Assembly: GCA_028868695.1 (NCBI GenBank)
Contig: JAGWTZ010000014.1
Location: 1-62,266, forward strand
Direction of reading: 5' to 3'
Length of the DNA stretch: 62,266 bases
Source of the DNA: Alphaproteobacteria bacterium
Lineage (GTDB): Bacteria; Pseudomonadota; Alphaproteobacteria; Rhizobiales; Aestuariivirgaceae
Of this stretch, positions 1 through 62,266 are shown in pieces (within the stretch, counting starts at the first letter, position 1; each line of letters begins with the position of its first letter). Under the pieces are notes generated by a model, which did no database searches, was not told where the DNA came from, and was given only the letters and a program-made list of their open reading frames with translations. Made by a program: the position numbers and the translations under genes.

Positions 1-155
1 AGGCCTTCCTCGAAGCCGCCACCAAGGACAAGGCCGCCTTCGACAAGCTTTCCGACGGCAAGAACAAGCCCTGGGCCGAAGCTTCCAACAAGGACTATGA
101 CAAGACCGTCGAACTGATCAAGTTCGTGGACAATCTCAAGAAGAAGACCGGCTGA
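1..155 (+). CDS. phnD: Phosphonate ABC transporter substrate-binding protein PhnD, C-terminal end (partial)
   Basis: Only the last 50 codons are present, reading in the third frame of the window and ending with TGA at 153-155; the protein ends KTVELIKFVDNLKKKTG. The lysine-rich amphipathic tail is typical of the phosphonate-binding PhnD family. The assignment rests mainly on context, since two PhnE permeases follow directly on the same strand. PhnD would bind phosphonates in the periplasm and deliver them to PhnE. The matching ATPase (phnC) is expected upstream, outside the window. A strong hairpin follows the stop. Confidence 0.75.
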   Translation, partial: AFLEAATKDKAAFDKLSDGKNKPWAEASNKDYDKTVELIKFVDNLKKKTG

Positions 156-168
156 TCCAGCCAACAAT

Positions 169-197
169 CCGGGCGCGGGGCTGGTTCCCGCGCCCGG
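169..197 (+). promoter_or_regulatory. Intercistronic hairpin between phnD and phnE
   Basis: A perfect 11-bp inverted repeat (169-179 with 187-197, loop GCTGGTT) sits 13 bases after the phnD stop and before the TTG start of phnE. No U-run follows, so it is more likely an mRNA-stabilising or partial-termination stem than a full terminator. It would keep the binding-protein message more abundant than the permease message. Confidence 0.6.
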
Positions 198-222
198 CGC
201 ATCTCTTGAACGGGCCCTTGCC

Positions 223-1107
223 TTGACCCTCAGCACCACCACCCAGTTGCCGGACGCACAGGTGCAGCCACTGCTGCGCGCCTATGACCAGGCGCGTGCC
301 GCAAGCCGTCTGACAAGCCTGCTATGGGCGGCTGCCCTGATCGTGGTGGTGGGCCTTGCAAGCTGGATTGCCGAAATCCACCCTTTGACCTTTTTCGAAA
401 AGATCGGCGGCTTCACCAGCTATTTCGAGCGCCTCACCCATCTTGACGATGGCGCCTATGTGTGGACCAACCCGGCCGAGTGGTTCTGGGGCCTCAAGAA
501 ATGGCTGCGCCTGCTGGGCGAAACCATCCTCATCGCCTATTCCGGAACCTTCATCGGCGCGGTTTTGGCGGTCGTGTTCAGCTTCATGTCGGCCGCCAAT
601 CTCAATGGCTCTCCGCTGCTGCGCGGCATGGTGAAGCGCGGCCTCGAATTCTGCCGCACGGTGCCTGATCTGGTCTTTGCCCTCATCTTTGTGGTGGCCT
701 TTGGCGTGGGCGCGCTGCCCGGCATCATCGCCATCGTCATCCACACCATCGGCGCGCTGGGCAAGCTGTTTGGCGAGTTGGTGGAGAATATCGATTCAGG
801 CCCGCTGGAAGGCCTCACTGCTTCCGGCGCCGGAAAGATTGCGCTGGCGCGTTTTGGCGTGCTGCCGCAGGTGGCGCCGGGCTTCCTCAGCTATGCCCTG
901 CTGCGCTTTGAAATCAATGTGCGCGGCGCCACGGTGATGGGCTTTGTCGGCGCTGGCGGCATTGGCGATGAACTGATGATCACCATCCGCCAGTTCCATT
1001 ATTCCGACATCAGCGCCATCCTCTGCATCATCATCGCCACTGTGTTCCTGATCGACATGCTCACCACACGGCTGCGCCGGTATCTGCTGACGGGAGGCAT
1101 GTTCTGA
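223..1107 (+). CDS. phnE: Phosphonate ABC transporter permease PhnE (first copy)
   Basis: A 294-residue inner-membrane permease that would move phosphonates delivered by PhnD. Several hydrophobic segments are visible, the first at about residues 31-50. A permease EAA-type loop (GLTASGAGKIALARFGVLPQ) lies near residue 200 and would contact the PhnC ATPase. The chosen start is a TTG at 223; the reading frame is open only from about there and no better ATG is evident before the first membrane segment. It follows phnD by 67 bases and precedes a second phnE homologue, the usual phnD-E-E arrangement. The two PhnE proteins probably form a heterodimer. Confidence 0.9.
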   Translation: MTLSTTTQLPDAQVQPLLRAYDQARAASRLTSLLWAAALIVVVGLASWIAEIHPLTFFEKIGGFTSYFERLTHLDDGAYVWTNPAEWFWGLKKWLRLLGETILIAYSGTFIGAVLAVVFSFMSAANLNGSPLLRGMVKRGLEFCRTVPDLVFALIFVVAFGVGALPGIIAIVIHTIGALGKLFGELVENIDSGPLEGLTASGAGKIALARFGVLPQVAPGFLSYALLRFEINVRGATVMGFVGAGGIGDELMITIRQFHYSDISAILCIIIATVFLIDMLTTRLRRYLLTGGMF

Positions 1108-1163
1108 TTCAGGCCGCGCCAGAAATCGATCTTGCGGGCCTTGCCGCGCGCCACCCCGCCGTC

Positions 1164-1958
1164 ATGAAACCTGGTCTTGCCGGGCGCTTTGCGGGCCTTC
1201 TCATGGTCATGGCTCTGGTGGCCCCGCTTTTCCTGGCATGGCATCTTTTCGGAGTCAGCCTGGCTCAGCTTGGCAACGGCTTTTGGAAGCTGGGGCAGTT
1301 CGCGGTGTTGATGTTTCCGCCAACGCCCGGCCGCTTCTTCTGGCTCTTCCTGCAGGCGCTGGGTGAAACCCTCGCCATCGCCCTGCTGGGCACGCTGGGC
1401 GCTGCAGTGGTGGCCCTGCCGTTCAGCCTCCTTGCGGCCCATAACATCACGCCCTTCGCGCCCCTGCGCTTTCTCGTGAAGCGCTCCTTCGACATCATTC
1501 GCAGCATCGACACGCTGATCTGGGCGCTGATCTGGATTGGTGTCGTGGGCCTTGGCCCCTTTGCAGGTGTGCTCGCCATCCTCACCAGCGATATTGGCGC
1601 GCTGGGCAAGCTGTTCACCGAAACCTTTGAAGAAGCCGACCAGAAGCCGGTGGAAGGCATCCGTTCTTCCGGCGGCAACCGCACGGCGGAATTCGTCTTT
1701 GCCATCTGGCCGCAGGTCTCGCCGGTGATCCTCGGCCAGATTCTCTACTTTTTTGAATCAAACACCCGCTCGGCCACCATCATCGGCGTGGTGGGCGCCG
1801 GCGGCATTGGCCTGCACCTCTATGAGGAAATCCGCACCCTGGAATGGCAGATGGTGGCCTTCATCGTGCTGATGATCCTGGTGACGGTGGCGGTGATTGA
1901 TTTCATCTCGGTGCGCATCTGCCGCCAATTCACCGGCTACTTGAAGGCGGCAAGCTGA
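1164..1958 (+). CDS. phnE: Phosphonate ABC transporter permease PhnE (second copy)
   Basis: A 264-residue polytopic membrane protein homologous to the preceding permease. The EAA loop contains GIRSSGGNRTAEFVFAIWPQ near residue 170, followed by the shared GVVGAGGIGLHL stretch. The ATG at 1164 is the first conventional start; the frame stays open back to the end of the first phnE, so a non-ATG start there is possible and would close the 56-base gap. Its 3' end overlaps the convergent phnN by 29 bases, so the uptake and breakdown halves of the phn locus meet tail to tail. Confidence 0.88.
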   Translation: MKPGLAGRFAGLLMVMALVAPLFLAWHLFGVSLAQLGNGFWKLGQFAVLMFPPTPGRFFWLFLQALGETLAIALLGTLGAAVVALPFSLLAAHNITPFAPLRFLVKRSFDIIRSIDTLIWALIWIGVVGLGPFAGVLAILTSDIGALGKLFTETFEEADQKPVEGIRSSGGNRTAEFVFAIWPQVSPVILGQILYFFESNTRSATIIGVVGAGGIGLHLYEEIRTLEWQMVAFIVLMILVTVAVIDFISVRICRQFTGYLKAAS

Positions 1959-2514
1959 TCTTCTGCGCCAGCCGTTCGATGGCGCGGATGAAGGCCTGTC
2001 CGGCTTGTTGAAGTGTTTCATCATTGACGATGGTGAGCAGGTTCAAACCGGGTGGGTATGGCGCAGGTTTGCGCGCCAGGCGCTGGGAAATGTTGCCATC
2101 GGCGCCGCGCCCCCGCGCCGCAAGCCGGGCCATGAGAATTTCGGGTGGCGCCGTCACCTCGATCACGGCGAGGCGCGGAAACGCCTTCGCTGCATCGGCA
2201 ATGATGGCGCGCGAAACATTCACAATCACCATGCCGCCCAAGGCCATGTCGCCGCGCACCGAGGCGGGCACGCCATAGCTCAGCCCATGGGCCTGCCAGT
2301 GCAGGGCAAAGCCACCGCGCAGATGCACAGCCTCAAACTCATCCGTGGACAGACTGTCATGATCCTCAGTGTCCGGATGAGTGGCCCGCGTCACCACGCG
2401 GCGCGGGAACACAAAGCGCGCATCGCCCGCAAAATGCGCCATGGCGGCGCGCAGCAAGCTGTCCTTGCCCGCGCCGCTGGGGCCCACCACCAGAATGAGG
2501 CCGCCTGCCGTCAC
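1930..2514 (-). CDS. phnN: Ribose 1,5-bisphosphate phosphokinase PhnN
   Basis: A 194-residue P-loop kinase that makes PRPP from ribose 1,5-bisphosphate, recycling the ribosyl product of the C-P lyase pathway. The guanylate-kinase-like Walker A motif VVGPSGAGKD lies close to the N-terminus. An upstream ATG at 2538 is available, but the GTG at 2514 overlaps the phnM stop as GTGA, matches the other coupled junctions in this operon and gives a normal-length N-terminus (VTAGGLILVVGPSG), so GTG is preferred. It is the last gene of the minus-strand phn operon. Confidence 0.88.
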   Translation of the reverse strand: MTAGGLILVVGPSGAGKDSLLRAAMAHFAGDARFVFPRRVVTRATHPDTEDHDSLSTDEFEAVHLRGGFALHWQAHGLSYGVPASVRGDMALGGMVIVNVSRAIIADAAKAFPRLAVIEVTAPPEILMARLAARGRGADGNISQRLARKPAPYPPGLNLLTIVNDETLQQAGQAFIRAIERLAQKISLPPSSSR

Positions 2515-3653
2515 AGCACCCGGTGGCCCGCGCGCCACACCTGCCGCACCACGGGCTGGCCTTCAACGCGGCGCACGCGCACAAGGTCAGCGCGCTTGCC
2601 GGCGGCAATCTGGCCGCGGTCAATGAGGCCCGCAGCCTCGGCTGGGTTGAGCGTCACCAGCCGCAGCGCCTGTGCAAGAGACATTGCCTCGGTGGCCTCA
2701 GGCAACGCAAAGGCCGCCATCAGCAGGCTGACTGGCACATAGTCTGACGACATGATGTCAAGGTGCCCCGCCCTGGCCACATCCAGCGTCGAGATGTTCC
2801 CGGAATGTGAGCCGCCTCGCACAAAATTGGGCGCACCCATCAGAACCTTCAGCCCATGTCCATGCGCGGCCTTGGCGGATTCTGCAGTGGTGGGAAACTC
2901 GGCAATGTTCACGCCGTCCGCCAGCGCTTCATCCACATGCGCCACCGTGGCGTCATCATGCGAAAGCTTGGCGATCCCCAACTCATCGGCCAGCGCCAGA
3001 ATTGCCGCCTTGTTGGCCGCCGCAAACTGCTTCTGATAGCCGATGCGCTCTTCAATGTAGGCTTCGATCTTTTCCGGCAGGATCAATTTCTTGCCAAGGT
3101 AGTATTGGCGGAACTTGTCGAGCGAGGTGAACTGCCTGGCACCCGGCGTGTGGTCCATGATCGAGATCAGCCCCACGCGGCCCGCCGCAGTGGTGCGTTC
3201 GGCGGAATCGATGGTGTCGGGGCAGGGCATCTCGCAGCGCAGGTGGATGAAATGCTCGGCGCGCAAATGGCCGGCCGCCTGCGCCTCATTGATGGCGATG
3301 ATGAGCTTCTCGCCGTCCCGCGCCGCAAGGTCGCCGGGGTCAAAAGTTCCGGCGCGCAAGGCGTCATAAACCGTGGTGATTCCGGCGCCGGCAATCTGTG
3401 CATCATGGGCCATCACGGCGGAAATCGCCGGCCAGTCCACGCCCGGCCGCGGGTGATAATGGTTTTCCAGATGGTCGGTGTGAAGTTCGACGAGGCCGGG
3501 GATGAGGAAATCCCCTTCCATGTCCTGGCCATTCTGGGCATGGCCGGGTTGCACATCTGCGATCACCCCACCACGGATGACAATGGTTCCATCAACAACT
3601 TCATCGGGCAGAACCAGCTTGGCATTGGTAAAAATCTGTTCAATGTGTTTCAT
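2511..3653 (-). CDS. phnM: RPnTP diphosphohydrolase PhnM
   Basis: A 380-residue amidohydrolase-fold enzyme that removes diphosphate from alpha-D-ribose 1-methylphosphonate 5-triphosphate, giving the 5-phosphate substrate of C-P lyase (PhnJ). The N-terminal metal-binding segment LVELHTDHLENHYHP (about residues 53-67) is characteristic, with MDHTPGARQF and SHDDAT further on. The ATG at 3653 overlaps the stop of the preceding DUF1045 gene as ATGA, and the stop overlaps the phnN start as GTGA. Length and motifs are normal for PhnM. Confidence 0.93.
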   Translation of the reverse strand: MKHIEQIFTNAKLVLPDEVVDGTIVIRGGVIADVQPGHAQNGQDMEGDFLIPGLVELHTDHLENHYHPRPGVDWPAISAVMAHDAQIAGAGITTVYDALRAGTFDPGDLAARDGEKLIIAINEAQAAGHLRAEHFIHLRCEMPCPDTIDSAERTTAAGRVGLISIMDHTPGARQFTSLDKFRQYYLGKKLILPEKIEAYIEERIGYQKQFAAANKAAILALADELGIAKLSHDDATVAHVDEALADGVNIAEFPTTAESAKAAHGHGLKVLMGAPNFVRGGSHSGNISTLDVARAGHLDIMSSDYVPVSLLMAAFALPEATEAMSLAQALRLVTLNPAEAAGLIDRGQIAAGKRADLVRVRRVEGQPVVRQVWRAGHRVL

Positions 3654-4327
3654 GCAGCCTGCGCCCGGTTCAGTGAAAATTCCTCCAGCACCGTGAAGGG
3701 CGCGCCCGGCGCTTCCTCGTGGAACACGGCAATGCTGTCGATGAGATGGCGGCGGCCTGTCACCGGCGCGAAATGCCTGGCGGCCATGTCATGCACGGCG
3801 GCAAGTTCGGCCCCCTCCAGCTGGCAGCTCAGCGTCATGTGAAAGCGGAAGGCATCCAGCACGAAAGGATAGCCCCAGTCCGAAAGATGTTTCTTTTGGC
3901 GAACTGAAAGCGCGCTGATGTTGCGCCGTGCCAGCTCTTCAGCCGAAGGGTTGGCGCGGAATTGGTCAAGGTGGCACAGGCAGTTGCGCTCAAGCTCCGC
4001 GAGGTCATGGTCCTGTTCGCGCGGCCTCAGCGCGAGAAAGCCATGCATGTCGGAAATTTCAAGCTCATGCAGCAGCACTGCGGGAATCTTCCGCGCCAGT
4101 GCTGCCGTCATGGCCAGCAGGCCTTCCACCGTGGTGCCGGCACGCAAGGCAAATGGCGCTTTGAGCGTGGCATGAAAGCCGTAGCGCCGGGCATCGGCGA
4201 TGAACGGTTCAGCGCTGGTGACTGGCTCAGCCACGGGCATGCCGAAAACGTCACGGCCCAGCCACCGGCTGCCCAGCGCATGCAGGGCGCTGCCGGCCGG
4301 TGGCGTGTAGTAGATGGCGTATCTCAT
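3650..4327 (-). CDS. DUF1045 phosphonate-operon protein, 2H phosphoesterase-like
   Basis: A 225-residue cytoplasmic protein of the DUF1045 / phosphonate-operon family (start MRYAIYYTPP). Two His-x-Thr motifs are visible, HATLK at residue 52 and HMTLS at residue 163, the signature of the 2H phosphoesterase superfamily, which acts on cyclic phosphodiesters. No phnP (the phosphodiesterase that opens 5-phosphoribosyl 1,2-cyclic phosphate) is present in the visible locus, so this protein may fill that role; that is inference. An in-frame TTG/ATG upstream at 4348 is less likely. It overlaps phnM by ATGA. Confidence 0.85.
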   Translation of the reverse strand: MRYAIYYTPPAGSALHALGSRWLGRDVFGMPVAEPVTSAEPFIADARRYGFHATLKAPFALRAGTTVEGLLAMTAALARKIPAVLLHELEISDMHGFLALRPREQDHDLAELERNCLCHLDQFRANPSAEELARRNISALSVRQKKHLSDWGYPFVLDAFRFHMTLSCQLEGAELAAVHDMAARHFAPVTGRRHLIDSIAVFHEEAPGAPFTVLEEFSLNRAQAA

Positions 4328-4380
4328 GGCGTGGTTTTGAAGCCTCAATCTGTCAGTTGCATGTCTCTTTTCGGGCGCGG

Positions 4381-5061
4381 CTAATCCAGGTTGATCTCCC
4401 GGTCCGAGGCTTTCCTGCGTTCCGCCGCGTCATGAAACACGCCGATGATGGTGGTGCCGGAGCCGCGCTCCTCCTCGATCAGTTCAAAAACGCGCTTGCG
4501 GTTTTTCTTGTCGAGCGAGGCTGTGGGCTCATCAAGCAGCAGGATGGGGAAGCGCGCCGAAAATCCGCGGGCGATGTTCACGCGTTGCTGTTCCCCGCCC
4601 GAAAAGGTGGAGGGCGGCAGATGCCAGAGCCGCTCCGGTATATGCAGATGGGCGAGCAGCTCCCGCGCGCGCCGCAGCGCCGCAGACTCTTCCTCGCCGC
4701 GCTCAAGCAATGGCTCCGCCACCACCACCTCGGCAGGCACACGCGGCACGCAGCGCAGGAACTGCGTGACGAAGCCGATCGTATGCTGCCGGATGTCCAT
4801 GATGTCATGCGGCTCCGCCTGGGCAATGTCTGCCCAAGTGCGCTTGTGCCTGACAAGGATGGAACCGCCCCCAGCGCGGTAAGTGCCGTAAATCAGCTTG
4901 AGCAGTGAACTCTTGCCCTTGCCGGATGAACCGGATATCGCCACCGCTTCGCCCTTTTCGATGCTGGCCGTGAAATTCTCGAGCACGGGAATCTCCGCGC
5001 CGTCCTGGTGGTGCAGCGTAAAGGTCTTTTGCAGTTTGCGGATCTTGAGGATGGGTGCCAT
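4381..5061 (-). CDS. phnL: C-P lyase ABC-type protein PhnL
   Basis: A 226-residue ABC-type ATPase needed with PhnGHI for attaching the phosphonate to the ribosyl triphosphate, not for transport. The Walker A motif SGSSGKGKSS lies near residue 45, the signature FSGGEQQRVNIARG and Walker B ILLLDEPTASLD in the C-terminal half. The ATG at 5061 starts four bases after the phnK stop; a longer frame beginning at 5091 would run into phnK. 53 bases separate its stop from the DUF1045 gene. Confidence 0.92.
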   Translation of the reverse strand: MAPILKIRKLQKTFTLHHQDGAEIPVLENFTASIEKGEAVAISGSSGKGKSSLLKLIYGTYRAGGGSILVRHKRTWADIAQAEPHDIMDIRQHTIGFVTQFLRCVPRVPAEVVVAEPLLERGEEESAALRRARELLAHLHIPERLWHLPPSTFSGGEQQRVNIARGFSARFPILLLDEPTASLDKKNRKRVFELIEEERGSGTTIIGVFHDAAERRKASDREINLD

Positions 5062-5065
5062 GGCG

Positions 5066-5839
5066 TCAGGCCTGCAGGACAGAGGCAACAAGAAGCTGCG
5101 TGTAGGGCGCCTGCGGGTCTTCCAGCACCTGGTCGGTAAGCCCGGTTTCCACCACGCGCCCGTTCTGCATCACCATCATGCGCGAGGAAAGCAGGCGCGC
5201 CACGGCAAGATCATGCGTGACCACCACGGCCGCCAGCTTCATGTTGCGCACCAGCCCGCGGATGAGATCGAGAAGCCGCGCCTGCACCGAAACGTCCAGC
5301 CCGCCGGTGGGCTCATCCATGAACACCAGCCGCGGCGCGGTGACGAGGTTGCGCGCGATCTGCAGGCGCTGGCGCATGCCGCCGCTATAGCTCCAAGGGC
5401 TGTCATCGATGCGCGAGGCGGCAATCTCCACCCGCGAAAGCCAGTCTTCGGCGCTGGCGCGGATCTTGCCATAGTGCCGGGAACCCACCGCCATCAGGCT
5501 CTCGCCGATGTTGGCGCCGGCTGAAACCCCCATGCGCAGGCCATCGCGCGCGTCCTGGTGCACGAAGCCCCAATCCTTGCGCATCAGGTTGCGCCGCTCC
5601 GCCTCACTGGCCGCGAACAGGTCTGTCACGCGGCCATCGGCATGGGTATAGGCCACCGCGCCGGAACTGGGTTCCATCTGCCCGGAGATGCAGCGCAGCA
5701 GCGTTGACTTGCCGGAGCCTGATTCACCCACGATGGCGATCACCTCGCCGGGATGCAGCGCAAAGCTGATGTCATTGCAGGCCGGCGTGCTGCCATAATT
5801 CTTGGTGAGGCCGGACACCTGCAGCAGCGGAGCGTTCAT
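5066..5839 (-). CDS. phnK: C-P lyase ABC-type protein PhnK
   Basis: A 257-residue ABC ATPase that binds the PhnGHIJ core complex. Visible motifs are Walker A GESGSGKST (about 38-46), signature SGGMRQRL and Walker B LVFMDEPTGGLD. The ATG at 5839 forms an ATGA overlap with the phnJ stop, which fixes the start (MNAPLLQVSGLTKNYG). It resembles oligopeptide-transporter ATPases by sequence, but its position between phnJ and phnL settles the call. Confidence 0.93.
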   Translation of the reverse strand: MNAPLLQVSGLTKNYGSTPACNDISFALHPGEVIAIVGESGSGKSTLLRCISGQMEPSSGAVAYTHADGRVTDLFAASEAERRNLMRKDWGFVHQDARDGLRMGVSAGANIGESLMAVGSRHYGKIRASAEDWLSRVEIAASRIDDSPWSYSGGMRQRLQIARNLVTAPRLVFMDEPTGGLDVSVQARLLDLIRGLVRNMKLAAVVVTHDLAVARLLSSRMMVMQNGRVVETGLTDQVLEDPQAPYTQLLVASVLQA

Positions 5840-6669
5840 GCGGGCCTCCGCTTCTTGCAATAGTCAGTGTCGGAACATACGAACATCCGCCCGCCCTGGT
5901 CATCAATCACCACTTCGTCGAGATAGCTGGTGGTGGAGCCGCAGATGGCGCAGGGCTTGTCCCAGCCAGAAACCGAGAAGGGATGATCCTCGAAATCCAG
6001 GCTCTTGACCGCGGTATAGGGCGGCACGGCATAGATGCGCTTTTCCCGCCCGGCGCCGAACAGTTGCAGGGCAGGTGAGTTGTCGAGCTTCGGGTTGTCG
6101 AATTTGGGGATGGGCGAAGGGTCAAACACATAACGCCCATTCACCTTGGCGGGATAGGCATAGGACGTGGCAATCTCGCCATGCTGTGCGATGTCCTCAT
6201 ACAGCTTCACATGCATGATGCCATATTCCTCCAGCGCATGCATTTTGCGCGTCTCGGTCTCGCGCGGTTCGAGAAAGCGCAAGGGCTCGGGGATTGGCAC
6301 CTGATAGACGAGGATCTGGTCCTCGCGCAGCGGCGTTTCGGGAATGCGGTGCCGCGTCTGGATGATGCTGGCCGAGTCCGTATCCTCGGTTGTTTCCACC
6401 CCGGCGACCTTGGAGAAGAACGAGCGGATGGAGACGGCATTGGTTGTGTCATCAGCGCCCTGATCGATGACCTTGAGCGTGTCATCCGGCGTCAAAATGG
6501 CGGCGGTGACTTGCACGCCGCCGGTGCCCCAGCCGTAAGGCATCGGAAGCTCGCGGCTGGCGAAGGGCACCTGATAGCCGGGAATGGCTACGGCCTTGAG
6601 AATGGCCCGGCGCACCATCTTCTTGGTCTGCTCATTGAGATAGGCGAAATTATAGGCCGGGCCGCTCAT
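5836..6669 (-). CDS. phnJ: C-P lyase catalytic subunit PhnJ (radical SAM)
   Basis: A 277-residue enzyme that breaks the carbon-phosphorus bond of ribosyl alkylphosphonate 5-phosphate, releasing the alkane. The C-terminal cysteines are at 240, 243, 265 and 271 (CAICG ... CSDTDYC), the same spacing as the Fe-S and catalytic cysteines of E. coli PhnJ, one residue earlier. All key cysteines are present, so the enzyme should be functional. The start overlaps the phnI stop by ATGA and the stop overlaps the phnK start by ATGA. Confidence 0.96.
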   Translation of the reverse strand: MSGPAYNFAYLNEQTKKMVRRAILKAVAIPGYQVPFASRELPMPYGWGTGGVQVTAAILTPDDTLKVIDQGADDTTNAVSIRSFFSKVAGVETTEDTDSASIIQTRHRIPETPLREDQILVYQVPIPEPLRFLEPRETETRKMHALEEYGIMHVKLYEDIAQHGEIATSYAYPAKVNGRYVFDPSPIPKFDNPKLDNSPALQLFGAGREKRIYAVPPYTAVKSLDFEDHPFSVSGWDKPCAICGSTTSYLDEVVIDDQGGRMFVCSDTDYCKKRRPA

Positions 6670-7724
6670 GGCTTTTCTCCACCTTTCCGCAGGCGGCGGA
6701 TCAATTGCAGCTCAGATTGAAAATCCACATAATGCGGCAGCTTCAGGTGCTCGACAAAGCCGGTGGCCTGCACATTGTCGGAGTGTGAAAGCACGAACTC
6801 TTCATCCTGCGCTGGGGCCACACGCTCTTCGCCCAATTCGCCCGCCCGCAGGGAGCGGTCAAGCAGCGCCATCGACATGGCCTTGCGCTCACATTGCCCG
6901 AACACCAGCCCATAGCCGCGGGTGAACTGTGGCGGCACGCCGCCAGACCCCTTGAACTGGTTGATCATCTCACACTCGGTGATGGCGATTTCGCCGATGG
7001 TGACGGCAAAGCCCAGCTCTTCCGGAATGAAAGACACTTCCACATGCCCGTGGCGGATTTCACCCGCAAAGGGATGCGAGCGGCCATAGCCGCGCTGCGT
7101 GGAATAGGCGAGGGCCAGCAGATAGCCTTCATCACCACGCGCCAGGTTCTGCAGCCGCAAGTCACGGCTGGCCGGAAATTCCAACGGGTCTTCGGTCAAG
7201 TCGCCGGGCGCGGCGTCGCTGGCGGATGCAGGCTCAATCAGGCCTTCATGGCCGAGCAGTTCCAGAACCCGCGGCATGGCCACGGCTTCTGCCGCCGCGG
7301 CAACTTCGGCGGGCGGCGGCGCGTCCAGTTCAAATTCAAGAAGCCGGTGTGAATAGTCAAATGTTGGGCCCAGCACCTGCCCGCCCGGAATGTCCTTGAA
7401 GGCGGCGGAGATGCGCCGCTTCGCCTGGATGGCGGAAGTGTCGAGCGGCTCGCAATAGCCAAAGCGCGAAAGCGTGGTGCGCGCCGCGCGAAGAAGGAAT
7501 ATGGCCTCGATCAAGTCGCCGCGCGCCTGCTTGATGGCCAGCGCCGCCCATTCGCGGTCATAGAGCGTGCCCTCATTCATCACGCGGTCAACGCCAAGTG
7601 AAAGCTGTTCGCTGATCTGTGCGGTGGAGATGGCAGGAATGGCGCTGTCGCCGCGGCGTTCTTCGGCCAGCAATTTATGCGCGGCGGCAATGGCCTTCTC
7701 CCCGCCTTTGACAGCCACATACAT
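6666..7724 (-). CDS. phnI: C-P lyase core subunit PhnI
   Basis: A 352-residue subunit of the PhnGHIJ core. PhnI has nucleosidase activity and, with G, H and L, exchanges the base of ATP for methylphosphonate. The start MYVAVKGGEKAIAAAH and the length are standard for the family. The stop of phnH and the start of phnI share a base (TGATG), and the phnI stop overlaps phnJ (ATGA), so stoichiometric translation of the core subunits is expected. Confidence 0.94.
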   Translation of the reverse strand: MYVAVKGGEKAIAAAHKLLAEERRGDSAIPAISTAQISEQLSLGVDRVMNEGTLYDREWAALAIKQARGDLIEAIFLLRAARTTLSRFGYCEPLDTSAIQAKRRISAAFKDIPGGQVLGPTFDYSHRLLEFELDAPPPAEVAAAAEAVAMPRVLELLGHEGLIEPASASDAAPGDLTEDPLEFPASRDLRLQNLARGDEGYLLALAYSTQRGYGRSHPFAGEIRHGHVEVSFIPEELGFAVTIGEIAITECEMINQFKGSGGVPPQFTRGYGLVFGQCERKAMSMALLDRSLRAGELGEERVAPAQDEEFVLSHSDNVQATGFVEHLKLPHYVDFQSELQLIRRLRKGGEKP

Positions 7725-8317
7725 CAGCGCGCCTCCATCAGGCGCACGCTGGTGGAGCGCGGGCAGGCAAGAATTCCGTCCTCTTGCACAAAGATGAAAT
7801 CCAGCCCCAGCGGATAGCCCAGGTTGATCTGCGCGCGCGCCGCCCAGAAATCCGCGCCAAGGCCGGCGAGTGAAACGGCAACCGGAGCACCAACGCCCGG
7901 CCCGCTGAATTCAACTGTTGATCCGTGGCCTTCGTCAGGCAGTTGCACCAGCAAGGTTGTTGACCGGTCCGGATATTCATGACTGCCGAAGGCAAATTGC
8001 CCAAGCAGTGCGCCAACTTCGCTGGCTTGCACCAGTGCAAAGGCGGCGTCTTCCGGCTGTTCAGCCACTGGCGCGCCAGTATCAAACCTGATGCGGCGCA
8101 AGGCCCCGGCGGAGGCAAGGGCAGGCCCCAGAAACACTGGCGTTTGATAGTCGCAAAGCGTGGTGATGACAGCAAGGCTGGCAGGCAAGAGCGAATCCTC
8201 GCCCGCGGGCACATGCGCCAAGGCCACGCGCCGCCCCGGGCGCGACATGGCGCCCAGGATGTTGCGGAACAGATGCGCCGCAGCCATGGCGCCCGCCTGG
8301 TGCAGAACCTCAGCCAT
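7724..8317 (-). CDS. phnH: C-P lyase core subunit PhnH
   Basis: A 197-residue core subunit, start MAEVLHQAGAMAAAHLFRN. The frame is open much further upstream, but that extension is antisense-like and runs through phnG; the ATG at 8317 gives the normal family length and overlaps the phnG stop by eight bases. The conserved segment GPGVGAPVAVSLAGLGADFW and the C-terminal LACPRSTSVRLMEAR fit PhnH. Confidence 0.92.
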   Translation of the reverse strand: MAEVLHQAGAMAAAHLFRNILGAMSRPGRRVALAHVPAGEDSLLPASLAVITTLCDYQTPVFLGPALASAGALRRIRFDTGAPVAEQPEDAAFALVQASEVGALLGQFAFGSHEYPDRSTTLLVQLPDEGHGSTVEFSGPGVGAPVAVSLAGLGADFWAARAQINLGYPLGLDFIFVQEDGILACPRSTSVRLMEAR

Positions 8318-8768
8318 CGCCGCGCACCACCGTGAAAAAATCAACCTTGGTGGCCGCCACCTTGGCCGCCTGCGCGCTGCGTCTGGCCGCGATGGCTTCA
8401 TCCATCTGTTGGGCAATCTTGTCGAAGGCGGCCATGTCCGCTTCCGGCTGTTGCAGCAAGGCGTCACACAAGGCCATCCGCCGCGCCAATTCACCGTTGC
8501 GGCCCAGCACATAGGCATGGCCTTCAGTCTTGTCGGCAAGGCGCACGCTGCAGCGCGTGGCCGTTGCCTCGCCGAAGTTGAAGGCGGCACCGGTTGAACC
8601 CATGCGCCCGCGCAACATGACAAGGCCCGTCTCCGGCCCGCGCACCACGTGGTGGGCGGTGCCTGCGAAGGGCTCGGTCAGCTCCCGCGCCAGCGTCCAG
8701 TCTGCCAAGGCAAATAGGCGTGCCAAAGCGGCGCGGCGCTGCGCTTGTGTGGCGGCAATTTCAGTCAT
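8310..8768 (-). CDS. phnG: C-P lyase core subunit PhnG
   Basis: A 152-residue subunit (E. coli PhnG is about 150). The chosen start MTEIAATQAQRRAALA at 8768 removes a 61-residue unlikely extension. Family-typical stretches are VMLRGRMGSTGAAFNFGEAT and the C-terminal KVDFFTVVRGDG. It is the first C-P lyase core gene, 52 bases after the hexapeptide transferase gene, so both probably share one promoter. Confidence 0.92.
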   Translation of the reverse strand: MTEIAATQAQRRAALARLFALADWTLARELTEPFAGTAHHVVRGPETGLVMLRGRMGSTGAAFNFGEATATRCSVRLADKTEGHAYVLGRNGELARRMALCDALLQQPEADMAAFDKIAQQMDEAIAARRSAQAAKVAATKVDFFTVVRGDG

Positions 8769-8820
8769 GCCGCTGTTTCGCGTCCACTGATGACAATGGC
8801 GTGACGTTGCGGCGCTTTCC

Positions 8821-9435
8821 TCAGCTTTCATATTTCTCAAGGAATTCCTCTGCTTCCAGCGCGCGGAAATCGGGCAGCGCCTTGTGCAGGCGGCCGTGGT
8901 CCCAATCCCACCAGGCGAGGCTTTGCAGGCGCGTGGCGATGCGCGTTTCATGCCGCCACTTCACGAACCGGGCGGGGATGCCGGCCACAATTGCATAGGC
9001 TGGCACATCCTTGGTGACGACAGCATGCGAAGCCACCACCGCACCATTTCCAATGCTCACACCCTTCATGACGATGGCGCCATGGCCGATCCAGGTGTCA
9101 TGGCCAAGCACAACCTGCCGGCTGCGGCGCCATGCAAACAGCTCCGCCTCGTCGGCCTCACCTTCCCAATAATAGCTGGAACGATACATGAAGTGATGCA
9201 GCGAGGCGCGCGTATAGGGGTGTTCGCTCGGGTTGATGCGGCTGAAGGCGGCGATGTTGGCGAATTTGCCGATGCTGGCATAGGCAAGATCGGCATATCG
9301 GTCAGTGTAGCTGTAGTCACCGAATTCGCATTCAAGCATGCGGGTGCCTTCAGCGATTTCAACAAAGCGGCCAAGCCGCGAGTCGCGCACCACGGCTTGG
9401 GGGTGGATGAAAGGCGCATCGCCAAGTTTGGGCAT
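8821..9435 (-). CDS. Hexapeptide-repeat acyltransferase of phosphonate operons
   Basis: A 204-residue left-handed beta-helix protein of the phosphonate-associated hexapeptide transferase type, start MPKLGDAPFIHPQAVV. Repeating [LIV]-G-x-x-x-x units are visible (HDTWIGHGAIVMKGVSIGNG), with the acetyltransferase-like end VAGIPARFVKW. The likely reaction is acetylation of an aminophosphonate or related intermediate; the substrate is unknown. It is the first gene after the putative promoter and Pho-box-like palindrome at 9478-9495. Confidence 0.85.
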   Translation of the reverse strand: MPKLGDAPFIHPQAVVRDSRLGRFVEIAEGTRMLECEFGDYSYTDRYADLAYASIGKFANIAAFSRINPSEHPYTRASLHHFMYRSSYYWEGEADEAELFAWRRSRQVVLGHDTWIGHGAIVMKGVSIGNGAVVASHAVVTKDVPAYAIVAGIPARFVKWRHETRIATRLQSLAWWDWDHGRLHKALPDFRALEAEEFLEKYES

Positions 9436-9477
9436 GGGAAATTCCTGGTTGTGGGCTTGCAAGAATCCCAAGCGGCC

Positions 9478-9495
9478 ATGACACTTGCGTGTCAG
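9478..9495 (-). promoter_or_regulatory. Candidate Pho box / palindromic operator upstream of the phn operon
   Basis: On the minus strand the sequence CTGACACGCAAGTGTCAT has the 7-4-7 layout of PhoB boxes (CTGTCAT-N4-CTGTCAT), with two mismatches in the first unit and one in the second. It also contains a perfect palindrome (TGACAC-N4-GTGTCA), so a dimeric repressor is an alternative reader. It lies 43 bases upstream of the first gene of the operon. Confidence 0.45.
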
Positions 9496-9516
9496 CGGCC
9501 AGCGGAGGCGGGCGGC

Positions 9517-10422
9517 CTAATATTTCTCCGGCACGTAAAGCTCATCAGGCAGGGTGGAGCGTTCATAGTCCGGGTTGAACACTCTCTCCGGCAGCTTGAT
9601 CTCCGGCCCGCCCACTTCCTCATAGGGAAACTGCGCCAGCAAATGGTCCATGCAATTGAGGCGGGCCCGCTTCTTGTCATTGGCCTCCACAATGTGCCAG
9701 GGCGCTTCGGGAATATGGGTGCGGCGAAGCATGTCTTCCTTGGCCTTGGTGTAATCCTCCCAGCGCACGCGCGATTGCAGGTCCATCGGCGAAAGCTTCC
9801 ACTGCTTCATCGGGTCGTGGATGCGCACCAGGAAGCGCAGCTGCTGTTCCTCGTCGGTGATTGAAAACCAGTATTTGACGAGGTGGATGTCGTTGCGCAC
9901 CAGCATGCGCTCAAACTCCGGCACGTCGTCGAAAAAGCGTTGCACCTGCTGTTGCGTGGCAAAGCCCATCACCCGCTCCACCCCAGCGCGGTTGTACCAG
10001 GAGCGGTCAAGCAGCACGATCTCACCGCCCGCCGGCAGATGCGCGATGTAGCGCTGGAAATACCATTGCGTCTTTTCGCGGTCGGAAGGCGCCGGCAGGG
10101 CCACAACGCGCACCACGCGCGGGTTGAGGCGCTGGGTGATGCGCTTGATGGCGCCGCCCTTGCCCGCGGAATCGCGGCCCTCGAAAATCACCACGATCTT
10201 CTTCTTGTTGGCGACAACCCAATCCTGCAGCTTGATCAGCTCAGCCTGCAGGCGCAGCAAATTGCGGAAATAGTCTTTCCGGGGCATGCTGTCGGCGTGC
10301 CTGCTCTGGTAGATCTTCTTGAGCTCTTGCGAGAGAACCGCATCTTCAAGCTCAATCTCCTGGTCTTCATCCAGCGCATCTTCCAGCTCGGCCTCAAGCC
10401 AATTCTTAGTGTCTTCGTTCAT
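9517..10422 (-). CDS. ppk2: Polyphosphate kinase 2 (class I PPK2)
   Basis: A 301-residue cytoplasmic enzyme of the single-domain PPK2 family, which transfers phosphate between polyphosphate and nucleoside diphosphates. Motifs are Walker A FEGRDSAGKGGAIKRI and the DRSWYNRAGVERVMGF stretch, then MDLQSRVRWEDYTKAKEDML in the lid/C-terminal part. The start MNEDTKNWLEAELEDALDED is preferred over an upstream in-frame start at 10470. The N-terminus is strongly acidic. It is 81 bases upstream of the phn operon on the same strand, a plausible phosphorus-storage partner. Confidence 0.93.
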   Translation of the reverse strand: MNEDTKNWLEAELEDALDEDQEIELEDAVLSQELKKIYQSRHADSMPRKDYFRNLLRLQAELIKLQDWVVANKKKIVVIFEGRDSAGKGGAIKRITQRLNPRVVRVVALPAPSDREKTQWYFQRYIAHLPAGGEIVLLDRSWYNRAGVERVMGFATQQQVQRFFDDVPEFERMLVRNDIHLVKYWFSITDEEQQLRFLVRIHDPMKQWKLSPMDLQSRVRWEDYTKAKEDMLRRTHIPEAPWHIVEANDKKRARLNCMDHLLAQFPYEEVGGPEIKLPERVFNPDYERSTLPDELYVPEKY

Positions 10423-10582
10423 CGCGATGCCTTTTCCATCCCCGGTTGCGGGCCTGTTTGGCACAGCCAATCAAACCAATTGTGACGGTCCTGATTCACA
10501 GCGCGCATGAAGAACGGCGCTGTCTTCCGGGCAACTGCGCGGGGCTTGTTGATTCCATTTGCGGGCCTTGAAAATCATTGTA

Positions 10583-10596
10583 TGCATACGTGTGCA
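10583..10596 (+). promoter_or_regulatory. LacI-type operator A (TGCATACGTGTGCA)
   Basis: Matches the window consensus TGCATACGTATGCA at 13 of 14 positions and lies 14 bases before the ATG of the first SnoaL-like gene, so a bound repressor would overlap the ribosome site or transcription start. It is one of five such sites, all in front of genes of the 10.6-26.4 kb regulon. Confidence 0.7.
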
Positions 10597-10610
10597 AAGG
10601 TGGGCTGACG

Positions 10611-11585
10611 ATGAAGGACTTTGACCCGAAGTGGCGGGATTTTCCCCATTTTATCATTGGGATAACCAAGGAAATCTGGGAAGACAGGCAGATCAGTCTG
10701 CTTGAGACATGCTACGCGCCCAAAATTGTCGTGCGCGGCGCGGGCGGAATGAAAACCGGCAACCAGGCGGTGATCGATGACACCATGGCCAAGATGGCCG
10801 CTTTCCCGGATTTGCAGATTCTCGCGGAAGATGTGATCTGGTCGGGCAGCGAGACGCAGCACTATCTCTCGTCGCATCGCACCGTGATCACCGGAACCCA
10901 GACGGGTGACAGCGCCTATGGCCCGGCCAGCGGCAAGCGCTACTACGCGCGCTGCATTGCCGATTGCTCGGTGACAGCCGGCATGTTTGATGACGAATGG
11001 CTGGTGTTTGATTCAAGCGCCATCGTGAAACAGCTCGGCCATGATCCGCGGGATTTCGTGCGCCGCCAGATCATTGCCGAAGGCGGGCCGGCCAAGGCCA
11101 AGCGGCCTTTCACGCCAGATCAGGACAAGCCTGGCGCCTACACCTTGCGCGGCAATGACAACCCATGGGGTGCGCGCTTTGCCGGCATTCTCACGCACGT
11201 CATGGGCAAGGATTTCGCGGTGATCCCGCGCGAATATGACCGAGCGGTGCGCGTCGAACATCCCGGCGGCCAGGGCGGCTGGATGCCAAGCTTTGCCGAG
11301 GCGGCCTGGATGGGGCTGCGCTCATCTTTTCCGCAGGCGAAGTTCACCATTCATCATGTCATCGGCAATGATGAGGCCGGGCGGGTTCCGCGCGCCGCCG
11401 TGCGCTGGAGCCTTGATGGCCTGCACGAAGGCTATGGCCGCTTTGGCGCGCCCACGGGCGCCAAGGTGCACGTGATGGGCATCAGCCACGCTGAGTTTGG
11501 CCCCTGGGGCCTGCAGCGCGAATTCACCCAATATGATGAAATCGCCATTCTCAAGCAGATCGAGATTCAAACCGGCAAGTTCTGA
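10611..11585 (+). CDS. Tandem SnoaL-like (NTF2-fold) protein, copy 1
   Basis: A 324-residue soluble protein made of two SnoaL/NTF2-like halves (about 10-150 and 185-324). Members of this fold act as cyclases, isomerases, dehydratases or hydrolase partners; no specific reaction can be named. The ATG at 10611 follows the purine-rich AAAGGTGGG; an earlier in-frame start at 10578 would overlap the operator. It is a clear paralogue of the gene at 25193-26350 (shared IW.DR, YGPA.GKR, R.IADC, GAPTG blocks). It runs tail to tail with the hydrolase gene, 7 bases apart. Confidence 0.8.
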   Translation: MKDFDPKWRDFPHFIIGITKEIWEDRQISLLETCYAPKIVVRGAGGMKTGNQAVIDDTMAKMAAFPDLQILAEDVIWSGSETQHYLSSHRTVITGTQTGDSAYGPASGKRYYARCIADCSVTAGMFDDEWLVFDSSAIVKQLGHDPRDFVRRQIIAEGGPAKAKRPFTPDQDKPGAYTLRGNDNPWGARFAGILTHVMGKDFAVIPREYDRAVRVEHPGGQGGWMPSFAEAAWMGLRSSFPQAKFTIHHVIGNDEAGRVPRAAVRWSLDGLHEGYGRFGAPTGAKVHVMGISHAEFGPWGLQREFTQYDEIAILKQIEIQTGKF

Positions 11586-11592
11586 GGCTGCA

Positions 11593-12282
11593 CTAGGCCG
11601 CGGCCGCCAGCCATTGCCGCAAGTGTGCGGCTGTCACTTCCGGGGCTTCAAGTGTGGGCAGATGGGCAGCCCCTGGAACCACCACAAAGCGCGCTTGCGG
11701 CATGAGAGCGTGCATCTGCTCATGCCTGTCCCGCGGGCACAGCTGGTCATGTTCCCCCATCAGCACGAGGGCAGGGCCTTTGAAACCCGCCAGCGTTGCG
11801 CATTGATCTGCCCTGTCGCGCAGCGCTGTTGATTGCCGCACGAAAACTTCCGGCCCAAGAGCCATGGCCATGTCCATGCAGAGGTCGAGAATGTTTTTCT
11901 TCCTGGGGCCGGGGGCGAGATAGTTGGGCTTCATCTCATCGCGCAAAACGGCATCGAGGCCGCCTGCCAAGGCCTTGGCCATTTGTGGCCCGCGCCGGGC
12001 CTTGGCCTCGGCCGTTTCGGCGCGCGGATTGGTGTCGAGCAGCGCCAGCCGCTCAATGCGCTGCGGCGCCTGCGCCAGCATTTCCATGGCAACGATTCCG
12101 CCCATCGAAAGGCCAGCCAGCGCGAAACGCGGCGGCGCTTGCCGCAAGGCTGCCGTGGCCAGCGCGGCCATGCTGCCGTGCCCGGTGGGCAGCAAGTGGA
12201 TGACCTCGCAAGGTGGCGCTGAAAAGCCGCCCCACATGCGCGCATCGCACATCATGCCGGGGATCAGGACCAGCGGCGTCAT
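11593..12282 (-). CDS. Alpha/beta hydrolase
   Basis: A 229-residue alpha/beta-hydrolase fold enzyme. The nucleophile elbow GLSMGG, the acid in GEHDQLCP and the histidine in GAAHLPTLEAP make a complete triad. It has no signal peptide and should act in the cytoplasm on an ester, lactone or C-C bond; the substrate is unknown. The ATG at 12282 overlaps the stop of the MetE-like gene (ATGA). It is the last gene of the minus-strand operon that begins with the HisD-like gene at 16464. Confidence 0.85.
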   Translation of the reverse strand: MTPLVLIPGMMCDARMWGGFSAPPCEVIHLLPTGHGSMAALATAALRQAPPRFALAGLSMGGIVAMEMLAQAPQRIERLALLDTNPRAETAEAKARRGPQMAKALAGGLDAVLRDEMKPNYLAPGPRKKNILDLCMDMAMALGPEVFVRQSTALRDRADQCATLAGFKGPALVLMGEHDQLCPRDRHEQMHALMPQARFVVVPGAAHLPTLEAPEVTAAHLRQWLAAAA

Positions 12283-13400
12283 TTCACGCGCCGCGCACCC
12301 TCTTTCAGCGTGGCAAGCTTGGCCCAGGCAATTTCAGGGTCCACCGCACCAAAGCCCGCGAATGTGCCAAAGCCGCAATCCGAACCGGCGATGACGCGCC
12401 CGGTGCCCAGAATGTTGGTGAAGCGTTCCAGCCGCTGGGCCACGAGGTCCGGGTGCTCCACGAAATTGGTGGTGGTATCCACGGCGCCGGGGATCAGCAC
12501 CTTGTCCTCCGGAATGTCGCGCGCCCGGTCCCGGAACACGGTCCACTCATGGCCATGGCGCGGGTTGGCTGTCTCAAACAGGATGTAGGTGGCGGGCACC
12601 TTCATCAGCAGCGGGAACACTTTGGCCATGTCAATATCGCACACATGCGGGCCTTCATAATTGCCCCAGCAGATGTGCAAGCGGATGTGCTCGCGCGGCA
12701 GGCCTTTCAGTGCCTGTTCCAGCGCCTCGACATGGGTTGCGGCGATCTTCAGGAATTCAACGTCGCTCAGGTTTGAAAACAGCATGTGCCGGGAAAGGGC
12801 AAGGTCGGGGCAATCCAGTTGCAGGTCCAGGCCTGCGTCCAGAATGGTCTTGTATTCATCGCGCATCGCGTCAGCCAGCGCCGAGAGATATTCCTCGCGG
12901 CTGGCATAATGCGCGTTTTGCAGGAACAGGCTGATCACGCCGGGCGAGGCTGCGTTCATGAAGCCGCGGTCCACGCCATGCGCCGCCATGCCGGCCTTCA
13001 GGTTGGCGATGTCCTTCTGCAATTCGCCCTGGCCTTTAGATTTCACCGGTCCCACGCATTGCGGCCGCGCATATTGCGGTGTTCCGCCCTGCTTGGCCAG
13101 GCGGTCAAGGAAAGTCGGGAAGAGCTTGAGATCAGCGGGTGCATTGCGCGGGCTGTCACCGTCAAAGCCCGTGTAGCGGTCTTTGACATAGGTGGCATAG
13201 CTGATCTTGGAAGCCTCACCGTCGGAAACGATGTCGATGCCCGCTGCTTTCTGGCGGCGGACATTTTCGGCGACAGCCCCTGTCATGCAGGCATCGAATG
13301 CCGCCTGGTCATAGGTCTCGCCCTTTTCGCGGGCGAACAGGAAATCAACAACCTTCTGGCTGCGGGGCAGTGAACCAACATGGGTGGCAAGCAATGACAT
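12279..13400 (-). CDS. MetE C-terminal-domain-like Zn-dependent methyltransferase
   Basis: A 373-residue protein matching only the catalytic domain of cobalamin-independent methionine synthase; the family also contains epoxyalkane:coenzyme M transferases. The zinc ligands are intact: H242 and C244 (LHICWGNYEG), E276 (ILFETANP) and C342 (GSDCGFGT). The N-terminal folate-binding half of full MetE is absent, so it probably handles a thiol or a methyl/alkyl donor other than the standard substrate. It is 12 bases downstream of the cupin gene and overlaps the hydrolase gene. Confidence 0.82.
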   Translation of the reverse strand: MSLLATHVGSLPRSQKVVDFLFAREKGETYDQAAFDACMTGAVAENVRRQKAAGIDIVSDGEASKISYATYVKDRYTGFDGDSPRNAPADLKLFPTFLDRLAKQGGTPQYARPQCVGPVKSKGQGELQKDIANLKAGMAAHGVDRGFMNAASPGVISLFLQNAHYASREEYLSALADAMRDEYKTILDAGLDLQLDCPDLALSRHMLFSNLSDVEFLKIAATHVEALEQALKGLPREHIRLHICWGNYEGPHVCDIDMAKVFPLLMKVPATYILFETANPRHGHEWTVFRDRARDIPEDKVLIPGAVDTTTNFVEHPDLVAQRLERFTNILGTGRVIAGSDCGFGTFAGFGAVDPEIAWAKLATLKEGARRVK

Positions 13401-13412
13401 GCGCGGGCTCCG

Positions 13413-14381
13413 TTACAAGAGGCGGCCGGTGGCGCCGGCGGGGTCTTGCGTGTTCATTACGCGGTAGAGCGAGGCTTCGCCCGTCATCGACGGCGCAAGC
13501 GCATGCGAAAGGCCCGGCGGAATGGCGGCCGTATCGCCGGGGTTCAGCACCGTGGTGCCGCCATCCCATGTCAGGCGCCAGTGGCCGCGCATCGGCATCA
13601 GCACTTCATGCTTGTCGAGCACATAGGGCGTGTCCGGAATGGAATTGCGAGACAGAAGCTCCACTTCAAAACCGGGCCTGTCGCGCAACTTGCCATTGGC
13701 GCCAATCACCTTGGCGGGCTGGCGGTCGCTCAGGGCCATCAGGTCCCAATAGCGCGCCACGCAATGCGGGATCACATCGGCGGTTGTAGGCTCCGGGAAG
13801 GTTTTCAGCTGATCGTCAGTGAGCAGTGGCATGGGCGGCACGCCCGGCGGCAGGTTTTGGCCGCGCTTGGTGTCATAGAGCTTTCCGTTCTTGCCCAGCA
13901 CCAGGCCGTAGTCCTTGGCGTCAGTGATGACTTGCGGCGCCCAGATCACGCCGCCGCCGGCATCATCGCCGCCCAGCACCGCCATGATCATGCCATAGTC
14001 GGTGCCGACGTTTTCAAAGGCGCGGAAAATCCCGGTAGGGATGTTGAAGATGTCGCCTTCCTCGGCGATGAACTCGCCCGCCGTGCCCCACCGGCCCCAG
14101 AAGAAGCGCCAGCGGCCCTTGAGCACGAAGAACACTTCCGCCGTGCGGTGGGAGTGCAGGCTGTTGCGGCAGCCGGGGGGCTGGCCCGCCGCGCCAATGT
14201 TGAAGCCCGGAGTCTCGCGGATGTGCACATGCTGGTCTGGCGATTCCGAAACGCCGCCGCCGATGATGGTGAAGTTCTCCTTGCGGTTGGAGCCCGGCGT
14301 GTGCGCGTCAATGAAGGCGGTTTTGCACGGCTTCAATTCGCCATAGCGGACGATGCGGGCTTCCATTTCGGCAGGTGTCAT
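13413..14381 (-). CDS. Bicupin protein with degenerate metal site
   Basis: A 322-residue double cupin related in layout to gentisate-dioxygenase-like bicupins. The first cupin has H-x-H...E (LHSHRTAEVFFVLKG), but the second motif reads PTGIFRAFEN with Arg where His is usual. The second cupin has KHEVLMPMRG and PPGLSHAL. A complete 3-His/1-Glu site is therefore not seen in either half. The start ATG at 14381 follows AAAGGAAG by five bases; an in-frame TTG at 14396 overlaps the SDR stop. Function unknown. Confidence 0.75.
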   Translation of the reverse strand: MTPAEMEARIVRYGELKPCKTAFIDAHTPGSNRKENFTIIGGGVSESPDQHVHIRETPGFNIGAAGQPPGCRNSLHSHRTAEVFFVLKGRWRFFWGRWGTAGEFIAEEGDIFNIPTGIFRAFENVGTDYGMIMAVLGGDDAGGGVIWAPQVITDAKDYGLVLGKNGKLYDTKRGQNLPPGVPPMPLLTDDQLKTFPEPTTADVIPHCVARYWDLMALSDRQPAKVIGANGKLRDRPGFEVELLSRNSIPDTPYVLDKHEVLMPMRGHWRLTWDGGTTVLNPGDTAAIPPGLSHALAPSMTGEASLYRVMNTQDPAGATGRLL

Positions 14382-14392
14382 GATGCTTCCTT

Positions 14393-15157
14393 TCAATCGG
14401 CGGTCCAGCCGCCATCCACGATGAGTGAGGTTCCGGTGATCAGGCCTGCGGCGTCAGAGGCCAAAAACGCCACCGGCCCCATGATGTCCTCAAGCTCGCC
14501 CACCCGGCCCAATTTGATTTTCGAGGCGATCCAGGCCGCGCGCTCCGGGTTGGCGAAGGTGGGCGCTGTCATGGCGGTGCGGATGAAGGTGGGAGCAATG
14601 GTGTTGACGCGGATGCCATGCGGCCCCCATTCAATCGCCATGCTCTTGGTCATGCCTTCAAGGGCGTGCTTGCTGGCGGAATAAACCGCGCGGTCCACGC
14701 CGCCCACATGCGCCATCTGCGATGAAATGTTGATCAGGCTTCCCGGCTTGCCTTCGGCAATGAGCTTCTTGGCCACGGCGCGGGTGAGAAAATAGGCGGC
14801 GCGGAAATTGAGATTAACAGCGAAATCGAAATCCTCGGGCGTGGTTTGCGTGGCCGGCGCATGGCGCGCGCCACCTGCAGAATTGACCAGAATGTCGAAG
14901 GCGGGCAGCGCGGCGATGGCGGCTTCGGTGGCTGGAACATCCGTCACATCCAGCCGCAAGGGATGCGCCAGCCAGCCGGCGGCGCGCATTTCGGCTGCGA
15001 TGCCCTGCAATTCGCTTTCGCGCCGCGCCGCCAGCCAAACTTCAGCGCCCTGTTCCGCCAGGGCCACTGCGGCAGCCATGCCAATGCCGGAGGAAGCACC
15101 CGCCACAAGGGCGCGGCGGCCATCAAGGCGCAGGCTGGGCGTGCGGGGCAGGCTCAT
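14393..15157 (-). CDS. Short-chain dehydrogenase/reductase
   Basis: A 254-residue classical SDR using NAD(P). The cofactor motif is AGASSGIG (about residues 20-27), with NSAGG, the catalytic YSASK and the C-terminal [10 protein letters not shown]. The ATG at 15157 overlaps the HisD-like stop by ATGA, which fixes the start; a longer frame to 15253 is antisense-like. It probably oxidises or reduces a hydroxyl/keto group of the same substrate handled by the adjacent HisD-family enzyme. Confidence 0.88.
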
Positions 15158-16464
15158 TCCGCGCCCGCTCCATAAGGCACATTGCGGCCGCCATAACGGC
15201 GCACGCGCACATTGCACTGCTCGGCATGGCCGACGAAGCCTTCCAGCATGCAAAGCCGTGAGCCATAGGCCCCGATCTTGGCCGCGGCCTCATCCGTGGT
15301 GATGCGCTGGTAGCTGTGGGTCTTGAGGAATTTGCCAACCCACAGGCCGCCAGTGTAGCGGCCCGCACGCTTGGTGGGCAAAGTGTGGTTGGTGCCGATC
15401 ACCTTGTCGCCATTGGCCACATTGGTGCGCGCGCCGAGGAACAACGCGCCATAGCTGTGCATGTTGGCGAGATACCAATCATCCCGGTCTGTCATCACCT
15501 GCACATGCTCGGAGGCGATGTCATTGGCCACGGCCAGCATCTCCTCATGGCTTCCACACAGGATCACTTCGCCATAGTCTGCCCAGCTGACCCCGGCTGT
15601 CGAAGCCGTGGGCAGGATCTGCAGCAGCCGCGCCACTTCCGCCATCGTGCCTTCGGCCAGCTTGCGCGAATTGGTGATGAGAATGGCGGGTGAGTTGTAG
15701 CCATGTTCCGCCTGGCCCAGCAGGTCTGTGGCGCAAAGCTCGGCATCCACCGTGTCATCGGCAATCACCATCGTTTCGGTTGGGCCGGCAAAGAGATCAA
15801 TGCCCACCCGCCCGAAAAGTTGCCGCTTGGCCTCCGCCACAAAGGCGTTGCCGGGCCCCACCAGCATGTCGACAGGCTTGATCGTTTCTGTGCCCAGCGC
15901 CATGGCGCCCACGGCCTGCATGCCGCCCAGCACATAGATTTCATGCGCGCCGGCCAACTGCATGGCGGCCACGATGGCCGGGTGCGGCGCGCCATTCACC
16001 GGCGGCGCTGAGGCCACAATGCGCGGAACCCCCGCCACATTGGCCGTCAGCACCGACATGTGCGCCGAGGCGACCATGGGGAACTTGCCGCCGGGCACAT
16101 AGCAGCCCACGGATTGCACCGGAATGTTGCGGTGGCCGAGGATCACGCCGGGCATGGTTTCAATCTCGATGTCGCGCATCGAGGCCTTCTGCTCCTCGGC
16201 AAAATGGCGGATCTGCTTCTGGGCGAAACGAATGTCCTCCATGTCGCGCGGCGAAACCTTCTGCATCGCCGCTTCGATTTCAGAGGGCGAGAGCCGGAAG
16301 GAGGGCCTGTCGAACTTGTCGAACTTCACCGAAAGCGCGCGCACCGCAGCATCGCCGCCCTTCTCAATATCCGCCAATGTGGATTCGACAATGCCCCGCG
16401 TGCGCGCATCGTCATCGGCTCGTTCCTGGGCCGGTTTGCCGCGCTTCAGCCAGGTGACTGCCAT
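15154..16464 (-). CDS. HisD-family dehydrogenase (sulfopropanediol 3-dehydrogenase-like), copy 1
   Basis: A 436-residue NAD- and Zn-dependent dehydrogenase of the histidinol dehydrogenase fold. Zn and catalytic positions are intact: Q251/H254 (LLGQAEH), E319-H320 (SEHVQV), D353 ([10 protein letters not shown]) and H413. The [15 protein letters not shown] segment is unlike true HisD and resembles the HpsN (dihydroxypropanesulfonate dehydrogenase) branch, as I recall it. It sits outside any his operon. The start ATG at 16464 has GGAG six bases upstream; the frame continues to 16653 but would cross the operator at 16479-16492. Confidence 0.85.
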
Positions 16465-16478
16465 CTCGAACTCCACGA

Positions 16479-16492
16479 TGAATACGTTTGCA
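16479..16492 (-). promoter_or_regulatory. LacI-type operator C (TGAATACGTTTGCA)
   Basis: Matches TGCATACGTATGCA at 12 of 14 positions, and the surrounding ACGTTTGCAAACGT (16484-16497) is a perfect 14-bp palindrome. It lies 14 bases upstream of the minus-strand HisD-like start and would control the five-gene operon hisD-like/SDR/cupin/MetE-like/hydrolase. Confidence 0.7.
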
Positions 16493-16638
16493 AACGTCTT
16501 ACGTCCGATAGCCATTTGGCGCAAGCGGCTTCTGCTGGTGGTGGCGTGGGAATTTCGTGTCTTGTGCGAAAAACATGTTAACAAGATTGAGAAATCAGGT
16601 GAAAACCAAATGCCTCGGGCAATTTGCAAGAGAAGGTT

Positions 16639-16652
16639 TGCAATCGTATTCA
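16639..16652 (+). promoter_or_regulatory. LacI-type operator D (TGCAATCGTATTCA)
   Basis: Matches TGCATACGTATGCA at 11 of 14 positions and lies 59 bases upstream of the plus-strand HisD-like gene. With operator C, 160 bases away, it flanks the divergent promoter region 16465-16711, so looping between the two sites is possible. Confidence 0.6.
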
Positions 16653-16711
16653 AACGCGATTAGGAAAGGTCATCCCATCTCAGTGGCCTGCCGGGGCCGA
16701 AAGGAGCATTC

Positions 16712-18007
16712 ATGTCCAGCCCGTCTCACCCTTATCCTGCCGACAAGGTCACTTGGGTCAAGGCGCCGGCGCGCAGCGCCGAAGGCGACAACAAACCCGT
16801 GGCCGAGACGGTCGCCAAAATTCTGGCAGAGGTCAAGGCCAAGGGCGATGCGGCGGTGCGTCACTATTCGAAGGAGTTCGACAAGGCCGAGCTTGGCGCC
16901 TTCGAGGTTTCGAAGGAGGGCCGTGAGGCCGCCGTGGCACGGCTTGATCCGCAGACGCGCAAGGACACGGAATTCGCCATCGCCAATGTGCGCCGCTTTG
17001 CCGAGGCGCAGCTGGCCACCATTCTGCCGCTGGAAGTGGAGCCGCTGCCCGGCGTTTATATGGGGCACCGGGTGATCCCGATTGAACGCGTGGGCTGCTA
17101 TGTGCCGGGCGGGCGCTTCCCGCTGCTTTCTGCCCCGATCATGACCATCGTTCCAGCCAAGGTCGCGGGCGTTGATGAAGTGATTGCCTGCCTGCCGCCC
17201 AATGCCCATGAAGCCATGGTGGCGGGTTGCCATCTTTCAGGCGCTGACCGGATTTTCCGCATCGGCGGCGCGCAGGCCATTGCCGCCATGGCCTATGGCA
17301 CCGAAACCGTGCCAGCCGTTATGAAGATCATGGGCCCCGGCAACGCCTTCGTGAATGAGGCCAAGCGCCAGGTGTTTGGCACCGTGGGCATTGACCAGCT
17401 GGCAGGCCCCTCGGAAATCTACATCCTGGCCGATGCCACCGGCGATGCCGAGATGATCGCCACTGATCTTCTGGCCCAGGCCGAGCATGATGTGCGCACC
17501 CGTGTGGGCCTGATCACCACCCACAGGCCATTGGCCGAAGCGGTGAAGGCCGAGGTGGAGAAGCAGTTGAAGGGTCTTTCAACGGCGCATGTCGCAGCCC
17601 CCGCCTGGGCCGATTATGGCGAGATCGCCGTCTGCGCCGATGAGGCCGCCATGATCGCCTATTCCGATTTCATCGCCGCGGAACATCTGCAGGTCCACAC
17701 CGCAGACCCGCATGCCTTTGCCAAGCGCTTGCGCAACTATGGCTCGCTGTTCATCGGTGAGTTGGCCAGCGTGGTCTATTCCGACAAGTGCTCCGGCACC
17801 AACCACACGCTGCCCACCATGGCAGCGGGCCGTTACACCGGCGGGCTTTGGGTGGGCGCCTATGTCAAGATCGCCACGCATCAATGGCTGGATGAGCGCG
17901 GCGTCAATGCCGTCGCACCTCCGGCCGCGCGCCAGGCCGCCAGCGAGGGCCTCGAAGGCCACCGCCGCGCCGCGCAGCTGCGCCTGGACAGGATGCAGAA
18001 GCGCTAA
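16712..18007 (+). CDS. HisD-family dehydrogenase, copy 2
   Basis: A 431-residue paralogue of the divergent HisD-like enzyme. Zn and catalytic residues align almost number for number with E. coli HisD: Q256, H259, E324-H325, D358 and H417. It also has [15 protein letters not shown], the non-histidine-pathway variant. The start [15 protein letters not shown] follows CGAAAGGAGC. It ends three bases from the convergent amidase. The two copies differ enough to suggest two substrates or two oxidation steps in one pathway. Confidence 0.85.
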
Positions 18008-18010
18008 GCC

Positions 18011-19366
18011 TCAGGCGCCTGGCCGCAGGGCCGCGTGGTCGGTTGCCTGTTCAAAGGCATGGCCCACGCGGCACAGCATGTCTTCTGCGCCAAGGCCAGC
18101 AACAAGCTGAAGGCCCAGCGGAAGGCCGGAGTCAAAGCCGCATGGCACTGACAAGGCCGGTTGCCCAGTCAGGTTGAAGGCAATGGTGCGCATCGGCGTC
18201 CACACCGCCTTTTCGCCACCAAAGGCTGAAAACGGCAGGGCTGGGCCCAGTGTCGTTGCGGTGAGCACCACATCATGCCCGGCCATCGCCAAGGTCATGG
18301 CCTCGGTCAGCGGCTGCACCGCGCGGCGGGCCAGGGCAAGATCAGTGTCCGAAACCACGGCGCCAAAGGCCAGGCATTGCAAGGTGGGCTTGCCATAGGC
18401 GGCCTGCCGCGTGGCGATCAGGTCCGCATGCGCGGCCAGCGCCTCGGCATGAAGGATCACTGAGGCAGCGGCCTCATAGGGCGCATAGTCCGGCAGTTCG
18501 ATCAGCGACACGCGCGCCCCGCGCATCGAAAGCATGGCCGCTGCATCATCAAGCGCTGAAACAACGGCGGCGCTGCACTGCGGATCATCGGCGAACCAGC
18601 GCCGCGCATAGCCGATGCGGAGGCCCTCAATGCTTTTGCCGATCATCGCCGAGGCGGGCCGCCAGTGGCCGCCATCGCCCAGCGCATCGAGGGCCAGTGC
18701 GGCTTCGGCCACCGTGGCGGCCAGCGGTCCAACATGATCCAGCGAGGGTGAAAGCGGAAAAGCGCCAGCCAGCGGCACGCGCCCGAAACTTGGCTTGAGA
18801 CCCACGCAGCCGCAATAGGCCGCGGGGGAACGGACGGAGCCGCCCGTATCCGTGCCAAGCGCAAAGCGCACCAGGCCGCCCGCCACCGCAGCCGCCGAAC
18901 CAGAGGAAGAACCACCGGTGATGTGATCAATGTTCCAGGGGTTGCGGGCCGGCGGGTCGGGCAGGTTCATGTCCGGCCCTACCATGGCGAATTCATAGGT
19001 GGCCAGCTTGCCGATGAGCACAGCGCCTTGCGCGCGCAGCCGCGCCACGGCAGCGGCATCCGCATCAGCAACGCGCCCTGCCAGAACCGCCGAGCCGCAA
19101 GTGGCCGGCTGGCCTGCCACGTCGATCAGGTCCTTGATTGCCACCGGCAACCCGCAGAACGGGCCGGGATCATTGCCTGCCGCCAGCCGCGCGTCCGCGG
19201 CATCTGCCTGTGCAAGGGCATCCGCCGCAACATGCGTGAAGGCGCAAAGCTGTTTGTGCGCCTCAATGCGCTCAAGCACGGCTTCGGTGAGGCTGCGCGA
19301 AGTCAGCGTGCCGGAACGCAAAGCGGCGGCGGCCTCCAGCAATGTCAGGTCAGCAGGGCTGGTCAT
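18011..19366 (-). CDS. Amidase (amidase signature family)
   Basis: A 451-residue amidohydrolase with the Ser-cisSer-Lys triad: AIKD (Lys), GGSSSGS and GTDTGGSVRSPAA. It is closest in style to GatA/AtzE-type amidases. The substrate amide is unknown; it may be a breakdown intermediate of the compound imported by the adjacent transporter. The ATG at 19366 overlaps the stop of a 57-residue ORF (ATGA), which parallels AtzE-AtzG pairs. It is the last gene of the transporter operon. Confidence 0.9.
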   Translation of the reverse strand: MTSPADLTLLEAAAALRSGTLTSRSLTEAVLERIEAHKQLCAFTHVAADALAQADAADARLAAGNDPGPFCGLPVAIKDLIDVAGQPATCGSAVLAGRVADADAAAVARLRAQGAVLIGKLATYEFAMVGPDMNLPDPPARNPWNIDHITGGSSSGSAAAVAGGLVRFALGTDTGGSVRSPAAYCGCVGLKPSFGRVPLAGAFPLSPSLDHVGPLAATVAEAALALDALGDGGHWRPASAMIGKSIEGLRIGYARRWFADDPQCSAAVVSALDDAAAMLSMRGARVSLIELPDYAPYEAAASVILHAEALAAHADLIATRQAAYGKPTLQCLAFGAVVSDTDLALARRAVQPLTEAMTLAMAGHDVVLTATTLGPALPFSAFGGEKAVWTPMRTIAFNLTGQPALSVPCGFDSGLPLGLQLVAGLGAEDMLCRVGHAFEQATDHAALRPGA

Positions 19367-19536
19367 GCGTTCTTGTCCGGCTTGCCTTCGAGGTAGCGCG
19401 CAACACGCGCCACTTCAGATCGCAAGTGCCGCGCCCCCTGCAATGCGGCCTCAAAGGCCTTGCCTTCCAGCTTCAGGCCCTTCGCCTGCAAAAGCCTTTG
19501 GAATTCCGCTTCGCTCAAGCCCTCCGTGTCCTTCAA
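19363..19536 (-). CDS. Small AtzG/GatC-like amidase partner protein
   Basis: A 57-residue ORF beginning with TTG at 19536 and ending at 19363. Its start overlaps the LacI stop as TTGA and its stop overlaps the amidase start as ATGA, so both boundaries are translationally coupled. The protein (LSEAEFQRLLQAKGLKLEG, then a helix ending RVARYLEGKPDKNA) is all-helical in character, like the small AtzG/GatC subunits that wrap and stabilise amidases. Without it there would be a 166-base hole in an otherwise gapless operon. The family call is by pattern and context, not a database match. Confidence 0.65.
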   Translation of the reverse strand: MKDTEGLSEAEFQRLLQAKGLKLEGKAFEAALQGARHLRSEVARVARYLEGKPDKNA

Positions 19537-20552
19537 ACCGCGCCCCCGTGCTTGCGCGTGGAACCGCGGATCACAAGCCCCGTGTCGAGCACCACATGCT
19601 TGGATTGCCCGGTGCCTTCAGAGATCGAAGTGATCAGCATCTGCACGGTTTCCGAAACCATCTGGTCAACGTTCTGGCGCACAGTCGTGAGGTTATAGGC
19701 AGGCCAGGCGGCGGGCGGCACGTCGTCAAACCCGGCCACTGAAACATCTTGCGGGATTCTGAGGCCAAGTTCAAAGCGCAGCACATCCATCACCGCGAAT
19801 GCCATGTGGTCATTGGCCACGAACACCGCGTCCGGCCGGTTGGGCGTGGCAAACAACTCGCGCGCCGCGCGCTGCGCGTCGGTATAGCTGAAGTTTCCTT
19901 CCGCCCTTGAATGCAGGTTCATGCCGGCGGCCTGCAGCCCGGCAAGGAAGCCCGCCTCGCGGTCAACCTGCGTGGATGCGCCGGAAAAGCCCGCGACATA
20001 GGCGATCTTCTTGTGGCCAAGCGAGATCAAGTAATCGGCAAGCGCACGCCCGCCGCGCAGGTTGTCGCTGGTCACCGAGGAAAGGCGCGGGTCGCGCAGG
20101 CCGCGGTTGAACAGCACAACGGGAATGCCGGTGGCATGGCAGCGCGCCGCAAGATCGGAGGACATGGAAACCGAGGCCATCACGATGCCGTCCACCTGAT
20201 AGTCCATCAGTTCATGCACCACCTGATCGACATTGGTCGTCGAAACCGGCGCCAGGAAAACCAGAACGTGATAACCCACCTTCTGCAATTCGGTGGAAAG
20301 CTTCTCAACCACTTCGGGGTAGAAATAGTTTTCAAGATAGGCAACCAGCAGGCCGATGATCCGGCTCTTGCCGGACTTGAGCGACCGGGCCAGCACATTG
20401 GGCCGGTAACCCAGCTTCTCGGCGGCGGCCCGCACTTTCTCTGCTGTCTTGGGGCTGACGGATGATCCAAGCGTGAACACGCGGCTGACAGCCGACTGGC
20501 TCACCCCCGCCAGCGCCGCAACTTCCAGAGACGTCACCTTTTCATTCGCCAT
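19533..20552 (-). CDS. LacI-family transcriptional regulator
   Basis: A 339-residue repressor. The N-terminal helix-turn-helix is VTSLEVAALAGVSQSAVSRV, with hinge helix residues PNVLARSLKSGKS, then a periplasmic-binding-like sensor domain. The start MANEKVTS at 20552 follows a GGGAGGCAAGGACGGG purine run; an in-frame ATG at 20606 is less likely. It lies inside the operon SBP-permease-permease-ATPase-LacI-AtzG-like-amidase and is the natural reader of operators A-E. Confidence 0.92.
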   Translation of the reverse strand: MANEKVTSLEVAALAGVSQSAVSRVFTLGSSVSPKTAEKVRAAAEKLGYRPNVLARSLKSGKSRIIGLLVAYLENYFYPEVVEKLSTELQKVGYHVLVFLAPVSTTNVDQVVHELMDYQVDGIVMASVSMSSDLAARCHATGIPVVLFNRGLRDPRLSSVTSDNLRGGRALADYLISLGHKKIAYVAGFSGASTQVDREAGFLAGLQAAGMNLHSRAEGNFSYTDAQRAARELFATPNRPDAVFVANDHMAFAVMDVLRFELGLRIPQDVSVAGFDDVPPAAWPAYNLTTVRQNVDQMVSETVQMLITSISEGTGQSKHVVLDTGLVIRGSTRKHGGAV

Positions 20553-20614
20553 CTTCGCATTCCCGTCCTTGCCTCCCGTCTTTCCAGATGGAGGGCTTTC
20601 GGGCAAGCCCGTTG

Positions 20615-21673
20615 TTAGGTTGCGCCCAGGCGCGCGCCGCTGGCCTGGTCAAAAAGATGCACGGCGGCCGCAGGCACGCTGATGCAAAGAGGCGCGCCAA
20701 TCTCGATGCGGAAATCCTTGGGTGCCTTGGTGGCCACCAGCGCGCCACCGACACGAACGGTAACCAGCGTGGCATCGCCCAAAAGTTCCATGGTGTAAAC
20801 CGGCGCCTTGATCTGCGAAGGCCGTCCCGCCGCGGCAATGGCGGCATCCTCGGCCCGGAAGCCCAGGATCGCTGGCCCATCCGCCGCCTTGAGGCCTGTA
20901 ACCTCCATGCCTTCGGCGCGGAATGTGCCCTTGCTGATCTGGCCGGAAACGAGGTTCATGGCCGGAGAACCGATGAAGCCGGCCACAAAGGTGTTGGCCG
21001 GCCGGTCATAGATCTCGGTCGGCGTGCCCACCTGCTGCATCTTGCCCTTGCTCATCACCACCACACGGTCCGCCAGCGTCATGGCTTCGATCTGGTCATG
21101 CGTGACATAGATCGTCGTGGTCTTCAGCGTGTGGTGCAGGTTCTTGATCTGGGCGCGGGTTGAAACGCGAAGCTTGGCGTCCAGGTTCGAAAGCGGCTCA
21201 TCCATGAGGAAGGCATTGGGTTCGCGCACGATGGAACGCGCCAGCGCCACGCGCTGCCGCTGCCCGCCGGAAAGGGCGGAAGGACGCCTGTCAAGATAAT
21301 CGCCCAGCTCCACCATGGCGGCGGCGCGCATCACGCGCTCATGATGCTCGGCCTTGGGCACGCGGCGCACCCGCAAGGGAAAGCGGATGTTCTCATAGAC
21401 CGTCAGGTTGGGATAAAGCCCATAGCTCTGGAACACCATGGAGATGTCCCGGTCCTTGGGTTCGAGCCGGTTGACCAGCCTGTCACCAATCCAGATTTCG
21501 CCTTCGGTGATGCTTTCCAGCCCGGCGATCATGCGCATCGTGGTGGTTTTCCCGCAGCCAGAGGGGCCGAGAAACACAAGGAACTCGCCGTCGGCGATGT
21601 CGAGATTCATCTCGCTGACGCCCGTGACGCTGCCCCAGCGCTTTGCAACATTGTTCAGCCTGATACGGGCCAT
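20615..21673 (-). CDS. CUT1-type ABC transporter ATP-binding protein (MalK/UgpC-like)
   Basis: A 352-residue ATPase. Walker A GPSGCGKTTT, signature ALSGGQRQRVALARS and Walker B AFLMDEPLSNLDAKL are all intact, followed by the C-terminal regulatory OB-fold region typical of CUT1 carbohydrate importers. It energises the two permeases encoded just upstream (3-base gap). One ATPase gene implies a homodimer. Confidence 0.93.
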   Translation of the reverse strand: MARIRLNNVAKRWGSVTGVSEMNLDIADGEFLVFLGPSGCGKTTTMRMIAGLESITEGEIWIGDRLVNRLEPKDRDISMVFQSYGLYPNLTVYENIRFPLRVRRVPKAEHHERVMRAAAMVELGDYLDRRPSALSGGQRQRVALARSIVREPNAFLMDEPLSNLDAKLRVSTRAQIKNLHHTLKTTTIYVTHDQIEAMTLADRVVVMSKGKMQQVGTPTEIYDRPANTFVAGFIGSPAMNLVSGQISKGTFRAEGMEVTGLKAADGPAILGFRAEDAAIAAAGRPSQIKAPVYTMELLGDATLVTVRVGGALVATKAPKDFRIEIGAPLCISVPAAAVHLFDQASGARLGAT

Positions 21674-21676
21674 GGA

Positions 21677-22558
21677 CTATCCCTTCACTGCACCAGCCGT
21701 CAGGCCGGAAACGATCTGCCGCTGGAAAAAGAGCACAAGAATGAAAAGTGGAACGGTGGCCGAAACCACCGCGGCCACGGCGAACATCACATTGCCCGCG
21801 TTCTCGATGGAGCCGAGGAAAGACGCGATCTTGGGGATCATCGTCTGGTTTTCCTGCGACAGCAGCATCGAGGTCACGGTGAAATCATTGTAGCCGAGCA
21901 GGAAGCTGAACAGCCCGGTGGTGACAACACCCGGCCACATCACGGGAATGATGACCAGCCGGAAGGCCTGGAAGCGCGAGCAGCCATCCACGAGCGCGCT
22001 CTCATCAAGGTCCTTCGGAATGGAAAGAAAGAAGGAATGCAGCATCCACAGCGTGAAGGGCTGGTTGATGGCCACAAGCACGATGATGGTGGTGGGCAGC
22101 ACGCCCCAGATGTTCATCTGGAAGAACGGCAGCAGGTAACCCGAAACCAGCGTGATGTGCGGCATGGCCCGGAACACCAGTGCCGCAATCAACACCCAGA
22201 AGGCATAGCGGTGGCCCGAGCGGGCCAGCGCATAGCCGCCCAGCGTGCCCACAACCAGCGAGATGCATGTCACACAGAGGGTGACGATGACGGTGTTGAT
22301 GGCTGGCCGCCAGAATTCATTCTTGATCCACGCGCCGTCATAGCCGGCCAGCGTATAGGCGCCGCCGGTTTGCATGATGGTGCGGGTGCCATGGATGGCG
22401 TTCCAGAAGCTCACGCGCGAAAAGAAATCGCCTTCCACCTTGAAGCTGCCCCACACCGTCCAAGCAAAGGGGAACAGGGCGGCAATCAGCCAGGCGGCCA
22501 GGAATGCGGTTGTCAGGACACGCAGGCCGGCGGGCCGGCCATTGACAGCGTCGCTCAT
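21677..22558 (-). CDS. CUT1-type ABC transporter permease (MalG-like)
   Basis: A 293-residue inner-membrane permease with about six hydrophobic segments, the first near residues 12-33. The coupling loop DLDESALVDGCSRFQAFRLV is the EAA motif contacting the ATPase. It ends GLTAGAVKG, the usual C-terminus of MalG-type subunits. It lies one base after the partner permease stop and three bases before the ATPase. Confidence 0.93.
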   Translation of the reverse strand: MSDAVNGRPAGLRVLTTAFLAAWLIAALFPFAWTVWGSFKVEGDFFSRVSFWNAIHGTRTIMQTGGAYTLAGYDGAWIKNEFWRPAINTVIVTLCVTCISLVVGTLGGYALARSGHRYAFWVLIAALVFRAMPHITLVSGYLLPFFQMNIWGVLPTTIIVLVAINQPFTLWMLHSFFLSIPKDLDESALVDGCSRFQAFRLVIIPVMWPGVVTTGLFSFLLGYNDFTVTSMLLSQENQTMIPKIASFLGSIENAGNVMFAVAAVVSATVPLFILVLFFQRQIVSGLTAGAVKG

Positions 22559-22559
22559 G

Positions 22560-23591
22560 TCACACCACCTTGCGGGAGAATTCCCGCCATGTCCGGATCA
22601 GCACCGGCACAAGAAGAATTATGACGCCGATGATCGTCATCATGGAGGTGGCCGCGGCGGAGCCGAATTGCTGGGCGTCCTGGCTCACCAGATCATTGTA
22701 GACCAGCCATGAGAGGGAAGTGGCATTGGCCTCGGCGGAGAATCCGACGATCGGTTCAAACACCCGGAAATTGTCCATCAGTTGCACCAGCGCCACAAAG
22801 GTGGCCAGCGGCAGCAGATGCGGAATGATGACGAAGCGCGTTGATTCCCAGCGCGAGGCCCCGTCGATTTTGGCGCTTTCCAGCGTGTCCAGCGGCACAG
22901 TCTGCAGGCCCGCGTAAAAAACCACAAAGGAAAATGGCCCATTGGTCCAGATGCCATAGGTCAGCAGCACAAGCCAGGTGAGCGTTGCCGAGGCGCGCAG
23001 CGAAAGCCGCGGATCGCCCGACAGGCTTTGCAAGGTGGCGCCGAGGATGCCCGCGGGGTTGAACATCCACGAAAGGATGAGCGAGCCCACCAGCGGCGTG
23101 ATGATCATCGGAAGGATGGAGACAAATATGGCCGGCCCCCGCCAGAAGCGCGGCATGGTGTTGACGGCCAGCGCGATGATGAAGCCAAGCACCATCGCCA
23201 GCGGCGTCACCGCAAAGCAATAGACCAGCGTGAAGGCCAGCGCCCGGTAGAAGGGCAGGTCCATGATCTGGCTTGCTATGCCGCGCCACCCCGCGCCACT
23301 GGCGAAAATCTGGCCAAGGTCCTTGAGGGCGAGGTGGTTGTGGTCGGTGTAGTTCGAAAGCCCGGCGAATTGCCCTAGCGGATGTTCCTTCTTGATCGCT
23401 GCCATGGCGGCACTGTCCACCTTGGTCTGGGTCTGGCAGCCGAAGGGGTCGCAACTTTCCACCGAAGTGAGAATGGCCTCATGTTCATGGAACAGCGATT
23501 GCACCGCCACCGAGACAATCGGCAGCGTGATGAACAGCAGCATCGCCAGCAGCGATGGAAAGATGAAGGCGAAAAAGGTGCGGTGTGGCAT
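22560..23591 (-). CDS. CUT1-type ABC transporter permease (MalF-like)
   Basis: A 343-residue permease starting MPHRTFFAFIFPSLLAML, so the first membrane segment is immediately N-terminal. The EAA loop reads TLESAKIDGASRWESTRFVI. The frame is open upstream to 23726, but that would start inside the intercistronic hairpin, so 23591 is chosen. A periplasmic loop with CDPFGC, possibly a disulfide, follows the first segment. Confidence 0.88.
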   Translation of the reverse strand: MPHRTFFAFIFPSLLAMLLFITLPIVSVAVQSLFHEHEAILTSVESCDPFGCQTQTKVDSAAMAAIKKEHPLGQFAGLSNYTDHNHLALKDLGQIFASGAGWRGIASQIMDLPFYRALAFTLVYCFAVTPLAMVLGFIIALAVNTMPRFWRGPAIFVSILPMIITPLVGSLILSWMFNPAGILGATLQSLSGDPRLSLRASATLTWLVLLTYGIWTNGPFSFVVFYAGLQTVPLDTLESAKIDGASRWESTRFVIIPHLLPLATFVALVQLMDNFRVFEPIVGFSAEANATSLSWLVYNDLVSQDAQQFGSAAATSMMTIIGVIILLVPVLIRTWREFSRKVV

Positions 23592-23693
23592 CAACTTTGT
23601 CCAGTCAGGAAGGAAGACAAGGCAAGCGCCCGGGGCACCTGTGAGTTTGGCAGAGCCGGCGGCCATGGCAAGGCCGCGCCCGCGGAATTGGAC

Positions 23694-23727
23694 AATGGCC
23701 CGGCTGAGGGAGAACAGCCGGGCCATT
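23694..23727 (-). promoter_or_regulatory. Intercistronic hairpin between the CUT1 binding protein and permease
   Basis: A perfect 13-bp inverted repeat (23694-23706 with 23715-23727, 8-base loop) 18 bases after the binding-protein stop on the minus strand, with no clear U-run. It probably stabilises the upstream message or causes partial termination, and it argues against the upstream permease start at 23726. Confidence 0.65.
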
Positions 23728-23745
23728 TGGTGTGCGATGTGCGGC

Positions 23746-25002
23746 TTACTTCAGGAAGCCGCCCGCCTTGGCGGCGGTGTCGTAGGCGGCCTTCACCTTG
23801 GCAAGGGCAGCAGCGGCGTCCTGCTTGCCGGCGATGAAGTCAGCCAGTTCGGAGGAGAGCGCCGTGTGCAGCAGGCCCATATAGGGCTGCATCGGATAGG
23901 CGCGGGCACCGCCCTGGGCATTGCCGATGACGCCCACCGCGGCAGGGCCAGGCGTATATCCAGCCACCAGCCAGGTTGCGGCAGCAGGATGGGCCGCGAT
24001 GGTTTCAGGGCTGATGCCATGGATCATCGCCTGGAAGGAGACGGCAGCGTCAGCATCCGGAATGTTCTTGGCGATGGTGAAGCCATCCCACCACAAGGCG
24101 GCGGCAGGAATCTTGCCGCCATTGATGGTGGGGGCAGCGGCAAAGCCGGTGTTCTTGGCAACATCCGGATTGGCCTTGGCACTGTCGATGGCCGCACCCG
24201 CAAGCGAGCCCCACTGGTTCATCAGCGCCACGCTGCCCGAATCCCAAACCTTGTTCAGCTCATTGGCGTCATAGGTCAGGTATTCCGGCTTCATGAACTT
24301 GGTCATGGCCAGCATGGTTTCGAGAACCTTCTTGCCATTGTCATTGTCGATGGCCAGCTCGGCCGAGTCCTTCGCGAAGAATTCCCCGCCGGTGCCCAGA
24401 TACATGTTCACGAATTCCGCGGCGAGATCCCAGCCCGGCTTGTCCGAAGCGGCAAGCGGATATTCCAGCAGGCCCTTGTCCTTGATGATCTTGGCGTCGG
24501 CCAGCAGGTCTTCATAGGATTTGGGCGGCTGCAGGCCGGCCTTGTCGAGGATGTCCTTGCGGAAGAAAAGGTGCTGGCCGTTGCCCATGAAGGCAATCGC
24601 CATGATCTTGCCGTCAATCTTGATCAGCTGGTTGGGCTTGAGCGAGGAGCCATATTTGGCGACCAGTTCATCCAGCGGGCGGATCAGGCCGCCATTCAGC
24701 AGCGGAACGATGGAATTGTTGGCCACCATGGCCACGGTGTATTCAGCCGGATTGGCCGAAAGGGCCGGGCCCTGGATGTTCTTGTGTTCGGCCGTGGCAT
24801 TGGCCTTCACCGTCACCTTGTCCGTGGCGCAGGCAGCCGCGGCTTCGTTCACCACCCGCAGCGCTTCGAAGTCGTTCGACAGGATGCGCACAGACCCGGC
24901 ACCCTGGATGCCGCAATCCGCGCTGGCGAGATTGGCGCTGAAGGCCAGGGCCAACAGGCTGATCGCTCCGCCCGCGAGGGCTCGTGTAACACTCATCTTC
25001 AT
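23746..25002 (-). CDS. CUT1-type ABC transporter substrate-binding protein
   Basis: A 418-residue extracellular solute-binding protein. A Sec signal peptide is visible (MKMSVTRALAGGAISLLALAF, cleavage near ASA-DC), and the processed end CGIQG could be read as a lipid anchor only weakly because no good lipobox is seen. The ATG at 25002 follows AGGAAAG. The body has the MalE-like pattern (FRKDILDKAGLQPPKSYEDL, VWDSGSVALMNQWG). The ligand is unknown; the neighbours suggest a carbohydrate-like or polar amide/sulfonated compound. First gene of the operon, behind operator E. Confidence 0.9.
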   Translation of the reverse strand: MKMSVTRALAGGAISLLALAFSANLASADCGIQGAGSVRILSNDFEALRVVNEAAAACATDKVTVKANATAEHKNIQGPALSANPAEYTVAMVANNSIVPLLNGGLIRPLDELVAKYGSSLKPNQLIKIDGKIMAIAFMGNGQHLFFRKDILDKAGLQPPKSYEDLLADAKIIKDKGLLEYPLAASDKPGWDLAAEFVNMYLGTGGEFFAKDSAELAIDNDNGKKVLETMLAMTKFMKPEYLTYDANELNKVWDSGSVALMNQWGSLAGAAIDSAKANPDVAKNTGFAAAPTINGGKIPAAALWWDGFTIAKNIPDADAAVSFQAMIHGISPETIAAHPAAATWLVAGYTPGPAAVGVIGNAQGGARAYPMQPYMGLLHTALSSELADFIAGKQDAAAALAKVKAAYDTAAKAGGFLK

Positions 25003-25088
25003 TAGGCTTTCCTCTCTGCTTGTTGCTGGCCTGGGGCCGGGATTCTTGTCCACCACATCCATGGTGAGGAACAAACCTAAGCACCTAG

Positions 25089-25102
25089 TGCATACGATTG
25101 CA
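25089..25102 (-). promoter_or_regulatory. LacI-type operator E (TGCATACGATTGCA)
   Basis: Matches TGCATACGTATGCA at 12 of 14 positions. It lies 86 bases upstream of the binding-protein start and 28 bases from the terminator of the preceding gene, so it sits in the promoter of the transporter operon that also encodes the LacI protein (autoregulation). Confidence 0.7.
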
Positions 25103-25130
25103 AACATTTTTGAAGGCCAGGGCAGGCGGC

Positions 25131-25168
25131 TGTAAAAACAAAGCCCGGCCCCCTTTCAGGGGCCGGGC
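25131..25168 (-). terminator. Rho-independent terminator of the second SnoaL-like gene
   Basis: On the minus strand a perfect 10-bp GC stem (25143-25152 with 25159-25168, 6-base loop) is followed by TTTGTTTTTA. It begins 24 bases after the stop of the SnoaL-like gene and isolates that gene from the transporter operon. Confidence 0.85.
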
Positions 25169-25192
25169 GTTGAATTCCGGTTATCGAAGGAT

Positions 25193-26350
25193 TCAGGCGG
25201 AGACTGCGGCGGCCTTCACGTCTGCCAGTTGCGCCAGCTTCACCTGCACCAGCGCCGAGGCCTCATCGAACACCCGCCATTCATCAACAATCTTGCCATC
25301 CTTGTAATGGTAGTGGCTGATGCCCATGATCTGCACGCGCTTGCCCGTGGGGGCGCCAAGATGGGCGAGCGTGCCATAGCCCGTATGATGGCCTTCCATG
25401 ATCCAGCGCACGGCAACCTTCTCGCCGCCTTCCTCGCAAGGCGTGGAGCAAATGTGCTGCGGCGCAAACACGGCATCGGGCAGAGAGCCGATCAGCCCCA
25501 GCGTCTGGTGGATGACCGAGGCATGGCCATAAAGCTCTGCCATCAGCGGCCCGTGATATTGCACGGTGGGGGCGTAGACCTTGGCGATTGTGCCCAGCAT
25601 CTTGCGGTTGAACACCTCATGCAGCCACCGCAGTGTGTGGCGCTCCAGGTCTGTTGCGGCGATGGAGGTATCGGCTTCCGCCTCCGGCGGATATTGGCCA
25701 ATCATCAGGCGGTTTTCGCCGATATCAAGTGAAACCACGCCCTTTTCAAAGGAGGCACGCGCAATGCGCTCGGCATAGGCCTGAACGTCAAGGCCAAGCT
25801 GCTGCAGGATGGCGGTTGTGTCCGCCACCACCCATTCGCGGTAGATCTTGTTTTCATAGATCATGCAATCGGCCACCGTGCGCGAGGTGAACATGCGCCC
25901 CGTGGCCGGGCCAAGATGGCCGTTCTGGCTGTGGCGGCCCGTGCCCGTGACAAGGTGCGAGGTGTAGAAGCCGTCGCGGTCATTGCCCTTCCAGATCACA
26001 TGCGTGGCCATGCCGCGGCGTTCCGGGAACGACACCAGGCGCTGGATCGTGTCGCGCACGATTTCCTCGCGCGTGTAGATCGTTCCGGTGGTGCCGTAGA
26101 GCACGCAGTTGTGGGTGTAATGCGTATAGATCAGGCCGATGTCGCGCTCGTCCCAGATCTTGTGCGTGCAGCGCACGATATAGTCGACAATGTCGGTGTA
26201 GATGTCATCAAAGCCGCGCAGCGATTGCGAGCGCGGCGCATTCTGCGGCGCAAGGTCGGGGTAGTCATGGCGCTCAACCTGCTTGACGCGTTCAGCCTTC
26301 ATCGGCACCGGCTCATTGCCAGACGGCGCCGCCTCACCCTTCACTGCCAT
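25193..26350 (-). CDS. Tandem SnoaL-like (NTF2-fold) protein, copy 2
   Basis: A 385-residue two-domain SnoaL/NTF2-like protein, paralogous to the gene at 10611-11585 but with about 40 extra N-terminal residues (MAVKGEAAPSGNEPVPMKAE...). Shared blocks include HKIWDERDIGLIY, GPATGRMFTSRTVADC, HTGYGTLAHLGAPTGKRVQI and MGISH. The ATG at 26350 has AGGAG seven bases upstream. It has its own operator (B) and terminator, so it is a single-gene unit of the same regulon. Enzymatic role unknown. Confidence 0.8.
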   Translation of the reverse strand: MAVKGEAAPSGNEPVPMKAERVKQVERHDYPDLAPQNAPRSQSLRGFDDIYTDIVDYIVRCTHKIWDERDIGLIYTHYTHNCVLYGTTGTIYTREEIVRDTIQRLVSFPERRGMATHVIWKGNDRDGFYTSHLVTGTGRHSQNGHLGPATGRMFTSRTVADCMIYENKIYREWVVADTTAILQQLGLDVQAYAERIARASFEKGVVSLDIGENRLMIGQYPPEAEADTSIAATDLERHTLRWLHEVFNRKMLGTIAKVYAPTVQYHGPLMAELYGHASVIHQTLGLIGSLPDAVFAPQHICSTPCEEGGEKVAVRWIMEGHHTGYGTLAHLGAPTGKRVQIMGISHYHYKDGKIVDEWRVFDEASALVQVKLAQLADVKAAAVSA

Positions 26351-26656
26351 AACCAATCTCCTGCGCTAGGCCGGGCAAGCCTGTTGCGCCGCCCGGAAAC
26401 CAAGTTCGATGCAAATGAGTGCCTGTTTTGGCATACGTATGCAAGAAAATTCGACATACCTGCCCAGAGCCAAAGTCTTGCAGCGCTGTAATCAAGGGCA
26501 ATCATTGCCGCCACATTCTATGCGCGCCTGCGCCAAACGGGGCAACTTGCCGGGCGAAAGGTTAATGCAGGCCTGCGCGCCGCACTGGCCAGCCACCCAT
26601 TGTGCTTGCTGAATTTGTTCGTCACGCCAAACGCGATTGAAGTAATATTGCCAGCA
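26351..26656. other. 306-base intergenic region with divergent promoters
   Basis: Holds operator B at 26430-26443 near the SnoaL-like gene and the start region of the exported protease on the other strand. A short minus-strand frame (about 26492-26600) has two C-x4-C pairs but no start or ribosome site that supports a gene. Confidence 0.5.
26430..26443 (-). promoter_or_regulatory. LacI-type operator B (GGCATACGTATGCA)
   Basis: Matches TGCATACGTATGCA at 13 of 14 positions; GCATACGTATGC is a perfect 12-bp palindrome. It lies 79 bases upstream of the start of the second SnoaL-like gene and is the most symmetric of the five sites. Confidence 0.72.
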
Positions 26657-27796
26657 ATGAAGGCGGCTGGGCCATATGGATTTTCCGCGGTTGTGCGCCA
26701 TGTCTTGAACTTGCGCTTGCTTGCCTTGGTTGCCGTGGCTGCCTGTTTCATGGCCGCCGGGGCCAGTGGTGCAACACTTGATGCCGGGCAAACCGAAGTC
26801 ACAGACCAGGGCGACACCTTGCAGTGCTGGGCCGTGGCCATTGCCTCGAGATTGGACTTGCTTGCGAGCCGCGCGGCAGGCGTTCCCCTCAAGATTTCCG
26901 CGCGCTACCTGTTCTATGCAAAGACCAGGGCTGAAGTCATCATCAGGCTGCATGCTGGAAAGTTTGAAAAACACGAAGAAATCCTGTGTGAACTCTGCAA
27001 GCCGGAAGCCATCTATTACGAACAGGGGGGCGTGCTTGCCGATGCGGTGGAGGCCGTGACCCTCGAGGGAGCGATCCCCGAGGCTGCCTATCCCGGCTTC
27101 CCCAAGGAGGATGAGGAGCTGTTTCGCGATATCAACCGCCTGTTTGCGGAATATGATGCAAACCCAAATCTTCCTCGTGACGAAGCCAGCACCCGCCCGC
27201 GCATTGAGGCAATTCTCGACAGGCATCTCGGCCGCCCGCCAGCGGAATTCAAGGTCCAGGGCGCAACTTACGACGCGCGCAGTTTCGCCGCGAAATATTT
27301 GGCGAACTTGCACGAGGCGAATGCCACCGAGCTCAACTATTGGCCGGGCACCAAGAATGAGAAAACAGTGGAAGAGGCCTTCGATGGCCATGCCTTTGTG
27401 AATTACTGGACGGGAAATCAGCAGGACATTTTCAAGGCCTTGGAAATCTCGCTGCAAAACCACGAGCCAACCCTGATTTCATATTGGTACATCGGTGAGG
27501 CACACCAGCGTGACCGCATCGGATTCCGCGTGAATGGGTTGAAGCCGCCGCGGCGCCTCAATTGGGATGCTGCCGATTTGCTTGGCCACTATGTTCTCGC
27601 GCTGAGGCTCAAGAAAGGCGCAAACGGCAACATCAAGGCCATTTATGTGAAGAACACTTTCGGCCTGACCCGCAAGGAGGGATACGGGTTCCACTGGCTG
27701 GAACGCGATTACTTCCCACTGATTTCAGGGGTGGAAATCAGCAGCCATGTTCAAGATATCTTGCTGGCCAAAGGCATCTTGAAACAATCCCAGTAG
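26657..27796 (+). CDS. Exported papain-like (C1 family) cysteine peptidase
   Basis: A 379-residue protein with a signal peptide (hydrophobic LLALVAVAACFMAAG, cleavage near ASGA-T about residue 39). The papain-type active site is recognisable: Q51 and C57 in DQGDTLQCWAVA (exact six-residue Gln-to-Cys spacing), H311 in LLGHYVLAL and N333 in VKNTFG. The mature enzyme would act in the periplasm or outside. The ATG at 26657 is chosen to begin the signal peptide; an in-frame start at 26600 is possible. No propeptide is obvious. The neighbours give no clue to its target. Confidence 0.7.
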   Translation: MKAAGPYGFSAVVRHVLNLRLLALVAVAACFMAAGASGATLDAGQTEVTDQGDTLQCWAVAIASRLDLLASRAAGVPLKISARYLFYAKTRAEVIIRLHAGKFEKHEEILCELCKPEAIYYEQGGVLADAVEAVTLEGAIPEAAYPGFPKEDEELFRDINRLFAEYDANPNLPRDEASTRPRIEAILDRHLGRPPAEFKVQGATYDARSFAAKYLANLHEANATELNYWPGTKNEKTVEEAFDGHAFVNYWTGNQQDIFKALEISLQNHEPTLISYWYIGEAHQRDRIGFRVNGLKPPRRLNWDAADLLGHYVLALRLKKGANGNIKAIYVKNTFGLTRKEGYGFHWLERDYFPLISGVEISSHVQDILLAKGILKQSQ

Positions 27797-28032
27797 CCGG
27801 GCTTGGTGCACAGCAATCGTCCCAGGCGGGCCGAAGCTCAATTCACCATTTGTGCCTTGCGCCTGCCTCGCGTCCGCCATTCCGGCTGCAGAAATTCGGC
27901 CGCATGAGAAGCTTCGTCTGGCAACCCGCTGAAACACCCCAGGCAAGCGGCAACATCGCCACCCGCAAACCCGGTTGCCGTTTGCTGCCCCGGAGATTCT
28001 CATCTAGGTTCCCGGCATTGCTGGTGAGGTAG

Positions 28033-29499
28033 ATGATGAAAGCAAACAGGCTGCCGGTGGAAGAGACCCTTGATCCTCTCGATTGGGAAAGCACGCGTGC
28101 CGCCGCCTACCGCATGGTCGATGAATCGATAGACCGTCTCGCAGGCCTGCGCGGCCAGCCTGTGTGGCAGCCCATGCCTGATCAGGTTCGCGCCTTCTTC
28201 AAACAGCCAGCGCCGCGCCAGCCCGCGCCCTTGGATGAAATCTATGATGAGCTGAAGCGAAATCTCCTTCCCCACAGCATGGGCAACATCCACCCGCGGT
28301 TTTGGGCCTGGTATATGGGGGCTGGAAATTTCACGGGCGCTCTTGCGGAATTCCTCGGCGCCATTGACGGCAGCAATCTTGGCGGCGGCGACACGGGCGC
28401 CAAGGCGCTGGAATTGCAGGCCGTCGATTGGCTCAAGGAATTGCTGGGCTTTCCAGAAACAGCTTCCGGCACCATGACAAGCGGGGGCTCGATTGCAAAT
28501 CTGCTCTGTCTCAACGTCGCGCGCAATGCCATGGCAGGCAATGATGTGCGCGCCGAAGGGATCACATCGCTCCCGCAGCCGCTTCGTTTCTATGCCTCGG
28601 ACCAGGCGCACAGCTGTGGCCAAAAGGCCCTGGAAATATTGGGGCTGGGCGCGCGCGCATTGCACATTGTTCCTTCAAATGCCGGTCTCGCAATGGATAT
28701 CGGCGCGCTGGAGGTGGCAATCTCCGGTGACAGGGCCAAAGGCTTCAAGCCTGTCTGTGTGATCGCCACCGCCGGCACAACCAACACGGGCTCGATTGAT
28801 GACATCGAAGCCATTGAGCGGATTTGCCGCCGTGAAAACATTTGGTTTCACGTTGATGGCTGCATCGGCGCCCTGCTGAAGCTTTCGGCAAATCATGCGC
28901 AGCTGGTCAAGGGCATCGAGAGGGCGGACTCCCTGGCACTGGACCCGCACAAGCTGATGCAGGCGCCCTTCAACACATCATGCGCCCTGATCAGGAACCG
29001 TGAATTGCACCGCGCCACTTTCACGTTGCATCATGCCTATCTCGAAGAGAAGCCGCGGGGCATTGGATCAGGAGAGTTTCTGGCGGATTATAGCCTCGAG
29101 CTCACCCGCAGCCCCATGGCGCTCAAGGTCTGGATGATGCTGAAGCAGCATGGCTCGGAGAAGTTTGGGCGCCTGATCGACCAGAACATTGCCCAGGCGC
29201 GCTATCTCGCCGGGCTCGTGCGTGCGGAACCAAAGCTCGAACTGATGCTGGAGCCGGCAATCAACATCGTTTGTTTCCGCCATCGCTCACCCTCGGTTGA
29301 TGAAGAGGCGACCAAGTCCCTGAACACCGAGATCATGCTGCGCCTGCAGGAGCAGGGCATTGCTGCACCTTCCGACACCACCATTCACGGCAAGCATTGC
29401 CTGCGCGCCGCCATCGCCAACCATCGCACCAAGACCGGGGACCTCGACCTTCTGGTGGAGGCCGTCTTGAAGCTGGGTGCGGAAATTTTGGGAGGTTGA
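28033..29499 (+). CDS. Group II PLP-dependent amino acid decarboxylase
   Basis: A 488-residue cytoplasmic decarboxylase of the aromatic-L-amino-acid/glutamate decarboxylase fold. The PLP lysine is K307 (LALDPHKLMQAPFNTS), the ring-nitrogen Asp is D275 (FHVDGCIGALL) and the stacking His is H193 (SDQAHSCGQKA). Several usual residues vary: HVDGCIGA replaces the more common HVDAAxGG, and HKL replaces HKW. The substrate is therefore uncertain (an aromatic amino acid or another bulky amino acid). It stands alone between the protease and the creatinine genes. Confidence 0.85.
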   Translation: MMKANRLPVEETLDPLDWESTRAAAYRMVDESIDRLAGLRGQPVWQPMPDQVRAFFKQPAPRQPAPLDEIYDELKRNLLPHSMGNIHPRFWAWYMGAGNFTGALAEFLGAIDGSNLGGGDTGAKALELQAVDWLKELLGFPETASGTMTSGGSIANLLCLNVARNAMAGNDVRAEGITSLPQPLRFYASDQAHSCGQKALEILGLGARALHIVPSNAGLAMDIGALEVAISGDRAKGFKPVCVIATAGTTNTGSIDDIEAIERICRRENIWFHVDGCIGALLKLSANHAQLVKGIERADSLALDPHKLMQAPFNTSCALIRNRELHRATFTLHHAYLEEKPRGIGSGEFLADYSLELTRSPMALKVWMMLKQHGSEKFGRLIDQNIAQARYLAGLVRAEPKLELMLEPAINIVCFRHRSPSVDEEATKSLNTEIMLRLQEQGIAAPSDTTIHGKHCLRAAIANHRTKTGDLDLLVEAVLKLGAEILGG

Positions 29500-29919
29500 A
29501 CTTGTTCAGTACCCCTGTCCGCCCATGTGCAAGGGCGGCATCGGCACGCTTCACTCATTGAGCGGGGGAATGGCGGACCTTGGCTCCTAGAGAAGTGGAA
29601 TCCAAGGCAACTCCGCTCTCTCGTTCTGGCCCGAGGGCTTTTCCGCCATGTGGCGGCCAGCCACGGCGGCCGGCCAAGCCGAGTGATCACCAGTCAGTCT
29701 GACACGCTGTAAAAATCGTGAAAGTGCGGTGGCGGACATCCCGCGAAAGCGCTTGGTTGCTTCGCGCGCAAATGAATTCCCATCTTGCAATGGAAGGCCA
29801 GGTGCGGCCCGTGACGCGAGGAAAAATGGGGACATGGCAACCTCCATTTCAGCATGCAAGCGCTTGGAGAGAAGTGTGGCAGCACCCGGCATCGGATCGC
29901 GGGGTGCTGCCAGTTCGCC
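29500..29919. other. 420-base intergenic region without a supported gene
   Basis: Lies between the decarboxylase (+) and creatinase (-) 3' ends. It contains two copies of AAGCGCTTGG (29747-29756 and 29858-29867), a LacI-family-like palindromic core, but no divergent gene for them to control, and a hairpin at 29877-29912. Short frames across it have no ribosome site or recognisable product. Confidence 0.5.
29877..29912 (-). terminator. Hairpin downstream of creatinase
   Basis: A perfect 11-bp inverted repeat (29877-29887 with 29902-29912, 14-base loop) starting 7 bases after the creatinase stop on the minus strand. The U-run is poor (ACACTTCTCT), so it may be a weak terminator or a 3'-end stabiliser. 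Confidence 0.5.
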
Positions 29920-31134
29920 TCAGTTCCGGATGATCATTTTCTCCGGGCCGTAGGGGTGATGGGTGATGTTGCGGTTGCCGTTTTCGGTGATCACGAGGAT
30001 ATCATGTTCACGGTATCCGCCCGCACCAGGGAGATGGTTGGGAACAGTGATCATCGGCTCCATGGAAATCACCATGCCCGGCTCCAGAACCGTGTGGCAA
30101 TCCTCGCGCAGCTCAAGGCCAGCCTCGCGGCCATAATAGTGGCAGAGCACGCCGAAGGAGTGGCCATAGCCGAAGGAGCGGTACTTCAGCAGCTGGTGGC
30201 TTTCGTAAATTTCATTCAATTCCTTGGCCACGTCCGAGCACTTGTTGCCGGGCTTCAGCAGCTCGATGCCGCGTTCATGCACCTTGATGTTGATATCCCA
30301 AAGGCGGAGGTTCTCATTGCTGGCCGTCTCGCAGAACAGCGTGCGCTCCAGCGCCACGTAATAGCCCGCCACCATCGGGAAGCAGTTGAGCGAGAGAATG
30401 TCGCCCCTTTCCACCTTGCGGCTGGTGACAGGATTGTGGGCGCCATCGGTGTTGATGCCGGACTGGAACCATGTCCAGGTGTCCATCAACTCGCCATGTG
30501 GCCAAACACGGGCGATTTCCTTGACCATGGTTGATGTTGAATGCAGGGCAATTTCGTGTTCCGGCACGCCGGCCTTGGTGGCCTCGCAGCAGGCCGCGCC
30601 GCCAATGTCGGCGATGCGCGTCATCTTCTCGATATGGGCGATTTCCTCGGCCGATTTCACCATGCGCTGGCGCATCGCGGGCTGCGCGATATCGACAAAC
30701 TCCATGTCAGGGAACTCAGCCTTGAGAAGCGCCATGGTGTCGAGGTTGATGTGGTCAAACTCAATGCCCAGGCGCTTCACACCCTTGGTGAGGCCGCGCA
30801 CGGCATGGAAATAGTTGTCCTTTTGCCAATCGGTATAGGTGACATTCTTGCCACCGAAAGTGCGGCGCCAGGGCTGGCCGCCGTCAATCCCGGCAGAAAT
30901 GGATGTGCAACCCTTGTGGTCCACCACCAGGCCGTAACGGCGGCCAAAATAGCAGAACATGAAATCGGAATAGTAGCAGATGTTGTGGTAGGAAGTGAAA
31001 AGCGCGGCATCAATCTTCGCTTCGGCCATGTGCCGGCGGATGTTGTCCTGGCGCCTCTGCATTTCCTTGGCCGAGAAGGTTGGCACAACGGGCGTTCCGT
31101 TGCCTTGATAGTCCTGCAGTCTTTCTCTGATCAT
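29920..31134 (-). CDS. Creatinase (creatine amidinohydrolase)
   Basis: A 404-residue pita-bread-fold (M24-like) enzyme hydrolysing creatine to sarcosine and urea. The similarity to Pseudomonas creatinase is plain along the whole length: FTSYHNICYYSDFMFCYFGR, MDTWTWFQSGINTDGAHNPV (active-site His at 233), GYGHSFGVLCHYYGREAGLE and the C-terminal YGPEKMIIRN. The ATG at 31134 follows GCGAGGA; upstream in-frame codons overlap creatininase and are not used. It is 35 bases downstream of creatininase, with which it forms a two-step pathway. Confidence 0.95.
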   Translation of the reverse strand: MIRERLQDYQGNGTPVVPTFSAKEMQRRQDNIRRHMAEAKIDAALFTSYHNICYYSDFMFCYFGRRYGLVVDHKGCTSISAGIDGGQPWRRTFGGKNVTYTDWQKDNYFHAVRGLTKGVKRLGIEFDHINLDTMALLKAEFPDMEFVDIAQPAMRQRMVKSAEEIAHIEKMTRIADIGGAACCEATKAGVPEHEIALHSTSTMVKEIARVWPHGELMDTWTWFQSGINTDGAHNPVTSRKVERGDILSLNCFPMVAGYYVALERTLFCETASNENLRLWDINIKVHERGIELLKPGNKCSDVAKELNEIYESHQLLKYRSFGYGHSFGVLCHYYGREAGLELREDCHTVLEPGMVISMEPMITVPNHLPGAGGYREHDILVITENGNRNITHHPYGPEKMIIRN

Positions 31135-31169
31135 AGCATCCTCGCTTGGTTTGGTTTTGGGGTTTGGGG

Positions 31170-31976
31170 TCAGGCTGCGGCGCGCTTGCCGCTGGCCTTG
31201 ATGTTGAATTCGTCCCGCAGGGCCTGGACGATGCCGTCCACGCAGACGCTGAGCATCAACTCGCCCTTTTCGCGTGATGCATGCTTCGGCGAAGAGAGCG
31301 TGCCGCTGGCCGGCGTCCATTCGGCCTTGACCGGATAGACATCGTAAGGCGGGAAGGTGGCGGCCGGGTGATCAACGGCCCGTTCAAGCTGCACAAGCCT
31401 GGGATAGAGCGCCAGCATCAGTGATGTTTCGAGCACACCGCCATGTTCGACGGCCCAGCCAGGGAATCCATCGGGATAGAGCTTGTCGATGGTTTCCTGG
31501 GTGACGAAATCCCAATAGGACAGCACCACCACCTTGACATTGGCCATGCCATCCCACCGCAGTTCACGCAGGGCCAGATCAACCGCCTCATTGATGAACC
31601 ATGAGTTCTCATAGTGGCCGTTGACGATGCAGAAATCGCGCCCGCCGTGGCGCGCGAATTCCTTGATCACATCCCGCAGCTGGTGCACCAGCGTCTGCCC
31701 TTCGAGGCTGACGGTGCCGGGCATGTGGTTGCCGCCCCCGCATTTCTGCTGGGACTTGTAGCCATAGGTGAAGGCAGGGGCCACAAGGCCGCCCACGCGC
31801 TCTGCCACGCGCCGGGCAAATTCGGTGGGCAACAGAACATCCACATGAAGCGGCATGTGATGGCCATGCTGCTCCATGGAGCCCAGGGGGATGAGGATGG
31901 GCGTGTTCCCATCCTTCATCCTTGCGTGAAAGTCCGGCCATGGCATTTCTGCTGCAAAGGGCCCAAGCTTACTCAA
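31170..31976 (-). CDS. Creatininase (creatinine amidohydrolase)
   Basis: A 268-residue metal-dependent amidohydrolase interconverting creatinine and creatine. Metal-binding segments GSMEQHGHHMPLHVDVLLPT and NGHYENSWFINEAVDLALRE are intact, with YKSQQKCGGGNHMPGT between. The first ATG (32048) adds a glutamine-rich tail and has no ribosome site. A TTG at 31976 has GGGAGG five bases upstream and gives MSKLGPFAAEMPWPDFHARM, which lines up with the known Pseudomonas N-terminus, so TTG is preferred. Confidence 0.93.
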   Translation of the reverse strand: MSKLGPFAAEMPWPDFHARMKDGNTPILIPLGSMEQHGHHMPLHVDVLLPTEFARRVAERVGGLVAPAFTYGYKSQQKCGGGNHMPGTVSLEGQTLVHQLRDVIKEFARHGGRDFCIVNGHYENSWFINEAVDLALRELRWDGMANVKVVVLSYWDFVTQETIDKLYPDGFPGWAVEHGGVLETSLMLALYPRLVQLERAVDHPAATFPPYDVYPVKAEWTPASGTLSSPKHASREKGELMLSVCVDGIVQALRDEFNIKASGKRAAA

Positions 31977-32053
31977 TTCTGCCTCCCGCGGCTGTTGTTG
32001 CTGTTGGGCGGCAGGAATAAGTCTGTTGCCTTGATATGGGAAATTCATTTAAG

Positions 32054-32067
32054 TTATCGTTTGATAA
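32054..32067. promoter_or_regulatory. Palindromic LysR-type site between creatininase and lysR
   Basis: TTATCGTTTGATAA is a perfect inverted repeat (TTATC-N4-GATAA) in the divergent promoter. Its reverse complement shares the 10-mer ATCAAACGAT with a site at 33012-33021 before the transporter operon, which suggests a common reader, most simply the LysR protein encoded next to it. Confidence 0.5.
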
Positions 32068-32087
32068 GTTTTGCTTGGGGCAGGGTC

Positions 32088-33002
32088 ATGGTCGCCATCA
32101 ATCTTCCAACCGACGTCATGCGCACGTTTCTGGCTGTCATTGATCTCGGCAGCTTCACCAAGGCTGGCCAGCTTCTGGGGCGCACGCAGCCCGCCATCAG
32201 CCTCCAGATCCGCAAGCTCGAAGAGCTTGTGGGCATGACCTTGATGGACACATCGGGCCGCAACATCTCGCTGACGCCTGAAGGTGAAAGCCTCGCGCGC
32301 TATGCGCGGCAGTTGCTGGTGATGAATGATGAGATTGTCGCCCGCCTGCAAAAGAAGGAAAGTTCTGGCGTGCTGCGCGTCGGCCTGCCGACTGACTATG
32401 CAGTGGCCTTTTTCCAGCGGGCGCTCACCGATTTCGCCAGGCTCAATCCCGATGTGCAGCTCTACATTGATTGCGAAACAAGCCCGGATCTCTTGCGGCG
32501 TTTCGAGGCGGATGATCTTGATCTGGTAATCGCCATGTATGATGACAGGCCGCCCACCGGGCTGGTTTATTCCTGGACGGAACGGCCCATTTGGGCGGTG
32601 GCGTCAGACACCGAAGTCCACAAGCGCAGGCCGGTTCCCATCGCGGCCCATCCCGAGGGATGCCACTATCGTGAGCGGATGATCAGGAGCCTCGACCAGA
32701 TCGGCCGGCCCTGGCGCGTGGTTTACTCCAGCCCGGGAATCAGCGGCCTGCAACAGGCCGTTCAATCCGGCTTTGGCATCACGGCATTGACACAAAGAAC
32801 CTTGATGCGCGGCATGAAGGCCCTTTCAGAAAGCGATGGCTACCCGCCCATGCAGGACATTCATGTTGGCCTTTTCTTCAAGAACACGGGGGCTTCAACA
32901 TCTGCGCTTCTGCTGGCCAATTTCATCATGCAGTCGCTGCAGGAGTCTGGCCAGACCGATTTTGTCCGCATGGAGCGGCTTTCGGCGGAATCTCGGCCAT
33001 AA
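32088..33002 (+). CDS. LysR-family regulator, probably of creatinine genes
   Basis: A 304-residue LysR-type activator. The winged helix-turn-helix occupies about residues 8-66 (TFLAVIDLGSFTKAGQLLGR, TQPAISLQIRKLEELVG), followed by the effector-binding domain. The start MVAINLPTDVM at 32088 follows GGGGCAGGG; a much longer open frame upstream is antisense to creatininase. It is divergent from creatininase and directly upstream of the transporter operon, so creatinine, creatine or a product is the likely inducer. Confidence 0.9.
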   Translation: MVAINLPTDVMRTFLAVIDLGSFTKAGQLLGRTQPAISLQIRKLEELVGMTLMDTSGRNISLTPEGESLARYARQLLVMNDEIVARLQKKESSGVLRVGLPTDYAVAFFQRALTDFARLNPDVQLYIDCETSPDLLRRFEADDLDLVIAMYDDRPPTGLVYSWTERPIWAVASDTEVHKRRPVPIAAHPEGCHYRERMIRSLDQIGRPWRVVYSSPGISGLQQAVQSGFGITALTQRTLMRGMKALSESDGYPPMQDIHVGLFFKNTGASTSALLLANFIMQSLQESGQTDFVRMERLSAESRP

Positions 33003-33011
33003 GCGAAACTC

Positions 33012-33021
33012 ATCAAACGAT
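33012..33021 (+). promoter_or_regulatory. Second ATCAAACGAT site, upstream of the PotD-like gene
   Basis: The 10-mer ATCAAACGAT repeats the core of the site at 32056-32065 (opposite orientation) and is embedded in the inverted repeat TCAAA-CGA-TTTGA. It lies 98 bases upstream of the binding-protein start, in the only gap between lysR and the transporter operon. Confidence 0.45.
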
Positions 33022-33119
33022 TTGAATCTTCAATTTCTATTTATGCCCTGAGTGTGTTTGGTTACCGGCCCAACGCGGCAGCCTGCTACCCACACAACCC
33101 GCGTCAGGGAGATCACTTC

Positions 33120-34241
33120 ATGAAGACAGTAATGAAACCCAGCCGGCGCGATATTCTCAAAATCGGCGTCGCGGGCGGCGCTCTTGCCATGCCTTTCGTC
33201 AATCGTTCATGGGCGGCAACCACGGAACTCAACATGCTCGCCTGGTATGGCCATGGTGAGCCGGACGTGGTCGCGGAATTCGAGCAAGCCAACAATGTGA
33301 AGTTCAAGCCGAAATATTATGCCGGCGGCGACAACATGCTGGCGCTCATCGCCCAGTCTCCGCCCGGAACCTATGATGTTGTCCTGTCCGATGCCGAGTT
33401 CGTGCAACAGCTCAACCAGGCCGGTTATATCGATGAACTCAATCCGGCTGACTATCCCTTTGACGATTTCCTGTATGACGACTGGAAGAAGTTTCCCGGC
33501 CACTGGAAAGACGGCAAGCTCTTTTCCGTGATGGTGCGCTGCGGGCATTTGGGCGTGTCCTACAACACCACCGCCATCTCGGCCGAGGAAGCCAAAAGCT
33601 ACAAGTGCTTCTGGAAGCCTGAGATCAAGGGCAAGCTTGGCCATTTCGACTGGCACTTGCCAACCTTGGGCCAGCTGAGCCTCTACAACGGCAATGCCTC
33701 GCCCTTCGACATCAACGGCGGCGCCTGGGACAAGGTGAAGGCCACGGCCAAAACCCTGCGCCCGCAAGTGGGTGGCTTCTTCGATTATGGCGGCACCTTC
33801 AACGGCCTGAAGAACGGCGAGATGCTGGCAATGGCAGGCATCGGCGATTGGATCACCGGCGTGCTGGAGCGCGATGGCGCGAAGGTGGCCTCTGTGGTCC
33901 CCAAGGAAGGCGGCATCCAATGGACCGAGTCCTGGTCCATCGGCAAAGGCAGCAAAAATGCGGCCCTCGCCAAGAAGTTCATCCAATACATGCTCTCGGC
34001 CCAAGGCCAGGTGCACTCGGCGCGCATGGCCGCCTATCCGGCCTTCGCCGTCACCAAGGCCGGCCGCAAGGCGCTGAATGACAAGGACCCCAAGGAAGCC
34101 CAGCGCACCGGCCAGGTGGATGGCGCAGCCAATGATCCCGTCACGCTGCTCAAGGAAGGCCGCATCCATTACCGCGACATTCCCAAGCAGCAGAGCCTCG
34201 AAGTCTGGAACGACTTCTGGTCGGAATACAAGGGCGCCTAG
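33120..34241 (+). CDS. PotD-like ABC substrate-binding protein with Tat-type signal
   Basis: A 373-residue periplasmic binding protein of the polyamine/opine (PotD/PotF) type. The N-terminus carries a twin-arginine signal, PSRRDILKIGVAGGALAMPF, ending near SWA-AT. The ATG at 33120 follows CAGGGAG; the upstream extension to 33054 would bury the signal and is rejected. Linked to creatininase and creatinase, it probably binds creatinine or creatine, though a polyamine-like ligand cannot be excluded. First gene of a four-gene importer operon. Confidence 0.88.
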   Translation: MKTVMKPSRRDILKIGVAGGALAMPFVNRSWAATTELNMLAWYGHGEPDVVAEFEQANNVKFKPKYYAGGDNMLALIAQSPPGTYDVVLSDAEFVQQLNQAGYIDELNPADYPFDDFLYDDWKKFPGHWKDGKLFSVMVRCGHLGVSYNTTAISAEEAKSYKCFWKPEIKGKLGHFDWHLPTLGQLSLYNGNASPFDINGGAWDKVKATAKTLRPQVGGFFDYGGTFNGLKNGEMLAMAGIGDWITGVLERDGAKVASVVPKEGGIQWTESWSIGKGSKNAALAKKFIQYMLSAQGQVHSARMAAYPAFAVTKAGRKALNDKDPKEAQRTGQVDGAANDPVTLLKEGRIHYRDIPKQQSLEVWNDFWSEYKGA

Positions 34242-34263
34242 CCGCGGCCTGATTTCAAGCTTG

Positions 34264-34310
34264 GCCGCTCACCCAGGCAAAGGGTGGGCGGCATCCAGCC
34301 GCAATCGGCT
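34264..34310 (+). promoter_or_regulatory. Tandem intercistronic hairpins after the PotD-like gene
   Basis: An 11-bp stem with one U-G pair (34264-34274 with 34282-34292) is followed by a 5-bp stem (34297-34301 with 34306-34310) and then TTGCTTGCTT. They occupy the 159-base gap between binding protein and permease and could act as a leaky terminator. Confidence 0.55.
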
Positions 34311-34400
34311 TTGCTTGCTTCGGGCCATGCCCAGCAATTGGGCGGGCCCGCATCGCGGAATGCGGCACATTTCACTTTGTGCAACCCCGGGTAACTTTGA

Positions 34401-35249
34401 ATGGCACATGCCACACACAGGGATTTTTACGCTTGGTTCTGGCGCATGCCATTGCTCATTTGGCAGGTGCTCTTCTTCGTGGTTCCGCTGGGCTTCATGT
34501 TCGTGATGAGCTTCTGGCTGGTCAAGGACTACCGGATGACGCCGGCCTTCGCCCTTGACAACTGGCTGAAGATACTCACCTGGGGAATCTTTTGGCGCGC
34601 CTATGGCTACACGCTGGCGCTTGCCACCGCGGCGATGGCGCTCGCCTCACTGTTTGCCTTTCCGGCCTCTTACACGCTTGCCTTCAAGGCCAGCGATGCG
34701 GCGCGGCGCTGGGCGCTGTTCTTCCTCATCATTCCCTTCTTCACCAGCTATCTGGTGCGTGTCTATGCCTGGCAGGTGGTGCTGGCTGGCAACGGCATCA
34801 TCTCGGCCATTCTGGGCTTTGTTGGCCTCGGGCCACTGTCGCTGCTCAACACGCCCATCGGCACCCTTGTGGGCTATCTGACGCTCACCTTTCCGCTGGT
34901 GTTGATCCTGCAGACAATCTCGCTCTCCTCAATCGACAAGAACCTCATCGAGGCGGCCCACAACCTTGGCTGCGGGCCCTTGCGCACCATTTTCGCCGTC
35001 ATCATTCCGGCCGCAAAGGTGGGCCTCATCGTGGCGGCCCTGTTCTGCTTCATTCTTTCCTTCGGTGATTTTGTCAGCCCCTATTATCTCGGCGGCTCCA
35101 AGCCGCCGACGCTCTCGATCATGATCATTGACTCCACCAAGTCGGGCCAGCAATGGCCGCGCGCCGCGGTGATTGCGGTGATGATGATCATCTCGCTTCT
35201 CACCGTGGCATTCGCATCGGTCACGGCTGCCTACAGGAGGCGCGGATGA
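34401..35249 (+). CDS. PotB-like ABC transporter permease
   Basis: A 282-residue inner-membrane permease with six hydrophobic segments, the first at about residues 15-38. The EAA loop is IEAAHNLGCGPLRTIFAVII. The ATG at 34401 gives a short cytoplasmic N-terminus (MAHATHRDFYAWFWRM). Its stop overlaps the next permease start (ATGA), with AGGAGG placed inside its 3' end. It forms the channel with the PotC-like subunit. Confidence 0.92.
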   Translation: MAHATHRDFYAWFWRMPLLIWQVLFFVVPLGFMFVMSFWLVKDYRMTPAFALDNWLKILTWGIFWRAYGYTLALATAAMALASLFAFPASYTLAFKASDAARRWALFFLIIPFFTSYLVRVYAWQVVLAGNGIISAILGFVGLGPLSLLNTPIGTLVGYLTLTFPLVLILQTISLSSIDKNLIEAAHNLGCGPLRTIFAVIIPAAKVGLIVAALFCFILSFGDFVSPYYLGGSKPPTLSIMIIDSTKSGQQWPRAAVIAVMMIISLLTVAFASVTAAYRRRG

Positions 35250-36049
35250 ACGCCGAAAAAGCCCTCAAATGGGCGCTCTTTGCCTATGTGGCGCTGGCCT
35301 TCGCCTTCATTTTCACGCCGGTCATCTGGAGCTTCATCTTCTCCTTCAATTCCGACCGCTTCCCAAGCCTGCCCTTGGGCAGCTTTTCATTGAAATGGTA
35401 CGAGACGGTGCTCAGCCGGCCAGAAATCCTGCAGGCGGCGGTGACCAGCCTCACCGTTGCCATTTGCACTTCGCTGCTCGCCACATTCATCGGCTTCTGC
35501 ACCGCCTACACCGACTTCCGCTATCACTTCATGTTCAAGCAGGCCTATCTCGCGCTGGCCATGCTGCCGCCAACCATTCCGCTCATCATCATGGCCTTGG
35601 CCATGCTGTCCTGGCTGGCCCAGATCGGCCTGTCCGGCCAGGTGATCTCCATCATCATTTCCCACACGGTTCTGGCCGCCCCCTTCGCAATGGCGGTGAT
35701 CAGGCTGCGGCTCAATGACATGGACCCCAATCTCGAAGCGGCGTCATGGAACCTGGGCGCATCGGAATGGCGGGCCATGCGCGAAGTGGTCATTCCCTTC
35801 GCCATGCCATCCATCATCGCTGCCCTGTGCCTGACCGCTGCCGTTTCGTTTGATGAGTTTGCGGTGGCCTGGTTCGTCTCAGGGCTCAACAAGACCATCC
35901 CGGTGGTGATCCTCGAAATCCTGCAAGGCAATGTTGATCCGCAGATCAACGCCATCGGCACCTTCGTTTTCATCATCTCTATTGCGCTCATCGTCACCGC
36001 CCAGATGCTGATGCTTTCAAAGGGCGGCAAAAAGGAAGCCACGCAATGA
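35246..36049 (+). CDS. PotC-like ABC transporter permease
   Basis: A 267-residue permease, start MNAEKALKWALFAYVALAFA. The EAA loop reads LEAASWNLGASEWRAMREVV. The ATG at 35246 overlaps the preceding stop (ATGA) and has AGGAGG six bases upstream; the stop in turn overlaps the ATPase start (ATGA). An earlier in-frame ATG at 35153 lies inside the first permease and is rejected. Confidence 0.93.
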   Translation: MNAEKALKWALFAYVALAFAFIFTPVIWSFIFSFNSDRFPSLPLGSFSLKWYETVLSRPEILQAAVTSLTVAICTSLLATFIGFCTAYTDFRYHFMFKQAYLALAMLPPTIPLIIMALAMLSWLAQIGLSGQVISIIISHTVLAAPFAMAVIRLRLNDMDPNLEAASWNLGASEWRAMREVVIPFAMPSIIAALCLTAAVSFDEFAVAWFVSGLNKTIPVVILEILQGNVDPQINAIGTFVFIISIALIVTAQMLMLSKGGKKEATQ

Positions 36050-37134
36050 CCACTCCCCTCGTTGTCTTCGACCGCGTCGAGAAGCGCTTCGAAAATTTCG
36101 TTGCCGTAAAGCCAACCAGCTTTGAGATTGCCGCCGGCGAGTTTCTTGCCATCATGGGCCCTTCCGGCTGCGGCAAGACAACCACCTTGCGCATGCTGGC
36201 GGGCCTTGAGGCGCCCACGGCGGGCGAAATCCGCTTTGAAGGCCGGGTGATGAACAATGTGAAGCCGCATGAGCGTGACATGCCGCTGGTGTGGCAATCC
36301 CTGGCACTTTTCCCCTTCCTCAATGCCCGCGAGAATGTCGAATTCGGCCTCAAGATGCGCGGTGTAGATTCAGCCACGCGCAAGAAGAAGGCCCTGGAGT
36401 GGCTTGACCGTCTTGGCATCGGCCAATTCGCCGAGCGCAACGTGGCCAAGCTTTCCGGCGGCCAGCGGCAGCGCGTGGCCTTGGCAAGATCGCTTGTCAC
36501 TGAGCCGAAAATCCTGCTGCTGGATGAGCCGCTTTCCGCGCTCGACGCCCACCTCGTCATCCGCATGCAGAGCGTGCTGACCAAATTGCAAAAGGAGCTG
36601 GGCATCACCTTTGTATATGTCACGCACAGCCAATCCGAAGCCTTCGCAATGGCAGACCGCGTGGTGATCATGTCCCACGGTGAAATCGCGCAGATCGGCA
36701 AGGCCAAGGACATCTACCGCGCGCCATCGGACAAGTTTGTCGCCGAGTTCGTCGGCCGCAACAACATCTTTGAAGGCAAGGTCCTGAAATCCACGCCCGC
36801 CAACACGGTTGTCGCAACACCGCTGGGCGCCTTCAGCGTTCCAACCGGCACCAAGGGCACCTTCAAGGCGGATGATCCGCTCAGCTTTGTTGTCGCCGCC
36901 GATCTGGTGCAGATTTCGGCACAGCGTCCGTCGGAGGACAACATTGTGGAATGCCAGGTCATCTCCGAACAGTTCATGGGAACAACGGTCACCTTGTTCC
37001 TGGAAGCAAAGGATGGCTCGGAACTGAAGGTCCAGGTGGGGCAGCGGGAGCTTGAGGGGATTGATTTCAAGGGCAGCAAAAAGCTCTTTGCAAGCTGGCC
37101 TGTCTCGCGGGCCCATGTCTTGGCCAGACAGTGA
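36046..37134 (+). CDS. PotA-like ABC transporter ATP-binding protein
   Basis: A 362-residue ATPase with Walker A GPSGCGKTTTLR, signature KLSGGQRQRVALARS, Walker B ILLLDEPLSALDAHL and a C-terminal TOBE-type domain. The start overlaps the PotC-like stop by ATGA. It powers uptake of the ligand bound by the Tat-exported PotD-like protein, here presumably creatinine or creatine. Confidence 0.93.
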   Translation: MTTPLVVFDRVEKRFENFVAVKPTSFEIAAGEFLAIMGPSGCGKTTTLRMLAGLEAPTAGEIRFEGRVMNNVKPHERDMPLVWQSLALFPFLNARENVEFGLKMRGVDSATRKKKALEWLDRLGIGQFAERNVAKLSGGQRQRVALARSLVTEPKILLLDEPLSALDAHLVIRMQSVLTKLQKELGITFVYVTHSQSEAFAMADRVVIMSHGEIAQIGKAKDIYRAPSDKFVAEFVGRNNIFEGKVLKSTPANTVVATPLGAFSVPTGTKGTFKADDPLSFVVAADLVQISAQRPSEDNIVECQVISEQFMGTTVTLFLEAKDGSELKVQVGQRELEGIDFKGSKKLFASWPVSRAHVLARQ

Positions 37135-37167
37135 GGTGCCACATGCCACTTTTCCGTTGGGTGTAAC

Positions 37168-38172
37168 ATGCGAGGACCTCCAGACGGCACCCGGAATGTG
37201 CAACAGAAAAAGCGCCTGCGGGTGGGCTTCCTGCTGGCGCGGAATTTCACGCTCAGTGCATTCTCATTGTTCGTTGATACGCTGCGCCTTGCAAGTGATG
37301 AGCAGGATTTCTCCGGGCGCAAGTATCTGGATTGGGATGTGCTCAGCGATGAATCGCAATTGATCAAGTCGAGCTGCGGGGTTTTTGTGGCCCCAACAGC
37401 CCGCCTCAATCCCCGCGAAAGCTATGACTTTCTGGTGGTGGTGGGCGGGCGCCTCAATATTGATGAACCTTTAAGCGCCGCGCAGATTGAATATGTCCGC
37501 CAATTTGGCAGCAAATCCGGCACCATCATCGCGCTCTGCACGGCGAGCTTCATTCTGGCTGATGCAGGCATGCTCGGCGGAAAACTGGCTTGTGTCAGCT
37601 GGCTCCACCGCCATGAGTTTCAAATGCGCCACCCGGACATAACCGCGGTTTCAGACAGGTTGTTCGTGCGCAGCGGCAACATCTTCACCTGCGCGGGCGG
37701 AACTGCCGCCGCGGATCTGGCGGCTGACCTTGTCGAGAAGCATCTCGGCGGCCAACTGGCCTCAAAGGCAACGCAAATTCTGCAAATCGAGCGCCGCCGC
37801 AGCGGTGCGGATTTCCAGGCGCGCATCGTCATCGGGCAGTTTGTGCCAAAGGACAGCCGGGTGAGGCAGGCCATCCAGATCATGGAACAATTTGTTGATG
37901 CGAGGTGGGATGTTGAATGGCTGGCGTCGCGCCTGTGCATCACCAGGCGCCACCTTGAGCGGCTGTTCAAGCAGGAATATGGAACGGGCCCGAGGTCCAT
38001 CTTCAAGCGCATCCGCATGGAGCAGGCAAAGGTCCTGCTCGTCAACACCGAGCAGCCAATTTCGCAGATCGCCTTCGATCTTGGCTATGACACCCAAAGC
38101 CAGTTCAGCCGCCAGTTCCGGGCGCAGTTCGGAACCACCCCGACAGTCGTAAGATCAGCCGCGCGCCCCTGA
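37168..38172 (+). CDS. GATase1-type AraC-family regulator (CahR/GbdR-like)
   Basis: A 334-residue regulator with an N-terminal class I glutamine-amidotransferase-like sensor (RLRVGFLLARNFTLSAFSLF; nucleophile-elbow-like IALCTASFILADAGML) and a C-terminal AraC helix-turn-helix pair (about 235-330, WLASRLCITRRHLERLFKQE and AFDLGYDTQSQFSRQF). In Pseudomonas aeruginosa a regulator of this class, CahR, controls creatine use, which fits the location 33 bases after the transporter ATPase. A GTG at 37198 is an alternative start. Confidence 0.9.
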   Translation: MRGPPDGTRNVQQKKRLRVGFLLARNFTLSAFSLFVDTLRLASDEQDFSGRKYLDWDVLSDESQLIKSSCGVFVAPTARLNPRESYDFLVVVGGRLNIDEPLSAAQIEYVRQFGSKSGTIIALCTASFILADAGMLGGKLACVSWLHRHEFQMRHPDITAVSDRLFVRSGNIFTCAGGTAAADLAADLVEKHLGGQLASKATQILQIERRRSGADFQARIVIGQFVPKDSRVRQAIQIMEQFVDARWDVEWLASRLCITRRHLERLFKQEYGTGPRSIFKRIRMEQAKVLLVNTEQPISQIAFDLGYDTQSQFSRQFRAQFGTTPTVVRSAARP

Positions 38173-38757
38173 GCCCGAGCGTCTTAGCCTGAAATTCCAA
38201 GCAATCACCAGACACACAGAATTGCATGGAAAATCATAACGGCAATTGGTTCGGCGAAGCTTCGGCTTCTGCGCGGGAACAACCAAAAGGCGCGGGCGCA
38301 TTGCTGGCGTGAACGAGGTCTTGGCCGGGTCACGCGATCGCGGGCTCATTGAGGTGAGGCAATCTCAAATTGAACCGCTACCGAGATCGACGGAGCAGTT
38401 TTATTTGCCAAGTCCTGTTGAACGAATATCTCAAGTGACTTCGAACCAGTCCAACAGCACCGTTTAAAGAGCCACTTTCGCTGAATATCCGAGTGGTATC
38501 CGTGGCGCAGCTTTCCGGCAAGGACGCGCTAGACTTCATCACTGCAGTCGCCTCAAGCTCTCTTTCGAGTGACGCCACTCGGCCTTCAATGGCTTGGAAG
38601 GTGACATCAGCGGTGTCGAATTGGAAGACGATGATCATTTTGTGAAATCAAAAATCGCATCTCTTGAACAATCAAGAATCTGAGGAAGCAAAATTTGGCT
38701 ATTCTTGGGCCAGATTTGTGATCCCACCGCTCACAGGCAATTGCTGGAATTAGAAGT
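38173..38757. other. 585-base region of apparently decayed, lower-GC sequence
   Basis: No convincing complete gene. A plus-strand frame around 38308-38390 reads GVNEVLAGSRDRGLIEVRQS, similar in pattern to the recognition helix and wing of Crp/Fnr regulators, and could be a degraded remnant. A minus-strand 86-codon frame (38378-38638) has no recognisable motif or ribosome site. The region separates the creatinine and erythritol loci. Confidence 0.35.
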
Positions 38758-39702
38758 CTACATTGTAAGCAAGGCTTTGGCTGTGGCTTCGTCGGTAATC
38801 AGGCCGCTCAATCTCCGGCTCTGCAAAACGGCGTGAATGGCCTCTTGCTTGTCGCGACCGCCCGCGATGGCGACAATCTGGTCCCTGCCGAGTCCGCCCA
38901 AGGATACCGACAATGTGCGGTTGCTCAAGGCAGTTTCCAACACGCGGCCGTGTTTGTCGAAGAAGTGGCCCAGTATTTCGCCAATGCCGCCCTGCGACTG
39001 GATCGCCTTGATGTCGCGCTGTTCCAGCATGCGCGAAAGTGCAATCGTGGCTGAAGACCCCACAGTGCCAATGCCCGCGATTTTCAAGGTGGCTTGATTG
39101 GCGAGGTCGAGGATGTCGTGCACCCCGCGCTGCGCCAGCAGCACCTCCCGGTCTTCTGCCGAGTTTGCAAAATACGGCACTGGCAAGACATGTGCGCGGG
39201 CACCTGTCTTGGCAGCAATGCTGTGCATCACGTCATGCGGGTTCACGGAATAATCCGGCGTCACATCGCCCAGCAGCGAAACGAACCTTGTCTGAGAGAC
39301 GTTCATGCGCGGCAGGTTTTGCACCACTGCCGCCAAAGTGCGCCCGTGGCCCAAGCCAATCACGTGGTGCTGGCCATTTTCGATCTGCCGGACGAGGTAG
39401 TTGGCGCCCAGAAGGCCAAGCGCCTTGTAGGGTTGCCCCTCTTCTTCAAGGTCCGGTGCAACCATGCAGAAATCAAGCGCGAAACGCGTGCGCAACTCGT
39501 TCTCGAGCTCAACGCATTCCACGATGTCACCCTGAATGGTGATCTTCACATGGCCCTCAGCGAGTGCGCGGGCGATGAGGCGATGCGCCTTTACGGAAGT
39601 GAGGCCCAGACGCTCGGCCACGGCGGCCTGCGTCATGCCGCCTTGATAATGCATCCAGGCAGCGCGGATGGCGAGGGAGCGTTCGTCGGTGGCCTGGTTC
39701 AC
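38758..39702 (-). CDS. eryD: SorC/DeoR-type erythritol regulator EryD
   Basis: A 314-residue sugar-responsive repressor. The N-terminal helix-turn-helix is GGMTQAAVAERLGLTSVKAH, followed by the SorC-type sugar-phosphate-binding domain (GLGHGRTLAAVVQNLPRM, LGGLGRDQIVAIAGG). It is the last gene of the minus-strand run eryA-eryB-eryC-eryD, the same order and length (Brucella EryD about 316) as in Brucella. It should repress the ery genes in the absence of erythritol. Confidence 0.9.
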   Translation of the reverse strand: MNQATDERSLAIRAAWMHYQGGMTQAAVAERLGLTSVKAHRLIARALAEGHVKITIQGDIVECVELENELRTRFALDFCMVAPDLEEEGQPYKALGLLGANYLVRQIENGQHHVIGLGHGRTLAAVVQNLPRMNVSQTRFVSLLGDVTPDYSVNPHDVMHSIAAKTGARAHVLPVPYFANSAEDREVLLAQRGVHDILDLANQATLKIAGIGTVGSSATIALSRMLEQRDIKAIQSQGGIGEILGHFFDKHGRVLETALSNRTLSVSLGGLGRDQIVAIAGGRDKQEAIHAVLQSRRLSGLITDEATAKALLTM

Positions 39703-39723
39703 GGCAGTTGCGATTCCTTTTTC

Positions 39724-40656
39724 CTAGATGTTCAAATGTTTGGCCCCGGTGTCAATATGCGGCGCCCAGAAGGCCACACTTTCCGCAATCTGGGGAATCA
39801 CCTCGCGGTCATTGGGCTCGCGCTCCTTGAAGGAGAGTTCAAGGCAGATTTCATTGTCCTTCGCGCCGCCTGCCGCGAAAGCGTCCAGCAGGGGCCCGGG
39901 CTGAATGCGGCCCCTGGCATTGAAGGCACCGGTGAAGGGCCGGTGGCCACCCTTGTCCATCAGGCTTTGCTTGATGTGGATGATGGGCGAATAGGCTGGA
40001 ACAGCGCGCGCCCAGGCATAGGGGTCATAGTCATCGGGGTTGGCGCTGGTCACATCGCCATGGTCAATGTCAGCCATCATCCACATGGGCACCGCCATGT
40101 TGGCGGCCGTGAGACGCTGCTGCAGGGCAAGGCATGAGGCGATGGTGTCGCCGAATTCGCGGCCAATGCTCATCGGCTCCCAGAACACATATTTGAGGCC
40201 GGCGGATTTCGCATGTTCGGCAACTTCCGCCCAGCAATCAATGGCGATTTGGGTGAGCTCTTCGCGCCGCCTTGCGTCATCAAAATCCTTGTAGGTGAAG
40301 ATGGCAAATTGCGTGCCCACGGAGAAGCCGCCGAGATCGCCAATGATGTCGGCAAAGGTCTTGAACCAATCGACGTAGTAGCGCCGCACAGCCTTGTCCG
40401 GGTGGCCGAAGTGATTGAGGCGGCCGTAAGGCCCCGTCATGCCGGAGGTGACGCGCACGCCCGTGCTCTTCATGGCTGCTGCCATCTGGCGGGTCAGGGC
40501 ATTGATCACGGGCGCGGGCCATGAGGGATTGATGAATTCATGGGTCAGCTGCAGGTCACGCAATTTCAACTCGCGGGCGACCGTGTTGATCAGATCATCA
40601 GGCTCGGCAAAGCGGTTGACCAGCGGATTGGTGTTGAGCGAAAGGGTCAGTGGCAT
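39724..40656 (-). CDS. eryC: D-erythrulose 1-phosphate 3-epimerase EryC
   Basis: A 310-residue TIM-barrel sugar-phosphate isomerase/epimerase, start MPLTLSLNTNPLVNRFAEPD. Likely ligand residues lie in FWEPMSIGREFG, DIDHGDV and CLELSFKERE. Brucella EryC, of nearly identical length, inverts C3 of erythrulose 1-phosphate. A GTG at 40665 overlapping the eryB stop (TAGTG) is an alternative start three codons earlier. It lies between eryB and eryD. Confidence 0.87.
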   Translation of the reverse strand: MPLTLSLNTNPLVNRFAEPDDLINTVARELKLRDLQLTHEFINPSWPAPVINALTRQMAAAMKSTGVRVTSGMTGPYGRLNHFGHPDKAVRRYYVDWFKTFADIIGDLGGFSVGTQFAIFTYKDFDDARRREELTQIAIDCWAEVAEHAKSAGLKYVFWEPMSIGREFGDTIASCLALQQRLTAANMAVPMWMMADIDHGDVTSANPDDYDPYAWARAVPAYSPIIHIKQSLMDKGGHRPFTGAFNARGRIQPGPLLDAFAAGGAKDNEICLELSFKEREPNDREVIPQIAESVAFWAPHIDTGAKHLNI

Positions 40657-40664
40657 GTCGGTCA

Positions 40665-42188
40665 CTACGCGCTCTTGCGGCTGGCGTTCTTGCCCAGCCA
40701 GACTTCCAGCTCGTTGCGCTCGCCCTCGCTCATGCGCAGGCCAAGCTTGGTGCGGCGGAACAGAATGTCTTCCGCCGTTTCGGCCCACTCATGCGCCATG
40801 AGATAGTTCAGCTCGGCCTCATAAAGCCCAGCTCCAAAATGCTTGCCCAGATCAGCGAGAGACGTGGCCTTGCCCAGCAATTGCGCCGTGCGCGCGCCAT
40901 AGCACCGGCCATAGTGCTGCAGCAGGCCGCGCGGCAGAAATGGATAGGCCCCGCGCAATGTGTTCACCCAGCTTTCATAATCGGCGTTTGGAATTTCGCC
41001 GCCGGGCAGTGTCGCGCCTGCCGTCCAGTCTTTCCCCATCGTGGGAAAGAAGGGAGTGAGCTTTTGCAAGGCATGTTCGGATAGCTTGCGGAATGTGGTG
41101 ATCTTGCCCCCAAAAACGCTCAGCAGCGGCGCGCCATTGGCGTCGAGGTCAAATACATAGTCGCGCGTGACGGCGGAAGGGTTGCCCTTGCCATCGTCAA
41201 ACAGCGGCCGCACGCCGGAGAATGAATGCAGGACGTCTTCGCGCCGCAGCTTCTGCTTGAAATAGCGATTCACGGCAGCGATGAGATATTCAATTTCGGA
41301 CTCGTCGATCTTCACATCCTCGGCGGCGCCGGAATAGGGAATGTCGGTGGTGCCAATCAGCGCTTTGCCGTTTTCGTACGGATTGATGAAGATCACACGC
41401 TTGTCGTGGTTCTGCACCAGATAGGCCTGTTCGCCGTCCCAGAATTTTTCGACAATGATGTGGCTGCCCTTCACCAGCCGGACGCCACGGCTGGAATTGG
41501 AGCCGGCCACGCGGTTCACCACGTCATTCACCCAGGGACCAGCGGCATTGACCAGCGCCTTGGCCGTCACATTGCGAACGCCAAGCTTGCTCTTGAGTTG
41601 GATTTGCCATGAGTTGCCTTCGCGCCGCGCGCTCACACAGGCCGTTCGGGTGAGAATTTCGGCGCCGCGTTCAGCGGCATCCAGCGCATTGAGCGCCACA
41701 AGCCGCGCATCGTCCACCCAGCAGTCGGAATATTCAAAGCCCTTGGTATATTGCGGAAGGATGGGCGCACCCTCGGGGTCGCGCCGCAGATTGAGCGTGC
41801 GGGTGCCGGGCAGGCGCTTGCGCCCGCCCAGATGGTCGTAGAGAAACAGCCCGAGGCGCACCAGCCAGGCGGGCCTGTCATTGGGGCTGTGAGGCAGAAC
41901 AAAGCGCATGGGCCAAATGATGTGGCTTGCGGAATTGAGCAGCACTTCGCGCTCGATCAGCGCTTCGCGCACCAGGCGGAATTCATAATACTCAAGATAG
42001 CGCAAGCCGCCATGCACCAGCTTGCCCGAGCGGGATGACGTGCCCTGCGCCAGATCATCCTTCTCGCACATCAGCACTTTCAGGCCGCGGCCTGCGGCAT
42101 CCCGGGCAATGCCCGCGCCATTGATGCCGCCGCCAACGACGACAAGATCATAGTGAGAATTGCTGGTTTGGGGGCTGGCTTTGGGCAT
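40665..42188 (-). CDS. eryB: D-erythritol 1-phosphate dehydrogenase EryB
   Basis: A 507-residue FAD-dependent dehydrogenase of the GlpD family. The N-terminal dinucleotide fold reads YDLVVVGGGINGAGIARDAA, followed by TSSRSGKLVHGGLRYLEYYE; the C-terminal domain ends ERNELEVWLGKNASRKSA. It oxidises the erythritol phosphate made by EryA, probably passing electrons to the membrane quinone pool. An in-frame GTG at 42194 is an alternative start. It follows eryA by 12 bases. Confidence 0.9.
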   Translation of the reverse strand: MPKASPQTSNSHYDLVVVGGGINGAGIARDAAGRGLKVLMCEKDDLAQGTSSRSGKLVHGGLRYLEYYEFRLVREALIEREVLLNSASHIIWPMRFVLPHSPNDRPAWLVRLGLFLYDHLGGRKRLPGTRTLNLRRDPEGAPILPQYTKGFEYSDCWVDDARLVALNALDAAERGAEILTRTACVSARREGNSWQIQLKSKLGVRNVTAKALVNAAGPWVNDVVNRVAGSNSSRGVRLVKGSHIIVEKFWDGEQAYLVQNHDKRVIFINPYENGKALIGTTDIPYSGAAEDVKIDESEIEYLIAAVNRYFKQKLRREDVLHSFSGVRPLFDDGKGNPSAVTRDYVFDLDANGAPLLSVFGGKITTFRKLSEHALQKLTPFFPTMGKDWTAGATLPGGEIPNADYESWVNTLRGAYPFLPRGLLQHYGRCYGARTAQLLGKATSLADLGKHFGAGLYEAELNYLMAHEWAETAEDILFRRTKLGLRMSEGERNELEVWLGKNASRKSA

Positions 42189-42200
42189 TTGCACCGTGAA

Positions 42201-43778
42201 TCAATTGGCCGAGGATGAGCGGGCTGCGGCGAGGCGCTTCCACATGGGAGCAAGCTGTTGCCGCGTGTCGCGATAAATTTCAAAAAGCTGGGCATAATGG
42301 GCCGCATTGGCAGGCTCGGGCTTTTCGGCCGCGCCCAAAAGCGGCGTCACCCATTCGCTGATGCAGGCTTCCATGTTGGGATAGGCCTTGATTGCAACGG
42401 CGGCCATCATGGCGGCACCGGCCGCGCCCGCCTCTTCGCGCGATGAGACACGCACTGGCGCATTCACGCTTGCAGCAATGATCTGGCGCAAGGCACCTGA
42501 CCGGGCAGCACCACCGGTGATGCGCAACTCCTTCGGCATGCCGCCCATCATGGCATAGCAATCATGCATGGCGAGGCCAAGGCCTTCGATCACGCTCCTC
42601 ACCAAATCGGCATAACCGTGTGTGCTGGAAAGCCCGGTGAAGCTGGCGCGGGCCGAAGCATCGACAAAGGGCCCGCGTTCCCCGGCTTCCGAAATGTAAG
42701 GATGATAAAGCAGCGTTCCCGGCCTGGTCTGCGCCAGCCAGCGGTCAACCTGCTTTACCATGTCGCCGTGGCTGGCTTCTTGGCCGAAATCCTTCAGCAC
42801 CTGTTGCCCAAGGCGCAACACCCAATCGAGATTGAGTGTGGCCGCCATGTTGGTTTGCACCTGGGTCACAATGTTGTGGGCGGGCAGGGGGATCACATAG
42901 CCCGTGCATTCAGCGTTGAGAAAAACATCTTCCGATGTCACAGCGCGCATGTGGACGCCAGTGGAGCCGATAACCGAGCAGGCGGCGTCCTTGTCGCCGG
43001 TGTAAACGCCGGCACCCAGCGCCGTCATCGCCATGTCCACAAAGCCCAGCACAACCGGCGTTCCGGCGCGCAGGCCCGTCGCTGCGGCCGCCGGGGCCGA
43101 AAGAGGATGCGTGGTTTCGCTGCCATCGATGATGGGCGGCAGCAAATGCCGCTGCTCATTCAGGCCAAGCGCGGTGATGACGGCATCATCATATTGGCGA
43201 TTGCGAAAGTTGCCAAAGGTGAAGCTGGCTTCCGAAGGGTCGGTTGCCCGAACGCCCGTGAGGTTGAGATAGAGCCAATCCTTGCAATGCAGTGCGGCTG
43301 CAGCCTTGGCCAGGAGTTCTGGCGTGGTGGCCTTCATGTGCGCCAGCTGGCTGCCCTGCTGGCAAGTGTTCAGGCCCGTGCCCGTCGCTTCAAAGCGCGC
43401 GCGGTTGGCGCTGGAATTGGAGAGACGGTCAACCGTGGCCGCAGCGCGTGCATCCAGCCAAAGCCAGGCATCTGCCACGGGCTCGTTGTTGCGCCCCACC
43501 AGCCATGTGCCATCTCCCTGGCCTGTCACGGCAATGGCAGCGGTGCGCGCAGCAAGCCCAGGCACTTTTTCTCCAAGATCACGCAGTGCCTTTGCGCAAT
43601 CAGCCCAGGTTTGCGGCAAGGATTGCGTGGCTGCACCTTCGGCAGTGGTGCTGTAACGGTTGGGAATTGCAGCGGTTTGAAGCTGCCTTCCGGAAAGATC
43701 GAAAGCCACGGCCTTGATCACCGAAGTGCCGGCGTCGATGCCGATGATAATGTCTGTCGCTGCGACTTGTGCGGCCAT
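42201..43778 (-). CDS. eryA: Erythritol kinase EryA
   Basis: A 525-residue FGGY-family kinase that phosphorylates erythritol. It begins with the ATPase motif IIIGIDAGTSVIKAVAFDLS and has AVTGQGDGTWLVGRNNEPVA, closely resembling Brucella EryA. The C-terminal ATP-binding part contains LRITGGAARSGALRQIIA. First gene of the minus-strand ery operon; a 494-base gap separates it from the divergent transporter genes. Confidence 0.92.
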   Translation of the reverse strand: MAAQVAATDIIIGIDAGTSVIKAVAFDLSGRQLQTAAIPNRYSTTAEGAATQSLPQTWADCAKALRDLGEKVPGLAARTAAIAVTGQGDGTWLVGRNNEPVADAWLWLDARAAATVDRLSNSSANRARFEATGTGLNTCQQGSQLAHMKATTPELLAKAAAALHCKDWLYLNLTGVRATDPSEASFTFGNFRNRQYDDAVITALGLNEQRHLLPPIIDGSETTHPLSAPAAAATGLRAGTPVVLGFVDMAMTALGAGVYTGDKDAACSVIGSTGVHMRAVTSEDVFLNAECTGYVIPLPAHNIVTQVQTNMAATLNLDWVLRLGQQVLKDFGQEASHGDMVKQVDRWLAQTRPGTLLYHPYISEAGERGPFVDASARASFTGLSSTHGYADLVRSVIEGLGLAMHDCYAMMGGMPKELRITGGAARSGALRQIIAASVNAPVRVSSREEAGAAGAAMMAAVAIKAYPNMEACISEWVTPLLGAAEKPEPANAAHYAQLFEIYRDTRQQLAPMWKRLAAARSSSAN

Positions 43779-44272
43779 TGTTTCTGTTGCAACCTTCCCT
43801 AAAGCCCCATCGCAAGGTTTGTGTGGGGCTGCAATTTTTTATTTTGGCTGTACATTATTTCAGCGGAATTTTGAGGAGTCAAGAGCGTCCTCAAACTCAA
43901 CCGCTCGAATCCACCTTTGGATGCGTCGAAATGCCCGGCCTGCCGTGCCTTGGCAGAATTGCAGAATATCTATGTAAATTGGCCTTGAATTATATCTCTG
44001 ATGTCTGGACACCGTGCTTGCTGTTTGGAGTGCGGCTGCGAAAGGCAGATCGTTTCATGCTGCAGTGCGGAATAAAATTTCAAGGAAAGAAAAATATTTC
44101 ACTTCGCGTTATTGACTCTCGGTGAAATTTGCTCCAGTCTGCGAAAATAATTACTTTCACAAGCCAAGGGTCCCGGCAGAGGGCCTGCTGACCAGGGAGA
44201 GATTTTTACCTTGCCTCACAAGCAGATCGTGCATGGCTTTGGAATGACGCGGCACACAGTGGTGGCTGCGCA
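43779..44272. promoter_or_regulatory. Divergent eryA / transporter promoter region (494 bases)
   Basis: An AT-richer gap that must hold the promoters of both ery operons. TTTCAC half-sites occur at 44097-44102 and 44155-44160, with the inverted form GTGAAA at 44122-44127, so a candidate operator (TTTCAC-N19-GTGAAA) precedes the plus-strand operon. EryD is the obvious reader, but this is inferred. No gene is seen here. Confidence 0.4.
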
Positions 44273-44911
44273 ATGAGTGCGTCGCAAACCCCAATGCGCC
44301 AGCGCAAGGTGCCTGCTGTCTTGACCATTGCGGGCCTTGCCCTGTTGGTTGCCATTGCCGCCAGCACCAAGGTCGTCGTGATTGGCTCAAGCGACGATGT
44401 GCGCAAGAAAGTCTTCTCCAAGGATGAATATGGCGCTGCCACCTTCCCGCAGGTGCAGAAGTTTGTTGTCGAGCATGCGGTGGATGCCAAGGAACTGGGT
44501 GCGGCAATCGCCGCAGACCCTGCGGCCGCCGGCAAGAAATACGGCATTGAAACCGGCACTGGCCCTGTCATCCCGGTGGTGCTCACGGGCGTTGCCGGCG
44601 AAGCGTCGTCCGGCATCTACAAGGTCGCGGTTGAAGGCCTGGATGGCATTCTGGTGCGGGTGCAGACGGGGCCAGCAATCAACGGCACGGAGCTGCGCGA
44701 TGCTTCTGGCACCATCAAGTTCGGCCAGTTCACCAACCAGATCGAATATCAGGATGCAGGATCGGCCATCAACAACGAGATGAAGAAACAGGTCTTGCAG
44801 CCCGTCGACACCGCCAACTTGACGGGCAAGACCATTTCCGTGACTGGAGCATTTAAACTCATCAATCCCAAGGGCTGGCTGGTGACGCCAGTCAAGCTTG
44901 AGGTGAAATGA
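44273..44911 (+). CDS. DUF2291 membrane-anchored periplasmic protein of the ery transporter
   Basis: A 212-residue protein with one N-terminal hydrophobic segment (VPAVLTIAGLALLVAIAAS) and a periplasmic remainder, of the DUF2291 type often encoded with ribose-class ABC importers. Its role is unknown; it may help assembly or ligand delivery. The ATG at 44273 is used, and an ATG seven codons later is possible. Its stop overlaps the ATPase start (ATGA), so it belongs to the transporter operon. Confidence 0.75.
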   Translation: MSASQTPMRQRKVPAVLTIAGLALLVAIAASTKVVVIGSSDDVRKKVFSKDEYGAATFPQVQKFVVEHAVDAKELGAAIAADPAAAGKKYGIETGTGPVIPVVLTGVAGEASSGIYKVAVEGLDGILVRVQTGPAINGTELRDASGTIKFGQFTNQIEYQDAGSAINNEMKKQVLQPVDTANLTGKTISVTGAFKLINPKGWLVTPVKLEVK

Positions 44912-46467
44912 CCATGGCCCGCGCCGCCATCAGTTCATCAGCGAGCAGCGAGCCCGGCGATGTGGTGGTGCTGGAGGCGCGGCATGTCTCCAAATCCTTT
45001 GGCAACATCCATGCGCTGAAAGGCGTGAATTTTGCGGTTCACAAGGGCAAGGTGACAACGCTGTTCGGCGAAAACGGCGCCGGCAAATCCACCTTGATGA
45101 AGATTCTCTCGGGCATCATCAAGCCTTCGGGCGGCGAGATCCTGCTGGACGGCGCTGCGGTGACTTTTTCTTCCAGCACTGATGCGCGCAATCGCGGCAT
45201 CTCCATCATCCATCAGGAGTTGAGCCTCGCGCCAAACTTGAGCGTGCGCGACAACATTTTCATGGGCCGCGAAATCATCAGCAATGGCCAGGTGGATTTT
45301 GCCGAGGAAGAGCGCCAGGCCGCCAGCCTCATGCAGGAGTTGCAGCAAAGCATCGACCCGCTCACCAAGGTGGAAGACCTGCGTCTGGGCCAGCAACAGA
45401 TTGTGGAAATTGCCCGTGCGCTTTCGGTGAACTCCCGCATCCTCATCATGGATGAGCCCACTTCCGCGCTGTCGGCCACTGAAGTGGAAGTGCTGTTCAA
45501 GGTCGTGCATGACCTCAAGGCCAAGGGCGTGTCGATTGTTTACATCTCGCATCACCTTGAAGAGGCGCTGCTGATCACCGACTATGCCGTAGTGCTGCGC
45601 GATGGCACGATGACAGCCTATGCTCCCCGCAAGTCGATCGACCTGGAATGGATCGTGCGCAACATGGTGGGCGAAAACTATGACCTGGGTTCGCCTCCCG
45701 AAGGCCACGAGATGGGCAGCGTGGCGCTGGCCATAGAAGATCTTACGGTTCCCGCCAAGGGTGCAGCGGGTTTCAATGTGGTTGATCACTTGTCGCTGTC
45801 AGTGAAAGCCGGCGAAATTGTCTGCATCTATGGCCTTATGGGCGCTGGCCGCACCGAAATGCTGGAATGCGTGGCGGGGCGGCTGAAGTCATCAGGCGGC
45901 CGGGTGCTGCTGGAAGGCCAGGATGTGATAGGCCTCAGCATCGGCGAGCGCATAGCGCGCGGCCTTTCGCTGGTACCGGAAGACCGGCAGCGTGATGGCC
46001 TGGTGCAAACCATGAGCGTCGGGCAAAATCTTTCGCTGGCCTCCATCCGCGCCTTTGTGCGCGGGCTGTTTGTTTCCAATGGCGATGAGCAGGCTCTGAT
46101 CGGCAAGTCAATCAAGCAGGTGCACATCAAGACATCCGGCGGCAAGGCCGCCATCGGCTCCCTTTCGGGCGGCAACCAGCAAAAGGTTGTCATCGGCAAG
46201 ATGATGGCTACCAACCCGAAGGTCCTTCTTCTGGACGAACCCAGCCGCGGCATCGACGTGGGCGCCAAGGGCGAAGTGTTCAAGCTGCTGGCTGAGGGCG
46301 CAAAGCGCGGGCTTGCTGTCATTTATTCAACATCAGAAGTGGGCGAGTGCTTCAGCGTGGCACATCGCATCGTGGTTTTGCGGCGCGGGCGCATCTCGGC
46401 CGAATTCACGGCAAACACGACAAAGGAAAAAATCATGGCCGCCTCTGGCGAGTCCAAGGCGGCATGA
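44908..46467 (+). CDS. eryE: Erythritol ABC transporter ATP-binding protein EryE (RbsA-type)
   Basis: A 519-residue fused double ATPase. The first half has Walker A GENGAGKSTLMKIL and LRLGQQQIVEIARALS; the second has GLMGAGRTEML, SLSGGNQQKVVIGKMM and LLLDEPSRGID. This is the normal layout of ribose/erythritol (CUT2) importers. The ATG at 44908 overlaps the DUF2291 stop (ATGA). It powers polyol uptake with EryF and EryG. Confidence 0.9.
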   Translation: MTMARAAISSSASSEPGDVVVLEARHVSKSFGNIHALKGVNFAVHKGKVTTLFGENGAGKSTLMKILSGIIKPSGGEILLDGAAVTFSSSTDARNRGISIIHQELSLAPNLSVRDNIFMGREIISNGQVDFAEEERQAASLMQELQQSIDPLTKVEDLRLGQQQIVEIARALSVNSRILIMDEPTSALSATEVEVLFKVVHDLKAKGVSIVYISHHLEEALLITDYAVVLRDGTMTAYAPRKSIDLEWIVRNMVGENYDLGSPPEGHEMGSVALAIEDLTVPAKGAAGFNVVDHLSLSVKAGEIVCIYGLMGAGRTEMLECVAGRLKSSGGRVLLEGQDVIGLSIGERIARGLSLVPEDRQRDGLVQTMSVGQNLSLASIRAFVRGLFVSNGDEQALIGKSIKQVHIKTSGGKAAIGSLSGGNQQKVVIGKMMATNPKVLLLDEPSRGIDVGAKGEVFKLLAEGAKRGLAVIYSTSEVGECFSVAHRIVVLRRGRISAEFTANTTKEKIMAASGESKAA

Positions 46468-46476
46468 GGAACGGCA

Positions 46477-47520
46477 ATGGCTGAAACCAAAAGCATGAGC
46501 AATAATTCACAAGGCAAGGCCCGCAAGTTCGATTTGGGCGAACTGTTCCTTGAGGGCCGCGCCTTCCTGGCGCTCATTGTCATCATTGCCGTGTTCTCAT
46601 TTCTTTCGCCCAACTATTTCTCGGTGAGCAATTTCCTCATCATGGCCTCGCATGTGGCAATCTATGGCCTGCTGGCCATCGGCATGCTGCTGGTCGTGCT
46701 GAATGGCGGCATTGATCTTTCGGTGGGCTCTGTTCTCGGCCTCTCCGGCATCATCGCCGGTTACCTGATGCAGGGCGTTGAATTGAAATCCCTGGGCGTC
46801 ATCCTGTTTGAGCCCGTTTGGGTGGTGGCGTTGCTCACCTGCGTTGCCGGCGCACTGCTGGGCGCCGTCAACGGCGTGCTGATTGCCTATTTGCGCGTGC
46901 CCGCCTTCGTGGCCACGCTGGGTGTGATGTATGTGGCGCGTGGCGTTGCGCTGCTCATCACCAATGGCCTCACCTTCAATGCGCTGGCGGGCAAGCCTGA
47001 ACTTGGAAACACGGGCTTTGACTGGCTGGGCTTCAACCACCTGTTTGGCGTGCCCATTGGGGTGCTGGTGCTGGCCGTTCTCGCAATTTTGACGGGCCTG
47101 CTCTTGTCACGCACGGCCTTTGGCCGCTGGCTTTATGCCTCGGGCGGCAACATGCGCGCAGCTGAGCTGTCAGGCGTTCCGGTCAAGCGGGTGCAGATCA
47201 GCGTCTATGTGCTCTCCGGCATCTGCGCGGCCATTGCGGGGCTGGTGCTTTCGTCGCAGCTCACCTCGGCCGGCCCAACGGCAGGCACAACCTATGAGCT
47301 CACCGCCATCGCCGCCGTGGTGGTTGGCGGCGCTGCCCTCACCGGCGGGCGCGGCACGGTGCGCGGCACCATGCTTGGCGCCTTCGTGATTGGCTTCCTC
47401 TCGGATGGCCTCGTGATCATCGGCGTCTCATCCTATTGGCAGACGGTTTTCACCGGCGCTGTCATCGTTCTCGCGGTGTTGCTCAATTCAATTCAATACC
47501 GCGGGAGAAAAACCGCCTGA
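46477..47520 (+). CDS. eryF: Erythritol ABC transporter permease EryF (RbsC-type)
   Basis: A 347-residue CUT2-type permease with many hydrophobic segments. The conserved block NGGIDLSVGSVLGLSGIIAG and AAVVVGGAALTGGRGTVRGT are diagnostic of RbsC-like proteins. The ATG at 46477 follows GAGGAACGGCA, nine bases after the ATPase stop. It should form a homodimeric channel. Confidence 0.91.
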   Translation: MAETKSMSNNSQGKARKFDLGELFLEGRAFLALIVIIAVFSFLSPNYFSVSNFLIMASHVAIYGLLAIGMLLVVLNGGIDLSVGSVLGLSGIIAGYLMQGVELKSLGVILFEPVWVVALLTCVAGALLGAVNGVLIAYLRVPAFVATLGVMYVARGVALLITNGLTFNALAGKPELGNTGFDWLGFNHLFGVPIGVLVLAVLAILTGLLLSRTAFGRWLYASGGNMRAAELSGVPVKRVQISVYVLSGICAAIAGLVLSSQLTSAGPTAGTTYELTAIAAVVVGGAALTGGRGTVRGTMLGAFVIGFLSDGLVIIGVSSYWQTVFTGAVIVLAVLLNSIQYRGRKTA

Positions 47521-47625
47521 CCAGGGCATCAAGAGTTTCGTTCGCGGGGAGGCGGCATCACGCTTTTTGGCAACGGAAAAAACCGCCGGTCCGCCGGCAC
47601 AGAAGGAAACCACAAGGAGAATACA

Positions 47626-48576
47626 ATGTTCAAGACCGGTTTGCGCCTCACTCTCGCCGCTGCGGCTTTCGGCACCATGCTGAGCACCGCTGCTTTCGCC
47701 GATGGCGGCCTCATTTCCATCATCGTGACCGACCCGGCCAATCCCTATTGGCTGACGGAAGGCAATGTGGCCAAGGCCACCGCCGAAAAGATGGGCTACA
47801 AGGCCAATGTATCGGCCCACAAGGGCGACACCAACGCCGAAAGCCAGATGATCGACACCGCCATCACCAACAAGTCTGTCGCCATCATCCTCGATCCGGC
47901 CAATGCTGATGGTTCCATCGGCGCCATCAAGAAGGCCGTTGCCGCCAAGATCCCGGTGATCCTCGTGAATGCCGAAATCAACCAGGAAGGCCTGGCCAAG
48001 GCACAACTCGTGTCCAACAACGCCCAGGGCGCTGCCCTCGGTGCCACCCAATGGCAGAAGGCCATGGGCGACAAGGGCAAATATGTTGAGCTGTTCGGCA
48101 ACCCCGCCGACAACAACGCCGCCACCCGTTCCAACGGCTACGAAACAGTTCTGTCGCAATATCCTGACCTGAAGAAGGTGGGCAAGGAAGTGGCCGACTG
48201 GGATCGCACCAAGGGCCACAACAAGATGCAGTCTCTGCTGCAGGCCAACCCGGACGTGAATGGCGTGATCTCGGGCAATGACGAAATGGCCCTGGGCGCC
48301 ATCGCCGCGCTGAAGGAAGCTGGCAAGCTGGCCAATGTGAAGGTTGGCGGCTTTGACGGCTCGCCCGACGCAGTTGCCGCTGTGAAGGCCGGTGAAATGG
48401 CCTACACCGTGCTGCAGCCTGTGGCCGTGTTCTCGGAAAAGGCCATCCAGGAAGCCGACAGCCTGATCAAGACCGGCAAGACCGGTGCCGATTCTGAAAA
48501 GCAGCTGTTCGACTGCGCCTTGATCACCAAGGACAATGTCGACAAGTACACGGCACCCTTCACGCTCTCGAAGTAA
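47626..48576 (+). CDS. eryG: Erythritol-binding periplasmic protein EryG (RbsB-type)
   Basis: A 316-residue sugar-binding protein with a Sec signal peptide (LRLTLAAAAFGTMLSTAAFA-DG). The type I periplasmic fold is seen in IIVTDPANPYWLTEGN, DTAITNKSVAIILDPANADG and NGVISGNDEMALGAIAALKE. AAGGAGA precedes the ATG. It delivers erythritol or a related polyol to EryF. A strong hairpin follows the stop. Confidence 0.9.
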   Translation: MFKTGLRLTLAAAAFGTMLSTAAFADGGLISIIVTDPANPYWLTEGNVAKATAEKMGYKANVSAHKGDTNAESQMIDTAITNKSVAIILDPANADGSIGAIKKAVAAKIPVILVNAEINQEGLAKAQLVSNNAQGAALGATQWQKAMGDKGKYVELFGNPADNNAATRSNGYETVLSQYPDLKKVGKEVADWDRTKGHNKMQSLLQANPDVNGVISGNDEMALGAIAALKEAGKLANVKVGGFDGSPDAVAAVKAGEMAYTVLQPVAVFSEKAIQEADSLIKTGKTGADSEKQLFDCALITKDNVDKYTAPFTLSK

Positions 48577-48586
48577 AAACACCTAG

Positions 48587-48617
48587 AGGCGGGCACTTCA
48601 CTCCCTGGTGCCCGCCT
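48587..48617 (+). promoter_or_regulatory. Hairpin downstream of eryG
   Basis: A perfect 10-bp inverted repeat (48587-48596 with 48608-48617, 11-base loop) ten bases after the eryG stop and 66 bases before the second kinase start. There is no U-run; likely a 3' stabiliser or partial terminator. Confidence 0.6.
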
Positions 48618-48683
48618 TCCAAACTGCCGGGGCTTGATCGTGGTTGCTCAAGCCTCGGCATTTTGCTTTGAAGTGCATTGCCC

Positions 48684-50204
48684 ATGCCCAGCCTTCTCGG
48701 AATAGATTGTGGATTGACCGTCACCAAGGCGGTGGTTTTTGATGTTTCCGGCGCTGTTCTTGCAGTGGCGCGCAGGCGCATTCCGCAATTGATGCCCAAG
48801 CCGCACCATGTTGAACGTGACATGGATGCCCTTTGGGGCGGCACGGCCGAAGCCATTCGCGAAGCAATATCCAAATGCGGGCGCACCCCTACCGACATTG
48901 TTGCCGTTGCGGCCACGGCGCATGGCGATGGTCTCTATCTTCTGGGCAAAGCCGGCAAGCCCCTGGGGCACGGCATTCTCTCGCTCGACAGCCGCGCTGC
49001 GGAAATGGCGCGGGATTGGCAGGCTTCTGCGGTTGGTGCGGAAGCCTTGCATCTCACTGGCCAGTTGCCTTTGGCGTCTGCCAGCGCGTCTCTGCTGGCT
49101 TGGATCAAGGCGCATGAGCCGGAGCGCTTCGCGCAAATCGGCCACGCCTTCGCGTGCAAGGACTACCTTCGCTTTTGTCTGGCAGGAACGATCGGAACCG
49201 ACCGCACCGAAGCCAGCGTGTCTTTCACCAATGTCCAATCGCAGGATTATGATGATGCGATCCTGCGGCTGTTTGATTTGCGTGAATTGAAAAATGCCCT
49301 CCCGGCCATTTCAGAAAGCCAGTCCGCCGTTGGCGGCGTGACGCAAGCAGCCGCGCAGCAGACGGGCCTTGTGGCTGGAACGCCCGTGGTGGCGGGCCTG
49401 CACGATGTGACGGCCTCAGCGCTGGGCATGAGCGGGCACCGGCCGGGCACGGTGGCCATCGTGGCCGGCACCTATTCCATCAACCAGGTTGTTTCGCTGA
49501 AGCCGCAGATTAGCACGCGCTGGCTTTGCCGCAATGGCTTGCTGCCGGGGCAATGGAACAATATGGCGATCTCGCCCGCCTCTTCCGCCAACTATGATTG
49601 GTTTCTCGATACGCTGTGCAAGGCGGATCAACGGGCCGCAGTGCAGGCGGGCATTTCCATTCACGACGTCATGGCAGGCGAAATCGGCGCTGCGCTGGAA
49701 AAGCCATCATCCCTGCTGTTCCATCCCTACCTCTTTGGTTCGCCTTTTGGCCCGGAAGCCAGCGCGGCATTCCTTGGCCTGCGCGGCTGGCATGACCGTG
49801 GCATGATGCTGCGGGCCGTGCTGGAGGGTGCCATCTACAATCACCGCATCCATGTGGATGCGCTGCGCGGCGTGTTCGAATTTTCCAATGCCATGCTCAC
49901 GGGCGGCCCGTCACGCAGTTCACTTTTCAACCAGCTGTTCGCAGATGTATTGAACATGCCGGTCACAGTGACGGAAACGGAGGAGGCCGCTGCCTGGGGT
50001 GCCGCGCTTTGTGCAGGCGCAGGCGTTGGCCTTTATGCTTCGCCATTGGACGACCCGCGCGATCTCGCGGCCATCAGCAAAACCTATCTTCCACAGGCAG
50101 ACCGTGCCGCAAAACATGAAGAACGCTATCAGCTTTTCTGCGGGATGGCAGAGGCAATGAAGCCATATTGGCCGCGCCTCGAAGCGCTGGCGGGCAAAGG
50201 TTGA
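48684..50204 (+). CDS. Second FGGY-family carbohydrate/polyol kinase
   Basis: A 506-residue FGGY kinase distinct from EryA. It begins SLLGIDCGLTVTKAVVFDVS, with TAHGDGLYLLGKAGKPLGHG and LSLDSRAAEMARDW in the substrate domain and NAMLTGGPSRSSLFNQLFAD near the ATP site. It looks closer to L-xylulose/ketose kinases (LyxK style) than to EryA. A TTG two codons upstream is an alternative start. With the next gene it forms a second kinase-dehydrogenase pair, possibly for a different tetritol or pentitol. Confidence 0.85.
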   Translation: MPSLLGIDCGLTVTKAVVFDVSGAVLAVARRRIPQLMPKPHHVERDMDALWGGTAEAIREAISKCGRTPTDIVAVAATAHGDGLYLLGKAGKPLGHGILSLDSRAAEMARDWQASAVGAEALHLTGQLPLASASASLLAWIKAHEPERFAQIGHAFACKDYLRFCLAGTIGTDRTEASVSFTNVQSQDYDDAILRLFDLRELKNALPAISESQSAVGGVTQAAAQQTGLVAGTPVVAGLHDVTASALGMSGHRPGTVAIVAGTYSINQVVSLKPQISTRWLCRNGLLPGQWNNMAISPASSANYDWFLDTLCKADQRAAVQAGISIHDVMAGEIGAALEKPSSLLFHPYLFGSPFGPEASAAFLGLRGWHDRGMMLRAVLEGAIYNHRIHVDALRGVFEFSNAMLTGGPSRSSLFNQLFADVLNMPVTVTETEEAAAWGAALCAGAGVGLYASPLDDPRDLAAISKTYLPQADRAAKHEERYQLFCGMAEAMKPYWPRLEALAGKG

Positions 50205-50206
50205 GC

Positions 50207-51940
50207 ATGGCGCCGGAATTGCCTTCTCGATTGCAAGAGCAGCAGCGCCGTCTGCAGGCACTGCAGGCCGCAGGCGTCGATGTTCTCATCATTGGCGCGG
50301 GCATCAACGGCGCAGGCCTGTTCCGCGACCTGTGTGAACAAGGTGTTTCCTGCGCCATTGTTGACAAGGGTGATTTCGGCTCCGGCACCAGTGCGGCCCC
50401 TTCGCGCCTCATTCACGGCGGCCTGAAATACATCGAAACAGGTGAACTGGGCCTCGTGGCGCAATCCACCTATGAACGCAACCTGCTGCTCAAGAACGCG
50501 CCGCATTGCGTGAAGCCAATTGAAACTGTGGTTCCCATCTTTTCCTGGGCCAAGGGTGTTTGGCCAGCGTTGAAAACCTTGGCAGGCTTCAAGGCCACGG
50601 CCCGCTCGCGTGGCGCGTTGCTCATCAAAGTGGGTCTTGCGCTTTACGATTTCTACGGAGCCCGTGCGCGGGTCATGCCGCGCCATGCCATGTGGAGCAG
50701 GCAACGGGCGCTGCGCGAGCTGCCTTCACTTGCGCCAACCATCGTTGCGGCAGGAACCTACTATGATGCAGCCATAGCGCGGCCCGAGCGGCTGGTGTGG
50801 GAATTGCTGCAGGATGGTTTGGCCGCAAATCCAAATTCGGCGGCACTCAATTATTGCGCCTTGCAGGATTGCGATGGCCGTGCATTGCAGTTCGAAAGCC
50901 AAAATGGATTTGCGTTTTCATTGTGTCCCCGCATTGTCATCAATGCCGCGGGCCCTTGGATTGATGCGGTCAATGAAAAGCTTGGCGCGCCCACAAAGCT
51001 CATTGGCGGCACCAAGGGCTCGCATATTCTCATCGACCACCCTGAACTGTTGCGCCAGCTTCAGGGCCGCATGGTCTATTTTGAATCCAACGATGGCCGC
51101 ATACTTCTGATCTATCCTTACGAAGGTCATGTGATGGTGGGTTCGACCGACCAGAAGGCCGCCAACCCCGATGATGTTGCCTGTGAGGATTGGGAGATAG
51201 ATTACTTCCTCGGTGCCTTGCGCATTTTGCTGCCCGCCATGCATTTTGATGGAGGGCAAATCATCTATGCCTATAGTGGCATCCGGCCTCTGCCAGCATC
51301 TGATGCATCAAGCGAGGGCCTGATCAGCCGCGATCATTCGGCGCCGGTGATGGAACCTGCAGATAAGCGGGCTTTCCCGGTCATCTCGCTTGTGGGTGGA
51401 AAATGGACGACGTTTCGCGGCTTTGCTGAAGAAGTTGCCGACGCGGTTTTGCAGCGGCTACAAAGGCCGCGCCGGCTTTCGACGGCAACCTTGGCCATTG
51501 GCGGCGGGCGCGACTATCCGGCTGAGGCGGAAACATGGATCAGTGTTCCGGCAAACAAATTTGGCATTCCTGCTGAAGACGCGCGAACACTCTTTATGCG
51601 ATATGGCACTACTGCTTCAGCACTACTGGAAAATCTCGCGGCATCTGGCCTTGGAGAACGCCTGCAAGATGCGCCGGATTATTTCGTGGGTGAATTTAGA
51701 TACATGGCGCGGCGTGAATTGGTGCAGACTTTGGCTGACACCGTGATGCGCCGCACGGTGCTGGCCCTTGGCGGACAGTTGAGCCTGCGCGGCATCCATG
51801 CCATCGCCGGCGTGCTGGCAGAGGAATTGGGCTGGAGCGAAGCCCGCAAGATCAAAGAGGTGAGCGAACTTGCCTCGGCACTCAGAACCCGCAACCGCAT
51901 CCGCTTGGCTGGCCCGGACAAGGCCCAGGCGGCCGCCTGA
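50207..51940 (+). CDS. Second GlpD-family FAD-dependent polyol-phosphate dehydrogenase
   Basis: A 577-residue flavoprotein with the dinucleotide motif VLIIGAGINGAGLFRDL and SGTSAAPSRLIHGGLKYIET, and a C-terminal domain ending near residue 560. It is about 70 residues longer than EryB. The ATG at 50207 is three bases after the kinase stop; earlier in-frame codons lie inside the kinase. It would oxidise the product of the second kinase or glycerol 3-phosphate itself, so it could be annotated glpD if seen alone. Confidence 0.87.
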   Translation: MAPELPSRLQEQQRRLQALQAAGVDVLIIGAGINGAGLFRDLCEQGVSCAIVDKGDFGSGTSAAPSRLIHGGLKYIETGELGLVAQSTYERNLLLKNAPHCVKPIETVVPIFSWAKGVWPALKTLAGFKATARSRGALLIKVGLALYDFYGARARVMPRHAMWSRQRALRELPSLAPTIVAAGTYYDAAIARPERLVWELLQDGLAANPNSAALNYCALQDCDGRALQFESQNGFAFSLCPRIVINAAGPWIDAVNEKLGAPTKLIGGTKGSHILIDHPELLRQLQGRMVYFESNDGRILLIYPYEGHVMVGSTDQKAANPDDVACEDWEIDYFLGALRILLPAMHFDGGQIIYAYSGIRPLPASDASSEGLISRDHSAPVMEPADKRAFPVISLVGGKWTTFRGFAEEVADAVLQRLQRPRRLSTATLAIGGGRDYPAEAETWISVPANKFGIPAEDARTLFMRYGTTASALLENLAASGLGERLQDAPDYFVGEFRYMARRELVQTLADTVMRRTVLALGGQLSLRGIHAIAGVLAEELGWSEARKIKEVSELASALRTRNRIRLAGPDKAQAAA

Positions 51941-51951
51941 ATGGAAAACTC

Positions 51952-52719
51952 ATGAGCAAGAAAACCCCCTGGATAGGCACAAGCTGGAAGATGAACAAGC
52001 TGCGGGCAGAGGCGCAGGGCTTTGCGCGTGCCCTGGCGGCGTCGCCGTTTGCGCAGGGGCAGGAGTTCCAGCCCTTCGTCATCCCGCCCTTTCCCTACAT
52101 TGCCGAAGTCGCGCAAATCCTCGGCGGCACCATGGTGAAGGTGGGCGCGCAGAACATGCACTGGGCCGATCAGGGCGCGTGGACAGGCGAAGTGTCGCCC
52201 CTGATGGTGAAGGATTGCGGGGCCACGATTGTGGAGCTCGGCCACTCGGAGCGCCGCACCCACTTTGGCGAAACCGATGAAACCGTGGCCCTGAAAACCC
52301 AGGCCGCGCTGAAACACGGCCTCACCGCGCTGGTCTGCATTGGCGACACCAAGGCAGAATATGACGCAGGGCAAACGGCACAGGCGCTGGAACGGCAGGT
52401 GCGCGGCTTGCTCAAATATGTGGCCAAGGATGCGCTGGGCAAGGTGGTCATCGCCTATGAGCCGGTGTGGTCGATCGGCGACGGCGGCATTCCCGCAACG
52501 CCGGAATTTGCCAATGAGCAGCACATCAAGATCGCGGCCCTGGTGAAGAACCTCACGGGCGGCTCACTGCCCATTCTTTATGGCGGCAGCGTCAATCCGC
52601 AGAATTGCGTGGCCCTTGCCGGACAATCGCATATTGACGGCTTGTTCATCGGCCGCTCGGCCTGGGATGTGCAGGGCTATATCGGAATCATCAACTCAGT
52701 CATGGAGTCACTCAAATGA
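51952..52719 (+). CDS. eryH: TpiA-like L-erythrulose 1-phosphate isomerase EryH
   Basis: A 255-residue triosephosphate-isomerase homologue. The catalytic residues are present: K13 (SWKMN), H98 (VELGHSERR) and E170 (AYEPVWSIG). In Brucella the TpiA2/EryH paralogue converts L-erythrulose 1-phosphate to D-erythrulose 4-phosphate. Linkage to eryI and the polyol genes supports this over housekeeping TpiA. Its stop overlaps eryI (ATGA). Confidence 0.88.
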
Positions 52720-53153
52720 AAATCGCAGTTGCAGGAGACAGCGCCGGCAAGCCCCTCGTGGATATTGTGGAGGCGCATTTGAAGGCGGGCGGCAAGCATG
52801 AGGTGACCAACCTGAGCGCCAGCGGCTTCTATGCCGATCTCGCCTCCGGCGTGGCCAAAGACGTTCTGGCCGGAAAGTATGACCGCGCCATCCTGTGCTG
52901 TGGCACGGGGATCGGCGTGGCGATATCGGCCAACAAGGTGCCGGGCATCCGCGCCGCGCAAACGCATGACACCTATTCCGCGGGCAAGGCGGCTACTTCC
53001 AACAATGCCCAGATCATCACCATGGGCGCCCGCGTCATCGGGCCGGAGCTGGCGAAATCCATTGTTGACGCGTTCCTTGCGTCAGACTTCGATCCCAAGG
53101 GTGCATCAGCCGCCAATGTCGAGGCCATCAACAAGCTCGACGCAAAACGCTGA
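52716..53153 (+). CDS. eryI: RpiB-like D-erythrulose 4-phosphate isomerase EryI
   Basis: A 145-residue RpiB/LacAB-family isomerase. The conserved [20 protein letters not shown] segment (about 61-80) carries the catalytic cysteine region, with [17 protein letters not shown] after it. In the erythritol pathway it forms D-erythrose 4-phosphate, which enters central metabolism. The ATG at 52716 overlaps the eryH stop. It ends the plus-strand ery run. Confidence 0.9.
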
Positions 53154-53303
53154 GAAAATATCATTTCGCAGCGTGAGGAACAGGGCCATTGGCATCAGAT
53201 AGAGTGGCGTTCGTGCCAGGGTCACGCCCAGCCAGGAAGAGAACAGCACGCTCAGGAAGCTGGTGGCTTGCGTCTGCCTCAAGGCCGCAGACCCGTGGCT
53301 TTC

Positions 53304-53975
53304 CTACAGGACCACAAGGTCCGGGTTTCGGACACTGGCGGCATATCCTTCGATGGTCGCGAAGGTGGGTTTCCAGCTCTGCAGTTCTTTCAGGCGTCCA
53401 AGCCAGCCTTGCACATTCGGATATTTCCTGAGATCGCTGCCGAATAATTCAGCCATGGCAACAATCGAGCCGCCGAACAAATCCGCAATGGTAAGGTGGT
53501 CGCCGCAAAGATAAGGCTTCGGGCCGATGATGTGGTTGTTCAAAACACCCATGTAGCGAAGCGTCTGCTCCCTGCCGCGCCGCAATTTCTCGGCTTGGCC
53601 TTCGGCACTGTCAAACTTGTGGAAACTGAAAACCTGCGGATAGACAAGAGAGAAATTGAGCTCGCGGCGCATCTGGGTGTTCAGCCAATCCATGCGTTCA
53701 TTGACCCGCGCCCGCGCCTGCAGGCCAGTTGGGTACAGCGATGAGCCTGACTTCTCTGCCAGGTATTTGAGGATGGCCGAGGACTCGGTGAGGCGGAAAT
53801 CACCATCGTCGAGCACGGGAACCAGCTGGTTTGGATTGATAGCGGTGTAAGGGGCGCCGTAGTTTGCACCGGTGAAGAGATCAACCACTTCCATCTCGAT
53901 TTCAGTGCCGGTCTCGCCGAGATAAAGCATGACAGGGCGGCTGGTGGTGGAAGCGGGGTGATAGTAGAGTTTCAT
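53304..53975 (-). CDS. Glutathione S-transferase
   Basis: A 223-residue GST. The N-terminal thioredoxin-like domain begins MKLYYHPASTTSRPVMLYLG, with the cis-Pro NQLVPVLDDGDFRLTESSAI segment that binds glutathione; the helical C-terminal domain has LCGDHLTIADLFGGSIVAMA. The start is at the ATG at 53975; a longer open frame upstream is antisense to the divergent LysR gene. Likely a detoxifying or redox role controlled by that LysR. Confidence 0.92.
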   Translation of the reverse strand: MKLYYHPASTTSRPVMLYLGETGTEIEMEVVDLFTGANYGAPYTAINPNQLVPVLDDGDFRLTESSAILKYLAEKSGSSLYPTGLQARARVNERMDWLNTQMRRELNFSLVYPQVFSFHKFDSAEGQAEKLRRGREQTLRYMGVLNNHIIGPKPYLCGDHLTIADLFGGSIVAMAELFGSDLRKYPNVQGWLGRLKELQSWKPTFATIEGYAASVRNPDLVVL

Positions 53976-54156
53976 GTGGGGGGTCCTGGGCTTTGCGGCT
54001 TTCAATGGTGAAAAGCTAACACTTGCCCGATAGGCCGTCGATGCCCGCCACTGCAATCGCCGCTTGCGAAAAACCGGGTCGGTCCGCGCACCGTGCCCTT
54101 GCAAAAATGCAAGGTGTCTCATAGCCTTCATTGCCGTGGCAGAAGCGGGGAAGGGC

Positions 54157-55053
54157 GTGTCCAATCTGGAATGGGGCGATCTCAAGGTGGTTCTGGCCTT
54201 GTCGCGTGGCGGGTCGGTGGCCGCGGCCTCGCGCATTCTGGGTGTCGACAGTTCGACCGTGAGCCGCAGGCTAGCCGCCGCCGAGGAGGCCTTGGGCGCT
54301 TGTCTTCTTCTGCGCGGGGGGCGTGAGTTTCGCTTCACCGCCGAAGGCAACATGGCGGTGCAAACTGCCGAGGCCGTGGAAACCGCAATTAATTCGGCCG
54401 CCTCGGCCATCAAGTCCGCCAAGCAGGCGATCGAAGGCAAGGTCATAATCTCAACGGTCGGCTCGTTCTTCCACGTGCTCAATCCCGTTTGCGACATCTT
54501 GCGCGCCAAGCATCCCGCCCTGCAGCCCATGGTCGATGACTCAGACCATGTTGTCAATCTCGCGGCCGGCGAGGCCGACATTGCCATCCGCATGTACGCC
54601 CCCAAGGAGCCTGACCTGATTTCGCGCAAGGCCTTCGATTTGGGCTGGTGTGTCTACGCCTCGCGGGACTACGTCGCCCGCTACGGCCTGCCCAAGACCG
54701 AGAGCGAATTGCGCGATCACCGGCTTGTTCTCTACAGCGAGGACCGAAGCCATCTTCCGGGTTTTGCGTGGTTGGACCAGTTCAAGTCTGGCAGAGAAAG
54801 ATATGCTAGGGTGAATAACACCGGCGTAGCCCTGCGCGCCGTGCTGGACGGCGCAGGGATCGGCGGCCTGCCCGCCTATGAGGGGGCCGAGCATCTGGGC
54901 TTGGTGCGCGTCTTTCCCAAACGCTTCCACATCCAGCCTGCCTTTATCGTCTATCACGAAAGCCAGCGCGACTCCGCCCGCATCCGCGCTGTGGCGGATG
55001 AACTGATGGCCTACCTGGCTAAGAAGAAGGCGCTGCTGCTGGGGAGCGGCTGA
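54157..55053 (+). CDS. LysR-family regulator divergent from GST
   Basis: A 298-residue LysR-type regulator. The helix-turn-helix is LVVLALSRGGSVAAASRILG-like at residues 9-60 (GVDSSTVSRRLAAAEEALGA), followed by a substrate-binding domain. The GTG at 54157 has GGGGAAGGGC just upstream and yields the normal LEWGDLKVVLAL start; the longer ATG frame at 54064 adds an unlikely N-terminus. The divergent arrangement with gst over 181 bases suggests it controls that gene. Confidence 0.9.
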   Translation: MSNLEWGDLKVVLALSRGGSVAAASRILGVDSSTVSRRLAAAEEALGACLLLRGGREFRFTAEGNMAVQTAEAVETAINSAASAIKSAKQAIEGKVIISTVGSFFHVLNPVCDILRAKHPALQPMVDDSDHVVNLAAGEADIAIRMYAPKEPDLISRKAFDLGWCVYASRDYVARYGLPKTESELRDHRLVLYSEDRSHLPGFAWLDQFKSGRERYARVNNTGVALRAVLDGAGIGGLPAYEGAEHLGLVRVFPKRFHIQPAFIVYHESQRDSARIRAVADELMAYLAKKKALLLGSG

Positions 55054-55708
55054 AGCGGCCCGTTTGGGCATCCCTGAAAAGGCAAAACGCGCAGCGCATT
55101 TCTGCGGCAGTGGTTTTTGTATTTGTTTTCGTAATGAAATTTTTTGCCGATCGCTGATCGAAAAAGCCAGCAGCTTTTCCGGCGCATCGCTTCTGTCTTT
55201 TGCGGGCCTTGCAACGGCCGGCTTATCTGTGTCTCAAGACACAGTGAAACGTTGGATACGTTCCAGAAAATAAAATGAAAACAACAAGTGCCACAGAAAA
55301 TGGCGCGCCCGAAAGGATTCGAACCTCTGACCCCCAGATTCGTAGACGCGTTAAGTCAATAACCGTGATGTTCAGCGGATTGCGCGAAATCTCATTAGAA
55401 TATTGAATAACAACGTGTTGGCACAATTTCGTGTTCTAGGGTTTTACTACAATAGCCCTGGCATTCTTCACAATTTGCTTACATAGTGCTTACACGGTAG
55501 CAGCCGGCTGAATGCACCGCGCAGACCGCACGTGAAGGAATACGGCAAAGGGGTTTCATGATCGCGCTTGCGAAGGCCATGCAGCTTGATTTTCTCTGAA
55601 CCTATCTGGCTCGGTTTGGGAAGAGCAGGTTGGAATAGATGCATTGCGGATTGAGCCTCTGAAATAGCTCTATTTCCGACCGCCTAAACCATCGTACCTC
55701 AGATGTTC
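55054..55708. other. 655-base intergenic region holding a tRNA scar
   Basis: Lower-GC sequence between the LysR gene and the sugar locus. It contains a tRNA-Arg 3' fragment (55301-55345) and short frames without ribosome sites. A 67-codon minus frame (55223-55426) translates through the tRNA fragment and is spurious. No integrase or transposase is seen. Confidence 0.6.
55301..55345 (-). pseudogene. 3' half of a tRNA-Arg(ACG), probable attachment-site remnant
   Basis: On the minus strand the 45 bases run from the anticodon loop CTACGAA through anticodon stem TCTGG, variable loop GGGTC, T-arm AGAGG-TTCGAAT-CCTTT, acceptor strand CGGGCGC, discriminator G and CCA. The 5' half is missing: the bases before the loop do not pair with TCTGG. 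The break at the anticodon loop is a usual crossover point for tyrosine integrases, so this is best read as one end (att) of an integrated element. Confidence 0.75.
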
Positions 55709-56725
55709 TCAGGAATGAGACCTCTGCCTCACAGCATTTCTGAGCTGCAACGGTGCCGGTGCGTGCCAGACAAGTTGATAGGCCTCAAGCACATTTTCCC
55801 GCGTGACAGGAATGCCGCGTAGGGCAATCCACGTTGGCAGTGGGCTGCCGATCAACGACAACAAGGCGGCGTTGGCCGCCGCAACACCAAGATCATAGGG
55901 CCGTTGTGCCGCAATGCCCCCAACAAGAGGCCCTGATGCCAGCGCTGCAGCCACATCATTGCCCAGATCAACTGTCGTTACGGGGATATTGAGTTTGCGC
56001 GCATTCAGTGCCGCCATGGCGCGCACCGCAGGTTCATCCCAGGCCACGAAACAACCCGCCAGGTCTGGTGTGGAGTCAATCAACTGCTCCATGGCCACTC
56101 CGGCCTTTTCCTTCGATTCGAACTTGCTTTGCTTCACCTTCAGGTCCGGCCGGTGCGTTTCCATCCAGCGCAGGAAGGCAATCTGCCGTTCATGAGTGGC
56201 GAAAAAGTCGACGTCATATCCCAAAAGGCCAATGGTGCAGCGCGCGGGCACCCGCGCGGCAAGAAGCTCAGCAGCGATCTGGCCCAAGCCAAAATTGTCA
56301 GCCGACACCATGGTCGTATAGCCCTTTCCTGGCATCAGGCCAGTAGGCACATTGTCGAGCAGGATGAGCTTGACGCCAGCCGCTTCAATTCTTGAATGGG
56401 CCTCGGCGACGGCGGCATTGTCAACCGGGATGCTCACGATGGCATCGGGCCTCTGCATGAGCATGCGCTCAAGCGCGCGGCTCTGTTCGACGCTGTCAAA
56501 ATGACAGTCGGCAACCTCGGTAATCGCTGCGGAATGCCGGCCCAGGGTGGCGGCCAGGCCAGCCATGACCTGGCGCGACCAATCGCTGCCCACCGTGTGC
56601 AGGGCAACGGCAACGGTGTAGCGCCGCGCATTCAGCTCTGCGGCTTGCTCCTCCGTGATCTTCAGCGCCGAAGCCGGAGCAGGGCGCTCGCCATGTGGGC
56701 CAAGGCCGGAAACAGGCTTGTTCAT
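55709..56725 (-). CDS. Signal-less cytoplasmic paralogue of the sugar-binding protein
   Basis: A 338-residue protein with the type I periplasmic-binding fold but no signal peptide, membrane segment or DNA-binding domain; it starts MNKPVSGLGPHGERPAPASA. It is clearly paralogous to the exported protein at 59232-60353: DAIVSIPVDNAAVAEAH versus SIIVSIPTDGVATASAY, TTMVSADNFG versus SSVSADNYG, and IAAQRPYDLG versus LASQRPYDAG. The ATG overlaps the ROK stop (ATGA), so it is translated with the repressor and may act as a cytoplasmic ligand sensor. Function is inferred. Confidence 0.8.
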   Translation of the reverse strand: MNKPVSGLGPHGERPAPASALKITEEQAAELNARRYTVAVALHTVGSDWSRQVMAGLAATLGRHSAAITEVADCHFDSVEQSRALERMLMQRPDAIVSIPVDNAAVAEAHSRIEAAGVKLILLDNVPTGLMPGKGYTTMVSADNFGLGQIAAELLAARVPARCTIGLLGYDVDFFATHERQIAFLRWMETHRPDLKVKQSKFESKEKAGVAMEQLIDSTPDLAGCFVAWDEPAVRAMAALNARKLNIPVTTVDLGNDVAAALASGPLVGGIAAQRPYDLGVAAANAALLSLIGSPLPTWIALRGIPVTRENVLEAYQLVWHAPAPLQLRNAVRQRSHS

Positions 56726-58134
56726 GCGGGCGTCCTTTCGAAGGGCGGTGGAAGATTTCGCGCCGAACGTGTCACCGCCGTGCGAATGGCAGCAACAACA
56801 GCTTCCGTGTCCTTGTTGCGCACCGGAGAACCCTGAAGAATCCAGCGCGGCAGGATATTGGGCGCAAACACTTCATCAGCCACCGAGCGGGCAAGCCCGA
56901 TCAGCGCCGATGAGGCCCCGATCTTGGAGCGGACGATGCGCAGGTCGCGGCTGACCAAAGGGTGGGACCGGCGATAAACGGCCTCACGGATGGCAGCCAG
57001 AAGAATGTCGCTGCTTTCTGCCATGGTTCCGCCAATGACAATGAGCGAAGGGTTGAAGCTGTTGGTGAGTGCGGCAAGGGTGTTGCCAATGTGACGCCCG
57101 CTGCGTGAGAGAAGTTCGGCCGAAACCGTGTCGCCCATCAGGGCAGCGGTTCCAACGCTCATGGCCGTGATCTCGCCATCGGCCTGCAGCATCTCGGCGA
57201 GGTGCGGGCTCTGCGCTCCGCTTGCAGCCTGAAGGGCAAGGCGCGCCACCGCATCAGCCCCGGCTACGGCCTCAAGGCAGCCCACATTGCCGCATTTGCA
57301 AAGCGTGGTGGTGTCCTCGCCAACGGCAATGTGGCCGACAAGCCCAGCCCGCCCCTGGTCGCTCTTGAACAGTTTTCCACCCAGCACAAGGCCGGCACTG
57401 ATCTCTCGCGAGAGATCAACAAACAGCATGTCGTGCGCGCCTTGGGCGCTGCCCGCCAGCAGCTCGCCTGCCGTCATCATTTCGATCTTGCTGCGCACCC
57501 AGCAGGGCGCGCCATAGCGGGCGACGAGTGATTCAACAAATTCCAGCCCCTCCCAGCCCGGCATGAAGGGCAGGTGGGGCGATGCGAATGGCTGGCCGGC
57601 GCTGGTCTCAACCGGCCCGGAGAGGGCAATGCCAATGCCCCAGATGTCGCGATCCTTGCGGTGTTGCTCAAGCGCCCAGTCAAACAGAGTGTGTAGCCGC
57701 TTGAGCACAGCGGCGGGCTCGGCCAAGGCATCAAGCGGTTCGTGATGTTCCAGGAGCAATTTTCCGGCAATGGTCGAGACCGCAATGCCGATGGAGCCTT
57801 GCTCAAGCACAGCCACGAGATAGAGCGCCTGGCTTTCCCGAAAGCGCGCGGTTCTTGGCGCGCGGCCGCCATTGGCATGGCCCAATTCATCTTCGTCGAT
57901 GAGGCGCAACTGGTTGAGGGTTTCAAGGCGGTCAGCCACGATGGCGCGGCCAAGGCCGGAAATACGCTCCAGTTCCAAGCGCGTATTGGCTGTTCCGTTG
58001 CGGATAAGGTTCAGGATCTGGGCAAGTGACTGGCGTTCAGAATCTTCACGCTTGCTGGCCCGCCCCGTGCCGGCCCACAGGGTTTCGGCGGGGCCGTCAT
58101 CATCTTCCAGAGGGTGGGTGATCCCGTCAGACAT
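56722..58134 (-). CDS. ROK-family transcriptional repressor
   Basis: A 470-residue ROK regulator: an N-terminal winged helix (SLAQILNLIRNGTANTRLEL, ISGLGRAIVADRLETLNQL) and a C-terminal sugar-kinase-like domain with the Zn motif LCKCGNVGCLE. The start MSDGITHPLEDDDG at 58134 is used; an earlier in-frame codon at 58191 is less likely. It is divergent from the iolE-like operon across an array of TTTTGCA repeats and coupled to the signal-less binding protein. Confidence 0.9.
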   Translation of the reverse strand: MSDGITHPLEDDDGPAETLWAGTGRASKREDSERQSLAQILNLIRNGTANTRLELERISGLGRAIVADRLETLNQLRLIDEDELGHANGGRAPRTARFRESQALYLVAVLEQGSIGIAVSTIAGKLLLEHHEPLDALAEPAAVLKRLHTLFDWALEQHRKDRDIWGIGIALSGPVETSAGQPFASPHLPFMPGWEGLEFVESLVARYGAPCWVRSKIEMMTAGELLAGSAQGAHDMLFVDLSREISAGLVLGGKLFKSDQGRAGLVGHIAVGEDTTTLCKCGNVGCLEAVAGADAVARLALQAASGAQSPHLAEMLQADGEITAMSVGTAALMGDTVSAELLSRSGRHIGNTLAALTNSFNPSLIVIGGTMAESSDILLAAIREAVYRRSHPLVSRDLRIVRSKIGASSALIGLARSVADEVFAPNILPRWILQGSPVRNKDTEAVVAAIRTAVTRSARNLPPPFERTPA

Positions 58135-58224
58135 AGTGTTTTTGTCCCGCGCTAACCCGCAAAGTTTTCGCCTGAAGCCTGAAAAACGCAAATCGCATCG
58201 CAGATGACTAGCAAAGCTCTGGCT

Positions 58225-58311
58225 TTTTGCATAATGGAATCATGCTTTTGCAGATTATATAATAACTTTTGCAGAAAATGCTTTGACATGATGTTAAATT
58301 CTGCATAAATG
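58225..58311. promoter_or_regulatory. Helically phased TTTTGCA repeats with candidate promoter
   Basis: Four copies of TT(T/C)TGCA(G/T)A begin at 58225, 58246, 58267 and 58299, giving spacings of 21, 21 and 32 bases, i.e. two, two and three helical turns on one DNA face. A TTGACA at 58283-58288 with TAAATG at 58306-58311 (17-base spacer) is a candidate promoter for the plus-strand operon and overlaps the last repeat. The ROK protein is the likely binder. Confidence 0.6.
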
Positions 58312-58365
58312 AAATCAAGAAACGGACGAATGCCTGGAAACAAGGCAGCGCCATAGGAGGAATGA

Positions 58366-59196
58366 ATGAGTGTCTGGAAAAAGGCCTATCATGCCAATTG
58401 TTGGGGCCCCTTGGGCGGCAACGCCGTTGGCGTCACATCAATTTCCCAGTTGACCTACCGCACTTTCGCCGACATGGAGCGCGCCCTGCAGGACATTGCT
58501 GCAGCGGGCTATGAAGGCACCGAGCTGTTCGACGGCAATCTGCTCGACCACGAGGGCAAGCCCGCCACGTTCCGCAGCATTCTGAACAACACCGGCCTGA
58601 AGCTGGTGGCCGCCTATTCCGGCGCCAATTTCATCTTTGCCGAAATCCTGGACGAAGAGCTTGCCCGCATCCGCCGCGCCGCGGCGCTGGCCGCTGAACT
58701 TGGGGCCGAGCATCTGGTGATCGGTGGCGGCGCCAAGCGCGCCTCAGGCATCCAGCCTGATGACATCAAGCGCCTGGGGGCTGGCCTCGAGAAGGCCCGC
58801 ACCATTGCCGAAGGCTTCGGGTTGCGCGCCCATTATCATCCGCATCTCACCACCATCGTGGAAGGGCCCGATGCCGTGCGCGCCATCTTCAAGGAATGTG
58901 GGCTGGATTTCTGCCCCGACACGGCGCACCTTGCAGCCGCTGGCGGCAATGTGCCCGCCATGATCCGCGAACACGCCGCACGCATTTCCTATGTGCATCT
59001 GAAGGGCTGGCAGGAAGAGCCCTTCCTCTTCACGCCGCTCGACCGCGGCACGCTCAACATGCAGGCCATCACCACGGCACTGCATGACATTGGTTTCTCG
59101 GGATGGGTCACAGCCGAACTCGACAGCTGGCCCGATCCCAAGGAAGGCGCCATCCGCAGCATGGAATTCCTGCGCGCGGCTGAAGCCAAGAACTGA
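58366..59196 (+). CDS. IolE-like sugar-phosphate isomerase/epimerase (TIM barrel)
   Basis: A 276-residue AP-endonuclease-2-type TIM-barrel protein, resembling inosose dehydratase IolE and xylose-isomerase-like enzymes. Probable metal ligands are in GYEGTELFDG, FCPDTAHLAAAGGN, YVHLKGW and TAELDSW. TAGGAGGAA precedes the ATG at 58366. With the adjacent Gfo/Idh/MocA dehydrogenase it suggests inositol-like or keto-sugar catabolism; the exact reaction is not determined. Confidence 0.85.
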   Translation: MSVWKKAYHANCWGPLGGNAVGVTSISQLTYRTFADMERALQDIAAAGYEGTELFDGNLLDHEGKPATFRSILNNTGLKLVAAYSGANFIFAEILDEELARIRRAAALAAELGAEHLVIGGGAKRASGIQPDDIKRLGAGLEKARTIAEGFGLRAHYHPHLTTIVEGPDAVRAIFKECGLDFCPDTAHLAAAGGNVPAMIREHAARISYVHLKGWQEEPFLFTPLDRGTLNMQAITTALHDIGFSGWVTAELDSWPDPKEGAIRSMEFLRAAEAKN

Positions 59197-59231
59197 TTTC
59201 GAAAACATAAAGTCCAACAGGAGGAACTGAA

Positions 59232-60353
59232 ATGAACAAGCGCATCATGCTGGGTGGCGTTGCCGCCCTCGCCATCTTCATCACCGGCTTCGCCGCCCCG
59301 GCCTTTGCAACCGATCCGGATGCGGCGTTGAAAGACCTGGCCACCAAGGTCATGAGCAAGGGCCCCAATGGCGAAGACCCCGCCAACCCCGCCGACATCA
59401 AGCTGACGGACGATGAGCTCGCCAAGGTCAAGGCCATGAACGCCACGGCGGCGCTGGTCTTCCATTATGGTGGCAATGATTGGTCGCAGGCCCAGGAAAA
59501 GGCGCTCAAGGCCCAGTTCGAAGCCGAAGGCATCAAGGTGATCGCCGTCACGGACGCGGGCTTCAAGCCTGAAAAGCAGGTCGCTGACATTGAAACCGTG
59601 CTGGCGCAGAAGCCCAGCATCATCGTGTCGATCCCGACCGATGGCGTTGCCACCGCATCTGCCTACAAGGCCGCGGCCGATAAGGGCGTGAAGCTGGTGT
59701 TCATGGATAACATCCCCAAGGGCTTTGTGGCCGGCAAGGATTATGTGAGCTCCGTCTCGGCAGACAACTACGGCAACGGTGTTGCCTCGGCGCACCTGAT
59801 GGCCAAGCAGTTGGGCGGCAAGGGCAAGATCGGCATCGTGTTCCACGCCGCTGACTTCTTCGTCACCAAGCAGCGCTATGACGGCTTCAAGAAGACGATC
59901 ACTGAGCAATATCCGGACATCAAGATCATTGATGAACAAGGCATTGGTGGCCCGGATTTTGCGGGCGATGCTGAAAAAGCCGCCGGCGCCATTCTCACCG
60001 CGCATTCTGATGTCCAGGCGATCTGGGCGGTATGGGATGTGCCTGCCGAAGGCGTGATGGCTGCCGCCCGCGCCGCTGGCCGCACCGACCTCAAGATCGT
60101 CAATATGGATCTTGGCGAGAACGTCGCCATTGAAATGGCCAAGGGTGGCATGGTGAAGGCTCTCGCCTCGCAGCGCCCCTATGATGCTGGCATCATTGAG
60201 GCAAAACTTGCGGCCTATGCGCTGCTTGGCAAGCCCGCTCCGGCCTATGTGGCCCTGCCGGCCGGCCCGGTGACCAAGGACACGCTCCTCAATATGTGGA
60301 AGGAAATCTACCATAGCGAGGCCACGGACAAGATCAAGTCCAGCATGAAGTAA
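59232..60353 (+). CDS. Sugar ABC transporter substrate-binding protein (RbsB/MocB-like)
   Basis: A 373-residue periplasmic binding protein with a Sec signal (VAALAIFITGFAAPAFA-TD) and an N-terminal insertion of about 50 residues before the first strand (ATAALVFHYGGNDWSQAQ). The body has PSIIVSIPTDGVATASAY and VWDVPAEGVMAAARAAG. GGAGGAA precedes the ATG. The ligand may be an inositol or a related cyclitol, judged from its neighbours. The signal-less gene at 55709 is a paralogue. Confidence 0.88.
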   Translation: MNKRIMLGGVAALAIFITGFAAPAFATDPDAALKDLATKVMSKGPNGEDPANPADIKLTDDELAKVKAMNATAALVFHYGGNDWSQAQEKALKAQFEAEGIKVIAVTDAGFKPEKQVADIETVLAQKPSIIVSIPTDGVATASAYKAAADKGVKLVFMDNIPKGFVAGKDYVSSVSADNYGNGVASAHLMAKQLGGKGKIGIVFHAADFFVTKQRYDGFKKTITEQYPDIKIIDEQGIGGPDFAGDAEKAAGAILTAHSDVQAIWAVWDVPAEGVMAAARAAGRTDLKIVNMDLGENVAIEMAKGGMVKALASQRPYDAGIIEAKLAAYALLGKPAPAYVALPAGPVTKDTLLNMWKEIYHSEATDKIKSSMK

Positions 60354-60362
60354 TGGTCTGGC

Positions 60363-60403
60363 GGGATGGCGGTTCCTCCCTCGCCGCCATCCCTTCATTT
60401 TCC
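60363..60403 (+). promoter_or_regulatory. Intercistronic hairpin after the sugar-binding protein
   Basis: A perfect 10-bp stem (60363-60372 with 60384-60393, 11-base loop) starts nine bases after the stop and is followed by TTCATTTTCC. It is the most terminator-like of the five hairpins after binding-protein genes, and probably reduces read-through into the downstream genes. Confidence 0.6.
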
Positions 60404-60417
60404 CGAAAGGTGACACG

Positions 60418-61587
60418 ATGACAAAGACACTCAATGTGGCCATGATTGGCGGCGGCTTCATGGGCAAGGCCCATGCCATGGCTTATGCCGCAATGCCGAT
60501 GTTCTTCTGGCCGGCACCCGCCATCCCGCGCCGCAAGGTTCTGGTGGATATCACTGCCGATGCCGCGCGCAACGGCGCCGAGCGCCTGGGCTTTGATGAA
60601 TCCGCCCATGACTGGAAGGCCGTGATTGCCCGCAAGGACATTGATGTCATCGACATCGTCACCCCCAATGACAGCCACGCCGCCATTGCGATTGCCGCCT
60701 TGGAGGCAGGCAAGCATGTGATCTGCGAAAAGCCGCTGGCCCGCACCGGGGCCGAAGCCAAGACCATGTATGACGCCGCCAAGAAGAGCGGTGTCATCAA
60801 CATGGTGGCTTTCAATTATCGCCGCACGCCGGCCGTGGCCCTGGCCCGGAAATATATCGACGAAGGCCGCATCGGCAAGATCCTCAATTTCCGCGGCACC
60901 TATCTGCAGGATTGGTCGGCAGATCCAAACGGGCCGCTTTCCTGGCGCTTCCAGAAGGATATTGCTGGCTCGGGCACAGTGGGCGACATCGGCACCCATG
61001 TGGTGGATTTTGCTCGCTATCTCGTGGGTGAAATTTCTGCCGTGCAGGCCATGGTGCACACCTATGTAAAGGAGCGCCCGCTGCAACAGGGCAATCTCGA
61101 CAAGCTGGGCGCTTCAGACAAGTCTGGCTCAGGCCCCAAGGCTGTCGTCGATGTGGATGACGAGATGATCACGCTGCTCAAGTTCCAGAACGGCGCGGTG
61201 GGTTCAATTGAGGCTACGCGAAACGCCTATGGCCGCAACAACTACCTGACCTTTGAAATCCACGGCACCAAGGGCTCGATCTCTTTCAACTATGAGCGGA
61301 TGGATGAGCTGCAGGTGATGTTCGCCGATGACGTGGCCGACGCGCGCGGTTTCCGCACTGTCTATACCGGACCCAATCATCCCTATGGTCATGGCCTCTG
61401 GCCCATTCCGGCCCTGGGCATTGGCTATGGTGAAACCAAGATCATCGAGTGCTATGATTTCTTCAACGCCATTGTCACCGGCAAACAGCCCTCACCCAGC
61501 TTTGAAGATGGCTGGCGCGTCTCGGTGATCGCTGATGCGATTCTCGAGTCAGGGCAGACTGAAAAATGGGTGAAAGTGGGGAACTGA
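60418..61587 (+). CDS. Gfo/Idh/MocA-family dehydrogenase
   Basis: A 389-residue NAD(P)-dependent oxidoreductase. The Rossmann motif is VAMIGGGFMGKAHAMAYA, the catalytic lysine is in the VICEKPLA motif, and GTVGDIGTHVVDFARYLVGE carries the conserved Asp/His region. GAAAGGTGACACG precedes the ATG. It would oxidise a sugar or cyclitol such as a myo- or scyllo-inositol derivative. Its stop overlaps the ATPase start (TGATG). Confidence 0.9.
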   Translation: MTKTLNVAMIGGGFMGKAHAMAYAAMPMFFWPAPAIPRRKVLVDITADAARNGAERLGFDESAHDWKAVIARKDIDVIDIVTPNDSHAAIAIAALEAGKHVICEKPLARTGAEAKTMYDAAKKSGVINMVAFNYRRTPAVALARKYIDEGRIGKILNFRGTYLQDWSADPNGPLSWRFQKDIAGSGTVGDIGTHVVDFARYLVGEISAVQAMVHTYVKERPLQQGNLDKLGASDKSGSGPKAVVDVDDEMITLLKFQNGAVGSIEATRNAYGRNNYLTFEIHGTKGSISFNYERMDELQVMFADDVADARGFRTVYTGPNHPYGHGLWPIPALGIGYGETKIIECYDFFNAIVTGKQPSPSFEDGWRVSVIADAILESGQTEKWVKVGN

Positions 61588-62266
61588 TGAACACCGCCGC
61601 CGCCGATAGCGTTCCTGCGGTGCGCCTGACGGGCGTATCGAAGTCTTTCGGCGGCGTGCGCGCCCTGAATGACGTCAATCTCGAGGTCAAGGCCGGCGAG
61701 ATTCACGCGCTGCTCGGCGGCAATGGCGCCGGCAAGTCCACAGTTCTCAAGATCCTGCGTGGCGTGCACAGGCCGGATGCGGGCCGTGTCGAAGTCTTCG
61801 GGCACCTCCTCTCCGAACATACGCCCGATGAATCGACACGCGCCGGCATCGCCATGATCTTCCAGGAGATGAGCCTGGTGCCCACGCTCACCGTGGCGCA
61901 AAACATCTTCCTCAATCAGGAAATCAAGTCCGATCTGGGCCTTCTGGATGACCGGCAAGCCATCGAAAAATCCCGCGCCCTGTTCAAGGCGCTGGATGTT
62001 GACGTTGATCCCGAGGCGCTGGCGGGCGATCTGGGCGCGGGGCAGCGCCAGCTCACTGAAATCGTCAAGGCCATTTCCCGCAAGGCGCGGGTTCTCATTC
62101 TGGATGAGCCCTCAACGGCGCTCTCCGCCCATGACGTGGAACGGCTCTTCACCTTCCTGCGCAAGCTCAAGTCTGAAGGTGTCGGCATCATCTATGTCTC
62201 GCACCGCATGGATGAGATCATGCGCATCGCTGACCGGGCCACCATCTTCCGCGACGGAAGGCATGT
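61587..62266 (+). CDS. Sugar ABC transporter ATP-binding protein, RbsA-type (5' part)
   Basis: The first 226 codons of a CUT2-type ATPase, cut by the window end. Walker A reads GGNGAGKSTVLKIL (Gly in place of the usual Glu before Asn), the signature-like segment is LGAGQRQLTEIVKAIS and Walker B is VLILDEPSTALS, followed by IIYVSHRMDEI. The ATG at 61587 overlaps the dehydrogenase stop. The permease gene is expected just beyond the window. Confidence 0.9.
   Translation, partial: MNTAAADSVPAVRLTGVSKSFGGVRALNDVNLEVKAGEIHALLGGNGAGKSTVLKILRGVHRPDAGRVEVFGHLLSEHTPDESTRAGIAMIFQEMSLVPTLTVAQNIFLNQEIKSDLGLLDDRQAIEKSRALFKALDVDVDPEALAGDLGAGQRQLTEIVKAISRKARVLILDEPSTALSAHDVERLFTFLRKLKSEGVGIIYVSHRMDEIMRIADRATIFRDGRH

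Follow-up and report, generated by a model that had tools for sequence, protein, structure and literature searches.

The genes listed in Table 1, which lie within a 62,266-nucleotide stretch of alphaproteobacterial DNA (referred to in full as the window), constitute one conserved cluster and represent one copy of a gene set that is widespread among bacteria. It is proposed, with a confidence just short of even, that the cluster encodes the uptake and catabolism of mycosporines/mycosporine-like amino acids (MAAs), where we infer both the substrate and every reaction; the direct observations are the gene content, conservation and modular organisation of the cluster, the absence of a sulfonate motif, the predicted folds and the enzymes of amine metabolism that neighbour some of the related loci.

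Mycosporines and MAAs occur in algae, cyanobacteria, corals and fungi as nitrogen compounds that protect against UV. The top-ranked matches in the open-licence PMC literature (for the large result sets, the first 30 of 13,596, 30 of 136 and 20 of 251) consisted of reviews and unrelated work, among which no genes for bacterial breakdown of these compounds were found. If correct, the proposal would name the importer and the enzymes of MAA breakdown, would provide a marker with which MAA turnover could be followed in seawater, in salterns and on leaf surfaces, and would assign to two folds activities for which they are not known, i.e. C-N hydrolysis (SnoaL) and O-demethylation (MetE-like). Even with a different substrate, this would be a conserved set of approximately 12 genes for which neither a function nor a description with a known substrate was found among the same top-ranked matches.

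Gene content and conservation of the cluster

Start codons within longer frames were selected by conservation, and families were assigned through Pfam and NCBIfam matches. All genes named in the original prediction were confirmed as open frames with such family matches (Table 1), to which the LacI-family regulator, omitted from its gene list, is added. The two SnoaL proteins that it described as tandem are not adjacent, one being located at each end of the cluster, but both proteins are internally duplicated, with two SnoaL domains in tandem (as judged from Pfam and, for SnoaLB, a structure model). The start of the SDR gene overlaps the stop of hisD1.

Table 1. Genes of the cluster and their family assignments.
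Gene product	Position	Strand	Family match
SnoaLA, two SnoaL-like domains	10611..11585	+	PF07366 + PF12680
Alpha/beta hydrolase, PcaD/enol-lactonase-like	11593..12282	-	PF12697
MetE-like methyltransferase, catalytic domain only	12279..13400	-	PF01717 (Meth_synt_2)
Bicupin	13413..14381	-	PF07883
SDR oxidoreductase	14393..15157	-	PF13561/PF00106, KduD/FabG-like
HisD1, HpsN-like dehydrogenase without the sulfonate histidine	15154..16464	-	PF00815
HisD2, second HisD-like dehydrogenase	16712..18007	+	PF00815
Amidase-signature enzyme	18011..19366	-	PF01425
LacI-family regulator	19533..20552	-	PF00356 + PF13377
CUT1 ATPase, UgpC-like	20615..21673	-	PF00005; NF008653 above cut-off
CUT1 permease 1	21677..22558	-	PF00528
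CUT1 permease 2	22560..23591	-	PF00528
Periplasmic binding protein (SBP)	23746..25002	-	PF01547
SnoaLB, two SnoaL-like domains	25193..26350	-	PF07366 + PF12680

Related loci were found with an alignment of CUT1 permease 1, the 80 best matches from named genomes being used, and gene presence was counted in the 51 of these loci that span at least 18 kb. The binding protein is present in all 51, SnoaL and the LacI regulator each in 45, HisD1 in 43 and the bicupin in 42; no SnoaL was seen in six of these importer loci. The hisD1 set of this count was picked unevenly (two rows at 74% were excluded and two weaker ones retained); its hisD1 p-values were therefore set aside, and the counts were repeated with uniform thresholds in 385 alphaproteobacterial genomes. 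There, a bicupin (at least 150 bits) was detected in 29 genomes, of which 26 carry HisD1 (at least 60% identity), within 15 kb and on one contig in 25 of the 26, and 28 carry a SnoaLB match (E 1e-20), while such a bicupin is absent from 31 of the 57 hisD1 genomes. In both samples, the genes are strongly co-conserved, and the original prediction, which named a lack of co-conservation as grounds for refutation, withstood this check.

The core set, comprising the CUT1 importer, LacI, a double-SnoaL protein, the bicupin, the MetE-like enzyme, the alpha/beta hydrolase, the SDR and HisD1, recurs in Alphaproteobacteria and is partly present in Gammaproteobacteria, Deinococcus, Priestia and one haloarchaeon. 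A second module, which is optional, consists of HisD2, the amidase and SnoaLB; the window carries both modules. Its gene order is nearly that of Rhodobacter-type loci, with the cupin and MetE-like proteins being 85-90% identical, and the cluster was therefore likely acquired by horizontal transfer.

The original prediction of a catabolic pathway with a carbohydrate-type importer and no described match was borne out in so far as the cluster looks catabolic and the CUT1 importer is conserved within it, and its amide and methyl chemistry is plausible; its suggested substrates fared less well, as the sulfonated polyol was set aside (see below) and a modified amino sugar is not favoured, since kinase, deaminase and glycosidase genes are absent from the conserved set. 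A ring compound whose amine substituents are exchangeable, attacked by two modules, would account better for the gene set.

SnoaL proteins and release of the amine

In the proposed pathway, a mycosporine/MAA would be captured by the binding protein and imported through the CUT1 system under LacI control, after which the double-SnoaL proteins may hydrolyse ring C-N bonds to give the amine substituents (glycine, serine, ethanolamine etc.) and 4-deoxygadusol, with SnoaLA removing an amino substituent and SnoaLB releasing an amine substituent. To our knowledge, no C-N hydrolase of the SnoaL fold has been described. The proteins display the duplicated SnoaL-type cystatin-like alpha+beta barrel (PF07366/PF12680), and the SnoaLB model (pLDDT 88) matches IdmH, AclR, SnoaL2 and limonene epoxide hydrolase in Foldseek. 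SnoaLA, with 46 near-full-length, stop-free matches in the 80 related loci, is linked to the A form of the cluster, in which MetE is present, at an identity of 49-54% in most A-type loci and 38-41% in small-genome loci (L055-L057), and SnoaLB accompanies hisD2 in 15 of 19 loci of at least 18 kb.

The stretches seen of Vibrio pelagius and Phaeobacter piscinae contain SnoaL and the importer without the ring-core genes, which suggests that SnoaL may act early in the pathway; if the proposal is correct, such loci would yield no more than the amine to their hosts. Ring-core genes are, however, located elsewhere in the Vibrio-like genome G677 (L200) and on the other side of L147, so that SnoaL does not necessarily act by itself. 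An L-serine ammonia-lyase gene lies immediately downstream of the importer and SnoaL in L142 and L147, and also occurs with SnoaL and transporters in L197-L199 and on a V. europaeus plasmid, giving two gammaproteobacterial arrangements; the Vibrio loci with this lyase share one ancestry, and L142 and L147 likewise belong to one lineage. In L163 (a MAG labelled Desulfobacteraceae), the ethanolamine ammonia-lyase genes eutBC are positioned between SnoaL and the importer. Such neighbours are few, which counts against the proposal: they were seen in seven of 125 stretches (sdaA in six, eutBC in one), the marker queries being derived from these same loci. The serine and ethanolamine lyases fit real MAA substituents: according to a passage of PMC4665425, asterina-330 carries glycine and glycinol, and fungi are a source of mycosporine-glutaminol. 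Consistent with the latter, HisD2 (amino-alcohol oxidation) and the amidase (carboxamide hydrolysis) would convert a side chain such as glutaminol to an amino acid, and the pair fits the glutaminol side chain of a fungal mycosporine. The amidase is AtzE-like (under the NCBIfam cut-off) and was found in 18 of the 19 hisD2 loci of at least 18 kb.

The modular anatomy and the serine/ethanolamine neighbours point to amine release, and not to which ring the amine leaves. A different substrate, namely a small ring or sugar-like molecule whose amines can be exchanged (e.g. betaxanthin-like imines or Amadori compounds), from which SnoaL would remove the amine and of which the core would degrade the rest, is considered unlikely but by no means negligible, given that the combination of O-methyl, hydroxymethyl and amino-alcohol chemistry suits mycosporines better than other known classes, and that hosts and sources of the loci include leaves, soil, a solar saltern and isolates from seawater, corals, ascidians and algae. 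The same lyases near some SnoaL loci, together with the UgpC subfamily of the ATPase, could be taken to indicate uptake and breakdown of glycerophosphodiesters (glycerophosphoserine, glycerophosphoethanolamine). We regard this as scarcely credible: UgpC is a generic name for CUT1 ATPases, inspection of the recurrent genes by eye revealed no phosphodiesterase, and the bicupin, MetE-like enzyme, amidase and pyruvate aldolase would be left without a role.

Predicted opening and breakdown of the ring

A passage of PMC7828830 states that MAAs usually bear a C5 hydroxymethyl and a C2 methoxyl group, which would provide a job for a dehydrogenase and a methyltransferase, respectively. Following amine release from the mycosporine/MAA, the MetE-like enzyme is predicted to take off the C2 O-methyl. 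Residues H242, C244, E276 and C342, which we take to be the zinc ligands of MetE (His-x-Cys, Glu, Cys), are invariant in 14 homologues, such that the zinc site of cobalamin-independent methionine synthase appears to be retained, and the scores of the protein against the methionine synthase models of NCBIfam fall far short of the respective cut-offs. We know of no MetE-like O-demethylase. Mycosporines carry an O-methyl group, and the MetE-like gene was not seen in 10 of the 19 hisD2 loci of at least 18 kb, which counts against the mycosporine reading.

The bicupin would subsequently use O2 to open the resulting enediol-ketone ring. Its model (pLDDT 89) adopts a fold of the quercetinase type, the best match being quercetin dioxygenase YxaG (Foldseek E 1.6e-14, full-length TM ~0.53, 14% identity), followed by oxalate decarboxylase; the sequence match to YxaG is weak (E 6e-4). 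Quercetinases and bicupin dioxygenases possess a 3-His-1-Glu metal site. In the window protein and its homologues, H81, H83, E87 and R125 are invariant, and the usual fourth ligand His is apparently Arg (R125, as read from the cupin motif), so that dioxygenase activity is not assured. The alpha/beta hydrolase, with PcaDC/PcaD as best NCBIfam matches well under the cut-offs, may then open a lactone (or methyl ester) formed by ring cleavage.

A pyruvate aldolase of the RraA or HpcH type would split the resulting tertiary 4-hydroxy-2-oxo acid into pyruvate and 4-hydroxy-3-oxobutanoate, which the SDR may reduce to 3,4-dihydroxybutanoate; this carboxylate analogue of DHPS would finally be oxidised to malate by HisD1, a relative of HpsN. 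RraA or HpcH occurs in annotated related clusters, RraA there accompanying the bicupin. No aldolase lies beside the cluster in the window, and no cluster-type aldolase was found in the window's own genome, which holds a distant RraA (on C10, its best likeness to the cluster RraA being a short 36% stretch) and an HpcH of 29% identity, neither of which is linked to the cluster; this also weighs against the proposed route.

The co-occurrence of RraA and bicupin, and the quercetinase-like fold of the latter, are also compatible with other ring chemistry on the same substrate class, namely a HisD1-first route to 4-carboxy-4-hydroxy-2-oxoadipate, in which the C5 hydroxymethyl is oxidised, the ring cleaved and RraA yields pyruvate and oxaloacetate, or a quercetinase-like route with CO loss towards citrate. 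These routes are deemed improbable, as they leave the SDR without a role, and as HisD1, the SDR and HpcH occur together in Sulfitobacter with no bicupin listed, which favours a downstream position of HisD1. The more elaborate proposal, i.e. a mobile, two-module system of natural-sunscreen turnover featuring all of four predicted enzyme roles (a family of SnoaL-fold C-N hydrolases whose specificities follow the amine substituent, O-demethylation by the MetE-like enzyme, ring opening of the quercetinase kind, and malate formation from 3,4-dihydroxybutanoate by a dehydrogenase derived from HpsN), is advanced tentatively, at a confidence somewhat below even.

HisD proteins and the sulfonate motif

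The best solved match of HisD1 is sulfopropanediol 3-dehydrogenase (8v35), and HisD1 combines the PF00815 fold with the catalytic residues of HpsN, Glu318, His319 and Asp352 being invariant in 13 sequences and K353 also being retained. Together with the adjoining SDR gene, which is reminiscent of the hpsN/hpsO pair, this would be in keeping with DHPS-type catabolism of a sulfonated polyol (HisD1 as HpsN, the SDR as HpsO). However, HpsN is marked by the motif GRY(A/S)H with a sulfonate-binding His126 (PMC11382572, section 2.6), which is replaced by GKFPM in HisD1 and GRFPL in HisD2, placing Met or Leu at the position of His126. Across the 80 related loci, GRY(A/S)H was found in none of the 72 HisD matches read (one of which is spurious); HisD1 proteins carry GKFPM in 46 of 53 cases and GKYPL in six, and HisD2 proteins GR(Y/F)PL in all 19. 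As far as the gene lists were read over, no zinc-type hpsP or sulfolyase stood out, nor did a sulfolyase in the annotated clusters. The sulfonated polyol of the original prediction thus fails because neither HisD possesses GRY(A/S)H, and this reading is rated as very improbable.

The hisD1-SDR adjacency is also found in loci without SnoaL or cupin, a point against the proposed pathway. The window's genome harbours three PF00815 genes, and neither cluster copy is a sole HisD serving histidine synthesis; the third gene (on C23), approximately 33% identical to the cluster copies, is presumably the biosynthetic hisD.

Comparison with known systems

DHPS catabolism by HpsN/HpsO (PMC11382572) resembles the present cluster in pairing a HisD-fold NAD dehydrogenase with an SDR, and HisD1 keeps the equivalents of Glu318, His319, Asp352 and Lys353; it differs in that the window cluster is devoid of GRY(A/S)H and, in place of the sulfonate genes, contains SnoaL, bicupin, MetE-like, amidase and CUT1 importer genes. 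With YxaG, a quercetin 2,3-dioxygenase, the bicupin shares the two-cupin fold, and the substrate proposed here is a similar enol-ketone; unlike YxaG, it has an invariant Arg at the usual fourth metal ligand His, and a flavonol-type substrate, on which YxaG acts, is unlikely for it. The 4,5-cleavage of gallate/protocatechuate ends with a 4-carboxy-4-hydroxy-2-oxoadipate/HMG aldolase step, and in both cases an RraA-family or HpcH aldolase would close a ring-cleavage route, whereas the substrate proposed here is non-aromatic and a cluster-type aldolase was not found in the window's genome. A further related system is the MAA transformation suggested for Vibrio harveyi, in which hydroxyamino acids would be hydrolysed off shinorine and porphyra-334 (a suggestion of Dunlap and Shick, relayed in the review PMC3083659). 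The relayed passage names no genes; release of hydroxyamino acids is common to both, SnoaL and serine ammonia-lyase genes are found here in other Vibrio, and ring breakdown is what the present proposal would add.

Gene content and organisation of the cluster

The window constitutes the entire contig C58 of a 3.09 Mb genome in 101 contigs, and all genes of the predicted set were located in it. While the genes named in the title of the original prediction are present, this title omitted the LacI gene; the "two tandem SnoaL proteins" are each double-domain proteins, one at either end of the cluster. For the start codons selected in this analysis, the pairs SDR/hisD1 and abh/metE overlap in their start/stop bases, and 12 bases separate cupin and metE; these overlapping and abutting genes are arranged as in an operon. 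The G+C content (3-kb blocks) is 0.60–0.65 up to 24 kb (positions 1–24000) and 0.57–0.60 beyond (24001–60000), and since this break falls within the cluster region it is not simply an insertion boundary.

Conservation of the cluster

Co-conservation, proposed earlier as a check on the predicted pathway, was observed among 385 genomes of the class and in 51 longer loci, where the gene set recurs jointly. The bicupin (at least 150 bits) was detected in 29 of the 385 genomes; 26 of these carry HisD1 (at least 60% identity), in 25 cases within 15 kb of the bicupin. SnoaLB was matched at E 1e-20 in 28 of the 29. Within the family of the window, 8 of 69 genomes match SnoaLB at E 0.001, and near-full-length copies occur only in G000, G016 and G018, those outside the window's own genome being 69% and 67% identical. 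In G018, approximately 14 kb hold hisD2, SnoaLB, permeases, SBP, SnoaLA, LacI, ATPase, HisD1, SDR, cupin, MetE and abh in rearranged order, and no amidase match was found in this cluster.

When named genomes were searched using the permease alignment, at least 582 stretches proved to encode a relative at E 1e-3, which does not imply cluster membership of each. The best 80 were taken as related loci, of which 51 of at least 18 kb were used for gene counts; as locus flanks end at 10 kb, gene absences stem partly from locus ends. Among unassigned frames of the related loci, the commonest families were further SnoaL paralogues (8 loci) and RraA (7 loci), others being present in at most 4. Additionally, alphaproteobacterial genomes of 1.4 Mb (L055, L056) and 1.6 Mb (L057) carry importer, SnoaL, MetE-like, cupin (30–33% identical) and HisD1 genes, and the pathway may therefore reach streamlined lineages.

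Occurrence of cluster genes in 51 loci of at least 18 kb, from the best 80 of at least 582 permease-alignment stretches
Gene	Loci (of 51)	Remark
SBP	51	
LacI	45	
Any SnoaL	45	
HisD1	43	
Cupin	42	
SDR	42	
MetE	30	
abh	26	
Amidase	21	
HisD2	19	
RraA or HpcH match	22	19 RraA, 3 HpcH (two of the three only ~28–33% identical)

Two modules and probable transfer

In the same 51 loci, HisD2 is accompanied by the amidase in 18 of 19 cases and by SnoaLB in 15 of 19, while MetE occurs with SnoaLA in 24 of 30. The amidase/HisD2/SnoaLB form lies on annotated plasmids of Martelella, Roseibium, Pantoea and Novosphingobium; a Sinorhizobium medicae stretch has SnoaLB and the amidase, with HisD2 not found there, a carbon-nitrogen hydrolase occupies the amidase position in Deinococcus, and Priestia has a related gene set. 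The MetE/SnoaLA form occurs in Rhizobium SSA_523, Ruegeria, Octadecabacter and Marinovum, the last of which gave no match to SDR in its locus. The window holds both modules, with the gene order of L087, L088 and L090 (Rhodobacter-type genomes and a Pseudomonadota MAG) except for the position of SnoaLA, and its cupin and MetE are 85–90% identical to the copies in those loci. As few genomes of the window's own family carry the cluster, it has likely moved between families.

Mycosporines as candidate substrates

Mycosporine-like amino acids (MAAs) are abundant in salterns, corals and polar waters. Every conserved cluster gene can be assigned to a step of a proposed route for mycosporine/MAA catabolism. 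A methoxyl group at C2 and a hydroxymethyl group at C5 are typical of MAAs (PMC7828830). Their substituents are amino acids or amino alcohols, such as glycine and glycinol in asterina-330, and mycosporine-glutaminol has been obtained from fungi (PMC4665425). According to a review, V. harveyi has been suggested to be able to release the hydroxyamino acids of shinorine and porphyra-334 by hydrolysis (PMC3083659). The predicted bicupin model (pLDDT 89) has quercetin dioxygenase as its nearest fold, at a full-length TM of only ~0.53.

Several observations argue against this reading. Mycosporines are O-methylated, and MetE was not seen in 10 of the 19 HisD2 loci among the 51 counted; MetE could be encoded elsewhere in these cases, or the alpha/beta hydrolase could split a methyl ester. 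SnoaL was not seen in 6 of the 51 importer loci. A cluster-type aldolase was not found in the window's genome, and the bicupin sequence appears to be without one usual metal ligand. Furthermore, HisD1 and SDR also exist outside the cluster, as does HisD2, in the latter case with a small cupin.

SnoaL proteins and neighbouring amine enzymes

The importer and SnoaL occur without ring-core genes in some stretches, namely beside sarcosine oxidase and serine ammonia-lyase in Vibrio pelagius and near a Na:alanine symporter in Phaeobacter piscinae. L142 (Oceanospirillaceae) and L147 (Pseudomonadales) share a gene order in which L-serine ammonia-lyase directly follows importer and SnoaL; the ring-core genes of L147 lie on the opposite side, and the L142 stretch starts at the importer. 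Three Vibrio-like genomes (L197–L199) and a V. europaeus plasmid combine SnoaL with L-serine ammonia-lyase, LacI and two carriers (an MFS protein and a sodium symporter) in one locus; one of these genomes (G677) carries HisD1, SDR, HpcH, a partial cupin and two SnoaL genes at a separate place (L200). L163, which comes from a MAG with the label Desulfobacteraceae, has the genes for EutBC (ethanolamine ammonia-lyase) between SnoaL and importer. Overall, sdaA was present in 6 and eutBC in 1 of 125 stretches (the best 80 of at least 582 permease matches plus 45 hand-chosen, several sharing one genome), against 0 of 11 control stretches, using marker queries derived from these same loci and leaving out the V. 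pelagius lyase, which runs off the locus end. This small signal points to the release of small amines.

The predicted SnoaLB model (pLDDT 88) is nearest to SnoaL-type cyclases and also matched limonene epoxide hydrolase, a water-adding enzyme.

Elsewhere, a plasmid of the saltern archaeon Halobellus limi (L211) combines a MetE-like gene (~42% identical) with five SnoaL genes, neither cupin nor HisD being annotated there; MetE-like relatives (37–42% identical) lie on many haloarchaeal plasmids. The selenium-binding protein SBP56, of the methanethiol oxidase family, is encoded near SnoaL clusters in Phaeobacter piscinae (L080) and Marinovum algicola (L082), the latter with genes annotated for DMSP demethylation downstream.

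HisD1, HisD2 and the sulfonate question

HisD1 orthologues outside the cluster (76–80% identical) adjoin SDR, HpcH aldolase and TAXI-TRAP genes on a Sulfitobacter pontiacus plasmid (L074), SDR, lactonases and a sugar ABC importer in Pararhizobium gei (L077), and a transhydrogenase on pRL8 (L070); HisD1 might act on a shared downstream intermediate. HisD2 homologues (57–76% identical) on Sinorhizobium meliloti, Aureimonas and Paraburkholderia caffeinilytica plasmids (L071–L073) lie near a small cupin, in two of three cases with an ABC importer and a class III-type aminotransferase, perhaps as a separate amino-alcohol pathway. In Sinorhizobium medicae ml29 (L063, 7311–8623), the tblastn matches to hisD1 are a pair that overlap but differ in reading frame, resembling a frameshift; eleven other Sinorhizobium records gave a single hit spanning 95% of the query.

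A sulfonated polyol was among the substrates suggested originally, and the closest solved relatives of HisD1 are DHPS dehydrogenases. In the CpHpsN study, HpsN is defined by GRY(A/S)H, the motif His contacting the sulfonate (PMC11382572). At this position HisD1 has GKFPM and HisD2 GRFPL; among the best 80 of at least 582 loci, 53 pattern hits for hisD1 comprise 46 with GKFPM, six with GKYPL and one spurious match, and hisD2 has GR(Y/F)PL in 19 of 19. Judged against that definition, the missing motif in both proteins, in the window and in the readable HisD hits of the 80 loci, makes a sulfonate pathway, and with it the suggested sulfonated polyol, unlikely. Since HisD1 keeps counterparts of the HpsN catalytic residues and Lys353, it may hold another small acid: HisD1 would convert 3,4-dihydroxybutanoate, the carboxylate analogue of the HpsN substrate DHPS, to malate.
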